Positions 1-64,000 of a DNA stretch of 64,000 nt are shown one piece after another. Source of the DNA: Granulicella sibirica (GTDB taxonomy: Bacteria > Acidobacteriota > Terriglobia > Terriglobales > Acidobacteriaceae); contig NZ_RDSM01000007.1 of the NCBI RefSeq assembly GCF_004115155.1, forward strand, positions 124,001 to 188,000, read 5' to 3'. Numbering within the stretch: the first letter of the stretch is position 1; every line of letters starts with the position of its first letter. The notes beneath the pieces were generated by a model. The model was given only the letters and a program-made list of their open reading frames with translations. It was not told where the DNA came from and ran no database searches. The position numbers and the translations under genes are program-made.

Positions 1-681
1 GCTCTCATCTCGGTCGGCAAAACCAGTGACTCGTCCGTCTTGAGAACGCCAAAAGATCTTGCGTGATCGTGCGTCGCCGGGCGCAAAGAACAAATCGCGA
101 GATTCAGCTTTCCATTCCTGCGTAGGCTGTCCGGTACGGTAAACAAGAATGCGATTATCTTCACGACGGATCGTGCAAGTCTCTCCGGATGCTCTATACG
201 TCCCTGTTATGTCATCCAGTTGTTCGCGACTGAGTGTGATGGCCGGAGGATCTACTCGAAGGCGCGTGATATCCACTCGGCGCAGCTTCCAAACTCGCCC
301 CGTCAGCTGCCATGTTTCCGAAAACAGCAGGTGACTATTGCGTCTATCACGAAGTGGACGTGTCGGCACGTCATCTAAGTGCAATACCATCGCGGTTGTG
401 CCAATGCGCTGCACCTCAAATGTGCGGATGATCAGAGGAGTATAACCATCTTCCTTGAGTTGTTCTAGAAAGAGTTTTCGGGTTAGAACTTGACCATCCT
501 CGATATAGAGGAAGTCCTCAGTGGTGACCGCCGCCCAGGTCTTCTGATCTCCTCGATGTACCGCGTTCAGCAAAACCTCATCTTTCGCGCGAAGCTCTGC
601 TCTCAGTTTAGCGTCATCCGGTTGCGAAAGCAGTACCGCAGCTGTCGCGAGCAACGGTGCAAGGCACCAAGAAATTGACAT
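1..681 (-). CDS. SnoaL/DUF4440-like secreted protein, C-terminus off the window
   Basis: An open frame of 227 codons runs from ATG at 681 to the left edge without a stop, so the gene is partial. AAGGAAG lies just before the ATG. The first about 19 residues are hydrophobic and look like a signal peptide. Residues about 28-125 resemble the NTF2-like DUF4440 fold (charged helix, then WAAV..EDFLYIEDGQVLTR), followed by a second beta-rich part. DUF4440 proteins are small-molecule-binding or isomerase-like; no specific reaction can be named here. No neighbour suggests a pathway. Confidence 0.6.
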   Translation of the reverse strand, partial: MSISWCLAPLLATAAVLLSQPDDAKLRAELRAKDEVLLNAVHRGDQKTWAAVTTEDFLYIEDGQVLTRKLFLEQLKEDGYTPLIIRTFEVQRIGTTAMVLHLDDVPTRPLRDRRNSHLLFSETWQLTGRVWKLRRVDITRLRVDPPAITLSREQLDDITGTYRASGETCTIRREDNRILVYRTGQPTQEWKAESRDLFFAPGDARSRKIFWRSQDGRVTGFADRDES

Positions 682-1350
682 GACTCTTCCTTATTTTGCC
701 GAAGGCGGAGGGCAAAGCTTTCGGCAAGTTTCCCAATGTTGACGGATCTCGTCTTGAACCGGAGCAACAACCCTAATGATATGCGCGGCGAATCTTCGAG
801 TGTGAGCAGCATCCAAAGAATCTCAAACCCCTTCAAGCTCATCTGCCAAGAACGCTCAGATGGTCTCGCTGAACACTGGTCTCTCTGACCGACTTGCACG
901 GGGCTTTTCCTCCAACATACCTAATTACCCCGCTATTCGGGCATCAGCCGGCTGTCGAAGGGCACCTTCCGGTCAGGTCGTCCCGATGTAGGCGGCCTGA
1001 ATGCATCGCCGCAACTGTTGCTCGTTCGGGGCCACGTCTTTCAGATAGCTGCAAGCAGGTCTTCATTCTGTCTATTCAAACCGAACGGGTGAGGTCGCGG
1101 CGTACCACCACTCGGGCCTCAAGTAAACGCAAGTTGTCGGTCAGAGCCGTTTTGGATGCAGACGGTATCTTGCGCTTGAGTGCACTCAAACGCACGGGAT
1201 GTAATCGTATGGCGCAGAGAATTGGTCGTCGCTATCGGGTCAGTCAGGCATTCAGGCTATTTCGCAGGGCGGGTACTGTTCGCACCGAATGAACTTGTAG
1301 TGAGCGGCGAAACTTTAGAGACCTCCCTGCCCGTACTCAGCGTTTATGTC
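682..1350. other. Intergenic stretch, no gene recognised
   Basis: Both strands carry open frames here (for example 894-1292 plus), but none has a convincing ribosome binding site, family resemblance or ordinary composition. The region separates the divergent DUF4440-like gene from the oxidoreductase and may contain decayed sequence. Confidence 0.5.
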
Positions 1351-1412
1351 CATCCTCTTAGTCGGCCTACCGGTATAACGTCACTACTTTTCAACGCCCA
1401 ATAGCAGGCAGA
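1351..1412 (+). promoter_or_regulatory. Promoter/operator element shared with 42818-42879
   Basis: About 60 bases upstream of the oxidoreductase are nearly identical to the region next to the MmyB-like regulator at 41950-42819. The shared core includes CGGCCTACCGGTATA, then GTCACTACTTTTCAA, then GGCAGGCAGAAGAT. A partial third copy ends the window. Conservation of non-coding sequence ahead of unrelated genes points to a binding site, plausibly for the MmyB-like protein; that assignment is inference. Confidence 0.6.
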
Positions 1413-1447
1413 AGATGTTTGCAGCCCTAAAAGGAGAGTTGCACAAC

Positions 1448-2392
1448 ATGTCCATGAATCCAACTATGAAGGCGGTAGTCATCTACGAGTATGGCAGCAA
1501 CGATGTCGTCCAGTACCTCGATGTTGAGCGTCCTGAGCCGGGCTCTGGAGAAGTGTTGGTCAAAATCCACGCGGCGGGTGTGAATCCTGTGGACTGGAAG
1601 ATCCGCGATGGAGCAGGCGAGCGAATGGGCATGGCTCTGCCCATCTACCTCGGCGGTGAGATCGCCGGGACCGTGGAAAAGGTCGGTGAGGGCGTTGAGA
1701 ATTTTCGGGCAGGCGATGCAGTCTTCGGCACGATCAAGTGCGGTGGCTTTGCCGAGTACGCTGTCACCAACTCAGCAAACCTTGCGCTCAAGCCTGTCAG
1801 CCTGGACTTCGTGAACGCGGCGGCCGTGCCGCTGGGCGCGCTAACGGCATGGCAGGCTATGTTCGAAGTAGCCCAACTCTGCAGCGGACAGAAGATTCTG
1901 ATCACCAACGCTTCGGGGGGTGTCGGCTCTCTTGCTGTTCAACTCGCCAAGGACCGAGGTGCGCAGGTTACTGGCATGGCATCCGGGCGAAATGAGGAAT
2001 TCGTGCCGAGCTTGGGCGTGGACGAGTTCATCGACTACGAAAAGCAAGCCTTTGAAGAGGTTGTTAACAACATGGACGTGGTGTTCGACACCGTAGGTGG
2101 CGACACCTTCCAGAAGGCATTCCGCACGTTGAGGAAGGGGGGCTTCCTAGCGACGGTGGTTGCGTTTCCCAAGGACGAGGCGCAGAAGTACGGTGTGAGC
2201 GTCGCGCGGGTCCAATGCAAGGCCAACGCTGAACAACTGGGCCTCATCCGTGAACTGGTAGACACGGGCAAGCTCAAGGCGCATATTGCCACCGTGCTAC
2301 CGCTCCGGGAAGTCAAGCAAGCGCTTGAGCTTTCTGCTGCTGGACGCACGCGCGGAAAAATCGTCCTGGAGATCGTAGCCGGCTCACTATAA
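1448..2392 (+). CDS. NADP-dependent quinone oxidoreductase-like MDR protein
   Basis: This is a zinc-independent medium-chain dehydrogenase/reductase of the quinone oxidoreductase group. The N-terminal GroES-like domain has KAVVIYEYG and the [15 protein letters not shown] segment. The Rossmann domain has [21 protein letters not shown] for the nicotinamide cofactor and ends with the [11 protein letters not shown] strand typical of the family. The length of 314 residues is normal. An upstream in-frame ATG at 1415 exists, but AAGGAG fits the ATG at 1448. Such enzymes reduce quinones or conjugated carbonyls; the substrate is unknown. It stands alone behind the shared promoter element. Confidence 0.85.
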
Positions 2393-2499
2393 AGGCATAC
2401 CCTGAAGTGATGAACGCAGGCATGGAGACGGTGAGATTTCTCAAGAGTAATGGTGGCACTTAGTTATTTCTTAAGACGGCTCTGACTCAGTGCTTTTTG

Positions 2500-3000
2500 C
2501 TACAGCGCATTCCGCAAACAAATATCCGACCGCCTATTGGGCTGCCAGTTTGGGGGCAATTTAGACTACGCACTCATCAAGGGCAAGGCGCTGCGCACGC
2601 GAATGGTTGCTGGGAAGATGCCTCCAAATTTCTGGGTCATGCTGGACGAATCTCTGGCCGAAGGCACGCATGAGTTTGCGGAATCAGTCAATGATGGGCC
2701 TTGGGGCGCGGCGTGGTCAGCGAATGCATTCCTGAGATGGAGCGAAAGTACAGGATGGACGCGAAGCCGAGCGGACGCCTTCTAACAGGACACTCCTCGG
2801 TGGGATGGCCGACCTTGCAGCTGGAAATCAATCACCTGACATCTTTGGAGGAACTTGGTCTACAGCGCCGGACCCAGTCGACCTCCACGATTCTGTCGGT
2901 GTAGATCTTTACTTGCCCGGCGCGAATCTGTACCGCCGTCCGGATCAAACAGCATATCCATGGATGAGGGAAAATGGCAAAGTAGTCGCGACCTCCTAAG
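2500..3000 (+). pseudogene. Broken esterase-like (alpha/beta hydrolase) gene
   Basis: Three frames together read like one enterochelin-esterase-type protein. The first gives PPNFWVMLDESLAEG and FAESVNDGPWGAA; a shift gives MDAKPSGRLLTGHSS, where the nucleophile motif GHSSGG appears as GHSSVG; another gives IFGGTWSTAPDPVDLHD and LYLPGANLYRRPD. At least two frameshifts and the missing N-terminus mean it is not functional. Boundaries are approximate. Confidence 0.65.
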
Positions 3001-3003
3001 CCG

Positions 3004-3306
3004 TGATCTGAAGAAGGTCGAGGGCCAAGAGTTCACGCTTCGCATCCAGAAGAACAGCCAGGACTCCGTGAAGGTCACCGACGAGGAGGCCATCCCGACA
3101 GCGTATCGAAGGATCGAGGCGAGGATCGACGGCGTCCTTGGGGAAACCGTCCTTTCGCTGCTGCCGGAAGACCTGAGGCAAAACCCTTGAGAGGTGTGTT
3201 CACGAAGCCAAACCTGACTCGGATGCAATCAAGGCTGCTGCTTCAAGACAGGAAGAAGTGCCGGGAGCCCACGTCCAACGCGGGTCCCATCTCAGGGCCG
3301 CCTAAT
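3004..3306 (+). pseudogene. Relic of a phage Gp157-like protein
   Basis: The frame contains EFTLRIQKNSQDSVKVTDEE followed by AIPTAYRRIEARID, and after a frameshift near 3190 DAIKAAASRQEEVPGAHVQ and RGSHLRAA. This order (beta strand with F-x-L/I-R-x-x-K-N, then D-EEAIP-x-Y, then AIK..EEVPGA) matches the C-terminal half of siphovirus Gp157 proteins. The N-terminal coiled-coil half is missing. It is a fragment of prophage-like origin fused in position to the esterase relic. Confidence 0.55.
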
Positions 3307-3341
3307 AAATCCCCTGATTGCTACAAGCTAGGCGCTATACC

Positions 3342-3634
3342 TTAGTTGGAAGTTTCCGCTGCTCTCTTGCTTCTCTTGACAGGCTGAGCTCCATTAGCAA
3401 TGGCAGACTTTTTTGCTACTGCCCAGCGCTTCACCTGTGCGTGCCTGATTCGTTCTCGCGCTTCGGCACTCATCCTTTCTTCGGTTTCGCGGGTGTCGGC
3501 GCCGCGACGGACACCGTCTTCGCCGGCCTGCTTGGCTTGCGGCGAACGGGTACGTCGAGCGTCAATAGTACAGTTCTTGCTTGCTGCAGACGTGCGATCT
3601 CGGCATCAATCTGAGTAAGAATCGATTCGAGCAC
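3342..3634 (-). pseudogene. Frameshifted Lys/Ala-rich small protein
   Basis: A GTG at 3634 with AAGGAG five bases upstream opens a frame beginning VLESILTQIDAEIARLQQAR, then a basic Pro/Ala-rich linker. The frame stops at 3470 after KPKKG. One missing base in an A-run restores RMSAEARERIRHAQVKRW, the C-terminal part typical of this family, ending at 3342. The same layout (N-terminal coiled coil, basic linker, SAxxRxxx motif) is intact at 28235-28540. It is a pseudogene or a sequencing indel; programmed slippage is possible but unsupported. Confidence 0.6.
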
Positions 3635-3807
3635 GATTACTCCTTCGTATTTTGAGAATGAGAGATCAGCGAACTTCTGCGCTGGCGTCGGCTACCGATG
3701 GATGGAGCCTTGGTGAAGGTCTATCGAAATGATCTCAATCAGACTGCAGTGCCCGGCTTCTTTTGTACCAGTGGAGTTGATACAAACTGGGAACAAAGGA
3801 GCGTTGT

Positions 3808-4089
3808 ATGGCACGAGGGAAGAAGCATAGTCCAGAGCAGGTGGTGAACCTGCTTCGTCAGATTGAAGTCTCTGTGGCGAACGGGAAGACGACGTCGCTG
3901 GCGTGTAAGGAAGGCGGGATCACGGACCAGACGTACTACCGTTGGCGTAAAGAGTATGGCGGGTTGCAGGTAGACCAGGCGAGGCGGTTGAAGGAACTGG
4001 AACAGGAGAACGCGAAGCTGAAGCGTATCGTGGCCAACCTTAGCCTGGAGAAGCTGGTGCTGAAGGACATCGCGGAGGGAAAGTTCTAA
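3808..4089 (+). CDS. IS3-family transposase OrfA
   Basis: This 93-residue protein has the helix-turn-helix of IS3 OrfA (residues about 7-55, including SLACKEGGITDQTYYRWRKE) followed by a leucine-zipper-like coiled coil (RLKELEQENAKLKRIVANLS). It binds the terminal repeats and normally works fused to OrfB through a -1 frameshift. Its partner is truncated, so transposition in cis is not expected. GGAG lies ahead of the ATG. Confidence 0.85.
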   Translation: MARGKKHSPEQVVNLLRQIEVSVANGKTTSLACKEGGITDQTYYRWRKEYGGLQVDQARRLKELEQENAKLKRIVANLSLEKLVLKDIAEGKF

Positions 4090-4391
4090 GCCCTGAGCGG
4101 CGTCGCTGTGCGGTGAACCATGCGCGACAGGTGCATGGGCTGAGCGAGCGGCATGCGTGCCTTGTGGTGAAGCAGCCACGCGGCACGCAGCGCTATCGGC
4201 CGACACAGCGAGAGGATGAAGATGCTCTGACCCAGGCTATCGTGACCCTAGCCAGTCAGTATGGTCGCTATGGTTATCGCCGCATCACAGCTCTGCTGCG
4301 TCACGCAGGCTGGCATGTCGGCAAGGACCGGGTCGAGAGAAGTACCCGAGGTATGAGCTCCGCTCATAATGTCGGACTGAAACTTTCATAG
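4090..4391 (+). pseudogene. IS3-family transposase OrfB, truncated
   Basis: In the frame overlapping the orfA end, the N-terminal part of OrfB is readable: SERHACLVVKQPRGTQRY, then the HTH_21 segment ASQYGRYGYRRITALLRHAG and WHVGKDRVER. The integrase catalytic DDE domain is absent; after DRVER the frame runs into foreign sequence and stops at 4391. Confidence 0.75.
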
Positions 4392-4519
4392 GCCGTCTGG
4401 GTCTGACAAGCTCAAACCAGCGCTACTACGCCAACATAAAGGGAGAGAGCCCAGAACAACACAATTCGCTCTTTTGTTCGATGCGGTTCGTTATGCGCAC
4501 AATTTGCATCTTCGCTATT

Positions 4520-4546
4520 TTGCACCGCCGGGCTTCCGCCTATAAT
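4520..4546 (+). promoter_or_regulatory. Candidate sigma-70 promoter for the first response regulator
   Basis: TTGCAC at 4520-4525 and a perfect TATAAT at 4541-4546 are separated by 15 bases, shorter than the preferred 17. The start codon follows 74 bases later. Support is sequence resemblance only. Confidence 0.35.
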
Positions 4547-4619
4547 GGCGCTCATAGAGTCGCAACAGCGCGCAGAGTAGCCCATCCGCCTTGGATGCCT
4601 CCATCTTCATGCAGGTGCT

Positions 4620-5354
4620 ATGAAAACGATACTTCTAGTGGATGCTGATCTTGTCTCTTCGACGGGATTGCAGCGCACTCTTCGTGGCTTCGGCTTCTCG
4701 GTTCAAATCGCTGAGAACGCGGAAGCTGCCCATACCGCCGTGAGCACGACAAGATTCGATCTGATCTTGGTCGACTTTGACCTAAGCATACCGAAACAGC
4801 CCCAGGCGCAAGTAACCTCCGGCACAGGATTGGTTCGCGAATTGCGAGCGGCGAAGGTGAACACTCCGATCTTGATGTATACGGCGCTTGAGGCCGAGTG
4901 GTACGAAACGGCGTCTCTCGATGCCGGTGCAGATGACTTCATCCTGAAGCGCGCCCCGAAATCGACGCTGCTCTCCCGCATTCATGCGCACCTTCGACGT
5001 TATGACCGTGACATGGGAAAGGCCCCAAGCAGCACGCGCCGGCTTGGCATAGGCCGGTTTGTACTTGATCGGACCGCCCGGGTTCTGGCTGTTGATGAAA
5101 AGCCGATCCCATTGACGGCGAGAGAAACCGAGCTACTGGAATTATTGGCGGCGAACCCGGAACGGGTGGTTCCTACCCAGGAGATACTGGATAAGCTGTG
5201 GCAGGAAGGGGACAAGAAGTCATCGGCTGCGCTGAACAGCGCACTGAAGCGTTTTCGCCAGAAACTTGATGAAAACCAGATACAGGATCTGGTTGAGAAC
5301 GTGAAAGGTCGCGGCTTCAAATTGGCTCCCTCAAGCCTAAGTCAGAGCTCCTGA
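4620..5354 (+). CDS. OmpR-family response regulator (copy 1)
   Basis: The receiver domain is residues 1-125: KTILLVDAD gives the acidic cluster, DLILVDFDLS holds the phosphoacceptor aspartate, TP.LMYTAL the switch Thr, and DDFILKRA the conserved Lys. An insertion of about 15 residues (PKQPQAQVTSGTGLVREL) follows the phosphorylation site. The winged helix at residues 143-238 includes LTARETELLELLAANPERVV and VKGRGFKL. No sensor kinase is adjacent. It is about half identical to the protein at 6380-7150, including the insertion, so the two are duplicates. The XRE gene at 5374 is convergent with it. Confidence 0.85.
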   Translation: MKTILLVDADLVSSTGLQRTLRGFGFSVQIAENAEAAHTAVSTTRFDLILVDFDLSIPKQPQAQVTSGTGLVRELRAAKVNTPILMYTALEAEWYETASLDAGADDFILKRAPKSTLLSRIHAHLRRYDRDMGKAPSSTRRLGIGRFVLDRTARVLAVDEKPIPLTARETELLELLAANPERVVPTQEILDKLWQEGDKKSSAALNSALKRFRQKLDENQIQDLVENVKGRGFKLAPSSLSQSS

Positions 5355-5373
5355 TCAATGCACCGTCAAATGG

Positions 5374-5667
5374 CTATTGTTTTGGACGTTGAGGACGCTT
5401 CCTTGTTTTCGTGTCGCTCTCCCATAAGCGCTCAGCTTCGACAACCAATACGCTGAGCTTCACATTCAACAGTGTGGCCAAATCGTGCATGGTTCGCATT
5501 GTCGCGCTCTTTGTCCCTCGCTCGATATCGCCGATATAGCGCAAGCTGTAGCCAGTTGCGACAGCCAAATCCATCTGCGACAAACCTTGCTTCTTCCTCA
5601 AGACCTGCAGAATCTGGCCAAATGCCCACTCTAATGACGCACTAGGACGTTCTTCTCTTTTGGCCAC
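5374..5667 (-). CDS. XRE-family HTH repressor (copy 1)
   Basis: A small helix-turn-helix protein: FGQILQVLRKKQGLSQMDLA, then YSLRYIGDIERGTKSATMRT, then a helical tail. The frame is open back to a GTG at 5730, but that codon lies inside a palindromic operator, so the GTG at 5667 is preferred; no strong ribosome site decides it. Two copies of an ACTATAGT-centred palindrome lie just upstream, which fits autorepression. It ends 19 bases from the end of the first response regulator. Confidence 0.7.
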   Translation of the reverse strand: MAKREERPSASLEWAFGQILQVLRKKQGLSQMDLAVATGYSLRYIGDIERGTKSATMRTMHDLATLLNVKLSVLVVEAERLWESDTKTRKRPQRPKQ

Positions 5668-5700
5668 ATAGCAATGCTTTCTAAGTGGCGCCGCCACTGA

Positions 5701-5739
5701 AGGCACTATAGTGCCTTTTGTTTGTGGCACTATAGTGCT
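5701..5739 (-). promoter_or_regulatory. Paired palindromic operators of XRE copy 1
   Basis: AGGCACTATAGTGCCT (5701-5716, perfect) and GCACTATAGTGC (5727-5738, perfect) have centres 24 bases apart, immediately upstream of the XRE gene. The spacing places both sites on nearly the same DNA face, as expected for cooperative binding of repressor dimers. Confidence 0.75.
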
Positions 5740-5967
5740 TATGGCCTGACTCCAGCGAGCACCTAACCAGTCTCGCGTGCCAGGCTCAGGGGCGCAAGGA
5801 GATCAATGAACCTCGTAACCAAAATATATTTGCTGGGCCGTTCGACGAAAAGGGCGCGAATGACAGAGCTGAGGACCTCTCGGGTGAGTACCGAAAGCAG
5901 ATCGCCCCTCATGGGCTCATATCAATCGTTGCATTCAGGGAAGCCGGGCTGGCCAAATCTCGGCGAA

Positions 5968-6249
5968 CTATCGTTTCTTTTGTGGTCGAGTCGGGAGCCC
6001 CTCGGCGTACGACCAGAATTGCCCAATCGACAACTTGAAGTAGCTGCTGACCGCTGCCATTACATCGACGGTCACATTCGCAGCACCGCGCTCAATTTGT
6101 CCGAGGTAATTGGTGCTATAGCCAAGGGCCGAAGCCAAGGAGACCTGCGACAGTTCTCTCGACACGCGCAGCTCTGTGACGGCACGCCCAAACACCTGAC
6201 GTGGAGTCTTCGATTTGCGGTTCTCGTCAGCTCCGACCGGTTTGCCCAC
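5968..6249 (-). CDS. XRE-family HTH repressor (copy 2)
   Basis: The protein reads RQVFGRAVTELRVSRELSQ, then SLASALGYSTNYLGQIERGA and a helical tail; it is a paralogue of the 5374 protein. The open frame extends to a TTG at 6318 that lies within an operator, so the GTG at 6249 is used; the start is uncertain and has no clear ribosome site. The gene is divergent from the second response regulator with the operators between them, so it probably represses both. Confidence 0.65.
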   Translation of the reverse strand: MGKPVGADENRKSKTPRQVFGRAVTELRVSRELSQVSLASALGYSTNYLGQIERGAANVTVDVMAAVSSYFKLSIGQFWSYAEGLPTRPQKKR

Positions 6250-6285
6250 CCTGTCATGGTTGCGCGGGACGGAGACTTCATAATA

Positions 6286-6327
6286 ACCACTATAGTTGTG
6301 TATATCCCTTTGAGGCAACTATAGTTG
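6286..6327. promoter_or_regulatory. Paired palindromic operators between XRE copy 2 and response regulator 2
   Basis: ACCACTATAGTTGT (6286-6299) and GCAACTATAGTTGC (6316-6327 core, perfect palindrome) share the ACTATAGT core of the copy 1 operators but have different outer half-sites (CAA/TTG instead of GCAC/GTGC). Centres are 29 bases apart. Confidence 0.7.
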
Positions 6328-6379
6328 CTGATTTGTCGCGAGCTTTCACTTGCAAAACTTCACATAGAAACGAGGGCCC

Positions 6380-7150
6380 ATGAAGTCGATGCTGCTGGTA
6401 GACAACGATGAGATTGTGGCGCCCGCTCTTCAACGAAGCCTCGGAAGGTTCGGCTTCCATGTGACGATCGCAGAATCTGCATGCGCTCTTCACGACCTTA
6501 TTGAGCGAGAACAATACGATGTAATTCTGGTGGAGTTCGACCTCATGCCCAAGGGGAACATGTCTCGGCCGAGCGTTTCATCATCCGAGCCAACGACCTG
6601 CAGCGGAACCGGTCTGGTTCGGGAACTGAGGGCAGCTGGTGTCATGACCCCAATCATCATTTACTCGTTCCTTGAAGGTGAACCGTACGAGACGGCGTCT
6701 CTCGACGCGGGAGCAGATGACTTCATTCTTAAGTCAAATCCCCTCTCGGTGGTCTTATCACGGCTACATGCTCATATCCGACGCCAAGAAAGGAATCTCG
6801 GACTCTCCTCTGGATCAGACCGTAGAGTGGCTATTGGCCGGTACACCTTAGATCGTGAGACGGCGATCTTATTAGCCGAAGAGAGGCCGATCGCTCTATC
6901 GCTTCGCGAGTGCAGGCTCTTGGAAAAACTTGCGACGAACCCCCTCCGGGTGTTCCCCCAGAAGGAGCTTCTCGATGACGTATGGGGAAATGAGCTTCGG
7001 CGCTCTCCAGACGCGCTTAACGCGTGTATTAAACGTCTCCGTATCAAAATGGAGAAGAATGGGCTTGCCGATCCCATCGAAAGTGTTAGGGGGAGAGGCT
7101 GCAAGCTCTCGACTTCGGTCGTCCGCAGAATTACCAAGCCTGATGCATGA
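6380..7150 (+). CDS. OmpR-family response regulator (copy 2)
   Basis: The layout is the same as the 4620 gene: receiver with SMLLVDNDE and DVILVEFDLM, where the residue aligned with the phosphoacceptor Asp region reads VEFD; the same insertion before SGTGLVRELRAAGV; DDFILKSN with the conserved Lys; and a winged helix with LSLRECRLLEKLATNPLRVF and VRGRGCKL. GAGGG lies ahead of the ATG. It is divergent from XRE copy 2 across paired operators. No histidine kinase is encoded nearby, so the input is unknown. Confidence 0.85.
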   Translation: MKSMLLVDNDEIVAPALQRSLGRFGFHVTIAESACALHDLIEREQYDVILVEFDLMPKGNMSRPSVSSSEPTTCSGTGLVRELRAAGVMTPIIIYSFLEGEPYETASLDAGADDFILKSNPLSVVLSRLHAHIRRQERNLGLSSGSDRRVAIGRYTLDRETAILLAEERPIALSLRECRLLEKLATNPLRVFPQKELLDDVWGNELRRSPDALNACIKRLRIKMEKNGLADPIESVRGRGCKLSTSVVRRITKPDA

Positions 7151-7475
7151 CTCTGTGTTTCCACGCAACGATGTCACCTGCCACGATCCGTTCACCCGCA
7201 CCGGGCATTCTCAAGCAACCGGGATGACATGTGGTCAACGAAGCGGTTCCTAGGTTCGTCGCAATCCCTACGCCGACTGAGGGAAGACCATTGGTCGAGA
7301 CTGCCACGGCGCTCGGCGGTGAGAAGGCTTGGTCAGTCCCCGCGATGCTCAAACGCGTCACCGGGAAGATATCAAGCCAATAACCGAAGAAAGGTCAGGC
7401 CTCAGCCACCAAAACACACGCTAATGTCGGACTTTCTTGGTCTGTGCAGCTTGATCAGGTAATTCCAACAGCATC
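7151..7475. other. Intergenic stretch before terminator
   Basis: No recognised gene. A GTG frame at about 7229-7381 (plus) is open for roughly 50 codons, but has no family resemblance and no strong ribosome site. Confidence 0.4.
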
Positions 7476-7516
7476 CGCTTCAGCCCTTTAGATCAAGGGC
7501 TGAAGCGCTTTTTGTT
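7476..7516 (+). terminator. Rho-independent terminator
   Basis: A perfect 13-base stem (7476-7488 with 7495-7507, core GCTTCAGCCCTT), a six-base loop TAGATC and a following CTTTTTGTTT run form a strong plus-strand terminator. It closes the response-regulator transcript and isolates the downstream sigma-factor gene. Confidence 0.9.
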
Positions 7517-7735
7517 TGGTGGCGCGCTTACGAACCGAACATCTCTTCGATCAGCTCCCTCTTCGGATCTTTCCGTTCGCGTTCATATATATATCGGCAG
7601 CCGTGAGGTCTAGATGTCGTCTACATCTGCCTCCACTATCCCTCTATCTCTCCAAAACTCCCCTTCCCATTCCGAAACATGCTTCGACAGTGGCGTGATT
7701 CCGACGACCTGCCCTAAAACTCCCCAAATCAGAAA
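7517..7735. other. Leader region of the sigma-receptor-isopeptidase group
   Basis: No gene is supported here. The stretch must hold the promoter for the gene at 7736, but no clear consensus was recognised. Confidence 0.4.
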
Positions 7736-10700
7736 ATGCCGCTTTTACCTGTTGAAGCGCGCACATCCAGGAGCGCGTCTGTGAATTCCCCAAGACTCTT
7801 GTCATCGCAAAGCCCTCGGGACCTCGAGGCTATTGTCCTCGAGCACTACACATGGCTGCTTGACTGGGCGCATCAGCTAACCCGTGGTACCTCAGAAGAA
7901 GCCGAAGATTTGGTGCAGGACCTGTGTGTCCGCCTCGTGCGGATGAAGAACAAGCCGGATCTTCCGGACGCTGACCAGGCTCGCGCTTATCTCTATAAGG
8001 CACTTAGAAACCTCTTCCTCTCAAAACGGTTACGGCATGGCCATGACGCCGTAGCTGGTCTCCTAGTGGTCGATTTCGATTCCGTAGCGTGGGCTATGTC
8101 CGCGGTAGATCGCAGCAAATTACTGTACGTACGCAGCGATCTCGCCCGCATCTGTGAATACGCCTGCATACGGCGCAAGTCGAGTCGTGCAGCCGCGGCC
8201 TTAATTCTTCGGTTCTTTATTGGCTACCTGCCTACGGAGACAATGGCCATTCTCAAGTCGAAGCGCGCCGGAGTTGACACTCTGACGCAGACGGCGCGGC
8301 TTGAGGCAAAGGCCTACCTGGAACGGCCGAGCGTGCTTCGGTTTCTCGACCGCAGCGACAAGAAGCCACAAGCCTCGTCGAAGAATCTTCCCGAACAATC
8401 CGATGCACTTTTTGCGGAATTGCTCCACAGGATCTTCGCAGAACCGGAAGGTCAGTGCTTCCCCGCCGGCTTTCTCAATGACCGCTACGGAACGTCAATA
8501 GAGATTCCCTTCGGCACCGACGAGATCGCTCACTTGGTCAGCTGCCACGCTTGTCTTCACTTGGCTACCGAGATACTGGCCTTACCCGACCTGACACTGC
8601 AGTTCCTTCCCGACATTCCCTCGTCGGGAGAGGCCGGACCACCACCAGCCAGATCTGAAAAAACTGATCTGAAAAAACTCCGTCGTAAGCTTCGCGAAAC
8701 CTACGAGCACAGACCATCGAAGCTGCAGATCATCGTCGATGGAGTCGTGCGAGGAGTGCAGACGATAGCAGGGGCTTCCAGTAAGGTTCAGATTGCACTC
8801 CAGCCTCTGTCAAAGCCTGGTTTTGTCGAAATCCTCAGTGAGCAGGGATTGGGGCTGCTTTATCTCGATCTCCAACCGGATGAACCCGGGCTTCCAAACA
8901 CCCAACACGCCGAGGTCGAGCTGAGCGACGGGCGGCAACTCTCCGTTTCGCTCACCTGGAGCGAGGGAGCGCCGGTGGTCCATGTCTCTTACTACGATCC
9001 ATTGTTCGAATCGGAGGGCGACGGGCCTCCCTCGGGAGCTGCGGAAGCGACACAGAGACGGACAGCAGGTTCGGCCGTAAGTCAAACCTCCCCACTTGAG
9101 GGAACGAGTTCACCTAACTGGATCGATCACATACGGACTCGGATTCGCGATTGGTGGAGGACGGCTGGCATCTTCGCTCTTGTCGCGTGCTTCGTGCTCC
9201 TAGCCGTGATCGGGCTTCGGCATCAGTCACGAAGCAAACTACAAACACCCAGTGCTCTCACCCTTCTCTCCCGGTCAGAAGAAAAGCTGAAGGTCTCTAC
9301 CCCAGTGCACGGCGCCGTCCGAAGCAAGTTCAGTTTGGATGTCACCCGCCGCGATAGTCGTACAACGAACCACCTTGAGGTCGAGGCATTGCGCAGCTCT
9401 GATCTACCGCTGCGGGTTGTCAGGCTCCGTGCGGCGAACGGCACTTTGGTGGCCGCGCAGGAGGTCGATGCTCGAGGAAAAGAGACTAACTTTTCCGGTT
9501 ACGGCACTCGGCCCATGCCAGAGACACAGTTGGAGACCGTATCGACAGACGGGGTTTGGCGCTGCCCGCCGGACGCCAAGAGTTTCAAGGATCTGGTGGC
9601 TGGCGCAAGCGACGTCTATGTGAATGAGGTGAAGGGTGGTTACGAAGTAGGGTTCAGACGATCCCCTATACTCAACCAGCCGACCATCGTCGAGGCGACG
9701 CTTCAGATCGAATCGGAGTCCATGCGACCCGTTGTTGAAACTCTGGAACTCCAACAAGGCGATGCCAAACGGGAGTATCGATTCAGGGAAGTAGGCTACG
9801 AGATTCTTCCCGCTTCCAGCGTTCACGACGGCGATTTCAGGCTGACTTCCATCTCTGAGGGTAAGCGCGCCGCGGCTACGGGAGGTGCTATCGCCAGAAC
9901 TGATACCGCGCAACTCATCCTCGAAGTTCTCGAAGTCCTGAGTAAACAGCAACAACAGGTTCAGGACAGCGTGGATGTGGAAAGGGGACAGAACAACGAG
10001 GTGGTGGTTAGCGGTGTGTTGCAATCATCTGCACAAAAGCAGATTTTCATCGAGAAGCTAGGATCGTCGCCCGGGTTCAATGCACTCACGATCGAATTGC
10101 ACTCCCCAGATGGCCCCGGAGCATACGGCTCCTCTACGGCAAGGACGTTGACGGTCGACACTCAGGTATCGATTGAGGACGGCCACCTTCCGTGGGAAGG
10201 TTTGCTGCGAGATCCGTTGCAGGCGCAGGGTTTCGAAGGACCTGAATTGGACGCTCGTATCCGAGCCTCGGCGGCGGCACTGATTGAGGCAGGCGCAGCA
10301 CTTCACCGCGAAGCCTGGGTTGCCGACCAGATCGCCACAAAGGATTTCACCTCGGACGAGTTGCAGGCAATGCACCCAGAAAAGCGTGCACGATGGCTCG
10401 CGTTGCTCAAGCTGCACCTCGATGCGTGCGCCAAACACGCGAACTTGATTGAGAACACAATAGCTATCCCACTTCGCTCACACGACGCTACCGGCGCCAG
10501 TCCCGCCGCTTCGCCGTTCAGTACGGTTGTCGAGTTCAGAGGCGGATTCACCTCTCTCGTTCGAGCCTCCAAAAAACTCGACTCCTCACTCGCATCAGGT
10601 TTTGCGCTCTCGCCAGAATCGCAACCGCCTTCTATCACCCCCGCAGAGCTGGAAGAGCTCATCACTAACCTCCAAGCCGAGGAGAGCTGGCTCGAAGCCA

Positions 10701-10747
10701 CTATCGACCGCCTCCACGAAACCCCTTCGCAGCGCCACAAGACGTAG
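7736..10747 (+). CDS. ECF sigma factor fused to ZAS anti-sigma motif, membrane segment and sensor region
   Basis: Residues about 31-100 form sigma region 2 (HYTWLLDWAHQLTR, EEAEDLVQDLCVRLVRM, ARAYLYKALRNLFLSKRL) and about 140-195 a region 4-like helical part. Residues 266-273 carry H-x3-C-x2-C (HLVSCHAC), the zinc motif of ZAS anti-sigma factors. A beta-rich part follows, then one membrane helix at about 478-495, then about 500 residues predicted outside the cytoplasm. FecI and FecR-like functions are thus in one 1003-residue chain. It lies 44 bases ahead of the TonB-type receptor gene and probably controls it and the isopeptidase gene. How the sigma part is released is unknown; proteolysis is one possibility. 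Confidence 0.75.
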   Translation: MPLLPVEARTSRSASVNSPRLLSSQSPRDLEAIVLEHYTWLLDWAHQLTRGTSEEAEDLVQDLCVRLVRMKNKPDLPDADQARAYLYKALRNLFLSKRLRHGHDAVAGLLVVDFDSVAWAMSAVDRSKLLYVRSDLARICEYACIRRKSSRAAAALILRFFIGYLPTETMAILKSKRAGVDTLTQTARLEAKAYLERPSVLRFLDRSDKKPQASSKNLPEQSDALFAELLHRIFAEPEGQCFPAGFLNDRYGTSIEIPFGTDEIAHLVSCHACLHLATEILALPDLTLQFLPDIPSSGEAGPPPARSEKTDLKKLRRKLRETYEHRPSKLQIIVDGVVRGVQTIAGASSKVQIALQPLSKPGFVEILSEQGLGLLYLDLQPDEPGLPNTQHAEVELSDGRQLSVSLTWSEGAPVVHVSYYDPLFESEGDGPPSGAAEATQRRTAGSAVSQTSPLEGTSSPNWIDHIRTRIRDWWRTAGIFALVACFVLLAVIGLRHQSRSKLQTPSALTLLSRSEEKLKVSTPVHGAVRSKFSLDVTRRDSRTTNHLEVEALRSSDLPLRVVRLRAANGTLVAAQEVDARGKETNFSGYGTRPMPETQLETVSTDGVWRCPPDAKSFKDLVAGASDVYVNEVKGGYEVGFRRSPILNQPTIVEATLQIESESMRPVVETLELQQGDAKREYRFREVGYEILPASSVHDGDFRLTSISEGKRAAATGGAIARTDTAQLILEVLEVLSKQQQQVQDSVDVERGQNNEVVVSGVLQSSAQKQIFIEKLGSSPGFNALTIELHSPDGPGAYGSSTARTLTVDTQVSIEDGHLPWEGLLRDPLQAQGFEGPELDARIRASAAALIEAGAALHREAWVADQIATKDFTSDELQAMHPEKRARWLALLKLHLDACAKHANLIENTIAIPLRSHDATGASPAASPFSTVVEFRGGFTSLVRASKKLDSSLASGFALSPESQPPSITPAELEELITNLQAEESWLEATIDRLHETPSQRHKT

Positions 10748-10791
10748 AACCAGGACTTCAGATACATGGCTCACGGAGCCCGAGGATAACT

Positions 10792-13700
10792 ATGCGACCG
10801 AATGTATTGCTTTGTCGAAATTCCGCTTCCTGGATCATGATTGTGCTCCTCTTCCTTTTCCTTCAACCCAACGCAGTCGCGGACGGTACCTCCGCAAGCG
10901 TCTCGATCACTGTCGTTGATCTGTCAGGAGCATTCATCCCGGACGCTTCGATGGTGATTCGCAATACGGACACCAATCAGGAGCAGCGTGCGAACAGTGG
11001 CAAAGCCGGCTCGGGTCATTTTACGTATCTAAAACCTGGCCACTACAAGCTAATAATTTCGAAGCCTGGCTTTGCTGATCTGGCGGTGGACAACATTCTG
11101 CTGAATATCGGCGACGAGAAGTTATTGGAGCTTGTATTGAAGGTCGGCTCCGCCAATCAGACGGTGACGGTCGATGGCAGCGGCTTGACGATCAATACCA
11201 CTGATGCCTCAGTCAGCACAGTAATCGATGGAACATCTGTGGCGAATATGCCACTTAATGGCCGAAGCTTTCAGGATCTCATCTCTATGACACCGGGCGT
11301 TGTGACGCAAAGCCCCCAAACTGGTTCAGGCAAGCTATCAAACGGGGATTTTTCGATCAATGGACAGAGGACGGAGTCAAATTATTACACAGTAGATGGA
11401 GTGGCGGCTAATACTTCTGCGGGTCCGGGCGGAGGCACGGCAAGCGCCGCCACTGGCGGCTCTGTAGCAAGTTCTACAGCGCTTGGGACGACTCAAAGTT
11501 TGGTATCGGTTGATGCATTGCAAGAGTTTCGCGTGGCATCGTCAACATACTCGGCGGAGTATGGACGTGCGCCCGGCGGTCAGATTTCATTCTTAACACG
11601 GTCGGGAACCAACAGCCTTCATGGAACGGCCTACGACTACTTGCGGAACAATTACTTCGACGCCAACGATTGGTTTAACGACCACGTCAGCAAGCCTATC
11701 ACCGCTCTTCGCCAAAATGACTTCGGTGGAACTCTCGGCGGCCCCATCCAGGTGCCAACACTTTATAGCGGGATTAACAAGAGCTTCTTCTTCTTCTCGT
11801 ATGAAGGCCTCCGGCTACTCCAACCACAGGCAACCACGGTCAAGTATGTCCCGGACTCATATTTACGTCAGAATTCTGTGGCGGCTATGCAGCCGATTCT
11901 TAACACTTTTCCGGTCCAGAATGGAAATGAAGAGCTAGTAGCTTGCACTCAAGGTGCGACGAGCAACTATCCGTGTCCACTTGGTGTCCCAACCGGAACG
12001 AGGATCCAAAGCGGCTTGGCCGACTTCATCCAGTCTTACTCGCTTCCGAGCGATATAAATTCCACTAGTGTTCGAATCGACCACACATTTCTCCATAACA
12101 CTACGGTGTTTTTTCGTTTTGCGAATACGCCGAGCAATAGCGATACTCGCATGTTGTCCTCGCTAGGCACAACGGCGGCCATGAATCGAAGCTATACGGC
12201 AGGCGCAAATGCTCAAATGACAGATCATCTGAGCAACGAGACTCGTTATGGGTACACCACATCCCTTGTCCGCTCATCTTATTCGCTCGACACTTTTGGA
12301 GGCGCAGCTCCAGTTGATCTTCCCGGGACGATAGCTCACGGTTTGACCAGCCCCTCGTTCGTTGTGCCACTCATTACGTTTCCGGGCGTCGGATCTTCAT
12401 ATATCGAAGCTGGCGGTACCTCGAATTCTCAGACTCAGTGGAACCTTGTAAACGCCATAAGCTGGACAAGCGCTAACCATGTCCTTAAGTTCGGAGTTGA
12501 TTACCGGCATATACGATCGCCGCTTTACTCTCCTCTCATTGAGTCATATCTCGAAAAGCCGTCAGATGTATTGACAGGTATACCTTCGCTCAATTACGTG
12601 ATCGCGTCTGTACAGGCGACGCCCATCTTTCAAGAGTTCGCGGCGTACGGGCAAGATAGCTGGAGAGTCATCCCATCGTTGACGTTGTCACTCGGACTGC
12701 GCTGGGAGGTGAATCCTGCACCCACGGGTGCAAATGGCAAGGACGCTTACACAATCTCCGGCAGCTTGGCTGTTCCTTCTAGCCTCTCGATTGCTCCACG
12801 AGGCACTCCCTTGTGGAACACAACATGGTTCAATTTTGCGCCCCGATTCGGTGCAGCGTGGCAGGCCCACTCTATTCCCGGCTGGGAGACCGTCTTCCGT
12901 GGCGGTGGCGGTGTCTTCTTTGATACAGACAATCAAGAGGGCGCGGCAGGATTCAGCGGGTACGGCTTTTCGGCCACGGGAATTTACTCGGGTACAACTC
13001 TTCCGCTCACGGCTTCCCAAGTGAACATCAGTCCATCCTCTAATCCGCCATACTCGAGTGTGTACATGTTTCCCACGCACTTACAACTACCTTATTCATT
13101 TCAGTGGAATGCGAGCATCGAGCAAGCACTTGGGAAAAGTCAATCTGTCACCATGTCCTATGTGGGGGCGAATGGCCGCCGTCAGCTTGGCCAGGAAGAT
13201 TTACCTGCACCAAACAGTAATTTCTCCACCATAGGCGAATACATTGGAGGCCTCAGTTCTAGCTATAACGCGCTACAAATTAAATTTCAGCGCTCAGTGA
13301 GACATGGGATTCAGGTTCTAGGTTCATATACATGGGCCCATTCGATCGACGAGGCCTCCACATATATCTCCTTTCTTCCAGTGCGGCGGGGCAGTTCAGA
13401 TTTTGATGTTCGGAACAACTTTTCGGCGGGAGCTGGTTGGGATCTTCCTGTTGCAGGAGAAAATGCCCTGTTGAGAGTTGTCACGAACGGTTGGGCCGTT
13501 GACGGACGTTTCGTGGGACGTACCGGATTCCCTGTCTCTCTCCAAGGGAGCTTCATTACTGACCCCATCACAGGCACACTCAACTATGGTGGAGTGAATC
13601 TCATACCGAACCAGCCCATATATCTATATGGAGATCAGTACCCTGGTGGACGCGCGGTAAACAAGGCGACGTTCAGTGCGCCGGCTGGTGTCACCGTAGG

Positions 13701-13980
13701 CGACGCTCCCCGCAATTTGGTACGTGGCTTCGGAGAGACCCAATTCAACCTAGCGGCGCGGCGCGAGATCGCCATGCGTGAGGCGGTGAAGCTCCAGTTT
13801 CGCGCCGAAGTATTCAATCTCTTTAACCACCCCAACTTCGGCTATGTAGACCCGATACTAGCTGACGCCACTTTTGGGCAAGCGACCAAGATGTTGGATC
13901 AAAGCCTCGGCACGGTGGCTCCGCAATATCAACAGGGTGGGCCTCGATCCATGCAATTCGCTCTGAAGTTGCAGTTCTAA
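10792..13980 (+). CDS. Oar-like TonB-dependent outer-membrane receptor
   Basis: A 1062-residue protein with a signal peptide (hydrophobic residues 14-28), a carboxypeptidase-regulatory-like beta-sandwich (residues about 35-120, VVDLSGAFIPDASMVIRN), a plug domain (NMPLNGRSFQDLISMTPGVV) and a beta-barrel ending in the outer-membrane signature QFALKLQF. It belongs to the large Oar-like receptor family of Acidobacteria. Its place between a sigma/anti-sigma protein and an isopeptidase-like enzyme parallels the receptor-isopeptidase pairs of proteobacterial lasso loci, so uptake of the lasso peptide is the best guess; other ligands are possible. Confidence 0.8.
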   Translation: MRPNVLLCRNSASWIMIVLLFLFLQPNAVADGTSASVSITVVDLSGAFIPDASMVIRNTDTNQEQRANSGKAGSGHFTYLKPGHYKLIISKPGFADLAVDNILLNIGDEKLLELVLKVGSANQTVTVDGSGLTINTTDASVSTVIDGTSVANMPLNGRSFQDLISMTPGVVTQSPQTGSGKLSNGDFSINGQRTESNYYTVDGVAANTSAGPGGGTASAATGGSVASSTALGTTQSLVSVDALQEFRVASSTYSAEYGRAPGGQISFLTRSGTNSLHGTAYDYLRNNYFDANDWFNDHVSKPITALRQNDFGGTLGGPIQVPTLYSGINKSFFFFSYEGLRLLQPQATTVKYVPDSYLRQNSVAAMQPILNTFPVQNGNEELVACTQGATSNYPCPLGVPTGTRIQSGLADFIQSYSLPSDINSTSVRIDHTFLHNTTVFFRFANTPSNSDTRMLSSLGTTAAMNRSYTAGANAQMTDHLSNETRYGYTTSLVRSSYSLDTFGGAAPVDLPGTIAHGLTSPSFVVPLITFPGVGSSYIEAGGTSNSQTQWNLVNAISWTSANHVLKFGVDYRHIRSPLYSPLIESYLEKPSDVLTGIPSLNYVIASVQATPIFQEFAAYGQDSWRVIPSLTLSLGLRWEVNPAPTGANGKDAYTISGSLAVPSSLSIAPRGTPLWNTTWFNFAPRFGAAWQAHSIPGWETVFRGGGGVFFDTDNQEGAAGFSGYGFSATGIYSGTTLPLTASQVNISPSSNPPYSSVYMFPTHLQLPYSFQWNASIEQALGKSQSVTMSYVGANGRRQLGQEDLPAPNSNFSTIGEYIGGLSSSYNALQIKFQRSVRHGIQVLGSYTWAHSIDEASTYISFLPVRRGSSDFDVRNNFSAGAGWDLPVAGENALLRVVTNGWAVDGRFVGRTGFPVSLQGSFITDPITGTLNYGGVNLIPNQPIYLYGDQYPGGRAVNKATFSAPAGVTVGDAPRNLVRGFGETQFNLAARREIAMREAVKLQFRAEVFNLFNHPNFGYVDPILADATFGQATKMLDQSLGTVAPQYQQGGPRSMQFALKLQF

Positions 13981-14025
13981 CAATCAAGACCACATCAAGC
14001 AACCCCAGAATGAGGTCAGGTCAAG

Positions 14026-16200
14026 ATGAATGTCCGCTTTTACCATGCCATTGTATGGTTAGGAAAGACAGCAGCAGTAATGATCGTCGTCGCGATAAGT
14101 TGTTCCAGTGGCGCGCAGACAGGAAAGAAAAGGGCGATTACGGTAGATGACGCCATCCGGATGACGCGATTGGCCGATCCGCTGTATTTTGGAGGCGCCC
14201 CACCTGGAAGTTATTCCGTGGCGCAATTCTCTCCAGACAAGATGAAGTTTGTGATTGTCTTGCGGACGGCGGATACAAGGACAAATACCAACATCTACAA
14301 GATGTATCTGTTTTCTGTAAACGATGTGTTTGACCAGGCCAGACCGAACGTCGTTTGCCAGATGTCATCTTCATCAAATACACCGGCAATATCCGAAGTT
14401 AGATGGCTTAACGACAATCGCCGGTTAGTCTTCCTTGGGGCAAGAGCGCTAGAACCATCCCAAGTGTACATAATCGACACTAGTAGCCGCCGAGTTCTGC
14501 AACGAACTCATCATCAGTCGGCGATTGATTCGTTCGATATCTCTGCCGATGGGCGGGTGGTGGCTTTTTCTGCGGAGCCTATATTGAGAGATGGAAGGTC
14601 CAAGACAGATGATGAGTTGATTGTAAACGGACATAGTTTGATTGATGTATTGACCGATCAGTGGCAGACAGAGGAACATGGGCGGGATCTCTTTATCCAG
14701 ACCGGAGATGGCGAGCAGCGTTACCAGATTCCACCTGGCTATCTCATACCGGACCCACATGGCACTGGAATATGGATGTCACCGAATGGAACATACGCCG
14801 CGGTAGCGCTGACATTCCGTCGAGCGAATCTGTCATGGGCTCAGTACGATGATAAGGCTTTGCGGTTGTGGGGAAGTAGAGCAATCAACCATGATTTGCG
14901 TGATGGTGTGGGAGAGAAGGAGATATTCATTCTCGATACGAAGCAGCATGAGCTGACCTCAGCAGTAGGTGCACCAGCATCATTCGCTCCCGAGATAAAA
15001 TGGTCACCCGACGGATGGACAATTTACATGAAGACGTTTTTGCCCCCGTCTCAATCGAAAATATCTGAGCCGGTGGAGGTTAACCTGCGAGACCGCCATG
15101 CCCATCGATTAACCAATGCTGAGTGGAGTGCGGCTGTTTCGAATCCGGCCGAGCCCAGCGTGACAGTTGATCTGGAAGAGGACCCCAATTCGCCGCCGCG
15201 TATCTTTGTGGCTTCGAGGATCGATAACCGCAGAGCATTGCTCATAGATCTCAACCCTCAATTCCGTGATCTTGAATTTGGGGAGGTCAGGACTCTGACG
15301 CTTTCGATTCATGGTGTAAAAGTGGTTATGGGGCTATATTTACCTCCTGACTACCGGGCAGGAAAGCGTTATCCTCTCGTGATTCAAACCCACGGCTTCG
15401 ACCGCGATCGTTTTTCGATGGACGGCATGGACGAATGGAGCACGGGTTTTGCTGCTCGCCCGCTTGCAGCCAATGGGTTTATAGTCCTTCAAACATTAAG
15501 TCTCGCTACGCCTGAAGATGCTGCCAAATATCAAATAGAGCGGAGCTTAGGGCGAATCCCAGGGGAGCGTGCGCGGGAGATGGAGAAAGAAGCCTATGAG
15601 GCCGGAATCGATACGCTCGACGCTCAGGGCTTCATTGATCGGAAGCGCGTAGGGATTAGCGGGTTCAGTATAAGCGTGATGTTTACAGCTTTCACTCTAA
15701 CGCATAGTAACTATCCTTTCGCCGCGGCGGCGCTTGCAGACGGAGTCGATGAAGGCTATTTCCTGTATGTCGCAGATGAAGAACGCATTTTTGATGAGTA
15801 TAACGATGGGAGTCCATTTACCATCGATGGCCTCAGTCATTGGCTCAAAGATTCTCCAAGCTTCAGTTTCGACAAGGTACACACACCAGTCCGGCTAGTC
15901 GCTCGCGACAGAACATCATCTGTCCTGGAGATGTGGGAGTGGTACGCCGCCTTGGATATGCAAGATAAGCCTGTTGATTTCATTAGCCTGCGAGGCGCTG
16001 CTCACACGATGGAAAGGCCATCCGACCGATGTATTGCCATGGACGGCCTCGTGGATTGGTTTTCATTTTGGCTGCAAGATTATGAAGATCCATCTCCGAA
16101 TAAGCGTGAGCAGTATTTGCGATGGAAGAAGTTGCGACGATTACAACATGCTTCAGAGCCAATGGTCGAGCCGCAGAAATCCCGTCAAAATGAACCATAG
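14026..16200 (+). CDS. S9-family lasso peptide isopeptidase-like hydrolase
   Basis: A 724-residue protein with a signal sequence (residues about 14-31), a beta-propeller N-terminal half starting with the AITVDDAIRM segment and FSPDK motif, and a C-terminal alpha/beta hydrolase. The likely nucleophile is Ser548 in GISGFSIS, with His660 in RGAAHTMERP and Asp628 or Glu635 as the acid. This order and length match AtxE-type isopeptidases, which cut the macrolactam bond of lasso peptides. The nucleophile elbow (GFSIS) differs from the usual GxSxG. It follows the receptor gene by 45 bases. A general dipeptidyl peptidase is the alternative; context favours isopeptidase. Confidence 0.75.
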   Translation: MNVRFYHAIVWLGKTAAVMIVVAISCSSGAQTGKKRAITVDDAIRMTRLADPLYFGGAPPGSYSVAQFSPDKMKFVIVLRTADTRTNTNIYKMYLFSVNDVFDQARPNVVCQMSSSSNTPAISEVRWLNDNRRLVFLGARALEPSQVYIIDTSSRRVLQRTHHQSAIDSFDISADGRVVAFSAEPILRDGRSKTDDELIVNGHSLIDVLTDQWQTEEHGRDLFIQTGDGEQRYQIPPGYLIPDPHGTGIWMSPNGTYAAVALTFRRANLSWAQYDDKALRLWGSRAINHDLRDGVGEKEIFILDTKQHELTSAVGAPASFAPEIKWSPDGWTIYMKTFLPPSQSKISEPVEVNLRDRHAHRLTNAEWSAAVSNPAEPSVTVDLEEDPNSPPRIFVASRIDNRRALLIDLNPQFRDLEFGEVRTLTLSIHGVKVVMGLYLPPDYRAGKRYPLVIQTHGFDRDRFSMDGMDEWSTGFAARPLAANGFIVLQTLSLATPEDAAKYQIERSLGRIPGERAREMEKEAYEAGIDTLDAQGFIDRKRVGISGFSISVMFTAFTLTHSNYPFAAAALADGVDEGYFLYVADEERIFDEYNDGSPFTIDGLSHWLKDSPSFSFDKVHTPVRLVARDRTSSVLEMWEWYAALDMQDKPVDFISLRGAAHTMERPSDRCIAMDGLVDWFSFWLQDYEDPSPNKREQYLRWKKLRRLQHASEPMVEPQKSRQNEP

Positions 16201-16218
16201 GGTGATCTGGATGGCAAT

Positions 16219-16368
16219 GTATTCGTCTACTTCGTGTACTGCTGGGGTAACTAAGCTCACAGTAGCCAGGAGCAACCTCGCAATATAGGTTTCCGCATTT
16301 ACCATTGGTCCCTAAGCGGTTGTTTGAGCATTCGATGTAGCAATGATGCGCGGCTCGACATATATCAT
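16219..16368 (-). pseudogene. Decayed second lasso precursor gene
   Basis: The ATG at 16368 opens with MIYVEPRIIATSNAQTTA and stops at codon 19 (TAG). Codon 20 onward aligns with the intact precursor after one missing base: GTNGKCGNLYCE. A compensating extra base restores the original frame, which ends TPAVHEVDE exactly at codon 49, as in the intact gene (TPAAYEADE). The natural stop (TAG in the intact gene) is TAC. The reconstructed 27-residue core starts GKCGNLYCE with Gly1 and Glu9 in ring positions and three cysteines (3, 8, 15). Nonsense, two frameshifts and stop loss show it is dead. It lies downstream of the operon terminator. Confidence 0.75.
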
Positions 16369-16467
16369 CGGTTTTTTTTCATGAGCTTTCTCTTTCACGG
16401 TTCTCAGGTAGATTCTTAGCACATTGATCGAGGAGGATGGGAAGGGGATCACATTCGCCCAAACAAG

Positions 16468-16507
16468 TAAAAGGACGGTCTCGGGCGTGACAGCGGCCCG
16501 AGACCGT
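16468..16507 (-). terminator. Rho-independent terminator of the lasso operon
   Basis: A perfect 12-base inverted repeat (ACGGTCTCGGGC at 16475-16486 with 16496-16507) and a 9-base loop are followed on the minus strand by CCTTTTACTT. It lies 7 bases beyond the precursor stop codon. Confidence 0.85.
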
Positions 16508-16514
16508 TCTATTG

Positions 16515-16664
16515 CTATTCGTCAGCCTCATAGGCTGCGGGCGTGCTTAGCTGGCGTTGACCGTTGATGGCGTCGGTGAATTGCATGCCAACCTTCCCAT
16601 TGGTTCCTTGTACAGTATCCTTCGCATTGGATACCGCAGTGATTTCCGGCTTGTGATATTGCAT
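16515..16664 (-). CDS. Lasso peptide precursor
   Basis: A 49-codon gene with AGAGGAG seven bases before the ATG. The leader begins MQYHKPEI, matching the YxxPxL/I signal bound by B1 proteins, and ends T21-N22, with threonine at the penultimate leader position as required by B2 proteases. The core (residues 23-49) begins GKVGMQFTD: Gly1 and Asp9 are placed for a nine-residue macrolactam ring. The tail has 18 residues and ends AAYEADE. It follows the cyclase gene by 91 bases and is the last gene before a strong terminator, unlike the usual precursor-first order. The neighbouring decayed paralogue conserves leader, cleavage site, ring acid and C-terminus. Confidence 0.85.
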   Translation of the reverse strand: MQYHKPEITAVSNAKDTVQGTNGKVGMQFTDAINGQRQLSTPAAYEADE

Positions 16665-16689
16665 GGTATTGCTCCTCTGTTATTGAATT

Positions 16690-16743
16690 TCCGCTTCGGC
16701 CATGCGTCAAGAGGGCATAACTGAAGCGGACTTGTCGGTCCGC
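16690..16743 (-). promoter_or_regulatory. Two mutually exclusive hairpins between cyclase and precursor genes
   Basis: On the minus strand the spacer can form GCGGAC/GTCCGC (16738-16743 with 16726-16731, loop six) or an eight-base stem TCCGCTTC/GAAGCGGA (16723-16730 with 16690-16697). Both use the same bases, so only one can form at a time, just upstream of the precursor ribosome site. It could be an RNA processing or attenuation point that sets precursor abundance; no T-run follows either stem. Confidence 0.35.
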
Positions 16744-16755
16744 GCACGGGGAGTG

Positions 16756-18636
16756 TTAGGCTGCCGCGATTATCGGACCAGAAGCGTTGTCAATGCTGCG
16801 AAGCCACAACTCCAAGGCGATGGCTCGCGTAAGCGAGCGGAAATTGCAGGTATCTGCGCCCTTCAGCAGTGTTTCAAGTGCAAGGTTCAGGTTCGGTAAA
16901 TTGACGAGACCAAGACCTGCGATGCGTGGCGCACGGAAGAGATTCCTGATAGGAGCTTCGGCATGTTGGAGTGATGACAATGGCCCTCGCAGCAAATATG
17001 CCTTGCGGGGTCGTTCCAGCACTTCAGAAGGGACGATCCCCTTCAATGCCCTGCGCATCAACAACCGCCGACGCCCTGGTTGAATGATCTGTGTGCGCGG
17101 AATCCTGAATAAAAAGTCTACAAGGTCCTTGTCCAAGTAGGGATAGCGGTACTCGCAGGACGGCAGAAGGGTGAAGGATAGATGGGGAAGCGTGTCCAGA
17201 ATTGTCCACCATGTGGCACCGTTACAGATCGCACTGGGCCGCAGTCCTAAAGAACGTGTATCGGAGATGTTCGTTCCCTGGTTTAATAACGAAGTTAGCT
17301 GTGAAGGATTTAACCAGGGAGGTGCGGTCGTCTCCGCCATACGATCTCCGCGGTAGGTTTCATAAGTAAATGCAATAGTCTCGGCGATCAAACGGATGAG
17401 TGGCTTGCGTGTTGGAAGGCTCCATGCAAATGATCGTTGACACAGGGCTCGGAGGTCTCCGCACATGAGCAGATCGGAGAGTTCCGGGAGAGCGTTTGGA
17501 ACACCGCCCAATACCTCATCCCCACCGATGCCCGACAGGACCACCCGATACCCATTAGCCTCGGTTAGCTGATAAAGGTCACGTTCCGCTTCAATCGTGT
17601 AGCTGTCCTGGCCGGGCAAGCGATAAATGCCCGAGGTACCCTCATGAGGTTTGTACGTGTGCTTCAAGAAGGACGCCGGCACATGATGACCGACCTTCCC
17701 GCGTTGGCGTTCTACGAGCATAAAATATGGCTTCTCGTCCCAGGTTGGTTCGGAGTCATCATAAAAAGAGATCGTATCGAGGAGATCTTCCGGACAAACA
17801 CCCTGTTCACGCCGGATGGCGTCCGACACGCAAACAATGGCCGTAGAGTCCACCCCGCCACTCAGTTGGGCTATGACAGGTGCGCCTGGGATCGTTCGCC
17901 GCTTGATAGACTGCTTGAACAGCGAGAGGAAGTGTTCGTCGTACTCGACGTCGCTGCGATAGGAAATCTGCTCCCGCACCATCCAGGTCCAATGCGGCTG
18001 GCATAGGAGATTGTCATCCCTAAACCTTAGATAATGGGCTGGTGGGACAGACCTAATTCCACGATAGGGAGTTAAGTTTCCGGTGGGCAGGCACGCGAGA
18101 TAGCCTGCTGCGTAGGTTTCATCCAGCGTGCGTGATGGGGTGTCGGCGAAGAATGTTTCCAAGTGGCTGGTCCACAACAGTGTGTCTTTCGTGATCTCGT
18201 AATAGAGCGTGCGCGAACCCGCGTGATCTCGGGCAAGATACAGCGCTCGATCATTGTGACACCAGAGCGCCAAAGCCCAATCGCCGGTGAGACGCGCGAA
18301 ACAAGACTCTCCCCAACGGGCGAATGCGGCAAGCACGATGACGGAATCGGACGCCTGGGGAACCGCTATATTCAACAGAGAGCAGAGCTCTTTATGGTTA
18401 TCTAGTCGTCCATCGAAGCCCAGCATATTGCCGGTATCGTTGTCGCTAGATGGGCCACACTCGAGCCGTGACCTCTCGTGAGTGTGGTATGGCTGAAAGC
18501 CCATTCCCACCCTGCCCCGGCTATGCACCGACGTTCCATCCAGCGCGTAGCGGTCCGTAGTATGGCCTAGGTGCAGGAGATCTTGTTCAGTGACGAGATC
18601 TTCTTCCGACTTGCGAACTCCGAATATAATGCTCAT
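16756..18636 (-). CDS. Lasso peptide macrolactam synthetase (asparagine synthetase-like, C protein)
   Basis: A 626-residue asparagine-synthetase B homologue. The N-terminal Ntn-like domain (residues 1-200) lacks the catalytic Cys2 glutaminase residue, as in lasso cyclases. The synthetase domain has the pyrophosphatase loop SGGVDS at residues 259-264 and GIGGDEVLGG downstream. In lasso pathways this enzyme adenylates the ring Asp/Glu side chain and joins it to the core N-terminus. It lies 9 bases after the B2 gene and directly before the precursor. Authentic asparagine synthetase is unlikely given the missing Cys2 and the neighbours. Confidence 0.9.
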   Translation of the reverse strand: MSIIFGVRKSEEDLVTEQDLLHLGHTTDRYALDGTSVHSRGRVGMGFQPYHTHERSRLECGPSSDNDTGNMLGFDGRLDNHKELCSLLNIAVPQASDSVIVLAAFARWGESCFARLTGDWALALWCHNDRALYLARDHAGSRTLYYEITKDTLLWTSHLETFFADTPSRTLDETYAAGYLACLPTGNLTPYRGIRSVPPAHYLRFRDDNLLCQPHWTWMVREQISYRSDVEYDEHFLSLFKQSIKRRTIPGAPVIAQLSGGVDSTAIVCVSDAIRREQGVCPEDLLDTISFYDDSEPTWDEKPYFMLVERQRGKVGHHVPASFLKHTYKPHEGTSGIYRLPGQDSYTIEAERDLYQLTEANGYRVVLSGIGGDEVLGGVPNALPELSDLLMCGDLRALCQRSFAWSLPTRKPLIRLIAETIAFTYETYRGDRMAETTAPPWLNPSQLTSLLNQGTNISDTRSLGLRPSAICNGATWWTILDTLPHLSFTLLPSCEYRYPYLDKDLVDFLFRIPRTQIIQPGRRRLLMRRALKGIVPSEVLERPRKAYLLRGPLSSLQHAEAPIRNLFRAPRIAGLGLVNLPNLNLALETLLKGADTCNFRSLTRAIALELWLRSIDNASGPIIAAA

Positions 18637-18645
18637 ACCCTAACC

Positions 18646-19023
18646 TCAGCAGCGTTCTAGTACCTGGTAGATGTCCAGCATGTAGGGCCTGTCATTAACC
18701 ACCGTTCCATTAATCTCCACCCACGCGTGGGACCGTAAGGGCCGTATCTGTGCCCCGATTACCATCTCCGCCCGCCATCCGTGACGGCGCAGCAGCAATG
18801 TGGTTGCCGAAGAGCGCTGAAGGCATAGGACCTGCTTGAAATAGAGGACACATGCGTAATCCATTGCTCTACAGAGGACATCACTAGAAGGTCCTTCCGC
18901 CATCTCCTTGGGCTCTACTATGCACGCATGCACGATGCGATGGAGCGTTTTGATCGCCCGGAAGCGCATAACGAATTCAAAGAACAATAGAAGCAGCCAG
19001 CTTTCCAGCACGTAGCGTTTCAT
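18646..19023 (-). CDS. Lasso peptide leader peptidase (transglutaminase-like, B2 protein)
   Basis: A 125-residue transglutaminase-like protein with Cys67 in VLCLQRSSATTLLLRRHG, His99 in SHAWVEING and an Asp near the end (Asp117 in LDIYQVLER), the Cys-His-Asp triad of B2 proteases that remove the leader. The length fits a stand-alone B2 without a fused B1 domain; B1 is separate at 22392. The N-terminal 20 residues are hydrophobic. The start overlaps the prolyl oligopeptidase stop by 4 bases, indicating translational coupling. Confidence 0.88.
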   Translation of the reverse strand: MKRYVLESWLLLLFFEFVMRFRAIKTLHRIVHACIVEPKEMAEGPSSDVLCRAMDYACVLYFKQVLCLQRSSATTLLLRRHGWRAEMVIGAQIRPLRSHAWVEINGTVVNDRPYMLDIYQVLERC

Positions 19024-21041
19024 GCGGTCTCCCGTTTCAAAAGTGTGATGTTCAGCTGCTTTGCGAGAAAGGCCATTCTGCGAACAAGTGCGTCGATGCG
19101 GACAGAAAGCGGAAGGACCGGGGTATGTCCGCGCTCTTCACCATAGTCCACGATGACTGCCGAACGCTGGGCGTCACGATACTGGAGACGAGCAGCCATT
19201 TTTCGCACGTGAGCTGGATTACAGCGATCATCCTTATCACCCGAGACGAACATTACGGGAGGATAGTCGACATCCTCCTGGACGCGGTGGTAGGGAGAAT
19301 AGGCGTAAAGCGCATGGAAGTCGTCCGCATCCTGTACCGTTCCATATTCGCGTCGCCACCTAGCCGCGCCGTTGAACGATTCATATCGAACCATATCGAG
19401 CAACGGAGCAATGCAGAGAACGGCTCCGAAGAGATCCGGACGTTGAGTTAGCGCAGCACCAACGAGTAATCCAGAGTTCGATCCACCAAAGATAGCAAGC
19501 CTGCCGGGTGTCGTGATGTCCCGGTCGCACAGAAACTCGGCGGCCGCGAGAAAGTCGTCGAAAGCCTTCTGGCGATTACGTGCACGGGCTGAGTCATGCC
19601 ACTGCACGCCGAATTCACTTCCGCCACGGATATGCGGTAGCGCAAAGATAGCGCCAAACTCCATCATGATGGTGGCTAAGATGGAAAAGTGGGGGGTGAC
19701 TGAGATACCAAATCCGCCATAACTAGTCATGATGACTGGAGCAGGGCCGTGCAGGCTTACACCGTCGGACGCCACGAGCGTGAGTGGGATCTCGGTTTCG
19801 TCCCTTGACAGATAGGAGACGCGCCCTATGTGGTAAGAAACCCGTTCGGTAAGGGTCGTGGATGGATGCCACACCGTGGAGCTATCCGTAAGGGCGGAAT
19901 ATTCGAAGATCTCAGGAGGACGGCTAAAAGATTCGTAGGTATAGAAGAAATCGTCCGCGTCCTGATAAGGGGTCTCATAAATCTGTATGGTGCCATCGTT
20001 CGGAAGATTTAGTCTTCCGAGAAATTGCCCTCTGAAATCCCATGCAAATACCTCCTCTATTCCGTCATCAACATATCCGGCGTAGATGCGAGTGTGGGCT
20101 ATGGCAAACTGCCGGAGAGGTAACGAACGCGCGGGAATCAATTCCCGCAGTTCGCGACCATCCTCGGCTAGCTCTATCACTCTGGTGTTGCCATATTGAT
20201 TCTGGGTCGAAACAAAGATTCTTCCGCTGCAGAGTAGAGGATGGAATGGATGCGGCTTGCCAGAGAAAACTGTTCTCCATGCCAGTGTGTGCGTTGCTGA
20301 TGAAATGGTGAAATCAATAAGTTTCTCTGTGTTGGCGTGCTGATGAATCCAGATCGCACCCAGACGTGACTCGTCCGCCACAAGTACCAGACGGCTCCCT
20401 GGAGAACGTGGGACTTCAAGGAGAACTTCCTCCGCGGTAGCTTCTCCGAATCGATGTAGCCGAATCGAGTGGTTTCTGCCCTCACCGGTGTCGTGACAAT
20501 AGTAGAAGCCATCGTTTGTGGGGGTAAATGCGAATCCGCGGGGATAGCCACTTTCCAGTTGGTCAGGGAGGATAGTGGTTGTCTCGATGTCGAGGATATG
20601 AATCGAGCACCGGTCCTCGCCTCCATGCCTGAGCTCATACGCAAGCATTTTACCGTCTTGTGAAACACGGTGGATACGGACGGAGGCGAACGGATCATAC
20701 TTTGACGGATCGATCAGTCGTCGTTCCTCACCGGTTCTTCCGTATCGCACGCAAATCGACTTCTGTTCTTCTCCTTTTTCATGCCTGAGGTAGAAGTAGC
20801 GATCCTTGATTCGCAAAGGCTGTTCGATGGTATCCACATCGAGATATGAGCGGACCCGCTCCCGCAACGCGTCGAGTCCGGGGACGCGTTCGAAATACTC
20901 TGTGCAGAGCTTCTGCTGCTTCAGGATCCAAGCCTCTGTCTCAGGGAGGCGTCGATCTTCGAGCCAGCGATAAGGGTCGGAAACGGTAACGCCGTGAAGG
21001 ACCTCTTCGACACCAGGCATGGAAAGCTTGCTTACCGGCAT
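19020..21041 (-). CDS. Prolyl oligopeptidase (S9A) in the lasso operon
   Basis: A 673-residue cytoplasmic-type prolyl oligopeptidase without signal peptide. It starts with PGVEEVLHGVTVSDPYRWLE, continues through a beta-propeller, and has the hydrolase domain with RGGSEFG, Ser521 in GGSNSGLLV (usually GGSNGG), an Asp in SGDKDDRCNP and His639 in ERGHTP. The family cleaves short peptides after proline. Inside a lasso operon it may degrade leader fragments or process the peptide; the precursor core has one proline (STPAAY). It overlaps the B2 gene by 4 and the kinase gene by 10 bases. It is distinct from the exported isopeptidase-like protein at 14026. Confidence 0.88.
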   Translation of the reverse strand: MPVSKLSMPGVEEVLHGVTVSDPYRWLEDRRLPETEAWILKQQKLCTEYFERVPGLDALRERVRSYLDVDTIEQPLRIKDRYFYLRHEKGEEQKSICVRYGRTGEERRLIDPSKYDPFASVRIHRVSQDGKMLAYELRHGGEDRCSIHILDIETTTILPDQLESGYPRGFAFTPTNDGFYYCHDTGEGRNHSIRLHRFGEATAEEVLLEVPRSPGSRLVLVADESRLGAIWIHQHANTEKLIDFTISSATHTLAWRTVFSGKPHPFHPLLCSGRIFVSTQNQYGNTRVIELAEDGRELRELIPARSLPLRQFAIAHTRIYAGYVDDGIEEVFAWDFRGQFLGRLNLPNDGTIQIYETPYQDADDFFYTYESFSRPPEIFEYSALTDSSTVWHPSTTLTERVSYHIGRVSYLSRDETEIPLTLVASDGVSLHGPAPVIMTSYGGFGISVTPHFSILATIMMEFGAIFALPHIRGGSEFGVQWHDSARARNRQKAFDDFLAAAEFLCDRDITTPGRLAIFGGSNSGLLVGAALTQRPDLFGAVLCIAPLLDMVRYESFNGAARWRREYGTVQDADDFHALYAYSPYHRVQEDVDYPPVMFVSGDKDDRCNPAHVRKMAARLQYRDAQRSAVIVDYGEERGHTPVLPLSVRIDALVRRMAFLAKQLNITLLKRETA

Positions 21042-22417
21042 AGCGCACCCAGGAACTCCGGACTCTGTGCTGCGCGATCCATGTGGCGTGCGAGGCAGCG
21101 TGCATAAGCCTCAAAGGGGGGCGTCTTACTCCTCTCGGACCCGAACCAATCGCCCCTTCCATGCAGGCAGGAATAGACGGAGAGAAGAGGAATCAGAGAG
21201 CAAGCCCGCGCGATTTGAGAGCCGTTAAGTAGCTTGCTCCACATATCGCAATAGGCCTCACTGAGCTGTTTTCTCCAGAACTCCCCTTCATGATTTGGTG
21301 CGCGTTTTTCAGCAATCACGAGAAAGAGTTGAAGAGATAGAAACGGGTTACCAACGTAGGCTTCGGCCCAATCTGTGAAGCGACACCGACAGCCGTCCAA
21401 AAGAATATTTCCTGGATTGAGGTCGTTATGGATGAGAGTATCGGGAATCTCCAATGCCTCCAGCCTATCGAACGCATCCCGAAGGATGATTCCTAGTTGT
21501 CGGAGTCTGTGCTCTTCGAGCCGCGGCGCACGTGTAGAGGTCTGACGTGGCATGACCGCCATTAGGTAGTTCATCACCTGATCGACTCGGGATCGAAGCA
21601 CTGGTACGCAATGGTCGAGGGCTCCAGCCCTGGTGAGCATGTCGGTACAGTTGAGAGTCTCCATTTGCAGTTCCGCGAGAGAGCGTACCGCTGTCTTGAA
21701 GTTTGACAAAGTAGGTACGTCATCCAGCGGGTAACCCGCTTCCTGTGTTATCCACGCATTCCACTCGGTGCGCACGCCGAGCAGCGGTGGAAGAAACGAT
21801 GGGGAGATCTGTGCTAAACAAACAGTGATGTATAGCTCATGGATGTTCGGTGTGCCCGTGGCTTTCAACCAATATGCTGGACCAGCATGCATCGGAAAAC
21901 GGACCAGCGCGAAGCTGCCGCTCGCATTAAGCTGTCTGACATTTTCGTCAAAATAAGTCGCCTGATCGGTTACACATTGACGAATCCAGTCCTGCACATC
22001 CTCAAGCCATCCGATCCGTGAAAATGGCCCACGTCCAATGTTGCGGCCATTGAGTAGAGAACGAATTACCTCTCGCTCCGTGAGCTTCAATGCTTGGCCG
22101 TTGATTTCGTCAAGGTCTACTGCCGCTAGACTCGCTGAATAGGAGAGGAGCGAATTCCTGACCTCAACTACAGCACAAGGGGTATCAGGACAATCTTCAT
22201 CTACTACATCAAGGAGTATTGCTCCTAAACCCCAATTCTCTTGAATGCTTCGAGTCAATTGTTGGGCTACACGTTCCCACCGTGAGATAGATATTTGAGG
22301 TAGCACGAAGACTCCATCGATCGAAGCGACTAGTAGGGCACGCGGTCGAGGCAATATCAAAGCTAAACGATAGGTTAGGAAATCCGGCATGTTACAACCT
22401 CGAACTGCGGTTTCCAT
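21032..22417 (-). CDS. APH-fold kinase with Nudix-like N-terminus, lasso operon
   Basis: A 461-residue protein. Residues 1-120 (ALLVASIDGVFVLPQISISR, then WERVAQQLTRSIQENWGL) resemble a Nudix-like fold without an evident catalytic box. The C-terminal half is an aminoglycoside-phosphotransferase/choline-kinase domain with H330-x-D332-x4-N337 (IHNDLNPGNILLDG) and Asp349 in TDWAEAYVGNP, so catalytic and magnesium residues are present. It overlaps B1 by 26 bases and the oligopeptidase gene by 10, firmly within the operon. Phosphorylation of the lasso precursor or product is plausible, but known lasso kinases belong to another (HPr-kinase-like) family. A close paralogue lies at 34687. Confidence 0.75.
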   Translation of the reverse strand: METAVRGCNMPDFLTYRLALILPRPRALLVASIDGVFVLPQISISRWERVAQQLTRSIQENWGLGAILLDVVDEDCPDTPCAVVEVRNSLLSYSASLAAVDLDEINGQALKLTEREVIRSLLNGRNIGRGPFSRIGWLEDVQDWIRQCVTDQATYFDENVRQLNASGSFALVRFPMHAGPAYWLKATGTPNIHELYITVCLAQISPSFLPPLLGVRTEWNAWITQEAGYPLDDVPTLSNFKTAVRSLAELQMETLNCTDMLTRAGALDHCVPVLRSRVDQVMNYLMAVMPRQTSTRAPRLEEHRLRQLGIILRDAFDRLEALEIPDTLIHNDLNPGNILLDGCRCRFTDWAEAYVGNPFLSLQLFLVIAEKRAPNHEGEFWRKQLSEAYCDMWSKLLNGSQIARACSLIPLLSVYSCLHGRGDWFGSERSKTPPFEAYARCLARHMDRAAQSPEFLGALCR

Positions 22418-22676
22418 CCGGTGGTGAGACGATGAGATGTCTTATCATCAATTGCTCCATAAATTCAGCAACGTCAGCGGCAACTTCATGTGGATCTGAT
22501 CCCGTATCTCGAGCTAACTCGTTCACAATCGCATCCACTAGCTGGCCTTTTTCCAATCGCGTCCACACATATGCACCAGTCATATTCAATGCGATAAAGG
22601 TGTCGCGAAGAATATCGAAAACAACAGCTCCATCTGGATCTGAAATTGATTTGAGGTTGGGAGCCACGGCTACCAT
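22392..22676 (-). CDS. PqqD-like RiPP recognition element (lasso B1 protein)
   Basis: A 94-residue PqqD-family protein: DPDGAVVFDILRDTFIALN forms the beta part and MTGAYVWTRLEKGQLVDAIV the first helix, then a helical bundle. B1 proteins bind the YxxP leader motif and present the precursor to B2 and C. GGAG lies ten bases before the ATG at 22676. It is the first gene of the minus-strand operon, behind a leader of about 210 bases with a palindromic element. Confidence 0.85.
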   Translation of the reverse strand: MVAVAPNLKSISDPDGAVVFDILRDTFIALNMTGAYVWTRLEKGQLVDAIVNELARDTGSDPHEVAADVAEFMEQLMIRHLIVSPPDGNRSSRL

Positions 22677-22884
22677 GTGTTTTCTCCATCGTTAGCCGTT
22701 ATAGGAAACGGCAATGCCTGCTAGACGGCAACGGAAATGCCGGTTGACGAAGTACCTTGAGATGGTTCGGTGGGCGTCAGGTCACAAGACGGAATTGTGG
22801 GAGTATGGCCGGAATACGAGAGAACTCAATCTCTACGAACCAACTGTGAGGACGAGTGTGCTCCTGCATTATGTAACATGCAAT

Positions 22885-22912
22885 CGAAACTAGGTCGCAG
22901 GATGCGACAAAG
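22885..22912 (-). promoter_or_regulatory. Palindromic element upstream of the lasso operon
   Basis: GTCGCATCCTGCGAC (minus strand, 22894-22908) is a perfect 6-3-6 inverted repeat. It and its flanks (TTTG before, CCTA and TTTCG after) recur at 34491-34518 upstream of the paralogous kinase gene. Here it is about 225 bases ahead of the B1 start and next to an AraC-type gene. Candidate operator or extended promoter. Confidence 0.7.
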
Positions 22913-22963
22913 TGAAAGGCCTTCGTAAGCCTCGCTATGGATCAGCGCTACAGTGGCTAGAAG

Positions 22964-23443
22964 CTAGATCGGCTCTCGCACGCCGGAAGCCAGACGCTCC
23001 TGCTTCTTGGTCTTCTCACGCTCGCGGCGGCCCCAAGCCGACGGTGTTTCATGCATGTGCTTGTGGAAGAACCGCGCGAAATCCCGCACCTCATCGTAGC
23101 CGAGCAGGTTGGCAATCACACTCAACTTGGTCGGTGGAATCATACTGAGAAGCGAGTGTGCGAGACCGAGGCGTGCATCGATTTGGCATTGGAGCATTGT
23201 CTTCCCGATCTCTACATTGAACGCCCGCTCCAATGTTCGCATCTCCACACCCAGTTCATTCGCGATCGGAGCCATACGCAATTTCACGTGGCCGTGAAAG
23301 GTAAGGATGATGTTGTGCATCGCGCGAGCGGGATTCTGCAGGACCGAAGACAGATCCTCTTCAGGCGAAAACCTGAGAGCGCGAATGCGCGCAATCGCTT
23401 GCTTCTCTATTGGGGAGAGTTCTTCTGGTACGCGGTTCGACAC
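22964..23443 (-). CDS. AraC-family transcriptional regulator, short form
   Basis: A 159-residue protein whose residues about 50-140 form the double helix-turn-helix of AraC proteins: MRTLERAFNVEIG, then LSVIANLLGYDEVRDFARFF and HKHMHETPSAWGRRER. The N-terminal ligand domain is reduced to about 50 residues. The start is a GTG at 23443, with a stop just upstream in frame and no strong ribosome site. It is oriented like and immediately precedes the lasso operon, so it is a candidate regulator; it could also be a truncated leftover. Confidence 0.7.
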   Translation of the reverse strand: MSNRVPEELSPIEKQAIARIRALRFSPEEDLSSVLQNPARAMHNIILTFHGHVKLRMAPIANELGVEMRTLERAFNVEIGKTMLQCQIDARLGLAHSLLSMIPPTKLSVIANLLGYDEVRDFARFFHKHMHETPSAWGRREREKTKKQERLASGVREPI

Positions 23444-23854
23444 AAAGCGGTCCTCAGGTCAGCGACGCAACACACGCTATACAGCACCTGGAAAAAGCTC
23501 TACGGTCTACAGATTCAGGCGGGGTTGGTTACTGTTTGCGATGGCTCTTCCACGGTACTAGCAAGGCCTATCGCGCCGTCACGGAGAACTTCGAGCAGGG
23601 CTTCTGCCGATATAGCGGCGGGAGCTGGTTGGAATGCCCGATCAGTATCGAGAAGACGCTCGCAACTAATGCTGGCGCGTCTTCACGGAGCGTCTTGCTG
23701 GCCATCGATGCAATGTCGCGACGCTGGGTGGGAACAGAAACAGTGGAGCTCTCATGGCACTCTTCCTCCTTGAATGCGAGCTGCTCTGTCAGAGCTACGC
23801 CTTCGGATCTAGCAACAAGGGTAAAGCAGTTCGCTCTCAAAGGAAACTACGACG
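23444..23854. other. Spacer between AraC gene and ABC exporter
   Basis: Open frames occur on both strands (for example 23568-23840 minus), but none shows a YxxP leader, a conserved domain or a good ribosome site. It presumably contains the promoter for the exporter. Confidence 0.4.
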
Positions 23855-25633
23855 ATGTTAGGAAGTCAACCAACCAAAACGGTCCTCAACCCCGCCGAAA
23901 CAACTGTCGGGGATTCTCAATGGCTCCTTGGCTGGTTGCGCCCACATGCAACACTAGTGGGCTTTGGGCTAGTCACGGCGATCTTCGCCGGCGCAATTGC
24001 AACGCTCGATCCACTCCTGATGAAATATTTGATCGATACGACATTGCCACATAGGAGGCTTTCCGATTCGCTCCTGACAGTCGTGTCCCTGGCTCTATGC
24101 TTTGTCGGGCGGTCTGCCCTGAATGGAGGAAGCGGACTCGTCAGTTTTCGGGTCGCGCAGCTGCTCGCGCAGGATCTTCGCGTGGAGATCATCGCACATA
24201 TGACACGCTTGTCCGCCGACTGGCATGAACGGACCATGGTAGGAGAAAAGCTGAGTCGGATCGATCAGGATGTGCTCCAGATTTCGCAGATCGGAGCTGA
24301 GATGGCTAATGTTGTCGTTCGGAGCGTCGTCTTCTTTTTCGTAAATTTGGCCATCATGTTCGTACTTAACTGGAAAATGACGATCGTGACGCTTCCTCTC
24401 CCGCCGCTATTCATCTGGGTTCGCTCAAGATTCCGCGGAGTGATTCAAGAGCGAGCGGACCAGGCCCAGATCGAGATAGGGGTCGCGTCTGGTGCTCTCG
24501 TAGAGCACCTAGGGGCCGTGCCGCAGATCCAGTTGCTTGGCGCCGAGGAGGATCGGATTGGACGGACTGTCGACGCGTGGGCTCGCGTGATGAGGGCGCA
24601 ATGGGCTCAGCGACGAACGGAGATTCTGTTCAGTATCTCCGTAACGAGTGTGCTAGCCATCGCCATTCTTCTGGTCCTCGGTTTCGGAATACACGAATAC
24701 TCTCTTGACCTCCTAACATTAGGCGGCCTCGTGGCGTTCTACACCTATGTCACCCGCATCTTCGAGCCGGTATCTACAGCTCTGGAACTTTACTCGAGGG
24801 CGCAGCGCATGCTGGCCAGCGTTCGGCGCGTGCGAACTATCCTTTCTACTGAGCCAACAGTGCCTGACCAGGGCAAAATTACAGAGATCAGGCTGCCGCT
24901 ATCGACAGGCGTGCATTGCGACTTGGTGTCCTTTGCGTATAGATCGAATGAAAATGTGTTGCACCGGGTCTCACTGCAAATCGGAGATCGCGAAAACGTG
25001 GCCATTGTCGGCCGGAGCGGCTCCGGAAAATCAACCCTCTCAAAGCTGCTCGCCCGCATCGTGGATCCAACGGCCGGAGCGGTTCTGATTGATGGTCGTC
25101 CAGCATTTGAATATTCGTTGCGCGCTCTCCGTCAGACAATCTGCTATGTGCCACAACATCCAGTCCTGTTTTCGGGAACGATTAGAGATAACTTGCTGAT
25201 GGCCAATCGAAATGCCACGGACAGCATGCTCCAACGGGTGATCGACATTGCTCAGTTGAGCTCCGTCCTGTTTCGTTTACCGAGGGGCCTGGACACGATC
25301 GTTGGCCCTGAGGCCGTCGGGCTTTCCGGAGGAGAACGTCAAAGGCTTGCGATTGCAAGAGCGCTGTTGCGAAACTCATCGATCCTCATACTGGACGAAT
25401 CCACATCAGCGCTTGATCTTCCCACGGAACAAGCTCTCCTACAGGCGGTCGCTGATTACTGCAAAGATACGGCGCTGGTGTTGATCTCCCATCGCTTGCG
25501 TTCCTTGACCTGGGTAGATCGTGTCATCCTTCTCGAAGGCGGCCATGTACTGGCGGAGGGGACTCACACTTTGCTTTACAAGGGCTCTAAGCTCTATCAG
25601 GCTCTATACGACAACGAGACTGAAGACGGGTAG
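23855..25633 (+). CDS. ABC transporter, fused permease-ATPase (lasso exporter, D protein)
   Basis: A 592-residue half-transporter. The membrane domain at residues about 25-320 has six predicted helices. The nucleotide-binding domain has Walker A GRSGSGKST at 386-394, the signature LSGGERQRLAIARALL at 490-505, Walker B SILILDEST and the switch His in LISHRLRS. No N-terminal peptidase C39 domain is present, as expected for lasso exporters (McjD-like), where B2 already removes the leader. It is divergent from the biosynthetic operon. A duplicate of its C-terminal tail survives at 27942. Confidence 0.88.
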   Translation: MLGSQPTKTVLNPAETTVGDSQWLLGWLRPHATLVGFGLVTAIFAGAIATLDPLLMKYLIDTTLPHRRLSDSLLTVVSLALCFVGRSALNGGSGLVSFRVAQLLAQDLRVEIIAHMTRLSADWHERTMVGEKLSRIDQDVLQISQIGAEMANVVVRSVVFFFVNLAIMFVLNWKMTIVTLPLPPLFIWVRSRFRGVIQERADQAQIEIGVASGALVEHLGAVPQIQLLGAEEDRIGRTVDAWARVMRAQWAQRRTEILFSISVTSVLAIAILLVLGFGIHEYSLDLLTLGGLVAFYTYVTRIFEPVSTALELYSRAQRMLASVRRVRTILSTEPTVPDQGKITEIRLPLSTGVHCDLVSFAYRSNENVLHRVSLQIGDRENVAIVGRSGSGKSTLSKLLARIVDPTAGAVLIDGRPAFEYSLRALRQTICYVPQHPVLFSGTIRDNLLMANRNATDSMLQRVIDIAQLSSVLFRLPRGLDTIVGPEAVGLSGGERQRLAIARALLRNSSILILDESTSALDLPTEQALLQAVADYCKDTALVLISHRLRSLTWVDRVILLEGGHVLAEGTHTLLYKGSKLYQALYDNETEDG

Positions 25634-25675
25634 GTTCCTCGCTTGGGACCAAGGAGGCCTCATGATCTCACAGTG

Positions 25676-25880
25676 GACGACGCCACTGGCAGTTGTGAAA
25701 CACGTTCCACCATGCTGATACTGTAACTAGGATCACCCGCACGATCGCGCATCCTTCACTTGGTTCACCGCAGTAGATTATGCATACTTTACGTTTAGAC
25801 CACGCGAGTTGCAGTCCCGCCGATAAACCAGCATAGCTGCCTCCAAGGATGATTGCGTCGTATAGCATATTCGCATCCAC
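25676..25880 (-). pseudogene. Chimeric relic: FAD-oxidoreductase start joined to PAS-protein tail
   Basis: From 25880 the frame reads MDANMLYDAIILGGSYAGLS (the FAD/NAD dinucleotide-binding start of a thioredoxin-reductase-like protein) through VCIIYCGEPSEG. The sequence then switches, in another frame, to MRDRAGDPSYSISMVERVSQ, nearly the C-terminus of the PAS protein at 28621-30075 (MRDREGKPSYAISMVERVAQ). The join near 25760 marks a recombination junction. Confidence 0.7.
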
Positions 25881-26209
25881 GTTCTAGAAGGCAGCTGAAT
25901 TGTATTCAGCTTTCCGGATCGGCAGTGCGGCGGTGAGTCCTCTTCTGCCTCGTCTAAATCAGACGGTTCTCTACGTGGGACGGTCACAGCATAAACTGCC
26001 AGAAATATGTGTTTATGCGCCAACTCCTTCTTTGGTGATGACGTGTCAGGCCCTCTCTCGATGCGAAGCAAAGTTCCTTTGCACTTTGCAGTGCACGCCA
26101 ACTACACTCCACCGCCGTGCCTGTAGGTTTGTGGCACGCGGGATACGCATTCCAAGCAAGATCTCCTCACAGAAGGAAAACTCACAGGAAGCGGTCCTAT
26201 GATAGCCAT

Positions 26210-26467
26210 ATGCGCAAACTCACAAACAAAGAACTTCTTTTTCTACTCTTCATTTTTGCTCCGCTTAGCGTCTTCGGGCTGCTGGTCGGTTCGCAACTCC
26301 CCAACTATTTTCAAGCCACAGGCTTACTCGGTCATGATGTCTTCTTCGAACCACGCTGGTGGACCGTGTCAGCGCTCATGGCAATTTTCGGAATGATCGG
26401 GTTTATCGCCGCATTGATTGTGAAGCAATGCATCGAAACGTTGCTGAAGCGCTACGGAATACAGTAG
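26210..26467 (+). CDS. Small two-helix membrane protein
   Basis: An 85-residue protein with two hydrophobic segments (LLFLLFIFAPLSVFGLLVG and VSALMAIFGMIGFIAALIV) and a basic C-terminus. The ATG at 26210 is used; an upstream in-frame ATG at 26117 would add a non-hydrophobic extension. The family was not recognised. It is one of the few intact frames in a decayed stretch. Confidence 0.5.
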   Translation: MRKLTNKELLFLLFIFAPLSVFGLLVGSQLPNYFQATGLLGHDVFFEPRWWTVSALMAIFGMIGFIAALIVKQCIETLLKRYGIQ

Positions 26468-26499
26468 ATTGGCAACCCCTCATAACTACTTTTGAGCGC

Positions 26500-27160
26500 G
26501 AAATAATCGAGGTGGGTGCTGCACTTTCTGAGTCGACGTAGACCGCAATTCGATCGATGGAATCGAGAATGCAATCCGCTTCCTGAAGCTGGCTCGGACG
26601 ATGCGAAGAAGCGAGAGCGAGAACCTGGCAACCTGCCGCTTTGCCAGCTCGAACTCATGCCGGTACATCTCTGATCACGAGACATTCCTGGGCTAGCGAG
26701 TGAGATTCCAGCACCTCAAAGATAGCCCTCCGGATGTGGCTTCCCCAGGCTCACGGTGTCGCGGCCAACTGTGTGCGCAGGTGTCGGGATCCCAGCCGCT
26801 GCCAGCCGATTACGCATCATCTCATCAGAAGCTGACGTGACGACAGCCCATCAGTAGGACGGGAGCGACGCCGGCACCTCCACAAAACCGGGGTCAGCAA
26901 TGACACCGGATTGCTTTTCTCCCGCGAAGGAATCGTGTTGTGCGAAATGGTACCGATCAAGTCGACGGTGAGAATTCGAGATGTGTTCTCGAATGATGTG
27001 GACAGTTCCACGGCCGTGCGTTCAACGCAGGGTCAAAAAAGCCGCTTAGACCATGATGCGCTCACCGTGTCCAGCCAATCTCCGTGGCTGGACCTTACGA
27101 GAACGCCATCCATGTCGAATAGCAGGCCGCCGACTGTGATCTCAATTGGAAAGCGATCTC
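26500..27160 (-). pseudogene. Broken HAD-superfamily phosphatase gene
   Basis: The minus strand shows IEITVGGLLFDMDGVLVRSS (HAD motif I, D-x-D), later MRNRLAAAGIPTPAHTVGRD followed by GKPHPEGY (motif III region), then CLVIRDVPA and AGKAAGCQVLALASSH. The order fits a sugar-phosphatase-type HAD enzyme, but the pieces lie in different frames with stops and a missing central cap region. Confidence 0.7.
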
Positions 27161-27424
27161 GGTCACAATCTCAACGGCGGGCAGAGGGTGAGATTTTCAG
27201 TGCTCGATCCGCGGCTCGGTGAGATCGTCGGCCCAGAGTTCGGCCTGCTTTGCAGCGATGCCCTCTCAATCCAATCCCGCGCGGCTGAGCTTATGGCCCT
27301 TTACTGGACCGCTGCTCTCTGTATCACACGTCTGCCGAGGATGGGTGTCTCCGTCTCTGTGGCAGAATCCAATTCGCGAGTTCGCTGTCGCTTACTTCAC
27401 CTACGCGACGGTCAGATGGCACGT

Positions 27425-27940
27425 TCATTCATAGCCGCAGTCCGAAGGGCCGTCGATGCGAACCTTGTCCTTGCCGTCAGGGCCATCAGGCATATCGCCA
27501 GGGGCGAACCCATTGAGGTAGTGCCACCACTGTCCGTCGGGCGCCGGAACCGCGGCAGCAACACCGGGACCCACCACCTGTTTGCCAACAAGTTGGGCCA
27601 TTGTGGCTTTTGCGATTGCAGCAGATAGCGAACTTGGAGTCTCCCACGCCGACCCCATACGTTTCCGGCATCACGCAGCAATACTTTTCGGTATCTGCCA
27701 TTTGCTCACCGGCATGAGCGAGTCAGACCACGCCACGCCGGTTTTGTTACCTGCGGTGAGATAGGCACCTGTCGAGTACAAGTGCTTACCGGCGACTAGG
27801 CTGAGATAACGGGCTTCCACTAGCTTGGCCTGTGTGTTCGCGTACCATTCGGAACTCAACTCTCCGTCGCGGTCGCCGGGAGTTAATAGAACAGACGGAG
27901 GGACGGATGCGATCTCTGTCTCCGTCTGCATTGGTTGCAG
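27425..27940 (-). pseudogene. Decayed paralogue of the secreted propeller protein at 45948
   Basis: Frame pieces read LSLVAGKHLYSTGAYLTAGN, KTGVAWSDSLMP, then VWGRRGRLQVRYLLQS and QWPNL, then VAAAVPAPDGQWWHYLNGF. They align in order with KIAGKYVMAYSTGDY, KTGIAYSDTLLP, VWGKPGHPEVRYLLQS and VVEEPNGEYFLYFDGF of the intact gene. Frameshifts and the lost N-terminal half show it is non-functional. Confidence 0.7.
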
Positions 27941-27941
27941 G

Positions 27942-28154
27942 ACAATCTCACATCGGCTCCGTTCTATAACCTGGGCCGACCGCATCATCGTTTTGGATTC
28001 TGGATCTATAACCGCTCAAGGAACTCATGCGATGCTCTACCGCGAGTGCGCGCTCTATCGGGATCTGTACGAGAACAATGACGATCTGCAGTCAGAAGGT
28101 GATCCTGCGAACATTGTCGATGCGAACACTGGAATCATCGCCCAACATCAATGA
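27942..28154 (+). pseudogene. C-terminal fragment of an ABC exporter ATPase
   Basis: The frame TISHRLRSITWADRIIVLDS, GSITAQGTHAMLYR, YRDLYENND aligns with the last about 50 residues of the exporter at 23855 (LISHRLRSLTWVDRVILLEG, GTHTLLYKG, YQALYDNE). Everything upstream, including Walker motifs, is missing; the frame begins inside the propeller relic. Confidence 0.75.
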
Positions 28155-28234
28155 AAGGCCAGACAAAATGAGAGACGTGCGTGTCACAGAACTGATAGAC
28201 GAGGCGAAGGAACCAAGCTCGCCTCGCCGCAGTT

Positions 28235-28540
28235 CTACTTGGCAGTACTTGCTTTCCTTGCAGCCGCTCGTTTTTTTGCCGCATCGGACATCTTCTTGCG
28301 GGTAGCCGCGGAGACAATCCGCTTCCCGGGCGCACTGTTCACTGGAGCAGCCTTCTTGGCAGTTGTCTTCTTCCTTTTCGCCTTCAGGGGCGCAACAGCA
28401 GTGGCATCCGCCTTCCCACGTATTCCCGCAGGCGATGCATCCGGCAAAAGTGAGTCACGAATCTGTGTGAGGCGCGTGATCCTCTTTGTGAGATCGGCGA
28501 TCTCCTTGTTCAATTCCGCTACTGCTCCAGGTACGCTCAT
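28235..28540 (-). CDS. Lys/Ala-rich small protein with N-terminal coiled coil
   Basis: A 101-residue protein: residues about 5-35 form a coiled coil (VAELNKEIADLTKRITRLTQ), then a Lys/Ala/Pro-rich tail with RIVSAATRKKMSDAAKKRAA. GGAGG lies five bases before the ATG. The composition is like histone-H1-type or other nucleic-acid-binding basic proteins. A frameshifted relative lies at 3342-3634. Nucleoid or RNA binding is a guess from composition. Confidence 0.65.
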   Translation of the reverse strand: MSVPGAVAELNKEIADLTKRITRLTQIRDSLLPDASPAGIRGKADATAVAPLKAKRKKTTAKKAAPVNSAPGKRIVSAATRKKMSDAAKKRAAARKASTAK

Positions 28541-28620
28541 CTATCCTCCGATTGGGCAAGCCTAATGATTCCTGCACCTCGCCAATCCTATCAAGTCCCG
28601 AAAGGTTTGTCGGGGAAGGA

Positions 28621-30075
28621 TCATCGCATAGAGCCTTGTGCAACCCGTTCCACCATGCTGATGGCGTAGCTTGGTTTACCTTCGCGGTCTCGCATCAGGG
28701 CGACAGTCATCTTCGTGAAAAGGACCTCTCCCTTTCGAGAAACAAGTCGCTTGTTCACTTGGTAGCGGCCAACCTTACCTTCCATAAGTGATAAGAACAG
28801 CTTCCGGCCTGCAGGAGAGTCCTCAGGGTGAACCAACTGCCCAAAACGCATCTGCCGCAATTCCTCCACTTCGTAACCAAGCATCTCTTGGAACAGCGCG
28901 TTGCTCTCGAAAGGCCCACCCGCTGTATCCAGGAGAACGATCGCTATAGGGGCGTTGTGAAAGAAAGCTCGAAAAACTTCCTCATCGCAACGGTCCTCCT
29001 GGCCCCACGCGTCGTCCGGCCCTGAGCTCTTCGCAACACAGGCAAGGGACGAGGGCTCCTGGGTAAGCGGATCGCTGATCACATGAAAACTACAGGACAC
29101 CGCAATACGGCCTCCCGTCTGAAACTGTTTCAAATGGATCGTCTGACTGCTCAAGCCAATTCTCTGCAGAGGCAGGAGGCGAAGAATCTCCTTTATGCGA
29201 TCTTGATCCTCGTAATCAAAGAACCGTTCCAGTGGCATGTCATTGATCTCAGCTTCATCGGATAGCCCGATCATGTCTTTGCCGGCATCGTTGAGGAAGA
29301 AGGTCCTTCCGTCGAGTTGAGCGACACACATGAACTCCGAAGAGCTTTGAACCAGAGATTCCAAGTTCTTGAGCTCGAGTAGGTCTGAATGGCGGCCGTC
29401 ATCGGTCCTTGCAATAAAACCCACGAGCCCAATCAAGACCGCGGAGTGGCTAAAGATCGGAGACCCTGAGATTCGTGCATAAAACCGCGAACCGTCTTTC
29501 CGTGCTCTCAACGTTTCGATGTTGACGAAGGACTTTCCGGACTGAAGGTGCTCGATCAATCCGGCCCAGCTCTCGCGCTGGCTCTCGGGCAGAGGCGGGG
29601 TCCGGCCAACGATGTCCTCTTCATTCCAGCCGTAGATCTCACGGAAGGTTGGATTGCAGCGCAGAACTCTTCGGTTTTTGTCGAGCAGCGCTATGCCTAA
29701 TGGAGCGTGATCGACCATGATCCTCATTTCGTCTCTTTCGGTCTGCATCTCGTTCCACTGGTGCCGGTACGATGCGAGCACCCAGCTCAAGGCCGCACAG
29801 AGAAGCAGGAAGGAGAGAACCATTGAAATGTTAGCGAGGCCCGAACAGAGGAGGCGGAAAGAAACGGCGGCTAATACTGAAGCGATCAACCCGGCCGTTC
29901 TCCCTGTCCGCCAGCTGATGGCCAGGGCACTACTCAAGAGAACAGCAATCGACCACATGATCCTGCCGCCAAAAACGATTACGAAGCAGAAGGCTACGGC
30001 CAACATTGCGGAAGCTATCACATCACAATCTCTGACGGCTTCAGAGAGGCGAGCTTTACTTCTGAACCTGTCCAT
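28621..30075 (-). CDS. Membrane-anchored triple-PAS sensor without output domain
   Basis: A 484-residue protein. Residues 18-105 contain about four membrane helices. PAS domains follow at about 118-230 (DHAPLGIALLDKNRRVLRCN, FREIYGWNEEDIVGRTPP), 245-350 and 368-478 (NAPIAIVLLDTAGGPFESNA, FQEMLGYEVEELRQM). No histidine kinase, GGDEF or other effector follows; it ends MVERVAQGSMR. It may signal through a partner or be a truncated kinase. A relic of its tail at 25676 suggests it or a copy once sat directly beside the lasso exporter. Confidence 0.75.
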   Translation of the reverse strand: MDRFRSKARLSEAVRDCDVIASAMLAVAFCFVIVFGGRIMWSIAVLLSSALAISWRTGRTAGLIASVLAAVSFRLLCSGLANISMVLSFLLLCAALSWVLASYRHQWNEMQTERDEMRIMVDHAPLGIALLDKNRRVLRCNPTFREIYGWNEEDIVGRTPPLPESQRESWAGLIEHLQSGKSFVNIETLRARKDGSRFYARISGSPIFSHSAVLIGLVGFIARTDDGRHSDLLELKNLESLVQSSSEFMCVAQLDGRTFFLNDAGKDMIGLSDEAEINDMPLERFFDYEDQDRIKEILRLLPLQRIGLSSQTIHLKQFQTGGRIAVSCSFHVISDPLTQEPSSLACVAKSSGPDDAWGQEDRCDEEVFRAFFHNAPIAIVLLDTAGGPFESNALFQEMLGYEVEELRQMRFGQLVHPEDSPAGRKLFLSLMEGKVGRYQVNKRLVSRKGEVLFTKMTVALMRDREGKPSYAISMVERVAQGSMR

Positions 30076-30595
30076 GATCCCATGCTCGACGTCTCCGGCC
30101 TGGTCGCGCTGAATTTCTTCAAGCGCAGCCGTATACCCATTGAAATAGCTCTGATCTGGGAATACGAGGATCGCTGACTTCCACCCTCGCGAAACGTTAT
30201 GTACAGCGAAGGCTCCCTTGGAAAGGGAAGTCTTACCAGCTAGCCCGGATTCTGAAGCGCGTGCAAAAGCCAGACATTTGTCCAGAGCTCTGACTGTTCA
30301 ATGGATGCTTAACTCTGAAAGTTCGTTCCAGAACGATGACACTTTCTTACGAAACGTCGAGAGTTTATAACTTAGCGCGTCCTTGGCAGGCACTCTTCAT
30401 GCTGCATCGGGTCATACCCTACGAGTATCAGGACATCGACTGAGATTTCTGTGAACTCTGCGTCGATATGGGTGAGTGAAACGAGGTACGCTACTAACCG
30501 GAGGCAGTGACTAGGTCTCCGTTGGGCACGAGTGGAGCACTTACAGTGTGTGTCATTGACGAGCATTTACGAGCACGCAAACGAGGTGCTGCAGG
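30076..30595. other. Intergenic stretch between PAS and CHAT genes
   Basis: A divergent promoter region of 520 bases. Short minus-strand frames (30372-30566, 30494-30682) have no recognisable family and overlap the CHAT gene start. Nothing else was recognised. Confidence 0.4.
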
Positions 30596-33178
30596 ATGCA
30601 GATATTCAGCAGAGCAAAATGGCCGATGGTCGTAACAGTCATCGCTATCGCAGCGATAACGGCCATCCTGATACATCGGCATAGCAAAGACCAGAACACC
30701 TCTGACATGATGCTTTCTCGTGCGGACAAACTCTCATGGGATAACAGCTGGTTAGAGGCAGACCCACTTTATGCGAAGGCCGAGGATGAGTTTTTACACA
30801 AAGGCCAACTATCAAAAGCCCTCTACGCACACGTCAGTCGGTTCGTCGTGCGTGCCGAATCCGATCCGATACCATCGCTCCTGATCGAACTCCAACGAGA
30901 TCTCAGCTTGCCGCAGGCGCAGGATCCGGAGACACACCTGCGGATACTGGTCATCCAGGGGATGATTGAAACTAATTACGACGCAGCGATGGCACGCAAC
31001 ACCTGGCAACAGGTGGAGGGAATAGCCGAGAGTCGTGGTCACTATCTGCTGATGTCGCGGGCGATGGGCGAGCAAGGAATCGCCGCTTTTCTTCTCGGGG
31101 ACTTCACCTCGGCAAAAAAGCTCGTCGTGCGCGCATGGTTTGCCGCGAAGTACCTTCAGGACGATGCTGCGCACGTCCGGTATGCCAGTATGTACGGAGC
31201 CGGACTCGTTGAACTACAAAGGTATGACGAAGCGATCCACGTACTTGATGAAGCCATCGTCACCGCGGACCAGTCGCAGCACGTCGCGTATCCGAGCATC
31301 GCGATCAATTCCAAGATCGACGCGCTTCGTGGTCTCGCACGCTATGCCGAGGCTTTGCAGCTGGCCGACCAGGCTATTCGAAGGCTTCCTTCGACACAAC
31401 TCGACGCACATCTCTATCAGATCATGACATCGAAAGGGGAGGTCTACGGAGATGCAGGCGAATGGAACGAGGCCATTGCTCAATACACGATGGCACTTGG
31501 GTATGCCCGCAGGCTCGAATATTGGAGGGGGTGCGTTCAAACCGGAGGCCTGCTTGCTCTGGCTTATGAGAAACAGAATCGAATCCAGGATGCTTTGGCA
31601 AGCATTGATGAGGCGATCCGAGCAAATCAAATGATCCCGGCGGAACTCTACTTCTCGCCTCGCAACCTGGCTATCAAGGCGGAGCTGCTGGATAAGCTTG
31701 GAAAACAAAGGGAATCTTATCTTTTCCATGAGAAGAGCCTAAGATTGTTCGACTCGTTGCTCGCTACAGCGCCGACTCGCAACGTTGAAAGAGAACTTCT
31801 CAACCAAATGCGCGAAGTGTATTCCAGATATTTTGAGTCTCTTAGTCGTGCAGGTGATCTTGACCATGCGTTTACAACAATCGAGCGAGCTCGGGGCAGA
31901 ATCCAGGCCCAGTCCTTATCGGAACGCCCCGCTACATTACCTCACGAATCGACCGAAGACGACAACAAGGTCACGCAGATGGACCTCAGCTTGATCGCAA
32001 ACAACGATCCCGGAGTGGCTGTGAGATTAGATCGCGCCCTTGTCGCATCGAAACTGATTGCCGCTGACACTACGTTATCTGGACGGACCTTCCGGAGACC
32101 CTTGCAAATGTCCCAGGTCCAGAATCATCTAGGCCCGAACGAGTTGCTGCTGGAGTATGTTCTCGACAATCCAGCCTCCAGTGTTCTGGCAATCACTGAA
32201 AGCGGAGTAAAGAAGTATGATCTACCGCCCGGTGATGAGATTGAACGTCTTGCATCTCGATACCGAAAAGAAATACACGCTCGAAAGACCGATACGGAGC
32301 TTGCGCGCAAACTATTTAACGAACTAATTGCCCCGATCACTGAATACCGTGAGAAACAAGAAATCATTATCGTTCCAGATGGTCAACTCCATCTACTACC
32401 CTTCGCATCTCTCATGGAAAACGATAAGTATACGATTCAGACACACAGCTTCAGTGTCAGCCCTTCGGCATCGGTTCTGGCATTGTTGCGGGATCGAGAG
32501 AAGCAGAATCAGGAAGACTCCTTGGGCTACCTCGGGGTGGCCGCGTCGACGGAACCTGAAGCGAAAACCGGTTGGATCCCACGCTTGACATCTTTTGGTA
32601 GAGCCCGGTCGCTGGATCCTTTGCCGCAAAGCAAACAAGAGGTGCAGACAATCGCCGGCTATTTTCCGGGAGCAGCTACTCTGCTACTTGGCCATGCGGC
32701 GACAACAGCCAACTTCACGGCTCGTCCCCTTGACCAATATCGCGTTATTCATCTCGCCTTGCACGGATACGCGAACGTCGAGCACCCGGAGCGCTCGGCT
32801 CTAGCTTTTGCCCCGGATGCGTCCGCAAGGAACGATGGAGTTATGGACCTTCAGGCGATCCAGAGGCTTAGATTCCGTGCCAGCCTTGTCACCTTGTCAG
32901 CTTGCGACTCTGGTGTGGGGCCGATCAGTGAGGCGGACGTCGACAATCTTGCGAATGCGTTTATCGAAGCTGGTGCGGAGAGTGTCGTCGCTGCGCTTTG
33001 GGATCTTGAGGACCAGACGACTGCACTCTTGATGACGGACTTCTATAAAAATCTCAGTACGCACAAAAGCAAGGGAGACGCTCTCCGCAATGCTCAGCTT
33101 GACGTACTTGCCGCAGGGCTGCCTCCGTACTATTGGGCAAGCGTGGAGGTTTTAGGAGACGCTTCCAGATCAGTCTAA
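30596..33178 (+). CDS. TPR-CHAT caspase-like protein, membrane-anchored
   Basis: An 860-residue protein. One N-terminal membrane helix (residues 9-24) is followed by TPR repeats at about 45-420 and a C-terminal CHAT domain at about 530-855. The caspase-like dyad is visible: His in VIHLALHGYANVEHPERSAL and Cys in LVTLSACDSGVG. CHAT domains are clan CD peptidases, some of which are activated by partner proteins. In Acidobacteria such genes often accompany ECF sigma/anti-sigma pairs, and one such pair lies at 36076-37425. It ends 27 bases before the S41 peptidase gene, so the two form an operon. Confidence 0.85.
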   Translation: MQIFSRAKWPMVVTVIAIAAITAILIHRHSKDQNTSDMMLSRADKLSWDNSWLEADPLYAKAEDEFLHKGQLSKALYAHVSRFVVRAESDPIPSLLIELQRDLSLPQAQDPETHLRILVIQGMIETNYDAAMARNTWQQVEGIAESRGHYLLMSRAMGEQGIAAFLLGDFTSAKKLVVRAWFAAKYLQDDAAHVRYASMYGAGLVELQRYDEAIHVLDEAIVTADQSQHVAYPSIAINSKIDALRGLARYAEALQLADQAIRRLPSTQLDAHLYQIMTSKGEVYGDAGEWNEAIAQYTMALGYARRLEYWRGCVQTGGLLALAYEKQNRIQDALASIDEAIRANQMIPAELYFSPRNLAIKAELLDKLGKQRESYLFHEKSLRLFDSLLATAPTRNVERELLNQMREVYSRYFESLSRAGDLDHAFTTIERARGRIQAQSLSERPATLPHESTEDDNKVTQMDLSLIANNDPGVAVRLDRALVASKLIAADTTLSGRTFRRPLQMSQVQNHLGPNELLLEYVLDNPASSVLAITESGVKKYDLPPGDEIERLASRYRKEIHARKTDTELARKLFNELIAPITEYREKQEIIIVPDGQLHLLPFASLMENDKYTIQTHSFSVSPSASVLALLRDREKQNQEDSLGYLGVAASTEPEAKTGWIPRLTSFGRARSLDPLPQSKQEVQTIAGYFPGAATLLLGHAATTANFTARPLDQYRVIHLALHGYANVEHPERSALAFAPDASARNDGVMDLQAIQRLRFRASLVTLSACDSGVGPISEADVDNLANAFIEAGAESVVAALWDLEDQTTALLMTDFYKNLSTHKSKGDALRNAQLDVLAAGLPPYYWASVEVLGDASRSV

Positions 33179-33204
33179 GGAATCGGGCCAAGGAGAATAG
33201 AAGC

Positions 33205-34482
33205 ATGCAGCAGTCTTCATTGAATGAGTCACAACGCGGAGAGATATTAAAGGCGATCACAAAGACGGTTGCGAAGAAGTTCTATGACCCTCAGTCGGCA
33301 CACGAAGATTGGGATGCAGCTGTGGACAGGCATCGTTCTGAAATTTTATCCGCATCCTCGGACGAGGAATTCGAGGCTACGATTGCTAAGCTCTTGGCTG
33401 AACTGAAGAGCTCCCACATGGGTTTCTATCACAGTGGGCTCGCCCGCTGTACATGCAAGATGGCGCTTTGCGCTGTGTATTCTGCAGGATCGACGGCGGA
33501 CGGGCCCCGGTGGATCTTTCAGGACGTCCACGAAGGAGGACCTGCGGCTGGCGCAGGCATCAGATCAGGCGACGCTTTGATTGCCGTCGAAGGGCGCTCA
33601 TTTCGGCCACCTGATCATCCATTGTTCGCGATGGGCTCTACGCTGACTATTGAGGTTTCGACCCTTGACGGTAGGCCTAGGACCCATCGAGTCTCGATTC
33701 CGTTTGTTAAGGTGAAGCGAAACCAGTTGCCTAAAGTCGAGCCGAATCCACTTGTCTCTGCGCGGCGTGTCGCTGAGAGCACTGGGTATGTCAGGATTGC
33801 GAGCTATCCGGGTGCAATCGGCATCGACGTCGCAAATGACATCTCTCACGCGCTCCAGAATCTCGGCCCTATCGATCGCCTCATCGTTGACTTGCGCGGA
33901 AACAGTGGGGGAGGGATTGGAGTGCTGAGAGTGATGAGCTTACTCACTCCCGACAAACTGGTGGTCGGAACCTTCTCGAACGGAGTGTTAAAGAGCACCC
34001 AAGAAATGCCGAATGGAAGCTTCGTCTTCAACGAAATTCCAGTGACGAAGCGAGGTTTAATTCCGTTGGCTTTTCGCTTCTTTACGCGGCTTCTCACCCA
34101 CAAGCTGATCGGAAAGAAGATGCCGATCACGGTTGTCACCGAGGGACTGGGCGATCAGCTGTTTCATGAAAAAGTGGTGTTTTTGGTTGATCGTCATACC
34201 GCCAGTGCGAACGAAATGCTGATCGCCTTCGCCCGCGAGCATAAATTGGCAAAAATAGTTGGTGAGCCAACCCCGGGCCGCGTCCTAGGCGGAAACAAAT
34301 TCAAGTTGCCTTATGGCTATTGGCTCGCCCTCCCGGTTGGCTCGTACAAAACGAGAGGTGGGGATTTCATTGAGGGGCGGCCAATGCCACCCGATGTCGA
34401 GGTCCCGTTCGACGCTCGAGAGGCACAAAAGGGTCGGGATACTCAATTGGATATGGCGCTTCAAGTGGTACGCCAACTCTGA
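33205..34482 (+). CDS. S41-family C-terminal-processing-like peptidase with PDZ domain
   Basis: AAGGAG sits nine bases before the ATG at 33205. The 425-residue protein has an N-terminal helical part, a PDZ-like domain (EGGPAAGAGIRSGDALIAVEG), and the S41 core with LIVDLRGNSGGGIGVLRVMS, nucleophile Ser in DRHTASANEMLIAFA and a Lys in LAKIVGEPTPGR. No signal peptide is evident, unusual for the family. The frame opens upstream at 33133, overlapping the CHAT gene, but the ribosome site favours 33205. It is probably cotranscribed with the CHAT protein. Confidence 0.8.
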   Translation: MQQSSLNESQRGEILKAITKTVAKKFYDPQSAHEDWDAAVDRHRSEILSASSDEEFEATIAKLLAELKSSHMGFYHSGLARCTCKMALCAVYSAGSTADGPRWIFQDVHEGGPAAGAGIRSGDALIAVEGRSFRPPDHPLFAMGSTLTIEVSTLDGRPRTHRVSIPFVKVKRNQLPKVEPNPLVSARRVAESTGYVRIASYPGAIGIDVANDISHALQNLGPIDRLIVDLRGNSGGGIGVLRVMSLLTPDKLVVGTFSNGVLKSTQEMPNGSFVFNEIPVTKRGLIPLAFRFFTRLLTHKLIGKKMPITVVTEGLGDQLFHEKVVFLVDRHTASANEMLIAFAREHKLAKIVGEPTPGRVLGGNKFKLPYGYWLALPVGSYKTRGGDFIEGRPMPPDVEVPFDAREAQKGRDTQLDMALQVVRQL

Positions 34483-34490
34483 GCCCGCAT

Positions 34491-34518
34491 TTTGTCGCAT
34501 CCTGCGACCTACTTTTCG
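34491..34518 (+). promoter_or_regulatory. Palindromic element upstream of the second kinase
   Basis: GTCGCATCCTGCGAC at 34494-34508, with flanks TTTG and CCTA, matches the element before the lasso operon over 21 bases. It lies about 185 bases ahead of the kinase ATG and just after the S41 stop codon. Confidence 0.7.
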
Positions 34519-34686
34519 TTGTTTCTACGGAAGAGGGATGGGAAACTTTGTTCGGAATCGTTTGTGCTACGCGGGTTCGCCCGCGTGCCGAAGCAAATCT
34601 CGAGCCAAGCACCGTTGGTGAAGAGCATCAGGTCGTCCCCACCGGCATAAGCTCAGTTTGTCAATCTGGCGTGTGCGCGGTGGGAT

Positions 34687-36057
34687 GTGCAGAGAACCAT
34701 TACGGATCCCGATTGCATTCACTTTCGACTGTTCCTGATTGAGCCCTGCTCGCGGACTGTCTTAGCGAGACGAGATGGCGAGCGCTGGGTTCTACCTCGT
34801 GCGAACATACCGCGTTGGAGCCGGATTGCACCAAACATACTGTCGAAGATAAGAGGACAACTTGGCATTCAAGCTATCGTTCTCGATGAACTTGATGCTC
34901 TTGCTCACGACTCGTTGATTTTGGCTGAGGTGATCGACCGTCCTCAATCGGGTAACGATAGCTCCTTTTCCTGGAAAAACCTTAGCGACCTTGCGACAGA
35001 TGAGTTTGTGGGCGAGGAACTCCGAACCGTTCGAGCTCTGGTGTTTGATGGGACAACCGGACGCGGGCAATTCTCTCGTCTAGGTTGGTTTAGCGAGGTG
35101 TTGTCATGGACCGCCTCCCATACCGATGTAGCAACTAAGCAATTCGTGGAGATCAAACAGGTCAATGCCGCGTCGAGTTCCACACTCATCCGGTTTGCGA
35201 CAGAGAATGGTTTTGCGGTCTGGTTCAAAGCGGTCGCGGACCCGTCCATGATCGAATACCGCGTGACGGTTAAACTGAGAGAACACTTCCCCGATTACCT
35301 TCCAACACTTCTGGCGACGCACGATGTGTGGCACGCCTGGCTTATGGAGGACGCGGGCCGGCCTCTGGACGAAATGGAAAATGCCCGTCCTCGCCTCTTT
35401 GAAGAAGTGGCCCGTCATCTCGCGGAACTGCAGAAGGCCAGTATTCCAAAAGCTGCATCTCTACTCGTGCAGGGCTGCGCCGATCTGAGGCTATCCGCAC
35501 TCCGCGCCCGGATGCCCGCAATCATGGCGTCCCTTGAGGAAGCTGTCGAGATACCTGATTATGGGAGTCATACCTACTTGCGCAAGGCTAGAATTCGAGC
35601 ACTCCATCAGATTTTCAAAGATGCTGCAGATCAACTGCAAGCCAGTAGCATCCCTGACACCCTGGTTCATTCCGACGTCAGTACAGAGAACATCCTCATC
35701 GGGGACGGCACTTGCGTCTTCGCCGATTGGGCAGAGGCCGCGGTCGGTAACCCGATGGCGAACTTTGAACAGCTGAGGATACAAGTGGCACAGCATCACA
35801 ATGCAGCTGCCGTTCATGGCAGGTTGCTCGCTGCGTACATGCGTACGTGGTCAAGCCAGCTTAGTGATTCGCAAATACGGAAAGCGTTCATGTCCACTCC
35901 GCCTGTGGCAATCGCGATGTATCTGAACACTCGTCGCGACTGGCTTACTCCCGAGAAATTGCGAGAGCCAGAGTTTGTACGATACGCAAGGGCCATGGCA
36001 CGTCAGATGGATCGTGCCGTTCGGGAATACGAAGCTCGCGAAGCATTGACTGCATGA
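34687..36057 (+). CDS. APH-fold kinase with Nudix-like N-terminus, second copy
   Basis: A 456-residue paralogue of the lasso-operon kinase over its whole length. The N-terminus has RTVLARRDGERWVLPRANIP and RWSRIAPNILSKIRGQLG; the C-terminal kinase domain has His328-x-Asp330-x4-Asn335 (VHSDVSTENILIGDG) and Asp347 in ADWAEAAVGNP. The catalytic residues are kept. No B1, B2 or cyclase gene lies beside it, so its substrate may differ from that of the lasso kinase, or it may act in trans. It converges with the anti-sigma gene (18-base gap). Confidence 0.75.
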   Translation: MQRTITDPDCIHFRLFLIEPCSRTVLARRDGERWVLPRANIPRWSRIAPNILSKIRGQLGIQAIVLDELDALAHDSLILAEVIDRPQSGNDSSFSWKNLSDLATDEFVGEELRTVRALVFDGTTGRGQFSRLGWFSEVLSWTASHTDVATKQFVEIKQVNAASSSTLIRFATENGFAVWFKAVADPSMIEYRVTVKLREHFPDYLPTLLATHDVWHAWLMEDAGRPLDEMENARPRLFEEVARHLAELQKASIPKAASLLVQGCADLRLSALRARMPAIMASLEEAVEIPDYGSHTYLRKARIRALHQIFKDAADQLQASSIPDTLVHSDVSTENILIGDGTCVFADWAEAAVGNPMANFEQLRIQVAQHHNAAAVHGRLLAAYMRTWSSQLSDSQIRKAFMSTPPVAIAMYLNTRRDWLTPEKLREPEFVRYARAMARQMDRAVREYEAREALTA

Positions 36058-36075
36058 GCGGATTTCAAGGACGGT

Positions 36076-36840
36076 CTAGTCGATGCTGACCGGATAGTAA
36101 TAAGGGGCTCCATCTCCTAGACGCTGAGTCCCAAGAAAGTATTTGCCTGTGCCCACTTGATCTATGTCCAACTCAATTTTCAATTCAGTGCGTGGGCCAT
36201 CCGCGGTCGCAATTCCCTCGGTCGACACTATCAACGACGACGTGCTCTTATCACGGGCAAGAAAGATGCGATAGGTGCCGGACGGGCTGTAGTACGGCAG
36301 GAGGAGATGCAGATTCAGAGCTCTGCGTGGCAACCGAATCGGACCAGATGCTGATGCTTCAGCACCTCGCGATGCGCCATCGGAGGTCAGATCAACCAGA
36401 ACAGGAATTCGACTGATCGATGCGCTGGAGAGGCGAGCTACTTCCTCATTCCGTTCCCGTTGGTGCCATACCGACCAGGAGAGGGCGACCAGGCTGAGGC
36501 AAGCCGCAATGCCCGCGAGCTTCCAGTTCCCAAGGATGGATCGGGCCGCAAGGACGGGCCTTGCCTGCAGCCCTCTGGTGCGTTCTCGCCGCAACTCGAT
36601 GAGGTCGCGAGTGCATTCGGCACACCGCAGGATATGGAGATCGTTCAGTTCGGATAGCTCGACGTTCCTTGGCGACTCTACGAAGGCCCTGAGAGTCGCG
36701 GGCCCAGGGCAGCCAATCCGATCGGGGTTTGGATGGTTCTTGAGCACAAACTCCTCTGCTTTGTTAAACAGATGCGTATCGTTCTCGTCGTCCTCCCGGA
36801 AAGTTCGGAAGCTTTTCACGTAACCCTTCCCTGATTTCAC
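36076..36840 (-). CDS. ZAS-type anti-sigma factor, membrane-bound
   Basis: A 254-residue protein with the zinc anti-sigma motif H69-x3-C73-x2-C76 (LHILRCAEC) in the cytoplasmic part, one membrane helix (WKLAGIAACLSLVALSWSVW, about residues 106-125) and a beta-rich outer domain ending in YFLGTQRLGDGAPYYYPV. It lies 9 bases after the ECF sigma gene, the classic sigma/anti-sigma pair. The same zinc motif occurs inside the fused protein at 7736. Confidence 0.8.
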   Translation of the reverse strand: MKSGKGYVKSFRTFREDDENDTHLFNKAEEFVLKNHPNPDRIGCPGPATLRAFVESPRNVELSELNDLHILRCAECTRDLIELRRERTRGLQARPVLAARSILGNWKLAGIAACLSLVALSWSVWHQRERNEEVARLSSASISRIPVLVDLTSDGASRGAEASASGPIRLPRRALNLHLLLPYYSPSGTYRIFLARDKSTSSLIVSTEGIATADGPRTELKIELDIDQVGTGKYFLGTQRLGDGAPYYYPVSID

Positions 36841-36849
36841 CGGCTCATA

Positions 36850-37425
36850 CTAATCCTTGCTTGGCCGCACTTGAATGCCCAGTCTCCTGCGAATGCGATT
36901 AATCTCGCGTTGGCATCTGATGCGAATCGAATCCTTTGGCTTTTGCACCTCCTCAGCGACCTCCTCCCATGTGCTGCGAGCACCATAACGCATGAGCATG
37001 GCGCGTTGCAGATCCGGTGGCGTGTCGTACAGGATTGCAGCGAGATCGTGTTCTGCATGAATAGCGTCAGTCGCGGGGGCGACCGGCGACAAGAGGAGTT
37101 CGACATCGTCGCACGTTCCTTCCAGAGTTATCTTTGATCTTGCGCGGCGCTCCCGGCGGATTGCATTTCGATAGGCACGACCAAGTTCGGTCCGCGCCTC
37201 TTCCAAACTGACGGGGGCCAGGTCCGCTAGTTTTTCCTTCGTCTGCTGAATGGCAGCTTCCATCAGTTCGTGAGCGAGGGACTCGTCGCCCAGCAGATTA
37301 GCTGCCATATGTTTGGCATCCGGCCATTCTGCCCTCACAGCTGCTCGCATGACCGGCGCGATCCAGCGGCCGTGGGGTGTGAACCCGATAACCCAGACGA
37401 GATCTGAAGGCGAAGGGGATGCCAT
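36850..37425 (-). CDS. ECF-type sigma factor
   Basis: A 191-residue protein with a divergent region 2 (LGDESLAHELMEAAIQQTKE, LGRAYRNAIRRERRAR) and a region 4 helix-turn-helix (LQRAMLMRYGARSTWEEVAE, EVQKPKDSIRIRCQREINRI). It pairs with the downstream anti-sigma factor. Its targets may include the CHAT/S41/kinase genes. The ATG at 37425 is preferred; the promoter region up to 37615 is shared with the divergent DNA-binding protein gene. Confidence 0.75.
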   Translation of the reverse strand: MASPSPSDLVWVIGFTPHGRWIAPVMRAAVRAEWPDAKHMAANLLGDESLAHELMEAAIQQTKEKLADLAPVSLEEARTELGRAYRNAIRRERRARSKITLEGTCDDVELLLSPVAPATDAIHAEHDLAAILYDTPPDLQRAMLMRYGARSTWEEVAEEVQKPKDSIRIRCQREINRIRRRLGIQVRPSKD

Positions 37426-37615
37426 AGGGGCCCGCAGAAGGGCCTAGAGGGAAGCGCCATTGCTTCACCCGCCCTGTCTAAATTCAAAATAACCCAACTC
37501 TAAAGAAAAAATCCACACAGCCATCAGAATTTCCAGATTGACGTGTTCGTTTTCCTCGTTTTCGGTGGCTTAAAGAGTATAGGGGTTATTCCCTACTTCT
37601 TTCTCAGAGGTGAAT

Positions 37616-38356
37616 ATGGCCGCCCTCCCCCAAATGCAAGAACAGCCGCAATCATGGAGTAAGGAAGCATTCGCCATGGCTCGCCAGGCGAAGGTGCTTT
37701 CAGGACATAAGCTCGAACCACTGGTCGTTCGATTGCAGCGTCACAGCGGTCGCTCCAAAGAGGCTTGCTGGAAGTTCATTATCCAGCAAGGGCTCCAGGA
37801 AAAGATGGATCACAGACGCTGGACTGACGACGAAATCGAGACATTGAGAGAAGAACTGGTCAAGCGGTCCATCGAAGAGGTCGCTAAAAAGCTCGATCGA
37901 ACTCCCGAGGCGGTCCGCAGTATCCTCAAGCGGAACAAGCTCCGGGTTAGGGATATTCGGTGCGATCTTTTCTCCGTGGAGAGCCTCGCGGCCGCCCTGC
38001 ACATTAGAAAACCGGAGATTCAATACTGGATCGACCAGAATTGGCTTCCGGCAACCATGGTAAGCAAAGGACGCTTGCGCTTTTACACCATTACGCCGGA
38101 AGCTCTCCTTCACCTCCACAAACATCACCACATGGACGTCCTTGGCCGCGGTCTTCCGAACCAATCACTGTTCGAAGCCTACGTCCAGTACTGTTACTCG
38201 CCGAAGCATACGGTCGGCGAACAGCTTTTGGACGTGCGTCGAGACAAACGTGAACGGGCCGCCTTCTCTGCGGTCTCGAAATCCAGACAGGTGCAACAGC
38301 AAGAACCGGAGGATGAGTATGCGGGAGAAGAAGGAAGATATCGTGTGCGTATCTGA
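37616..38356 (+). CDS. DNA-binding protein with Myb-like and MerR-like helix-turn-helix parts
   Basis: A 246-residue protein. Residues about 60-110 (RRWTDDEIETLREELVKRSI, EEVAKKLDRTPEAVRSILKR) look like a SANT/Myb or GcrA-like helix-turn-helix. Residues about 120-170 (FSVESLAAALHIRKPEIQYW, IDQNWLPATMV) look like a MerR/excisionase-type winged helix. The C-terminal tail is charged. AGAGG lies before ATG 37616; an in-frame GTG at 37610 is possible. The combination suggests a regulator or mobile-element accessory protein. Confidence 0.65.
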   Translation: MAALPQMQEQPQSWSKEAFAMARQAKVLSGHKLEPLVVRLQRHSGRSKEACWKFIIQQGLQEKMDHRRWTDDEIETLREELVKRSIEEVAKKLDRTPEAVRSILKRNKLRVRDIRCDLFSVESLAAALHIRKPEIQYWIDQNWLPATMVSKGRLRFYTITPEALLHLHKHHHMDVLGRGLPNQSLFEAYVQYCYSPKHTVGEQLLDVRRDKRERAAFSAVSKSRQVQQQEPEDEYAGEEGRYRVRI

Positions 38357-38582
38357 AGCAGAGCGCAGCCATTCCCTTACGCGAGAGGCTTGTCCCTGTT
38401 GTGGACGTCAGATAGGATTCGACCACGTCTCGCTAGGCGAGTTGGCGACAAATATCCTATGCTGCATTCTGCTCATGGCCATAGCCATCCCTCTATTTTG
38501 CATAACTGAACACTGGCTTGAGCATCAGGGGCAAAGGTCATTCGACCACTTGATCTGGCGGGAACGGATCGACGATTTGTAA
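38319..38582 (+). CDS. Small zinc-ribbon membrane protein
   Basis: The ATG at 38319 is six bases after GGAGG; the gene overlaps the preceding one by 38 bases. The 87-residue product has a CPCCGRQIGF zinc-ribbon half and one membrane helix (LCCILLMAIAIPLFCI). It is probably cotranscribed and coupled with the DNA-binding protein. The function is unknown. Confidence 0.55.
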   Translation: MREKKEDIVCVSEAERSHSLTREACPCCGRQIGFDHVSLGELATNILCCILLMAIAIPLFCITEHWLEHQGQRSFDHLIWRERIDDL

Positions 38583-38771
38583 TCCACCAAGGGTTGCGGA
38601 AAGGTATCGCCAAGCACTCTATCAAAGCACAGCTTTGTCGCACTCAAAATGCTAGGTTTTAGGCCCGTTCGAAATCGTTGCACAAACGATTCGTTGCCGA
38701 TGCCTAGCGTGCGGCGTGCTTTTCGATAATTCGCCCTGCGAGTAGAGCATCAAGATAGCGTACCCGCCGAG

Positions 38772-39560
38772 TCATACATTGCCATCCACCGAAAAGTAGC
38801 GGCTCGGGGCGACTCCCGTCACACGTTTGAACATCGCTGTGAAGCTCCAAGCCGTATCATAGCCGACCGTATCTGCAATCTCCGTGAGCCGCCGTCCTTC
38901 AGCCATCAGTGGTAAGGCCGAGAACGCGCGCATTTGATCCCGCCACGCCTGGAAGGTGAGGTTGGCTTCGCGCTGAAGAAGACGGTTCAGAGTGCGTCTG
39001 GAGACTCCTAGACGTTCAGCCCATTGATCGAGTGTGCTCCTGTCGTTCGGCGTTCGTAGGAGGATGTCTTCCATCCTTCGAAGACGACGATCCCTCAACG
39101 TCGGAAGGCCTACGGGCTCGACCGCGGTCCACTTGATCTCACCCAGTAGAGCAGCGATGATTAGCGCGTCCTGCCCTTGCTGGTCATACTCAACGGGAAT
39201 ATCCATGACGCGGAGCATCAATTCGCGAAGCAAGGCCGAGACGCCGATCATCCTCGGAACTTCAGGCGCTTCGGAAGGACAGACGTCTCTCCGGATGTAA
39301 AGAGCTCTCATTGCTACCGGACCGAGACTCCCGATCCGATGAAGACACCCAGGAGGGAGCCATACGGCCCTCTGGGGAGGAACGATCCAATAACCGAAGT
39401 CGAACGTGACCTTCATGCTGCCCGAAGTGGCGCAGAGAAGCTTTGCGTGCGGGTGAGCATGAACAAAGCCGTTGTATCCAGCAGGAACGTCCTTAGCCAG
39501 CGTCGAAACCGGTCGCGGGGCCGTCTGAAGATTCACATGATCATAGGACTTGTTTTCCAT
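38772..39560 (-). CDS. AraC-family regulator with cupin sensor
   Basis: A 262-residue protein. The N-terminal cupin has VHAHPHAKLLCATSGSMKVT and PPQRAVWLPPGCLHRI; the C-terminal AraC double helix-turn-helix includes TLDQWAERLGVSRRTLNRLL and LTEIADTVGYDTAWSFTAMF, ending VAPSRYFSV. It is full length. Its neighbours are small membrane proteins and decayed genes, so no target is evident. Confidence 0.88.
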   Translation of the reverse strand: MENKSYDHVNLQTAPRPVSTLAKDVPAGYNGFVHAHPHAKLLCATSGSMKVTFDFGYWIVPPQRAVWLPPGCLHRIGSLGPVAMRALYIRRDVCPSEAPEVPRMIGVSALLRELMLRVMDIPVEYDQQGQDALIIAALLGEIKWTAVEPVGLPTLRDRRLRRMEDILLRTPNDRSTLDQWAERLGVSRRTLNRLLQREANLTFQAWRDQMRAFSALPLMAEGRRLTEIADTVGYDTAWSFTAMFKRVTGVAPSRYFSVDGNV

Positions 39561-39587
39561 GGCCTGATCGACGTAGGGATTTGTCAG

Positions 39588-39914
39588 CTACGAGAATTGG
39601 GTCTTCTTCTTCACCCGCGAGGAAACAAACTGAACAGACCGAGAAGAAGTCGGCTGCCACGTTGACAGTCGTTTCAACATCGCCTCCCCGGAAGGTGTCG
39701 TGCCCACCTTTGCAATTGCATGAGATGAATCGACATCATCCCTATTAGAAAGAACGGGCGTCGCAGCTATGGAAGATGTTGAAACGCTCGTGCTCTTGTG
39801 AGGCGACGTTCTCAAGAGAACTATTATTGCGCGCACAAGAAGGGCAGCTGCCAAGAGCCACAGGACAGGTCCTATCCAATTGTGCTTTCGATCATTTCGA
39901 ACACGACCGTCCAT
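39588..39914 (-). CDS. Hypothetical single-pass membrane protein
   Basis: 108 residues with one membrane helix (IGPVLWLLAAALLVRAIIVLL) near the N-terminus and a Ser/Thr-rich tail. It overlaps the frame ending at 39892 by 23 bases, suggesting a two-gene unit. The family was not recognised, and it could be spurious. Confidence 0.4.
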   Translation of the reverse strand: MDGRVRNDRKHNWIGPVLWLLAAALLVRAIIVLLRTSPHKSTSVSTSSIAATPVLSNRDDVDSSHAIAKVGTTPSGEAMLKRLSTWQPTSSRSVQFVSSRVKKKTQFS

Positions 39915-40089
39915 GCTTGCCCTCCACAGCTAAAGGCCTATTGCGCAAACGTTCATGGAAGGCCGCAATTGTCTGCTTCGCCGCCGTGTGTCGTTCATCC
40001 CAAAGCTCCGGCTGAGATCGTGCTATTTCCTCAGGTTCTATGATGTTTAGCGAAGGACCAATGAACAGATCGATGAGGACAATAAACAT
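39892..40089 (-). CDS. Hypothetical small protein with N-terminal hydrophobic segment
   Basis: An ATG at 40089 gives 65 residues: a hydrophobic start (MFIVLIDLFIGPSLNII) then a charged helical part (ERHTAAKQTIAAFHERLRNR). It overlaps the next membrane protein. Supported mainly by the plausible arrangement. Confidence 0.35.
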   Translation of the reverse strand: MFIVLIDLFIGPSLNIIEPEEIARSQPELWDERHTAAKQTIAAFHERLRNRPLAVEGKHGRSCSK

Positions 40090-40456
40090 ACTTTGAAGGA
40101 CAAGAGCGCGAGCCCACAAAGGTCACTCCACCGAGCCGCGTGCAATCGCGTCGCTTGCCGCTACGAGCTCGAGGTCCACAGCAAACGCGCGATTGAAGAT
40201 ATGCTTAATCGACTTGCTAGCCGTGCCGGTTAGGTTTCCCCTTATCGGTCACGTCCGTTCTTAGTCGCGTCTCGCAAGCATGGCCTCCCGGTTTCAGGTG
40301 CGTCCTGCAGATTGTCCCGTGCGAGAGGCCATTGCGCGCATACGGAAACCAGCCCTAAGAAGGTGGCTATTGCAATCTCATTGTTACAGTGTCTCTAGGT
40401 CGTATCTGCCGCTGCCGCTTTCGGCTTGGTCATTCCAATTAATCGGGAGCGTCTCC

Positions 40457-40885
40457 ATGGGATTCGGATCAAAGGTTTTCGACGCAAAGATCATCTCAGC
40501 CATTTCTTCAGCGGTCTATGCCTTGATCTCTGCAGTGAGCCTCTTGCTCCTCGCGCTCTAGATAAGGGACGCACGTCGCTTCGGCGCGGCGCCGGCACTC
40601 TACGCGTTGCTCAAGGAACTTGAAGATCATATGGCAGTTGTCCATGCACTCGACGGAAAGTCTGTTGATGAACCAGGGATTCGCGAGGTGATCGAGCGGT
40701 GCCTGGATTTTTTCGAACGAATCGAGCATTTGCGGAGTGCCGGCGTGATTCCGTCCACAATCTTAGGCCGGGCATTTGGCAATCCCTTAAAACGCATTTT
40801 AGCCGACCCCCGGTTCGCCGAAATGGTAAAGCGTAACGCGCCCGAATATGAGGAGGTGCTCATCCTTGCGGGTAAAATCTGCTGA
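40457..40885 (+). pseudogene. Small membrane/helical protein interrupted by one in-frame stop
   Basis: GGGAG precedes ATG 40457. The frame encodes a membrane segment (IISAISSAVYALISAVSLLL) and meets TAG at 40559, then stays open in the same frame to 40885 (IRDARRFGAAPALYALLKEL, later EVIERCLDFFERIEHLRSAG). A membrane helix followed by a helical part with LDFFERI resembles DUF4760-type proteins. Without the TAG it would be 142 residues. A single nonsense change, a sequencing error or rare readthrough all fit. Confidence 0.5.
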
Positions 40886-41109
40886 CGAGCCTAAGTTGGA
40901 ATCAACTGCAACTATCATCCCTCACATCTCGGCTACGTACCAGAGAAAGCTTCAGGAGCGTCAAACACCTGATCGAAAGAATCGACCACTTCGTCCAGCA
41001 CTACAACAGCTCCTGTTGACCCTTCGCATGGACCGCAACAGCAGACTCAATCCTTCAAAAGCTTGTACGTCTTTGTTCACGAATCTCTGGGACAGCACAC
41101 TAGGAGACC

Positions 41110-41660
41110 GTGAGCATTATCGTGGAAGCTGCCTCTTCTCTTTTGGAGGAGGAGGGTTTTGAGGGATTCAATACCAATGCTGTGGGTGCAAGGCGGGCGT
41201 GAGCATAGGGTCGGTATACCAGTACTTCACTAGTAAGGAGGCTCTTCTGAGCGCTGTTATCGGGCGCGAGAGCGCGCCGCTTTTACGTGTCACTGAGGAG
41301 CTATCGCAAACTCGCGGCTTCCACGCGGCGATTTAGTCCTACATAAAGGCTTCAGTGCGAAACCATTGCGGCGCCCGCAACTGGCTAGGCTGTCGACATC
41401 GCTGAGCGATTTGAGGTCTTCCACAGTCAGGTCTCTTCCCCCTTTTCTCAATTGCAGCCGTTATAGAACACATCCTTGAGTTTCCCGACGCTCCGAAGGT
41501 AACAAACAGAAGCATTGCCGCCGCAGATGTCTGAGCGATTACACGGGGTCCGGTCGACGCCGCAGGTGAAAGAAGAGAAGCGAGTGTCCATCGGCTTGAC
41601 GCGGAGACTGCTCGGTGCCGTCTCGGGATACATAACCGGTGAAGCGCACCGCTGACACAT
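41110..41660 (+). pseudogene. Broken TetR-family regulator
   Basis: The frame VSIIVEAASSLLEEEGFEGF, NTNAVGARRA breaks at a TGA and continues one frame over as AGVSIGSVYQYFTSKEALLS, the TetR helix-turn-helix signature. Ligand-domain fragments follow (AAVIEHILEFPDAPKVTNRS, RGPVDAAGERREASV) with stops and a deletion. Confidence 0.75.
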
Positions 41661-41949
41661 GCGCATCTCGGGCGCGAGGAGTTACGACAAGCTCGAACAT
41701 ATCTCAGCCAATCACGCCGGCAGCATTCGCAAGATCCCGAGCATTGCTCTGATAGGCGCCATAGCCATTGGCAACGTAGTGGCATTTACGTGATCTTCGA
41801 TGAGCGTCCAACTTGTAAGAACAGACACACCGCCAAAACCGTCCAGGAGCACGCGTCTCGATCAAAAGAGCCGAATAATTTGCCGCAAAATTGTCTTCTC
41901 GACCAAACTAGTCCTTGCACTCAGGCGGCGGATCATAAATTGTCGATAC

Positions 41950-42819
41950 TCATGCTAACGCACGTCGACGCGTGACCAAAGCTTTGACCCGTTCTGCGTC
42001 TGCGTGGGTTGCGGGCATATAGACGACCATGCTCAGGCCTACCTGCGCATCGATGGCGAAGGAGGAATATTCCAATGCGATGGACTCGCCCACCTCGGGC
42101 TGGACGCGTTTGATACCCTCGCCGTGTTTTCGTACCTCGTGGTTGCGCCACATAGCCGCAAACTCCGGGCTTTCGCGGCTTAGCGCTTCGATAAGAGCTT
42201 GCGTCTGCTGAGATGTGCCTGTGCGTGCGAGCTCAGCGCGGAACGTCGCGACCACGAAGCTGGCGATCTGTTCCCAGTCCGGCAACTGGGCCCGGAGGCG
42301 GGGGTGACAAAACACCAGACGCAGAACGTTGCGCTCGACAGGCGACAAGGTGCCGTAGTCGATCAACACCGCAGCCGCTGCCTCGTTCCAGGCCACGACG
42401 TTCCATGCGGCATCCTTGATCAACGCAGGGCTGCTCTCCAGGGCATCCAGCACTCGCTGCATACGTGGGGACACACCGTTCGTTCGTACGGGGGACTTTA
42501 CTTCGGGCGGACGGCCATGCGCGAGCAGATAAAGGTGCTCACGTTCGGTCTCTTCGAGGACCAGGGCGCGGGCGAGCCGGTCCAGCATATCCGCGGAGGG
42601 CGCCCCACCGCGACCCTGTTCGAGCCATGTATACCAGGTGACGCTCACATGGGCACGTTGAGCCACTTCCTCGCGTCGTAAACCGGGCGTACGTCGTCTG
42701 GCGGTGGGCAGATCAAAAGTCGCCGGATCCAGCCTGGATCGACGCTCTTTCAGATAGGTGCCAAGCAGGTTCTCGCTCTCTCGGTTTATCGTTCCAGCGT
42801 TTGTGATCATTTCGCCCAT
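41950..42819 (-). CDS. MmyB-like XRE-family transcriptional regulator
   Basis: 289 residues: an XRE helix-turn-helix at about 38-95 (TPGLRREEVAQRAHVSVTWY, TWLEQGRGGAPSADMLDRLA) and the MmyB ligand-binding domain at about 120-285 (DAAWNVVAWNEAAAAVLIDY, VLRLVFCHPRLRAQLPDWE). Such proteins usually control an adjacent divergent oxidoreductase gene. The ATG at 42819 or 42810 abuts the shared promoter element, which is therefore a likely binding site. Confidence 0.88.
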   Translation of the reverse strand: MGEMITNAGTINRESENLLGTYLKERRSRLDPATFDLPTARRRTPGLRREEVAQRAHVSVTWYTWLEQGRGGAPSADMLDRLARALVLEETEREHLYLLAHGRPPEVKSPVRTNGVSPRMQRVLDALESSPALIKDAAWNVVAWNEAAAAVLIDYGTLSPVERNVLRLVFCHPRLRAQLPDWEQIASFVVATFRAELARTGTSQQTQALIEALSRESPEFAAMWRNHEVRKHGEGIKRVQPEVGESIALEYSSFAIDAQVGLSMVVYMPATHADAERVKALVTRRRALA

Positions 42820-42879
42820 CCTGTTAGTCGGCCTACCGGTATACCGTCACTACTTTTCAAAGCCGGACGGCAGGCAGAA
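42818..42879 (+). promoter_or_regulatory. Promoter/operator element next to the MmyB-like gene
   Basis: Nearly identical to 1351-1412 (GTCGGCCTACCGGTATA, then CGTCACTACTTTTCAA, then GGCAGGCAGAAGAT). It lies between the regulator and a plus-strand oxidoreductase remnant. Confidence 0.65.
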
Positions 42880-42921
42880 GATAGCTAAAGCTGCAATCCC
42901 CATAGGGGAAGTTTAGAGCAC

Positions 42922-42984
42922 ATGCACATGAATCAACAAATAGAAGCGGTAGTGATCAACGAGTACCGAAACAACATGTCCTGA
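42922..42984 (+). pseudogene. First codons of a lost MDR oxidoreductase
   Basis: MHMNQQIEAVVINEYRNN aligns with the start of the intact oxidoreductase at 1448 ([18 protein letters not shown]). It stops at a TGA after 20 codons. The rest has been replaced by the flavin monooxygenase gene that starts 76 bases downstream. Confidence 0.7.
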
Positions 42985-43060
42985 TCGCGGCGCAATACCG
43001 CTCACGGTGTGTACTCGCTGGCGCAAGCGTCGCATCACCAGATTCAGTAAGGAGAATTAA

Positions 43061-44797
43061 TTGATCGAAACAGACGTCCTGATCGTAGGCTGCGGGCCGG
43101 CAGGCCTGACCGCGGCTATCGGGCTCGCGCGTGAGGGTGTGCGCGTGATTGCTATCACAAAGTATGCGCAACTTGCTCCGACGGCGCGCGCACATTGCAC
43201 TAATCAGCGCTCTTTCGAAATCTTCCGAGATTTCGGTATCGAGGCGCAGGCAATGGCCTCGGCTACCCCGTACACAGAAATGCCAAACTTCACGTATCTT
43301 CGTTCTCTTTCCTCTGATGTCGAGTTTGCTCGGTTGAAGGGTTTGCAGCTCGATGATGAGGACAACCTCAACGCCAGTCCGTGCACCATTGCCGATTTGC
43401 CGCAGAATCTCTTGGAACCGATCTTGCTCACAGCAGCGACGCAACAGGGAGCGCAAGTTCGTTTTCAAACGGAACTCACGACGTTTGACCAGAATGAAAC
43501 CGGGGTTACGGCTGTCGTCAGGGATCTCTTGACGGGCCAGGACCTAACAATTCGTGCCCGCTACCTGATTGGTGCCGATGGTGGGAATAGTAGCGTTGCG
43601 AAAGCTCTTGAATTGCCTTTCGATGGGCCTGGAAGACTCGGAGGGAGCCTCAGTATTCACTTTGATTGTGACCTTTCGGAATACACGGCCTACAGGCCCA
43701 GCCATATCTTCTACATCCTCCGGAGTTCCACCGACAAGGGAGGTCCAGGTCTCGGTCTTCTCATCTGTTTCCGGCCGTGGAATACCTGGCAGTTCATTAA
43801 GGGCTACACCGCCGGGCAGGAGACACCACACTTGACGACGACGGAGGCCGTCGATGTGATCCGCGATTATCTTGGTATTCCAGAGATCGAACCCAAGGTG
43901 ACCTCTATTGGGAAGTGGGATCTCAACTCCCTCTGCGCTTCGTTGTATCAGCGCGGTCGTGTTTTCTGCATGGGAGACGCAGTCCATCGGCACGTACCAT
44001 CCAACGGTCTAGGCTCCAACTGCGCGATGCAGGATGCATACAATCTCGCTTGGAAGCTCGCGCTCGTCTTGCGCGACCATGCGGGCGCCGGCCTCCTTGA
44101 GAGTTATAGCCAAGAGCGCGTTCCCGTAGGGCAGCAGTACGTTGCGCGCGCAACCAAAAGCATGCAACTTCACCGGCCTTTGCTCGAAGCGATCGGGCTA
44201 GCGGATCCTAATAGACCGGAGGGAGATGGTGACTTGGCGCGGATTGCTGCAAATTCAACTGACGGCGCTGCTCGTCGACGCGGGATCCAGGAAACTATGC
44301 ATGCGAAGATCCATGAAGTCCGTGCTCGGGGTCTCGAACTCAATCACGTGTATCAATCCGTTGCCGTGATCGACGAGAGACAGCAACCCAAGGATACCGG
44401 CCGCGATCTCGAGCTGTATGCCCGCGCGACAACCTGCCCGGGCGCGCATTTGCCGCATGCGTGGGTACAGCGGTCAGGGCACGAAGTCTCCACGCTGGAC
44501 TTGGTAGGACAAGGGCGCTTCACACTTTTGACAGGCATTGGTGGCGATGAGTGGATCGGTGCGGCAAAAGCCGTCGCGGAGCGCTTCGGTCTAAACATCG
44601 CCGCAGTCAAAATCGGACCGGGGTGCGAAGTTACCGATCTACACCATGAGTGGGCAGAGCGGAGAGAGATCGCAGAAAATGGATGTCTTCTGGTCCGACC
44701 GGACGCGCACATCGCCTGGCGACGCATGTCCACGGACACAGATCCTGAAGGAGCCTTGACGGATGCGGTAGCACGGATACTTGATCGACAGGCTTAA
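43061..44797 (+). CDS. FAD-dependent aromatic-ring monooxygenase (PHBH-like)
   Basis: 578 residues, TTG start with AAGGAG six bases upstream. The N-terminal FAD site is GCGPAGLTAAIGLAREGVRV, the DG-type motif IGADGGNSSVAKALELP, and the second FAD motif GDAVHRHVPSNGLGSNCAMQ followed by DAYNLAWKLALVL. The C-terminal thioredoxin-like domain (PGAHLPHAWVQ, LDLVGQGRFTLLTGI) is that of phenol/dichlorophenol hydroxylase-type enzymes. These hydroxylate aromatic or polyketide substrates with NAD(P)H. The gene follows the MmyB-associated promoter. Confidence 0.9.
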   Translation: MIETDVLIVGCGPAGLTAAIGLAREGVRVIAITKYAQLAPTARAHCTNQRSFEIFRDFGIEAQAMASATPYTEMPNFTYLRSLSSDVEFARLKGLQLDDEDNLNASPCTIADLPQNLLEPILLTAATQQGAQVRFQTELTTFDQNETGVTAVVRDLLTGQDLTIRARYLIGADGGNSSVAKALELPFDGPGRLGGSLSIHFDCDLSEYTAYRPSHIFYILRSSTDKGGPGLGLLICFRPWNTWQFIKGYTAGQETPHLTTTEAVDVIRDYLGIPEIEPKVTSIGKWDLNSLCASLYQRGRVFCMGDAVHRHVPSNGLGSNCAMQDAYNLAWKLALVLRDHAGAGLLESYSQERVPVGQQYVARATKSMQLHRPLLEAIGLADPNRPEGDGDLARIAANSTDGAARRRGIQETMHAKIHEVRARGLELNHVYQSVAVIDERQQPKDTGRDLELYARATTCPGAHLPHAWVQRSGHEVSTLDLVGQGRFTLLTGIGGDEWIGAAKAVAERFGLNIAAVKIGPGCEVTDLHHEWAERREIAENGCLLVRPDAHIAWRRMSTDTDPEGALTDAVARILDRQA

Positions 44798-45329
44798 CTT
44801 CAAGAACTTGTGGATTCGCACTTCCCCTTCAAAGCTCGTCCCTCCCCGCGAACCATGGCATCACCGACGGTCGCTCCTGCATAACTTGTACTTCTTGCAA
44901 GAGCGACCGCAATCCTCGGCGCGGGCAGGTGGCCCAATGTTCAACCGTCTCCGCACTTTCGCTTGTTCATCTCAGTTGTGCCGCCTTCCGGCGGTTTCGG
45001 CCAACCCCTAAGGATCGCGCGCAGATCTTCTTCCCCAAGCTGCTGTACTCTAAGCACGGCGCGTTGGGAGATTACCGCACAGGCCCTACCAAGCATTCCA
45101 TGGATATGGACAGCTGGCTCTACGTTCAGCCAGCGTGCTTTCTCATGTGACCTAGAAGCAATGATCCCTCTAAGCTGAAGCAATGACTCGTTTTCCGTTT
45201 TGCATCTCTTTGCTAATGTCGGGTGCAACTCACTTCAACCGCATAAACGCAAAATTCTCCCGTTCCCGCTTGTTCACCTCCACTGTGCCGTCCACCCGGT
45301 ATCGACCAATACCCAGCGATCGCGAGCAG

Positions 45330-45470
45330 ATCTTCTTCTATTTCAACTATCACCACCACACAGCCGCAGACACCTTGGACAAACACCATCTGGCCGAGAA
45401 CGCGGCTGTGATCGCTGTGACCGCCTACGCGCTTGCTGATGCGTCAACACCGGCACCGCGCGCAAAATGA
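45330..45470 (+). pseudogene. C-terminal remnant of an M28-like peptidase
   Basis: NYHHHTAADTLDKHHLAENA followed by AVIAVTAYALADASTPAPR resembles the end of M20/M28 metallopeptidases (HHTAADTLDK...ELAENA..MAV.AYALAD). No catalytic domain is present upstream. Confidence 0.5.
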
Positions 45471-45866
45471 CAAAGGGGTTTGGGAACGATCCCTCATCGC
45501 ACTGAGTCAATCGGCGAGTTGATCAAAGAGCTTAGTACGCTCGCTCTGTCTAACCGTTGCGGTGCTGAACATCACCGAAGCGCAATGGAGAGCTTCCGTT
45601 CCGGGGCGTGTGCCCGGCACGGATTTGGCGACACTCCCGAAAAATCATTCATCGCTCGTTTAGCAAAGAAACGAGAGGACTGCAGAAACTCGGACGTCAT
45701 CTGTGCAAAGTGAGCTAGGGTATGGCCAAATTGTGAACGCTTCGCCATCACACCTTGTCACAGAACCTGAAGCTGCGGACTACACGCGTACCGTCAAATT
45801 GTCTCGTCATTGAGTTCGGTAATCTTTGCAGTCACGCCATCTCCTACCCGAATGGTGTGAAACGAA

Positions 45867-45909
45867 TCAACGCTGCTACTTCTGCTCGATGCAGAAGTAG
45901 CAGCGTTGA
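45867..45909 (-). terminator. Long perfect hairpin after the propeller gene
   Basis: A 19-base perfect stem (TCAACGCTGCTACTTCTGC at 45867-45885 with 45891-45909) and a loop TCGAT lie 38 bases beyond the stop of the minus-strand gene. The T-run is weak (ATTCGTTT), so it could be a terminator or an mRNA-stabilising stem. Confidence 0.6.
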
Positions 45910-45947
45910 TTGAAGATACAGCCCGCCGAATGAAAAAAGCCAGTAAT

Positions 45948-47282
45948 CTATTTGTTACGGACCGTGATCCACGAAGCGAGCTCCTCGTCGGTTGCCGCCT
46001 CCACACAACCGTTGAAGGGAACCCTAACGCTTAGGGGAACGTAGAAGGGCCTCCGGTAGGTCGCCTCGAAAGAGGTCTTGGGTGCACTCGTCGCCGGGGG
46101 CGCATTGCTGGGCAAGAATCCATCGAAGTATAGGAAATACTCTCCGTTTGGCTCCTCGACAACGGAAGGCACTCCGGGAGCAAACACCTGCGTTCCGACA
46201 TAGTTAGGCCACGCTTCCTTGTCGGACTGGAGAAGGTAGCGCACCTCGGGGTGTCCTGGCTTGCCCCATACGCCATTAGTATCCGGCTGCAGGATACGGC
46301 GGTACATCTCGCCCTCTTTCGGCAGCAGCGTGTCGGAATAGGCGATTCCAGTCTTGTAATCAAGCTGCTGATAGTCGCCAGTTGAGTAAGCCATCACATA
46401 CTTACCAGCAATCTTCGTGATGTTACCTGTCTCAATCAGCTTGAAGTCAGCATTGGAGCCTCCCTCCGCCCAATTGATGTGGAAGTACTCGGAGTTGAAC
46501 CCTCCATCGGTAGTGCTGGGCGCAAGCAGCCAAACGGGACTGGTGGAATCTAGATCGGTAGGCGATGTCAGCGCTTGCGCGACGATTCCGTCGTGAACGG
46601 TGCCAACCTCGCGCTTGCTGTAGATGAGGTAAAGCTTCCTGTCGTCCTCGAAATACTTGCCGTCATAGTTGGCTTTGGCGGGTTCCTCCACTGAGCCTAT
46701 GAGGATCTTATCGACGATCCATGACGTCGGCGTGGTGATAGTATCTTCAGTTTCCGGATGCGCATGCGCTATTACTGTCCATGAGCCTACCAAGCTGGTC
46801 TTGGGGGCAGACGTCTTGCGCAAATAAAGCGTCACTGCCATGTTCCAGTGGCCGTCATCTGTCTGATAGATGTTTCGATTGATTTTGTCGAAGAATTCAT
46901 TGTTCGCGTCCTTGGCCTTGGCCTCTAGTTCGTCCGCGATCTTCACCGTGACTGGCGAGGTCTCGAAGCAGCCCGGCTTAATCGGACGTTCGCAAGTCAT
47001 CAACTCCTCTGTAGTCCCAGAGAAGTACTGAGGAAGAAAGGGTGCTGTCCAAGGGGCCACATGAACCGGATAAGGATCGCCGAAATACCCGAGATGCTCT
47101 TTTTCGTCGACCTGTGTCATGGGGTGAAGAGGAATTGGGTCAGCAGTCAAATTCTGCGTTCCTGAAGACTGAGCGTATACCGTTGAAAGGAATGAACAGG
47201 GCGCTGCGAGAACTAAAAGCGAGGCACAACAAGCAGTCTTCAACGCGGTGCGAAGGGGTTTCAAACGATGGGGGGTAGTCAT
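45948..47282 (-). CDS. Secreted GH43-like beta-propeller protein
   Basis: 444 residues with a signal peptide (CCASLLVLAAPCSFLSTVYA). Repeated blade-like pieces (YFGDPYPVHVAPW, YFEDDRKLYLIYSKREVG, IAGKYVMAYSTGDY, PNGEYFLYFDGF) resemble the five-bladed propeller of GH43/GH32-type glycosidases. The family triad cannot be assigned with certainty, so glycan degradation is tentative. The protein is exported. A decayed relative lies at 27425-27940. Confidence 0.6.
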   Translation of the reverse strand: MTTPHRLKPLRTALKTACCASLLVLAAPCSFLSTVYAQSSGTQNLTADPIPLHPMTQVDEKEHLGYFGDPYPVHVAPWTAPFLPQYFSGTTEELMTCERPIKPGCFETSPVTVKIADELEAKAKDANNEFFDKINRNIYQTDDGHWNMAVTLYLRKTSAPKTSLVGSWTVIAHAHPETEDTITTPTSWIVDKILIGSVEEPAKANYDGKYFEDDRKLYLIYSKREVGTVHDGIVAQALTSPTDLDSTSPVWLLAPSTTDGGFNSEYFHINWAEGGSNADFKLIETGNITKIAGKYVMAYSTGDYQQLDYKTGIAYSDTLLPKEGEMYRRILQPDTNGVWGKPGHPEVRYLLQSDKEAWPNYVGTQVFAPGVPSVVEEPNGEYFLYFDGFLPSNAPPATSAPKTSFEATYRRPFYVPLSVRVPFNGCVEAATDEELASWITVRNK

Positions 47283-47653
47283 GGGTCCTCCGAATTTCTG
47301 ATTTTTGGAGTGGAGCTAACTGATGTTCAACCTTTGATCACAAGCTAAATCACTCTTTCTGTTTCAGATGCCGCACTATGAGAGCGAAACGACGGAAGCG
47401 ATTGAGTTGGCCTTTTTAGCAGTGAAATTGGCAGATTCTGTTTGTGGCCCGTGACACTTACAGGGGGAGCCCCGAATTTGTTCTCATCGGCTTTCGGACA
47501 TCAGCATTTACGGAAACAACGCTCATGTGATTACAGCGACGGTCGGAGCACCTCTCAAGATCCATTGGGTGAATCTCTTGCGCGCTGAACGGTCGTTCTC
47601 AAGAGTGGAAGTCACGGCCTTTGAAGTCTAGATGGCAAGTGCCGATTTGCCAC
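47283..47653. other. Intergenic stretch
   Basis: This holds the promoter of the propeller gene and the 3' flank of the NHL gene. No frame or RNA was recognised. Confidence 0.4.
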
Positions 47654-48619
47654 CTAATTTCGCTGGAATGAGAGAACGCCGTTGCCTGCCGTGACTAAAA
47701 CTTTACCGGACGATGAGACATCGAGAGCGTGTCCTTGGCGCTGATCTAGAACTCGCGCATGCCCGAGAATCTCGCCAGTATGCGGGTCTAATTTTAATAG
47801 CCAGCCCGGAGCCCCAGGCGCCTCACCCATCGGACTGACGCTTGTCCATAGCACACCTTGAACTAGCTTGAGTGCGTAGCAACGTCCGAGCCCATCGATC
47901 TCTCCCATGAACTTCCCATTCAAATTGAACTTTTCGATTCGCCCGTTCTCGCGGTCTGCAACATACACAATGCCATCCGGGCCGATCTGAATCCCATGTG
48001 GTAGCTCGAACTCACCGGTTCCTTTACCGGGGTGTCCCCATTCCTTTAACTCTTTACCCCGCGCGGTGTATTCAAGGATTCGGGCGTTTGCGTAACCATC
48101 CGTGATGTAAAGATTTCCGTTTGGAGCGAACGCAACGTCTGTGATTCCGCGGAAAGAACTGCCATCAATCGGTACCGGACTAACCTCGATTGTTAGGAGT
48201 TTTCGACCCGTCGAGTCGTACTTGATCACCTTCGACGCTTGGGCATCGACCGCCCACACATTTCCACGAGAATCGAGGCGGAGACTGTGAGGTAGAGCGA
48301 AGTCACCTCGTCCCCACGACCGTATGAGCTTACCCTGTTTGTCGAACACAAGGATGGGATCGGCTTTGTCTCCTCGCTGAATGACATAGATATCTTCACT
48401 TCTGCCGATCGCGACCCCGGCCACAGCCCCAAGTTCCCAATCGGAGAATGACGAATAAAGTGACAGCCTCGTCTCTAGAAACGGAAGAGGCGGTGATGCC
48501 TCGATCCGACGAGCGAGCTCAGAGTCTGACTTCTCCGGGAGTTGGGCCATAATCGAGGGGGCAAAGCAGAAGCTTGCTAAGAACAGTAAAGACATAAGAC
48601 GTTTGCTGTTTGATTGCAT
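47654..48619 (-). CDS. Secreted NHL-repeat beta-propeller protein
   Basis: 321 residues with a signal peptide (LMSLLFLASFCFAPSIMAQ). At least five NHL-type repeats are visible, for example LPHSLRLDSRGNVWAVDAQA, ITDVAFAPNGNLYITDGYA and LPHGIQIGPDGIVYVADREN. NHL propellers bind proteins or act as lyase-like domains; no catalytic residues are evident. It probably works outside the cytoplasm. Confidence 0.8.
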   Translation of the reverse strand: MQSNSKRLMSLLFLASFCFAPSIMAQLPEKSDSELARRIEASPPLPFLETRLSLYSSFSDWELGAVAGVAIGRSEDIYVIQRGDKADPILVFDKQGKLIRSWGRGDFALPHSLRLDSRGNVWAVDAQASKVIKYDSTGRKLLTIEVSPVPIDGSSFRGITDVAFAPNGNLYITDGYANARILEYTARGKELKEWGHPGKGTGEFELPHGIQIGPDGIVYVADRENGRIEKFNLNGKFMGEIDGLGRCYALKLVQGVLWTSVSPMGEAPGAPGWLLKLDPHTGEILGHARVLDQRQGHALDVSSSGKVLVTAGNGVLSFQRN

Positions 48620-48704
48620 TCCGTTATTTACCCTGCGTCTCTCGCAGAGACGGCCTCACCTTTCTTCGCGTGGACCTGCAGCGCTACGACGCGAAGAGAT
48701 GCGG

Positions 48705-49250
48705 TTACGCTGGATTGGCACTCTTCGCCATCCGCACGATCGTGATCGTCTTCTCCGCTCCGATCGGCACCGTGATTGTCTCACGCTTGCGATAGCCTTT
48801 GAGGGTGTAAAGCGGCACGCCGGCAAGCGTGCTCCCCATCTCAAAGCCAGTAAAGCCGGCATCCTCAGCGGCTTTTTCTGATCGCGCGAGGATCGCCGAG
48901 CCAAGTCCCTGACGCGAATAGGCGGGGTGGACGAAAATGGCGCGGATCTTCGCGGCATCGTGAGATGGATCAAGAAGTTCGGGCGCGATGGCCTGTATCT
49001 GACAGTCGCCGCCGTACAACGTCCTACGCTTGCTCCAGCCGCCGCAGCCAGCCACTATGCCTTCCTCACTTAGAGCGACAGAGTAGGTACCGTCAAGGAT
49101 CAATTGAGTGTCGATGGTGAAGATCGTGGCGAGAGCAAGCTCTCGCTCTTCGGGCGTGTACTCGATTTGAAGCTCGCGAACCGAGGCCGCGATGAGTTCG
49201 CTGAGGACGGGAATGTCTTCAGAGGTCGCTGCGCGGAAGTGGAAGTACAC
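48705..49250 (-). CDS. GNAT-family N-acetyltransferase
   Basis: 181 residues with the GNAT fold: ATSEDIPVLSELIAASVREL at the start and the acetyl-CoA loop AIFVHPAYSRQGLGSAILAR (R-x2-G-x-G/A), ending GYRKRETITVPIGAEKTITI. It transfers an acetyl group from acetyl-CoA to an unknown amine. It is a single gene. Confidence 0.88.
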   Translation of the reverse strand: MYFHFRAATSEDIPVLSELIAASVRELQIEYTPEERELALATIFTIDTQLILDGTYSVALSEEGIVAGCGGWSKRRTLYGGDCQIQAIAPELLDPSHDAAKIRAIFVHPAYSRQGLGSAILARSEKAAEDAGFTGFEMGSTLAGVPLYTLKGYRKRETITVPIGAEKTITIVRMAKSANPA

Positions 49251-49564
49251 GGCTATATCCCTGAATGAGAGATCAGAATGATTTTCTTCAATGTGGACCT
49301 GTCTGCTGCCAGATGGAAGACGGGCGAAGTCATTTCATTAATGGTGAAGCGATGGTGTCGTATTTGCAAGTGTTCAAGCAACTCGTTGAACAGCTTGGCT
49401 GGATCTGTGAGTTATTTGGCACTTTATATTCGCGCGCCCAGCGGTCGAAGAATCCGATATGATGATGATCCTCCGGAACGCCGGATCTCATGTTGGATCC
49501 GCCTCTGCGTCGGCCGTTCAGTTATCAGATGGCTGCTTTGATCGAACCTCTCCGCCAGCCTAGT

Positions 49565-50335
49565 TCACGATCCCAACCGTAACTGGCACCGGGTACAGAT
49601 TGCGAGGTGCTTCATTCGATTAGTGGACAACAAGCTTTGGATATCAACTGCAAACCTCCTAATATCGGCTTCTGAATAGCAAGTGAAGTCTGCTTGCTCG
49701 AAGGGAGGTTGGATTGATTCAAAGCTAAGTAGGTCATACTTGCGTTTGCGGACCATGTCGTCGAAGTGGATGCGTCTAGCCGGCGCATCTTTCCATAAAC
49801 TGTCATCGGTGGCCCATATATCTTCAAGTAAGCTACTGGCATTGAGCGCCAGATATCGAATCGCTTCTTCGCGTCCATAGAACGCCCTTCCCTGATCTGC
49901 AAATGATGAAGCCGCCAACTGCGCTAATCCGAGAATCTCCTCTCTGGTATGGAGTTCTGCATAATGACGAAGTGCTTCGATCTCGATTTTAGCCACCAGT
50001 GCAAATTCCGATTCTCGATCAGCAAAGTTTGCCACCTCCGAGGTTAGCGGTGGCATCTCGATCTGGGTGCCTGGAACGGCGCCCCAGGCTGTGTGTTCAA
50101 ACGTGAACATGCTTGGATCGAATATGTCGAGGAGTGAGTTTTTCCTATCGTCAGCACCGCGAAACTCATTCAGTGTTTCGAGAAACCAGGACAGTTGGGC
50201 CTTGCTGAATCTAAGAGCTGACGCAGTGACAGATTCTTCACGGTACGCGTCGAAACTCTCCATCAGTGTGCTAGGAACGATGTAGTCACTCAGCTGTCGA
50301 ATCAAGTGTTCCAGGTCTCTGTCCTGCGGCCTCAT
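49565..50335 (-). CDS. Hypothetical cytoplasmic protein
   Basis: 256 residues, mostly helical and charged, no signal peptide or membrane helix. A C-terminal CTRCQLRL hints at a metal-binding pair. The start MRPQDRDLEHLIRQLSDY and coding-like composition support a real gene, but no family was recognised. Confidence 0.5.
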   Translation of the reverse strand: MRPQDRDLEHLIRQLSDYIVPSTLMESFDAYREESVTASALRFSKAQLSWFLETLNEFRGADDRKNSLLDIFDPSMFTFEHTAWGAVPGTQIEMPPLTSEVANFADRESEFALVAKIEIEALRHYAELHTREEILGLAQLAASSFADQGRAFYGREEAIRYLALNASSLLEDIWATDDSLWKDAPARRIHFDDMVRKRKYDLLSFESIQPPFEQADFTCYSEADIRRFAVDIQSLLSTNRMKHLAICTRCQLRLGS

Positions 50336-51169
50336 AACGTCCTCCCCTCAGACCATGGCTATGTCTCCCACGAGTGCAAAGCCGGATCGATCGCATCGAC
50401 TTAAACAGCGTGTCCGTGCCCAATCAGCGCAGCCATCTTTTCAACTTGGTCATTTTCAAACGACCCGTCTTTGCGTCTATTGTTCCCCCCGCTGGAAACT
50501 CCGCTCATTGGCTGCATGAAAGAAGTCATGCTCGGAGTCGACTGAGAAACTAGGCAACTCTCACCCGTGGCGACCTGTTGCTTTCGCTCATCGATTGTAG
50601 GTAAACGTGAACGGCCGAGGGAGACGTTAAATTAGCGTTGGCCGGATATGTTTCGACATAGTCCGCCACTGCCGCAGAGAAGTGGCGAAGCGATAGTCGA
50701 GTAAGCATGACCGGAAAGGCTTGACCACCTACTGAAGAAGCGCAAATCCTGGAGGTGGACTTGAATAATAGATGTTGCTGATCGAATCTGAGCTGCGAGA
50801 TCCGGATGAGACTCAGTGTGCGGCCGAACGGCAGTCGTGGGTCGACGAAGATACAAAGTCCTATTCGACAACATGCCTATCCGATAAGACCATCTATGAG
50901 TGACGTCGGGATTTGTCCCCGCGTCGGAACGAAATGCTCCATTTGAGAAGTCCCATTGTTTATAGGCGATCTTGCCGTCCTTATTAGGCTTCGCGTGCTG
51001 TCCACAATGGGCGCGGACGTCCCTACTGGCTCCGATGCAGCATCCCGATATCAATCAGGACTGTGGCGCCGATTTTAGGGACTGCCGAGCAATGGATTGT
51101 GCCACACATTCCTTTATCATGCGGAAAGAACATCCGCGGGCGGGCGTGCCATATGTGAAGGAGATCATT
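50336..51169. other. Intergenic stretch, no gene recognised
   Basis: A minus-strand frame at 50632-51054 is open but has no ribosome site and untypical composition. The frame of the next gene is open from 50972, without a good start before 51170. Confidence 0.4.
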
Positions 51170-52258
51170 ATGCCAGAACCAGTTCCTCTAATTCGGGAGA
51201 GACCCGCATCAGCTGTCAGTCAGGAAATAACTCTACCCATTTCTTTCAGGGCTCTGGCGATTGAGCAAGCCGGTGAAGCCGTCAGTATGCAGCGAAAGAG
51301 CATTATGGCATTGCATGAGGACGACGTACTTATCCGCATCGATTATGCGTCGATCAACAAGATGGATCCGGGCCTCGCCCGCGTCAACGTCTTCAACTTT
51401 CCTCTTCCTTACGTATTAGGTTTTGACTTCAGTGGCGAGGTCGTGGGACTCGGAGCGCAGTGCCAGGAAGCATTCAAGGTGGGTGACGAAGTTCTTGGCC
51501 GGTCCCTTACTGGCTCGTGCTTTGCGGAATATGTTGTTGCTAAGAGAGAGAACATCGTTCACAGAGGTGCCGTACCTGCGCCGGAAGCGAGCACGTATGG
51601 CGTCGCCTACCTGACCGCGTACGAGTCCCTTGTGATGACCGGAGGCATTGAGCAACATCGTGGCAAGTGGATCTACGTTGCCGGAGCTGCGGGCGGGGTC
51701 GGCCACTTTGCGGCGCAGATCGCCAAGCTTCATGGACTAAAGGTCGTCGGTAGCGCCGGGAAGGCTGCCTCCCTGAATTTGCTCAAGGAGCTAGAACTGG
51801 ATCACGTGATTGATTACTCAAAGCAGGATGTTGTCCAAGAGGTGATGAATCTTACTGGAGGCAAGGGGGCGGATCTTGTTTACGACTCTACCTACACGCA
51901 ATCGTCCTATGCTCAATCTGCTGTTGTTGTCGCCCGTGGTGGCGAGTACATCCGGCTTGGCACCGAGGCCCAGGTGGCCCGCGCCGGTGCTAACGACGTG
52001 CAGTCGGTAGTGGAGGGTCGCGGTGCTAGGATGGTCATTTCCGACCTCGGGAGGTACGCTCGAGACCCTCTGTACCAAGTACAAACGGCAAAGCTTACCG
52101 ATGGACTGAAGCAGGCAGTGTCGTGGTACGAAAGCGGACATCTGAAGCCTGCGATTACCGCAACGGTACCGTTTGACGCGGCCGCACTGCAACAAGCGTT
52201 TGGCGACTTTCTCAAAGGGACGAACAACGTGGGCAAGGTGGTCGTGAGATGCGCGTGA
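51170..52258 (+). CDS. Zinc-independent MDR oxidoreductase
   Basis: AAGGAGATCATT leads to ATG 51170. The 362-residue protein has a GroES-like domain (LIRIDYASINKMDPGLARVN, LGFDFSGEVVGLG) and a Rossmann domain with VAGAAGGVGHFAAQIAKLHG and YSKQDVVQEVMNLTGGKGAD, ending NNVGKVVVRC. It belongs to the quinone oxidoreductase group of MDR enzymes, not closely related to the 1448 protein. The substrate is unknown. Confidence 0.85.
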   Translation: MPEPVPLIRERPASAVSQEITLPISFRALAIEQAGEAVSMQRKSIMALHEDDVLIRIDYASINKMDPGLARVNVFNFPLPYVLGFDFSGEVVGLGAQCQEAFKVGDEVLGRSLTGSCFAEYVVAKRENIVHRGAVPAPEASTYGVAYLTAYESLVMTGGIEQHRGKWIYVAGAAGGVGHFAAQIAKLHGLKVVGSAGKAASLNLLKELELDHVIDYSKQDVVQEVMNLTGGKGADLVYDSTYTQSSYAQSAVVVARGGEYIRLGTEAQVARAGANDVQSVVEGRGARMVISDLGRYARDPLYQVQTAKLTDGLKQAVSWYESGHLKPAITATVPFDAAALQQAFGDFLKGTNNVGKVVVRCA

Positions 52259-52605
52259 AGCAGCTCTGCCGTTCAGCATCACCACCGATAGCGGCCGGAT
52301 TTTCAGCGAGCACCTTTGTCGAACAGATAAGTCGGAGCTAGGCGGCATAGAGCATTTCAGCCACTCCCTCCCGCCAGCATGCTTCTGGCCGGAAACGTTC
52401 TTGGACGCCGAGCTTTACCACTGCGTGCAGATAGCGTAGATCTGACGCAAATTGCTACGACTCCGGCCAGAAGATCTGGGATTGACGGCGGATGTCCTCA
52501 GAATAGGTCAGGCTCGACAGCCCAAACGTATACGTCGTCTAGCGACGTGAGGGGGGCTATCGAGAATTTCGAGATAATGAAGTTAACGTTGAGGCGGTGC
52601 GAGGC
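52259..52605. other. Intergenic stretch
   Basis: No gene supported; presumably the methyltransferase promoter. A short plus frame at 52379-52660 overlaps the next gene and lacks family resemblance. Confidence 0.35.
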
Positions 52606-53370
52606 ATGTCTAGTGAGGTTGAACAGTTCTATGATTCCATGGCTGACTTCTACCACCTGATCTTCGAAGACTGGAATCAGGCAATCAGTCGACAAGCTCA
52701 CATCGTCGATGCTCTGATCAAGTATAAGCTTGGTACTTCATCCTTGAGGATCCTCGACTGTGCTTGCGGCATTGGGACGCAAGTTTTGGGACTTGCGGCG
52801 ATCGGCCACCGGCTTTCTGGAAGTGATCTCAGCAATGAAGCCGTACAGCGCGCCAGACATGAGGCAGCGAAGCGTGAACTTGATGTAGAGTTCCGCGTAT
52901 CGGACATGACAAGCCTGGAGGAATTCTCCTCTGATCATTTCGATGTTGTTGGTGCATTTGACAACGCTTTACCTCATCTCTCTGTCGATCAATTGGCTGG
53001 TGCCGCCCATTCGTTCAAACGTGTTCTCCGTGACGGTGGGCTCTTTATTGCCAGCATTAGAGACTATGACGAACTAATTCGCACACGCCCAAAGTTCCAA
53101 GGGCCGTCGTTCTTCGGTGATTCTGGAGAACGCCGGATCGTCCATCAGATCTGGGACTGGACAGGAGACGATCGCTACGATGTGCACCAATACATCTCTC
53201 TCCAGCGAAATCACAAATGGGGGATTCATCACTTTTCATCTCAATATCGGTGTCTCCTTCGAGCGGAACTCGGAGAGGCACTCCGGCTCGCGGAATTCAC
53301 AGATATCGAGTGGCATATGCCCAAGGCGAGTGGCTATTACCAACCGATCGTAACCGCCAGGGCATTGTGA
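52606..53370 (+). CDS. SAM-dependent class I methyltransferase
   Basis: 254 residues. Motif I is LRILDCACGIGTQVLGLAAI, followed by GSDLSNEAVQRARHEAAK, FDVVGAFDNALPHLS and KRVLRDGGLFIASIRDYDE. The type resembles glycine/sarcosine-like or natural-product methyltransferases; the substrate is unknown. The start at 52606 is chosen over a GTG nine bases upstream. An IS66 relic follows directly. Confidence 0.85.
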   Translation: MSSEVEQFYDSMADFYHLIFEDWNQAISRQAHIVDALIKYKLGTSSLRILDCACGIGTQVLGLAAIGHRLSGSDLSNEAVQRARHEAAKRELDVEFRVSDMTSLEEFSSDHFDVVGAFDNALPHLSVDQLAGAAHSFKRVLRDGGLFIASIRDYDELIRTRPKFQGPSFFGDSGERRIVHQIWDWTGDDRYDVHQYISLQRNHKWGIHHFSSQYRCLLRAELGEALRLAEFTDIEWHMPKASGYYQPIVTARAL

Positions 53371-53393
53371 CTGCTTCTGAGAAAACGATCGCA

Positions 53394-54286
53394 GGGTAAG
53401 CGTCGTCTTCAGGACTGGGTCGGATCAGCAAGCCATCTTCTCGATCCACTGGTCGAGCAGATTTATAAGCACGTTCCGGCAGCGACCAAGATTCATGCTG
53501 ACCACACGCCGGTTCCGGTCCTGGCTCCGGGATTAGGCAAGACCAAGACTGCTCGACTTTGGACTTATATGCGCGATGATCGTCCAGCAGGCATGGACAC
53601 ACCGCCAGCCTATTCGCCCGATCGCAAGGGCGAGCATCCGAAGCTACATCTCAGTCAGTTTAGCGGCATCCTGAAGGAAGACTGGCTTCCATCACATCTA
53701 CGAAGGCGGCAGGATCATCGAAGCCGCATGTTGGGCTCACGTGCGGCGCACGCTCTACGATATCCATGTGGCCACCAACTCGGCGATTGCCAACGAAGCA
53801 ATCGAACGCATCGGCGCTCTCTGCCAGATCGAGCGCGACATCCGCGGCAAGCCTGCTGAGCTGCGATGTGAGGTTCGACAGGCACGAGCCAGGCCTTAAA
53901 TCGACGAACTGCATCAGTGGCTCCACAAGACACTTGCACGTCTTTCGCGCAAGTCTGATACGGCGGCGATTCACTACGCGCTCTCACGTTGGCGTGCGCT
54001 GACTCGTTATCTTCACGACGAGCAGATCGAGATCGACAACTCTGGAGCCGAAAGGGCCTTGCGTGCCGTGGCTCTGGGACCAAAAACCTTTTTATTCTGC
54101 GGTTCGGACGCCGACGGCCAAAGGTCGGCTGCGATCTATTCGCTGCTCGGTACAGCCAAGCTCAATGGCCTCGATCCGGAACTCTACCTCCGGCACATCC
54201 TGGAAAAGACCGCTGATTTCCCGATCAACCGCATACAGCAACTGTTGTTATGGAACTTCTACAAGACTCAGATGGATCTCGCTTGA
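53394..54286 (+). pseudogene. IS66-family transposase remnant
   Basis: Pieces in several frames give RLQDWVGSASHLLDPLVEQI, HADHTPVPVLAPGLGKTKTA, RLWTYMRDDRPAG, AYSPDRKGEHP, and at the end IEIDNSGAERALRAVALGPK, FLFCGSDADGQRSAAIYSLL and DPELYLRHILEK. These are the DDE domain and C-terminus of IS66 TnpC. The N-terminus and the accessory genes are absent and several frameshifts are present. Confidence 0.8.
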
Positions 54287-54334
54287 TCTCAAGTGAGAAT
54301 AAAGGCGCTTCTCGGCAAGGGAGCGAGGCGCCGA

Positions 54335-54766
54335 TTACAATTCCTCTCCCGGCTCCCAAGGCCGCACGAAGAGGATCAGCTCTCCCGGCTTCGCAGAACT
54401 GGAAGTCTTAGTGCAACGATTGGGCGGCACAATAGGTTCAACGATGCCATTAGCTACGACCTCGCTGATCCTGTAGGAATTCGGAATCAGGCCTCCACGT
54501 TCGTCTGCGCAATTGACATATTCATGCGTGTTGTGGGTAAGGATGATAGTGTCTCGACTAATCTTTAGCTCAGCAAACGCCGAGGAATCTTGCCTGACTG
54601 AGATGTCACGGTAGCCTGCGCGATCCTCCAGGCCAACTTCCTTGACTCTTATTGGAAGCCCCGTACGTCCATCGATAAGCCTAATGTGAATCAAAACCGT
54701 GTTGTCCTGAGCTTGGACCATTAAACTGAAGCTCAAGAGCGCTAAGCATATCAGCCGGCAGTTCAT
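54335..54766 (-). CDS. Secreted hypothetical protein
   Basis: GGGAG lies seven bases before ATG 54766. The 143-residue product has a signal peptide (RLICLALLSFSLMVQAQ) and a beta-rich mature part with IRLIDGRTGLPIRVKEVGLE, similar to carboxypeptidase-regulatory-like beta-sandwich domains. The function is unknown. Confidence 0.6.
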   Translation of the reverse strand: MNCRLICLALLSFSLMVQAQDNTVLIHIRLIDGRTGLPIRVKEVGLEDRAGYRDISVRQDSSAFAELKISRDTIILTHNTHEYVNCADERGGLIPNSYRISEVVANGIVEPIVPPNRCTKTSSSAKPGELILFVRPWEPGEEL

Positions 54767-55037
54767 CTGTGGCTCCCTTCGCATCCAAATTTTATCGATC
54801 CAAGATCCGAAATGCTATACCGGAGTTCCGAACCGCATACCGCTGCTCATACTGGCTCACGACGACCGCATCCACTCTCATCTCTTCATAAGACGGTAAG
54901 GAACGGGCGCTTACGGCGGAGAGGCGGAGCCGGAGCTAGCTGAAAAGGATCTGCCCCGAACCGGCCCTTTGAGGTGCGAACCGGTCCGAAACATCTCCAC
55001 ACCAGCGAAACTCGACTCTTGCGCTGGCGTGGAAGAG

Positions 55038-55829
55038 TCAGTCGATAGAGCGTCCTGCGTGCGTCTCGACGAAATCTGTGATCGCCTTCGCGACTCGCAC
55101 TGGTTGATCAATCGGTAAGAGATGCCCACTCTCCGCAATGATCTCAAGTGTTGACCCCGGAATTCTTGCGATAATCTCGTGGCGATGCTGTTCTACAGAA
55201 TCAAGTCGATCCAGCTCTCCCGCAAGCACCAGCGTAGGTACGGCGATCTTGGGAACTTCTGCTGAAATGTCCTCCGACATGCCGATGGTTGGCCATGCCA
55301 GCTTTGCTTTGGGAACTCCACTCAAGCTGTCTTCGATAAGTTGCTCGATGGTTTTGGAATCGGGCATCCGTGCAGTCAGAAACTCGATGGTCTGAAGGGC
55401 TGTATCACGGTTGTCGTATGCGTGAATCTGTTGCTCTTTAGCTTCGTCGGGCATCTGTGAGGGAGACGGCGTTGCAGGCGCGACGAGAATCACGCCTTCG
55501 AGCCCTTCCAGATGGCGGGAAGCCAACAGCTGTGCGACTTTTCCGCCCATTGAGTGGCCAACAAGGATGAAGCTGGAAAGCCCGAGATGCTTGATCAACT
55601 CCGTTGTGCCATCGGCCAAGGAAGTGATCGAATAGTCACTCGACGCGCCATCTGATTTTCCCCACCCCGGAAAGTCAAACGCAACCGTGTGGAAAGAGTC
55701 TCCTAGCTCACCAATCACCTTGTTCCATGTCCGATGTGTTCCGCCCCAGTAGTGCAGGAAAAGGAGACACGGCTTTCCCTTGTCTCCCTTCTGTTCAACG
55801 TACAGCGCCATTTCAGTGTTTGACTTCAT
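55038..55829 (-). CDS. Alpha/beta hydrolase
   Basis: 263 residues with the hydrolase fold: LLFLHYWGGTHRTWNKVIGE (oxyanion region), FDFPGWGKSD, nucleophile Ser in LVGHSMGGKVAQLLA, Asp in VLAGELDRLDSVEQH and His in ESGHLLPIDQP. GGTGG sits before ATG 55829. Esterase or epoxide-hydrolase-like activity is possible; the substrate is unknown. Confidence 0.88.
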   Translation of the reverse strand: MKSNTEMALYVEQKGDKGKPCLLFLHYWGGTHRTWNKVIGELGDSFHTVAFDFPGWGKSDGASSDYSITSLADGTTELIKHLGLSSFILVGHSMGGKVAQLLASRHLEGLEGVILVAPATPSPSQMPDEAKEQQIHAYDNRDTALQTIEFLTARMPDSKTIEQLIEDSLSGVPKAKLAWPTIGMSEDISAEVPKIAVPTLVLAGELDRLDSVEQHRHEIIARIPGSTLEIIAESGHLLPIDQPVRVAKAITDFVETHAGRSID

Positions 55830-57143
55830 AGAACCACCTTTCAAGAGATCTTCGGCCCTTTAACCGACTTAACTCGACTACCCGACTTAACTCGACCAAA
55901 TAGCCACTGAAGCCGCCACACCCAATCCGCTTTCCGAAACGTCTTGACGGCTCGGTTTGAGCGGCAACAAATAGCAGCATCTGTGAGACTAGATGAGCGA
56001 ATCCGACAACGGTGTGTCGAGGTACAGACGATATGGCCGTATTCGGCCGCATCTTGTCCGATTCTCACCTGCCGAAACTGCTCGATTTATTGAGAGGTTT
56101 CCTCATTCAGGTGTTATTGGCGATATTGTCTTGGAATTCCTCGCCCCGAAGATTCTCCAACGCGCCTTGGCAGAATAGGCATCGGATGACATAGGACTAC
56201 CTGTCGATCAATGACTGTATCGCCAGTGGGCCCGATACGCGAGCTTAAGCTTTTTGTTTTGGACAGCCGTCGCGGTAGCCGCATGTGGGCAATTCCTAGG
56301 CGAACATCAATCATGGTGGGCGCTCCTACGGCTGGAAAAGTGGATTTGATGGTCTTGGGCCATCTTGGCTGTTCCGATAGTCCACTGACCTTAAGCTCTC
56401 AGCTTCTCTCTTACCTTTATGGAAGCGGATTACTGCTCACCCAGTTGCCGATCGTTGTGATCATTCTGGAACAGAGCTTCTTCGGGCTTTGCATACGAAA
56501 TGCTTTATGGTTGTAGGAACGCGCGAACTTTGTGCCTTCATCCCAGTAGGTATTGAGTCCAGGCTGAAGCCGCCCCCGGTGATACACCAGCGTGAACATC
56601 GCAAAAGTGCGCTTCTCCGGGTATCTGTTCGGCTGGTCCGTCATGCACTCTCTAATAAAAATCGTACAAGCTTTTGCTCATATGTGGCGCTCGCATTCTA
56701 ATCGGCGGGGTCGGAGTCATTGTGGCAGCGATAATGCCGTTCATGAGAACAGTTTCGGTATCCCCAGCAAATAGATCCCCTCTGATCTTTGAACCTATTG
56801 CTCGCTTCTTCCGGGCGAGTGGCAATGGCGTCAGCCAACAATAATCAAGGCCCAACATAACTGAGCCGATTCCTCATCACGACGTAAACTAGGAACGCTG
56901 ATGGCCTTGTGCACTTGCGTTGTATGCAACAGTTCGACGCCAATCTCCTCATTGCTTTGGATGCGCTCCTAGACACGGGGGTGTCGTCATCGGAAGACGT
57001 AGCAGCTGCCATGGTGAATATCCGGCCACAAAGACGCCTGTTGCTGCCAAATGTCCGAGGTCCGTAGGGAGGAGCCTCAAACATCGCGTTTGAGCAGCAT
57101 CATATTTTTGAGGCCTGCTCCAGGCGCGGAAAGTTGGCAAGCA
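55830..57143. other. Long stretch without an intact gene
   Basis: Only short frames occur (for example 56417-56644 minus, 56211-56516 plus), with no recognisable domains. The length and broken frames suggest decayed genes. Confidence 0.4.
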
Positions 57144-58358
57144 ATGAAGGAAACGTCGAGTCTTGTGTTGGCAGCGGTGACTCTCTCTGCCACTCTGGTT
57201 GCGCTGTTGGGTTGCAGTCCCGTTGGAGGCGCCACGACGGCTGCATCCAGCATACAGGCATCCGGCTTCATTTCGGTTTCTGGCAAGGTGATCTCCCGCG
57301 ATGGAAAGCCGTGGATCCCGCATGCCTTTCAGCAGGTGGCGTTTGTGTCGCCGCCGGGGTATACCAGTGCGGACGGAGCGAAGCAGATCTTTCTGACTGC
57401 TGCGCAAAGCTACACCTCGGCGGAGTACGCGCAGATGGTGCAGCAGGGTGCGGACTCTGTACGGATACAGTTTGCACAAACGGGGATTGATCCCAAGGGT
57501 ATTTATCCATCACAGACGTTCACGAACAATGTCATAGCCGCAGCGAAAGCTGCGCGTGCCGCGGGCTTGACCGTTATCCTTTCCGATCAGGACGAGGCGC
57601 AAACCGGCGAAACGAATGAGTCGGGACTTCCGGCTGGGGGGGCACAGGGTGCATGGACGAACTTGCTGACGACGGCTCCTTGGATCGGGCAGGACACCGG
57701 GATTTTGCTTGAGATTTACAACGAACCTTTTGTGGGTGTTACTCGCGAAGGCCCACCGCCTGCCGCCGATTGGACGCAGTGGCAAACCGCGATGAACGCA
57801 CTCATTGCCACGATCCGGGGCACGGGAGCAAAGAACGTGCTCATCGCCGATGGTCTGGAGCATGCCGAAGAGCTTACCGGTGCGCTTCCGCTCACTGACA
57901 CAGTAAGCCCGGTGATCTACGCCTCTCACCCATACGCGCACAACTACCAGGATCAGAACGCCGCCGGAACAGACGCGAACGGGAACGTCGTTGCTGGAAC
58001 CGGGTGGAACGTGATGTTCGGAAACTTTGCAGCAACCAACCCCGTGATGGTCACGGAGTGGGGAAATGGCTACTACTGCGACAACATCACAGGGACCGCC
58101 GATGTGGCCTTCCTGCAATACCTGCAGGGGCGAGGTGTGGGACTCGTCGCGACGACATGGGACTGGGCTGGACCGAACTTCGGCAGCATCCGCGTGAACT
58201 TTCCAAACAGCACGGTAACGTCTTTTCCGGCTGCGGGCACTCCCATTTGCCATATCGATGCGCAGACTGGAGAAGCCGTTATCGACGATGGTGTTGGACC
58301 GGGTCAACTCGTTCAAACCTGGTTCACGACGGGGACACCTTCTGCCGTGCTCGAATAG
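57144..58358 (+). CDS. GH5-like glycoside hydrolase, lipoprotein or secreted
   Basis: 404 residues from ATG 57144 with a signal sequence and candidate lipobox (VALLGC). The (beta/alpha)8 glycosidase shows RIQFAQTGIDP, the acid/base Glu194 in LLEIYNEPFVG and the nucleophile Glu305 in VMVTEWGNGYY. These positions fit clan GH-A, most like GH5. It is active on an unknown beta-glycan. The divergent neighbour at 59346 is a broken paralogue. Confidence 0.82.
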   Translation: MKETSSLVLAAVTLSATLVALLGCSPVGGATTAASSIQASGFISVSGKVISRDGKPWIPHAFQQVAFVSPPGYTSADGAKQIFLTAAQSYTSAEYAQMVQQGADSVRIQFAQTGIDPKGIYPSQTFTNNVIAAAKAARAAGLTVILSDQDEAQTGETNESGLPAGGAQGAWTNLLTTAPWIGQDTGILLEIYNEPFVGVTREGPPPAADWTQWQTAMNALIATIRGTGAKNVLIADGLEHAEELTGALPLTDTVSPVIYASHPYAHNYQDQNAAGTDANGNVVAGTGWNVMFGNFAATNPVMVTEWGNGYYCDNITGTADVAFLQYLQGRGVGLVATTWDWAGPNFGSIRVNFPNSTVTSFPAAGTPICHIDAQTGEAVIDDGVGPGQLVQTWFTTGTPSAVLE

Positions 58359-58646
58359 TTGTTCCGTAGACGAGCAGGCGCGGGTGGAGCATCGATATAC
58401 ACGCGCCTCTGCTCATCAAACCACTTGAAGTGGTTCTTTCGCGGTGATTCGTAACTTTCCAGTGATCTCCCTCCCGCTAGCGAGATAACTGAGTCGACGC
58501 TGAATCGCCGAGGCAATCCAACACTAGCAGGAACGATGACGGTGTGGCTCGGTGCTTCTTGTGAGGGTGGTTTCGTTAAAGCTTCAAAAGCAGCAGGCTC
58601 TGTCACCATCGATGTCTCACTGTCTGCACGCAGATTACGGCGGTGC

Positions 58647-59082
58647 TCAGGAGTTCTCCGCCTTGGGCGAGGGGAAGTAAAAGTAGCCATAATGATCGCT
58701 GATTTCGGTCATGCGTTTAAGGTCTTCTGGAAGCTTTAGGCCGGAGATCGCGCGAGAATAGTCGTCGATTCCGCCGCCATTCGTTGTAAGCATCATTCGG
58801 CCAGCCGTTTCGCCTACATTTCGGAAGGCATGGTAGGTGTTCCGCGTGGAAAGGATAGATCGACCGACCGTCATCGGAATCCCTGCGCCATCTTTGTAGA
58901 ACTCGTATTCCCCTTCAAGAACCGTACAGATCTCTTCCTCTTTGAGGTGCTATGTGGCGGCGGTCCACCTTTTGGTGGTGTCGTCTCTACGAAGACGCAA
59001 CAGGTGTAGTTTGAAGACCGGCTTGAAACGACGATTCAAGCGTGAGACCGTCCAGAATTGTGATGATTTCTTTTTCCGCCAA
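58647..59082 (-). pseudogene. Frameshifted cupin-domain protein
   Basis: GGAGGAG precedes TTG 59082 (AEKEIITILDGLTLESSFQA). After frameshifts the cupin core follows: PKGGPPPHS, then LKEEEICTVLEGEYEFYKDG and STRNTYHAFRNVGETAGRMM, ending at 58647. The metal-binding histidine motif is split by a frameshift. Confidence 0.65.
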
Positions 59083-59345
59083 GATTTCTCCTCCTCGTAG
59101 TGTCGAAGCGCGAATGCTTACAGACAGGGTTATGCGCGACCGACACTTTTAAATGTTGAACATTCCTGCGGGTGCAGTGCGAAGAACAGTGCAGCTGTAT
59201 CTCCTTGCTCCTCGCCGCTCGTATGCGGTCCCACAATTTGTCTGAAGAGAGCACAAGGAAAGCTCAGGATCATCCGGGCCACGGTGGCCCACGGGCACGT
59301 GAAAAGCTGGCACGCTATACAGGATGCGAGCGCTCAAGGACGAAC

Positions 59346-60416
59346 TCATGGTTGAAGCCGCCCTTGAAAGAATCGCTCGACTGCCCTGCCGGGTCCAAAG
59401 CCCGGTTCTCCACATGTCAAACCTTCAAACGCGCTGATCTGGGGCGGAAAACATGGAAAGTACTGCCAAACTTCGGCCCTGAAATATCCCAGCCGTATGC
59501 CATCAAGCCGATGCCACGCCCATTGAGGTAGCGGAGAAACTCCTCCGCGTATTTTGGGGTACCCAGGTCGCAATAATACTTGGGCACTGTCGTCCACTCG
59601 GTCACAACGACGGCGTGCGTTCGTGCCAAGTCCCCGAACTTCCCATGAAGGCGCCGTCTGATCTTGAGCACGATGGGCATATGGGTGTGATGCGTAGACT
59701 ACCTGTCCGTCAGGATCATGCAGCGCTGGTGCACCTCCTAACCTCTCGGCGAAGAGCAGACCGTCGGCTATCGCGACATTGGAAGCTCCGGCATCGCGAA
59801 CGACCTTGAGCGTAGCGTTCATCTCGTGAGCCCACTTGCGCCAGTTTTCGGGGTTTGGGGGCAGATCCGGTTCATTGAGGAGTTCATAGATGATACCGTG
59901 ATCTCTCGCGAACACAGGGGCAAGAGAAGCCCATACACGACGGGTGGCGTCGTTCAGCAGCGACGCGACTCTGTCTTTTTTCTCGCCAATCTGCTCTTCA
60001 TCCTGGACGCTGAGCATCACGATGAGCCCAGCCGCTCGAGCCGCGTGTACGGCGTCGATGACCTGCGAACGAAAGGCAGGGGTGAACAAGGGATTCTGAG
60101 GGTCGAGTCCCGGTTGTGAAATCTGAATACGCACTGAGTCGATCCCGTATGAGCGCATGGCGGTGTAATCCGAAGGCGAGTAGTGTTGGTACGCTTCGGT
60201 GAATACGCCCTGTTGTGCAGCGGGAGGTGCGACAAAGGCAATCTGTACAACCCCGTGAGGAGTCCACGGACGACCGTCTCTTTGAAGCCTGCCGCCTGAC
60301 ACAGAAATGGAGGCCTGTCCGCAGGCCGAGGTCCACGCGACAAGAGAGATGGTGGAGAAAAGTAAAGCGTGTTTGAACCGGGACAACACTTTATACCGTG
60401 CTTGCAAGCGCTTCAT
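59346..60416 (-). pseudogene. Frameshifted GH5-like glycosidase
   Basis: A start at 60416 gives a signal sequence (HALLFSTISLVAWTSACGQ) and a GH5-like N-terminal two-thirds with IIYELLNEPDLPPN (acid/base). Near 59660 the frame shifts: the second catalytic segment VVVTEWTTVPKYYCDLGTPK and RGIGLMAYGWDISGP is in another frame, and a further shift follows near 59430. It is a paralogue of the 57144 enzyme (shared layout RDGRPWTPH, IQISQPGLDPQNP, YASHPYAH). Confidence 0.75.
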
Positions 60417-61217
60417 TTGTTCATCCTCAAACCAGAGTAGCGTCACACAGGCAGGGGAACGTATGAACGTGAGCGTCCCTGCAATGAGCTCCGCGTTGCT
60501 ACGCATCCGCAAGTAAGTGGGCGACCCCATCATGGTTCAGGCAGGTAGAGGACTTGTCCCCACGCCGAAGGCGTTGGAGGCTCGTGCTCGTGTACGTGCG
60601 CACGCTCAGGAAGCACAGTCCTTGATCCAAGCCCGAGCAGTACCACTGACCGGGCGGAGCGTAGCTTCACAATTCGTGCCGAGGAATCTCTCGTTGGGAC
60701 TTTCGCATCCGCAATCCTTAGAGAGGTTCGCAAGAAAGCCTGCAAGATCAACCTGCAGTTTCTTGCTCAACGAACTGAAGAGATCGGGCCGTTGCGCGAG
60801 GGCATTATCGATCTCGACGTTGGGGATATAAAACTTCGAGGGCCGGAAGTTAAAGTTTAAGGCCTGTTCATTGATAAATTCGTGGGTGTAGTTCGTCTTG
60901 GGCATCCGTTGTCGCGAGCGCCAGTGACGTTGAAGCGCCACATCGAATATGAGCACATCAGCGCATCGCGCCGCGGACTGCAGTATGGCCCCATCGATGA
61001 AGCACTCACTGAGCGCTGGGTTTGAGTAGATAGTGCTGCAATGAGTAGGATGGATCTGGGGATAGTATCCAGTTTAGTTCCTCCCTGCTAGCGACTAACG
61101 AGGTACGTATACCGCTCTTTTAACGCTAGCCTGATGAACCGAGTTCATCTTGGTCCGACTGACGCTGCGACAGATCTTCTACCTGCAGTTGTGCAACTAT
61201 GAAGGAGGGAAGTTTAC
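60417..61217. other. Intergenic stretch, possible decayed gene
   Basis: A minus frame at 60606-60956 contains RPDLFSSLSKKLQVDLAGFL and may be a remnant, but no family was recognised. Nothing else was identified. Confidence 0.35.
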
Positions 61218-62087
61218 ATGAGCGATGAAAAGAAGATGACCTCCGCGAGGACGAGTCACGCCTCTATCGTCAGTATGACACCGAGCACTCGAGACGAGTC
61301 TACTCAAAAGGCAAGCAGCCCCATAAGCCTCTATGAGAAGATGGGCGAGCGAACCACGCAACCCTTTGCCATCCACATCCTCGATGCGTTGCAACCGATC
61401 TTAAACCTCGACCTTATAGATATTGCCGCTGGCACCGGTGGATTGGCCCTTGTTGCCGCCGAGCGTGGAGCAAGGGTGCTTGCTACAGACGTGAGCGCGC
61501 CCATGATCGACCGAATACGTGAACGTTTGGGCCCAGGCCAACGTGGCCGGGCGGAGATCATGGACTTCAGTACGCTGAACCTGAGGGACGCTAGCTACGA
61601 CATAGCAGTATCCAATTTTGGGGTGCTTGCGTTCTCGAAGTGGCGGCTTGGCTTAGCCGAGATGATCCGTGTCACGAGGCACGGAGGACGGATCAACCTT
61701 TCGATGTGGACTCAAAGGGACGATTGCTCTCCGGCTCACCTTATGAAACGGGTGTTCAGCACTCTGTTTCCCGCCCGGGTTCTTTGGCCTGCCGACATGT
61801 TCCCTGTTTTCACGGAAGAAGCACTGCGCGCTGACGTGCGAGCTGCGGGCTGCAGCGACGTCCAGGTCGAGGTTGTGACAGCGGACTGGAGTCCGTTCTC
61901 CTCGGTAGACGTCGTAAGTGAATGCCACCCTATGTTCAAGGGCTTTCCAGGCTATGCCACGTTGACCCCTCTTGAGGCAGAAAAACTGCACGCTGCGCTA
62001 CAGGATGCGTTCCAAAGCTATGCCGGAGAGGATGGCGTCATCCGTCTCCCGACAAGAGCTTTCGTTGTCACTGGACGGCGGCTCTGA
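61218..62087 (+). CDS. SAM-dependent methyltransferase
   Basis: 289 residues with GGAGGGAAG before the ATG. Motif I is LIDIAAGTGGLALVAAERGA, then ATDVSAPMIDRIRERLG, AEIMDFSTLN and the MIRVTRHGGRINLSMW segment. UbiE-like class I type; the substrate is unknown. Confidence 0.85.
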   Translation: MSDEKKMTSARTSHASIVSMTPSTRDESTQKASSPISLYEKMGERTTQPFAIHILDALQPILNLDLIDIAAGTGGLALVAAERGARVLATDVSAPMIDRIRERLGPGQRGRAEIMDFSTLNLRDASYDIAVSNFGVLAFSKWRLGLAEMIRVTRHGGRINLSMWTQRDDCSPAHLMKRVFSTLFPARVLWPADMFPVFTEEALRADVRAAGCSDVQVEVVTADWSPFSSVDVVSECHPMFKGFPGYATLTPLEAEKLHAALQDAFQSYAGEDGVIRLPTRAFVVTGRRL

Positions 62088-62523
62088 GCGAACCATGCCT
62101 AGATCAGTCCCGGACAACGCCTTTGTCGGAAGTTGGCCATGCATAGTCTGAGGCCTGAGCGCACGATATTTACGTTTGGTGTTGGGGTCCAATAGCAACT
62201 CGAGCCAGTTGTTTAAGAGGGGGTCGCACGAGTTCCTAATTCCTATTGAGGAAAGCTTAGTCAAGCTATTGCGAGTTCTTTTGTCTTCGCGCTATACGAT
62301 GCGGCGAGCGTTTCCGCCGATTGGACAGCCCGTTTTTGAGCGAAGGCTCTGAGATGAACGTGATGATTCGCGACTGGAGGCTGCGCACTAGCGAACCTAA
62401 AGTCGCTTAGTACCTGCAACAACCGCCCACCGCTTGGACTAGTCAGGCTCCGACGCTTCGAGCAGAAACTTCGTAGTAGATTTGGCGAGAGAGTGCGCGC
62501 CTGACAGGCCGCCGTCGACATCC
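62088..62523. other. Convergent intergenic stretch
   Basis: No gene is supported; the 3' ends of the methyltransferase and the desaturase-like gene face each other here. Confidence 0.35.
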
Positions 62524-63942
62524 TCAGCGGGGCCGATGATCGGCCAGTGCTGCCGACGCTGCGAGATAGCCGCACATTCCGTGCACGCCACCACCTGGAG
62601 GGGTGGATGCGCTGGCAAGGTAGATACGAGCGTTAGAGGTTCGGTGTCCACGAATGGTCGGCCGTGCAAGCATCCCTTTCAGCGTCATGGCACCACCCGA
62701 TATGTCTCCCTTCGCTAAGTTCAGGTTCCAACGTCCTAACGCTCTCGTATTCCAGGCACAGCGGTCGAGAACGACATCGCGGAAACCGGGCGCGAAACGC
62801 TCAATTTGGGTTTCGATGGATGCGCTCATATCTCGCTCTGATCCATACGGAACGTGGCAGTATGCCCACGCCGTGTGTCTGCCAAGTGGTGATCGGGTTG
62901 AATCTATGAGACTAGGTTGCGTGACGAGAACAAAAGGTCGCTCATTGTGGCGGCCATAGAACGCATCATGTTCGGAGCGGGCAATCTCAGGCAACGTCCC
63001 GCCAAGATGTACTGTAGCGGCCCGCAGACACGCAAGATCTCGCCCGGGAATGGGTTCCCGCAAGGCGTAATCGATCTTGAAGATGCCGGGACCGGGACGA
63101 AAATGTGTTATTCGCTGACGAAATGCCAAGGAGAGAGCGCCCCCCGATATGCTGGCCATAGACTCGGCTGACGTGTCGAAGAGTGTGATGTCGGAGTGCG
63201 GAAGTCCTGTAAGCGAAGTCACCTCGACTCCGGTGTACAGCTTACCGCCGAGTTCAGTAAGGCGATTGACGAGTGCGCGACTGATGCTCACGGCTCCACC
63301 ACGTGCGATGGGCCAGCCCGTAGTGTGGCCCGCGGCAAGCATAACGAGAGCAACGGCGGAGCTCGAGGCCTTCGTGAAGGGAATTACCGAATGTGCAGCG
63401 CATCCAGCGAACAGCGCTCGGGCCCGCTCGTCTCGAAAGAGGAGCCGAGCTAAAACTTGTGCAGGAAGTAGTGCCGGGATACCGAAGACGCCCATCGCAA
63501 CTGGATGCTTTGGGACGCGCAACAAGCCACGCGTAAAATCGTCGACTAAATCCTCCCACGCACGGATTGTCGGGCCAAGTAGCAATCGATAGTTTCGAGC
63601 GTCGTGTGCTGAGAACTGCGAGATGGTTGACTCGACTTCGGATTCGAGAGTAATGGTTGAGCCGTCATCGAGAGGGTGAGCCATGGGAACACCCGGTTGA
63701 AGCCATTCGAGGCCACACTCTTCGAGTTGCAGCGCGCGAAAGGCCGGTGACGCGATTCCGAGTGGAAAAACGCTTGAACCGATGTCATGGAGGAAGCCAG
63801 GAAGGGTGAGCTCCCCGGTCGCCGCAGCCCCACCAGGCTGGACATTGCGTTCGAAAACCGACACCTGGACTCCCGCTAGCGCCAGTGTCACGGCTGCTGT
63901 CAGTCCGTTAGGGCCGGAGCCTATAATGTTGGCCGAACGCAA
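62524..63942 (-). CDS. Phytoene desaturase-like FAD-dependent oxidoreductase
   Basis: 472 residues, TTG start behind GGAGGAGGTG. The FAD site is IIGSGPNGLTAAVTLALAGV followed by FERNVQPGGAAATGELTLPG. The C-terminal part has IYLASASTPPGGGVHGMCGY, the CrtI/NAD(P)-FAD signature. The family desaturates or oxidises isoprenoids and related lipids; no carotenoid genes are visible in the window, so the substrate is open. Confidence 0.85.
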   Translation of the reverse strand: MRSANIIGSGPNGLTAAVTLALAGVQVSVFERNVQPGGAAATGELTLPGFLHDIGSSVFPLGIASPAFRALQLEECGLEWLQPGVPMAHPLDDGSTITLESEVESTISQFSAHDARNYRLLLGPTIRAWEDLVDDFTRGLLRVPKHPVAMGVFGIPALLPAQVLARLLFRDERARALFAGCAAHSVIPFTKASSSAVALVMLAAGHTTGWPIARGGAVSISRALVNRLTELGGKLYTGVEVTSLTGLPHSDITLFDTSAESMASISGGALSLAFRQRITHFRPGPGIFKIDYALREPIPGRDLACLRAATVHLGGTLPEIARSEHDAFYGRHNERPFVLVTQPSLIDSTRSPLGRHTAWAYCHVPYGSERDMSASIETQIERFAPGFRDVVLDRCAWNTRALGRWNLNLAKGDISGGAMTLKGMLARPTIRGHRTSNARIYLASASTPPGGGVHGMCGYLAASAALADHRPR

Positions 63943-63956
63943 CGATTCGCACCTCC

Positions 63957-64000
63957 TCCATCACACTTTTCAACGCCAAATGACATTAGCAGCAGGCAGG
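63957..64000 (+). promoter_or_regulatory. Partial third copy of the shared promoter element
   Basis: CACTTTTCAACGCC followed by AGCAGCAGGCAGG matches the right half of the elements at 1351 and 42818 (CTTTTCAACGCC, AGCAGGCAG). The window ends inside it. It probably serves a plus-strand gene beyond the edge. Confidence 0.5.

Follow-up and report, generated by a model that had tools for sequence, protein, structure and literature searches.

Lasso peptide rings are described as closed by the peptide N-terminus once the leader has been removed (PMC13352647, in part). The clusters for astexin, sphingopyxin, benenodin and rubrinodin hold an isopeptidase, a TonB receptor and sigma regulators besides the lasso enzymes, and the rubrinodin cluster, in the section that describes it, comprises an ABC exporter, an isopeptidase, a TonB receptor and a FecI/FecR-like pair (PMC9266682). 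Sections of two further papers report leaders with Ile or Val at −2 in Acidobacteriaceae, including TAA 166 (PMC10368454), and an acidobacterial soil cluster, BGC 482.1, where a Kinase, tabulated as "aminoglycoside phosphotransferase family protein", separates B1 from the genes B2, C, A1 and A2 (PMC9064862). Here we describe a locus in a 64,000-nucleotide stretch of Granulicella sibirica DNA (the window) that, judged from sequence, belongs to a subclass of lasso-type RiPP loci conserved in Acidobacteriaceae.

A minus-strand group comprises B1, an APH-type kinase (KIN), a prolyl oligopeptidase (POP), B2, the cyclase and the precursor. Facing this group, in convergent orientation, are an isopeptidase-like S9 protein, an Oar-type TonB receptor and a sigma-domain protein, while the ABC exporter diverges (Table 1). 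Every named gene is an open frame at or near the position proposed in the initial annotation. Open frames and profiles bear out its B1, B2, C, precursor, exporter, convergent TonB-type receptor and isopeptidase-like gene as well as its kinase and prolyl oligopeptidase, and the logic of synthesis, uptake and degradation holds as one read from gene assignments. The same layout was found again in other Acidobacteriaceae loci.

Table 1. Features of the lasso-type locus, with positions in the window and supporting matches.
Feature	Position	Strand	Evidence or remark
ECF sigma-domain protein, 1003 aa, long C-terminal part	7736..10747	+	Sigma70_r2 8.8e-8
Oar-type TonB-dependent receptor (interpretation)	10792..13980	+	CarboxypepD_reg + OMP_b-brl_4, 1.1e-140
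Lasso isopeptidase-like S9 protein	14026..16200	+	NF033523 186 bits (cut-off 400); AtxE2 5txc 1e-30
Decayed second precursor	16222..16368	-	frames read separately
Precursor, 49 aa	16515..16664	-	predicted leader MQYHKPEITAVSNAKDTVQ, predicted core GTNGKVGMQFTDAINGQRQLSTPAAYEADE
Lasso-type cyclase (C)	16756..18636	-	NF033535 258 bits (cut-off 525); tree; column test
B2 leader peptidase	18646..19023	-	NF033537 71 bits, above cut-off 33
Prolyl oligopeptidase (POP)	19020..21041	-	Peptidase_S9_N + Peptidase_S9
APH-fold kinase (KIN), N-terminal alpha/beta domain	21032..22417	-	PF01636 APH
B1 (PqqD-like RRE)	22392..22676	-	PF05402 1.2e-13
AraC-type HTH protein	22964..23443	-	HTH_18 1.8e-14
ABC exporter (D)	23855..25633	+	ABC_membrane + ABC_tran

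Compared with the isopeptidase-type clusters, the window locus adds the kinase and POP within the operon, a CarboxypepD_reg receptor and a sigma domain on a 1003-aa protein, and differs in its convergent layout, its conserved C-terminal tail and its predicted Lys-spaced ring; it shares the ABC transporter with rubrinodin (PMC9266682, in part). The Bsf cluster of Bradymonas and other Ile/Val(−2) clusters, in the sections of PMC10368454 that treat them, share the Ile/Val(−2) leader, YxxP and a kinase gene. However, BsfK is an HPr-kinase relative acting on Ser3, unlike the APH-fold KIN, and BsfA was published as Gly1-Asp8, with a core that lacks Lys when the printed gene is translated by eye (PMC10368454). 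BGC 482.1 has the same order of B1, APH-family Kinase, B2, C, A1 and A2, but its precursors were published with Leu/Ser at −2, and the words isopeptidase, TonB and oligopeptidase do not occur in its text (PMC9064862). The initial annotation's view that the combination was undescribed is therefore too broad, much of the logic being in print; a POP together with a kinase in a lasso operon was not found among the papers listed in our literature search, which was not aimed at Oar-type receptors.

B1 and the transglutaminase-like B2 both belong to the families expected of lasso enzymes. The 1003-aa protein had been called a sigma/anti-sigma fusion. Its sigma half stands, with Sigma70_r2 as the sole family above cut-off; the anti-sigma half found no profile support, the C-terminal part showing one visible hydrophobic stretch, and the fusion is putative. 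In place of a separate ECF sigma factor and FecR-type anti-sigma factor there is thus one protein with sigma region 2 only. It has homologues in L004, L005, L006 and L039 (L numbers denote loci of the comparison set), that of L005 with a weak region 4 (0.041, below cut-off). We interpret the receptor as Oar-type from its pairing of domains. The closest solved structure to the isopeptidase-like protein is AtxE2, with which a Ser, an Asp and a His line up in the catalytic region at what we take to be the triad positions, as in an AtxE2-type enzyme. POP matches the prolyl endopeptidase 2bkl (4.7e-110). KIN is assigned an APH fold by Pfam, Foldseek and a predicted model (mean pLDDT 92.8), which sets it apart from the HPr-kinase type of PadeK, ThcoK and BsfK; by sequence its matches to solved relatives are weak (hygromycin kinase, 8.7e-4), and K176, E185, D323 and D340 (A1 numbering) are invariant across 35 sequences.

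The arrangement recurs within K1, the clade of window-type cyclases. Of 60 K1 loci that carry such a precursor and span 12 kb or more, 59 have a kinase homologue, and in the remaining one, L161, the kinase is fused to POP; cyclase and isopeptidase-like gene lie on opposite strands in all 55 K1 loci that have both. This recurrence argues against chance. The isopeptidase-like gene is present in 55/60 K1 loci of at least 12 kb, the ABC exporter in 22/60 and the AraC-type HTH protein in 12/60, and such absences may be edge effects, most loci having been excerpted at about 20 kb. A kinase match occurred in 0/20 phylum-wide B2 loci. KIN-B2 and KIN-POP fusions occur, and we count them in favour of the reading preferred below.

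The window leader contains YxxP, with Val rather than Thr at −2. After the predicted cut the core has Lys5, a candidate acceptor Asp12 and tail residues Thr22 and Tyr26; positions 7–9 are G, M and Q, so that, given this cut, the Asp/Glu of a classical lasso core is lacking there. The 27-residue core first proposed (Gly1-Asp9) is probably wrong, since homologues put the cut three residues earlier and the core is probably of 30 residues, with GTNG ahead of its Lys. In precursor numbering Lys5, Thr22 and Tyr26 are Lys24, Thr41 and Tyr45. The calculated monoisotopic mass after loss of one water is 3150.468 Da for the 30-residue core (3230.434 Da if it carries one phosphate) and 2878.356 Da for the 27-residue core. 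In the decayed second precursor the leader and remnant tail (TPAVHEVDE) share a frame, and the core, in another frame, has a Lys with Glu at +7. Loss of the precursor from related loci had been named as grounds for rejection; it is conserved.

Two precursor sets were compared. From 78 leader-matched precursors, seven rows lacking KIN and three of L165/L166 were excluded, and seven were added by hand (two from L055, one each from L088 and L111, three from L161), giving a K1 set of 75 and, after cores at least 0.7 alike were dropped, a locus set of 64. L163 was excluded (split cyclase, tail SGYVANA), and L143, which keeps the Lys spacing but escaped the pattern, is uncounted. The database set was drawn with a profile (A2) built on 38 K1 precursors, and is biased towards K1-like peptides, its leader parse favouring I/V at −2; two of 120 listed matches were set aside for poor parsing, and 85 were new, 66 non-redundantly. 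In the locus set the predicted cut follows [IV]-x, with I/V(−2) in 63/64 under a pattern that admitted L, T and M as well, A(−6) in 62/64, Q(−1) in 37/64 and Gly or Ser at +1 in 49/64. Most rows had been selected for Y(−17), P(−14) and the residue at −12, so that the conservation of these positions is no evidence.

A Lys followed by Asp/Glu at +6 or +7 is found in 62 of the 64 locus precursors (2000 shuffles: mean 10.4, maximum 23), the two exceptions having spacings of +8 and +5, and in 66/66 further non-redundant database precursors among the matches listed (120/176; shuffle mean 10.6, maximum 20). Precursors picked by tail alone, with no leader pattern, keep it in 57 of 58 cases, in data that overlap the locus set. 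By arithmetic, a Lys-Asp ring would contain 26 atoms at +6 and 29 at +7, where classical Asp rings of 8 and 9 residues contain 25 and 28. An Asp/Glu at 7–9 from the predicted cut is no commoner than chance in the locus set (23/64; shuffle 18.2, maximum 30) or, among the matches listed, in the database set (25/66; shuffle 18.1, maximum 32). The acceptor itself lies 8–16 residues past the cut in the locus set and 9–19 in the database set, and within L088 alone the arms differ, with Lys at 3, 7 and 7, the Lys-3 precursor having Ala(−2). We therefore favour, at a probability of roughly 0.56, a lasso-type locus with a kinase whose product would carry a ring closed from a Lys side chain to Asp/Glu, leaving a free N-terminal arm.

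The strongest alternative, which we consider unlikely though worth serious weight, is a classical N-terminal ring of 8 or 9 residues, which would start at the residue one or two positions ahead of Lys once the leader cut, or trimming by a second protease, has freed it; Lys would then be kept for another reason, e.g. cyclase or receptor binding. Ring sizes would then be classical and the Gly-Asp9 ring first proposed would fit the window. The acceptor at 8–9 also fits an ordinary ring in 13/62 locus and, among the matches listed, 16/66 database precursors, where an acid at 8–9 alone (23/66) exceeds all shuffles (mean 12.5, maximum 22). The classical kinase-free loci L174 and L180/L026 carry Lys2 with Asp8, which suits either ring; L186 and L049 fit neither rule. 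Acceptors beyond 9 are commoner in POP-bearing loci (36/40 versus 13/22 without POP; Fisher p 0.008), which would allow N-terminal trimming, yet the 13/22 show long arms without POP, and Pro occurs in only 9/40 arms of POP-bearing loci. The residue that trimming would expose is also unconserved (A, G, N, S, P, D, I and others precede Lys); the −2 site is strongly conserved, and the same pattern is seen in the K2 loci, which have Thr(−2) and no POP match. An N-terminal macrolactam of variable size, about 8–19 residues, made by relaxed cyclases would require no new nucleophile, but it leaves the fixed Lys spacing unexplained and a one-residue change in ring size significantly lowers lasso production (PMC13352647, in part); we regard it as improbable. 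Least probable of all is that the cyclase closes no ring and leaves a linear product, with Lys and Asp/Glu serving as a recognition motif or pairing in a salt bridge; the widespread isopeptidase-like gene speaks against this.

The cyclases bear on the Lys-closed ring from another side. That of the window scores higher with the lasso profile than with asparagine synthase TIGR01536 (258 versus 159 bits), though below the lasso profile's own cut-off, whereas the initial annotation had set grouping with true asparagine synthetases as its refutation, and K1 groups as a single clade within the lasso-type cyclases retrieved. (On a quick tree the K1 label needs four changes, because three in-clade rows, L139, L076 and L143, are unlabelled.) Glu296 is shared in class with the distant clade K2: position 296 is E in 28/28 K1 and D in 8/8 K2 cyclases and acidic in 0/13 classical cyclases compared, and no other column combines a residue class common to K1 and K2 with a frequency of 30% or less among the classical cyclases. 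K2 precursors have Lys 8/Asp 14, Lys 10/Asp 16 and Lys 5/Asp 11, and the clade mostly keeps this spacing, as judged from some six distinct precursors; in L196 an acid stands at 9 too, and L170, labelled K2, falls outside the eight-row K2 clade. In the K3 cyclases of L200 and L202 residue 296 is Ser, and one K3 precursor has an acid at 8. Acids at 296 also occur in 13/50 other cyclases, at least four of them K1/K2 copies or clade members and the remainder mostly without known precursor; L057, L056, L050, L204, L206 and L207, with precursors that were unknown or parsed poorly, yielded no usable one. Tentatively, at slightly under even odds, lasso-type cyclases may have switched at least twice between N-terminal amine and internal Lys, defining a Lys-Asp/Glu-ring RiPP subclass with a free arm and a tail threaded or not, to which K1 would add an APH-fold kinase reading a C-terminal tag.

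Graspetides such as microviridins contain Lys to Asp/Glu side-chain linkages, made by ATP-grasp ligases. The proposed ring resembles these in its side-chain linkage; the window cyclase is instead asparagine-synthetase-like, and no ATP-grasp family was found among the locus proteins scanned.

Nearly all the lasso-type precursors described above end in a common [ST]xxAYxADE-like tail, with S/T four residues before Tyr in 53/64 locus precursors (shuffle 13.0, maximum 26). From sequence, this tail is the likeliest kinase target. Thr/Ser is preferred over Tyr as the phosphosite because L165 and L166 encode a kinase homologue although their tails lack Tyr; Tyr is possible but less favoured. A reading of the tail as the POP cleavage site is not supported, Pro at Y−2 showing no enrichment (9/41 with POP, 6/23 without). 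We dropped kinase-tail co-occurrence as an independent strong argument, since the link lies in essentially one clade and a conserved acidic tail is also present in the K3 loci, where no kinase was found; the tail may instead serve export or uptake.

In the Lys-closed model, B1 would bind the YxxP leader and KIN would phosphorylate the unprocessed precursor, most likely at the Thr/Ser four residues ahead of the tail Tyr. B2 would cleave after [IV](−2)-x(−1), and the cyclase would activate the Asp/Glu side chain, upon which the internal Lys amine 6–7 residues upstream would close the ring and leave the short N-terminal arm free. The ABC protein would export the product, the receptor re-import it and the isopeptidase open its ring, with the sigma protein adjusting expression.

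The new point is a precursor with a fixed Lys-Asp/Glu spacing, which suggests a Lys-closed ring that would be new for the lasso class. The conserved tail and kinase offer a directly testable tag or phosphosite. If the model is true, cyclization on an internal Lys would uncouple ring formation from leader cutting and provide an enzyme that joins internal side chains into rings, and genome prediction would change, as a search for D/E at 7–9 would miss 41/64 locus precursors.

The lasso-type locus described in the initial annotation is present in the window, with open frames and profile matches for its biosynthesis, uptake and degradation genes (Table). B2 exceeds its curated profile cut-off; the cyclase and the isopeptidase-like protein match lasso profiles best, yet under the cut-offs, and sequence comparison gives AtxE2 as the best solved relative of the latter. 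The proposed sigma/anti-sigma fusion held for its sigma half, and its anti-sigma half had no profile match. A decayed second precursor adjoins the intact one, its core frame retaining the lysine spacing described below. Past the exporter, beyond a fragment 53% identical to part of it and perhaps a remnant, lies a PAS-domain protein with a homologue in 13 of the 60 loci of K1, the window's own cyclase clade, that span at least 12 kb. The CHAT/S41/kinase-homologue set further on recurs next to lasso loci (e.g. L071, L135, L157); in L079 and L080 it has no B2 or cyclase match within the stretch examined. A second such locus in the same genome (L003, G000:C1:1703000-1722500) has a B1 gene, a kinase and B2, a cyclase with its precursor (GPKIFTPHE...AAYQADE), and both an isopeptidase and a receptor; it lacks a prolyl oligopeptidase (POP).

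Table. Genes of the window's lasso-type locus and its neighbours
Feature	Position	Strand or orientation	Remark
Sigma-domain protein	7736-10747	convergent to biosynthesis genes
Oar-type TonB receptor	10792-13980	convergent to biosynthesis genes
Isopeptidase-like S9 protein	14026-16200	convergent to biosynthesis genes
Decayed second precursor	16222-16368
Precursor, 49 residues	16515-16664	minus	last in minus-strand gene order
Cyclase	16756-18636	minus
B2	18646-19023	minus
Prolyl oligopeptidase (POP)	19020-21041	minus	between kinase and B2
APH-type kinase (KIN)	21032-22417	minus	after B1
B1	22392-22676	minus	first in minus-strand gene order
ABC exporter	23855-25633	plus
Exporter-like fragment	27810-28154
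PAS-domain protein	28621-30075
CHAT protease, S41 protease, third kinase homologue, unknown protein	30596-36840		kinase homologue 34687-36057; unknown protein 36076-36840, minus

The locus type recurs in Acidobacteriaceae, and 60 K1 loci of at least 12 kb with a Lys-type precursor were compared. Of the 396 genomes searched across the phylum, 90 have a B2 match with E no higher than 0.001, and in 81 of these it exceeds the cut-off. At the level of the order, 63 of 397 genomes carry the kinase: 62 belong to the window's family, and the other (G452, a short, weak match) does not. Within the stretches examined, 59 of the 60 loci have a kinase homologue, and in the remaining one (L161) the kinase is fused to POP. 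A POP gene is present in 37 loci, an isopeptidase in 55, a receptor in 57 and an ABC exporter in 22, with isopeptidase and cyclase on opposite strands in 55/55. Parts of PMC9266682 already report exporter, isopeptidase, receptor and regulators together, and parts of PMC9064862 an APH-type gene labelled kinase in a cluster of this kind.

Leaders were picked by a YxxP pattern, hence conservation of Y and P was not counted as evidence. At the positions free of selection, A(-6) occurs in 62 of 64 precursors, position -2 is Ile (53) or Val (10) in 63/64, with L, T and M also permitted there, and Q(-1) occurs in 37/64. The first core residue is most often Gly (28) or Ser (21). BsfB2 has been shown to cleave an Ile(-2) leader at the corresponding site, and Ile/Val(-2) leaders in Acidobacteriaceae are already published (both in parts of PMC10368454). 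The predicted window core, GTNGKVGMQFTDAINGQRQLSTPAAYEADE (30 residues), has no acid at positions 7-9 from the cut.

The precursors share a lysine with Asp/Glu at +6 or +7, found in 62/64 against a shuffle mean of 10.4 (maximum 23, 2000 shuffles); the exceptions are L044 (+8) and L084 (+5). The acceptor lies 8-16 residues past the cut, and an acid at 7-9 occurs in 23/64 (18.2 by chance). When precursors were selected by their tail alone, 57 of 58 non-redundant ones kept the spacing. Searching 5.8 billion proteins with a precursor profile gave 176 matches, and the 120 listed yielded 66 further non-redundant precursors. Among these listed matches the spacing holds in 66/66 (shuffles 10.6, maximum 20), with Lys at 3-12 and the acceptor at 9-19; an acid occurs at 7-9 in 25/66 (18.1 by chance) and at 8-9 in 23/66 (12.5 by chance, maximum 22).

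Kinase-free loci elsewhere in the phylum usually have the classical acid at 7-9 (L052, L058, L164, L167, L172, L174, L177, L180, L181, L184), and L186 and L049 fit neither arrangement. Two distant loci with a kinase homologue, L165 and L166, have rings of the classical kind (G1-D8/9) and tails reading ALG[VL]D[DE], possibly the ancestral state.

Lysine-spaced cores also occur on other cyclases. In the order to which L178 belongs, 19 of 119 genomes have relatives of its cyclase (E up to 1e-60); these relatives include a group, K2, with WxxP...T(-2) leaders in which Trp replaces the leader Tyr (L188-L198). Its cores have Lys 8/Asp 14 (L188-L193), Lys 10/Asp 16 (L194, L195) or Lys 5/Asp 11 (L196-L198); a relative, L199, is classical (Asp 9). 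Six such loci, examined with their flanks, hold cyclase and ABC genes, with B1 and B2 where the contig permits; in none of the six did kinase, isopeptidase, receptor or POP give a match. A third set, K3 (L200, L202), has I/V(-2), DF[DE]E tails and, in seven precursors, Lys 3 with Asp/Glu 10 (six) or 11 (one). In this set, with L208 and L209 included, B1 and B2 are fused and each locus encodes several precursors with Lys3-Asp10 and an acidic tail that contains Phe; an S9 gene adjoins them, and the isopeptidase is convergent. In a tree of 61 cyclases, K1 (28 rows) and K2 (eight rows) form separate clades, each at 100/100, in opposite halves; classical cyclases lie in both halves, and the tree does not separate gains from losses.

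A ring closed by the lysine probably explains these precursors best (about 0.56). L174 and L180, which combine a classical acid with Lys2-Asp8, and L196, which has Asp 9 besides its lysine pair, lowered this slightly from 0.58, and the chance of a novel case likewise from even to just short of it. The same three loci made an ordinary N-terminal ring after extra trimming somewhat less improbable, and it is still unlikely. Parts of a 2026 review (PMC13352647) describe the lasso bond as formed by the peptide N-terminus. Among the papers listed, no title or abstract opening names a lysine-closed lasso ring or the present tail; the supplementary precursor alignments of PMC10368454 may show the same peptides.

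Column by column, a residue class common to K1 and K2 and present in no more than 30% of the 13 classical cyclases compared turned up once, at window cyclase residue 296: E in 28/28 K1, D in 8/8 K2 and neither residue in any of the 13 classical rows, with Ser in K3. Over all rows, E is found in 63/63 K1 and D in 12/12 K2 cyclases, one of the latter a second cyclase on a K2 contig (L214), and 13 of 50 rows labelled 'other' likewise have D or E. The residue aligns near AsnB 274; its sharing by K1 and K2 is a lead, not proof.

The precursor tails are conserved. Aligned on the last Tyr, the 64 precursors have Asp at Y+3 in 61, Glu at Y+4 in 63 and A/G/S at Y-1 in all; S/T occupies Y-4 in 53 (13.0 in shuffles, at most 26) and lies somewhere from -5 to -3 in 64/64. 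Among the listed database matches, the tail occurs in 66/66 and the S/T in 55/66. In its structure model (mean pLDDT 92.8, high confidence) the kinase has an APH fold, nearest to macrolide phosphotransferases, choline/ethanolamine kinases and corramycin phosphotransferase, preceded by an N-terminal alpha/beta domain of Nudix-like appearance. The lasso kinases known to us are HPr-kinase-like, so this one is an analogue of them. We infer that the precursor is its target, with the site most likely in the tail. Gene fusions (KIN-B2 in L084, POP-B2 in L083 and L111, B2-cyclase in L087, KIN-POP in L161) tie both kinase and POP to maturation of the peptide.
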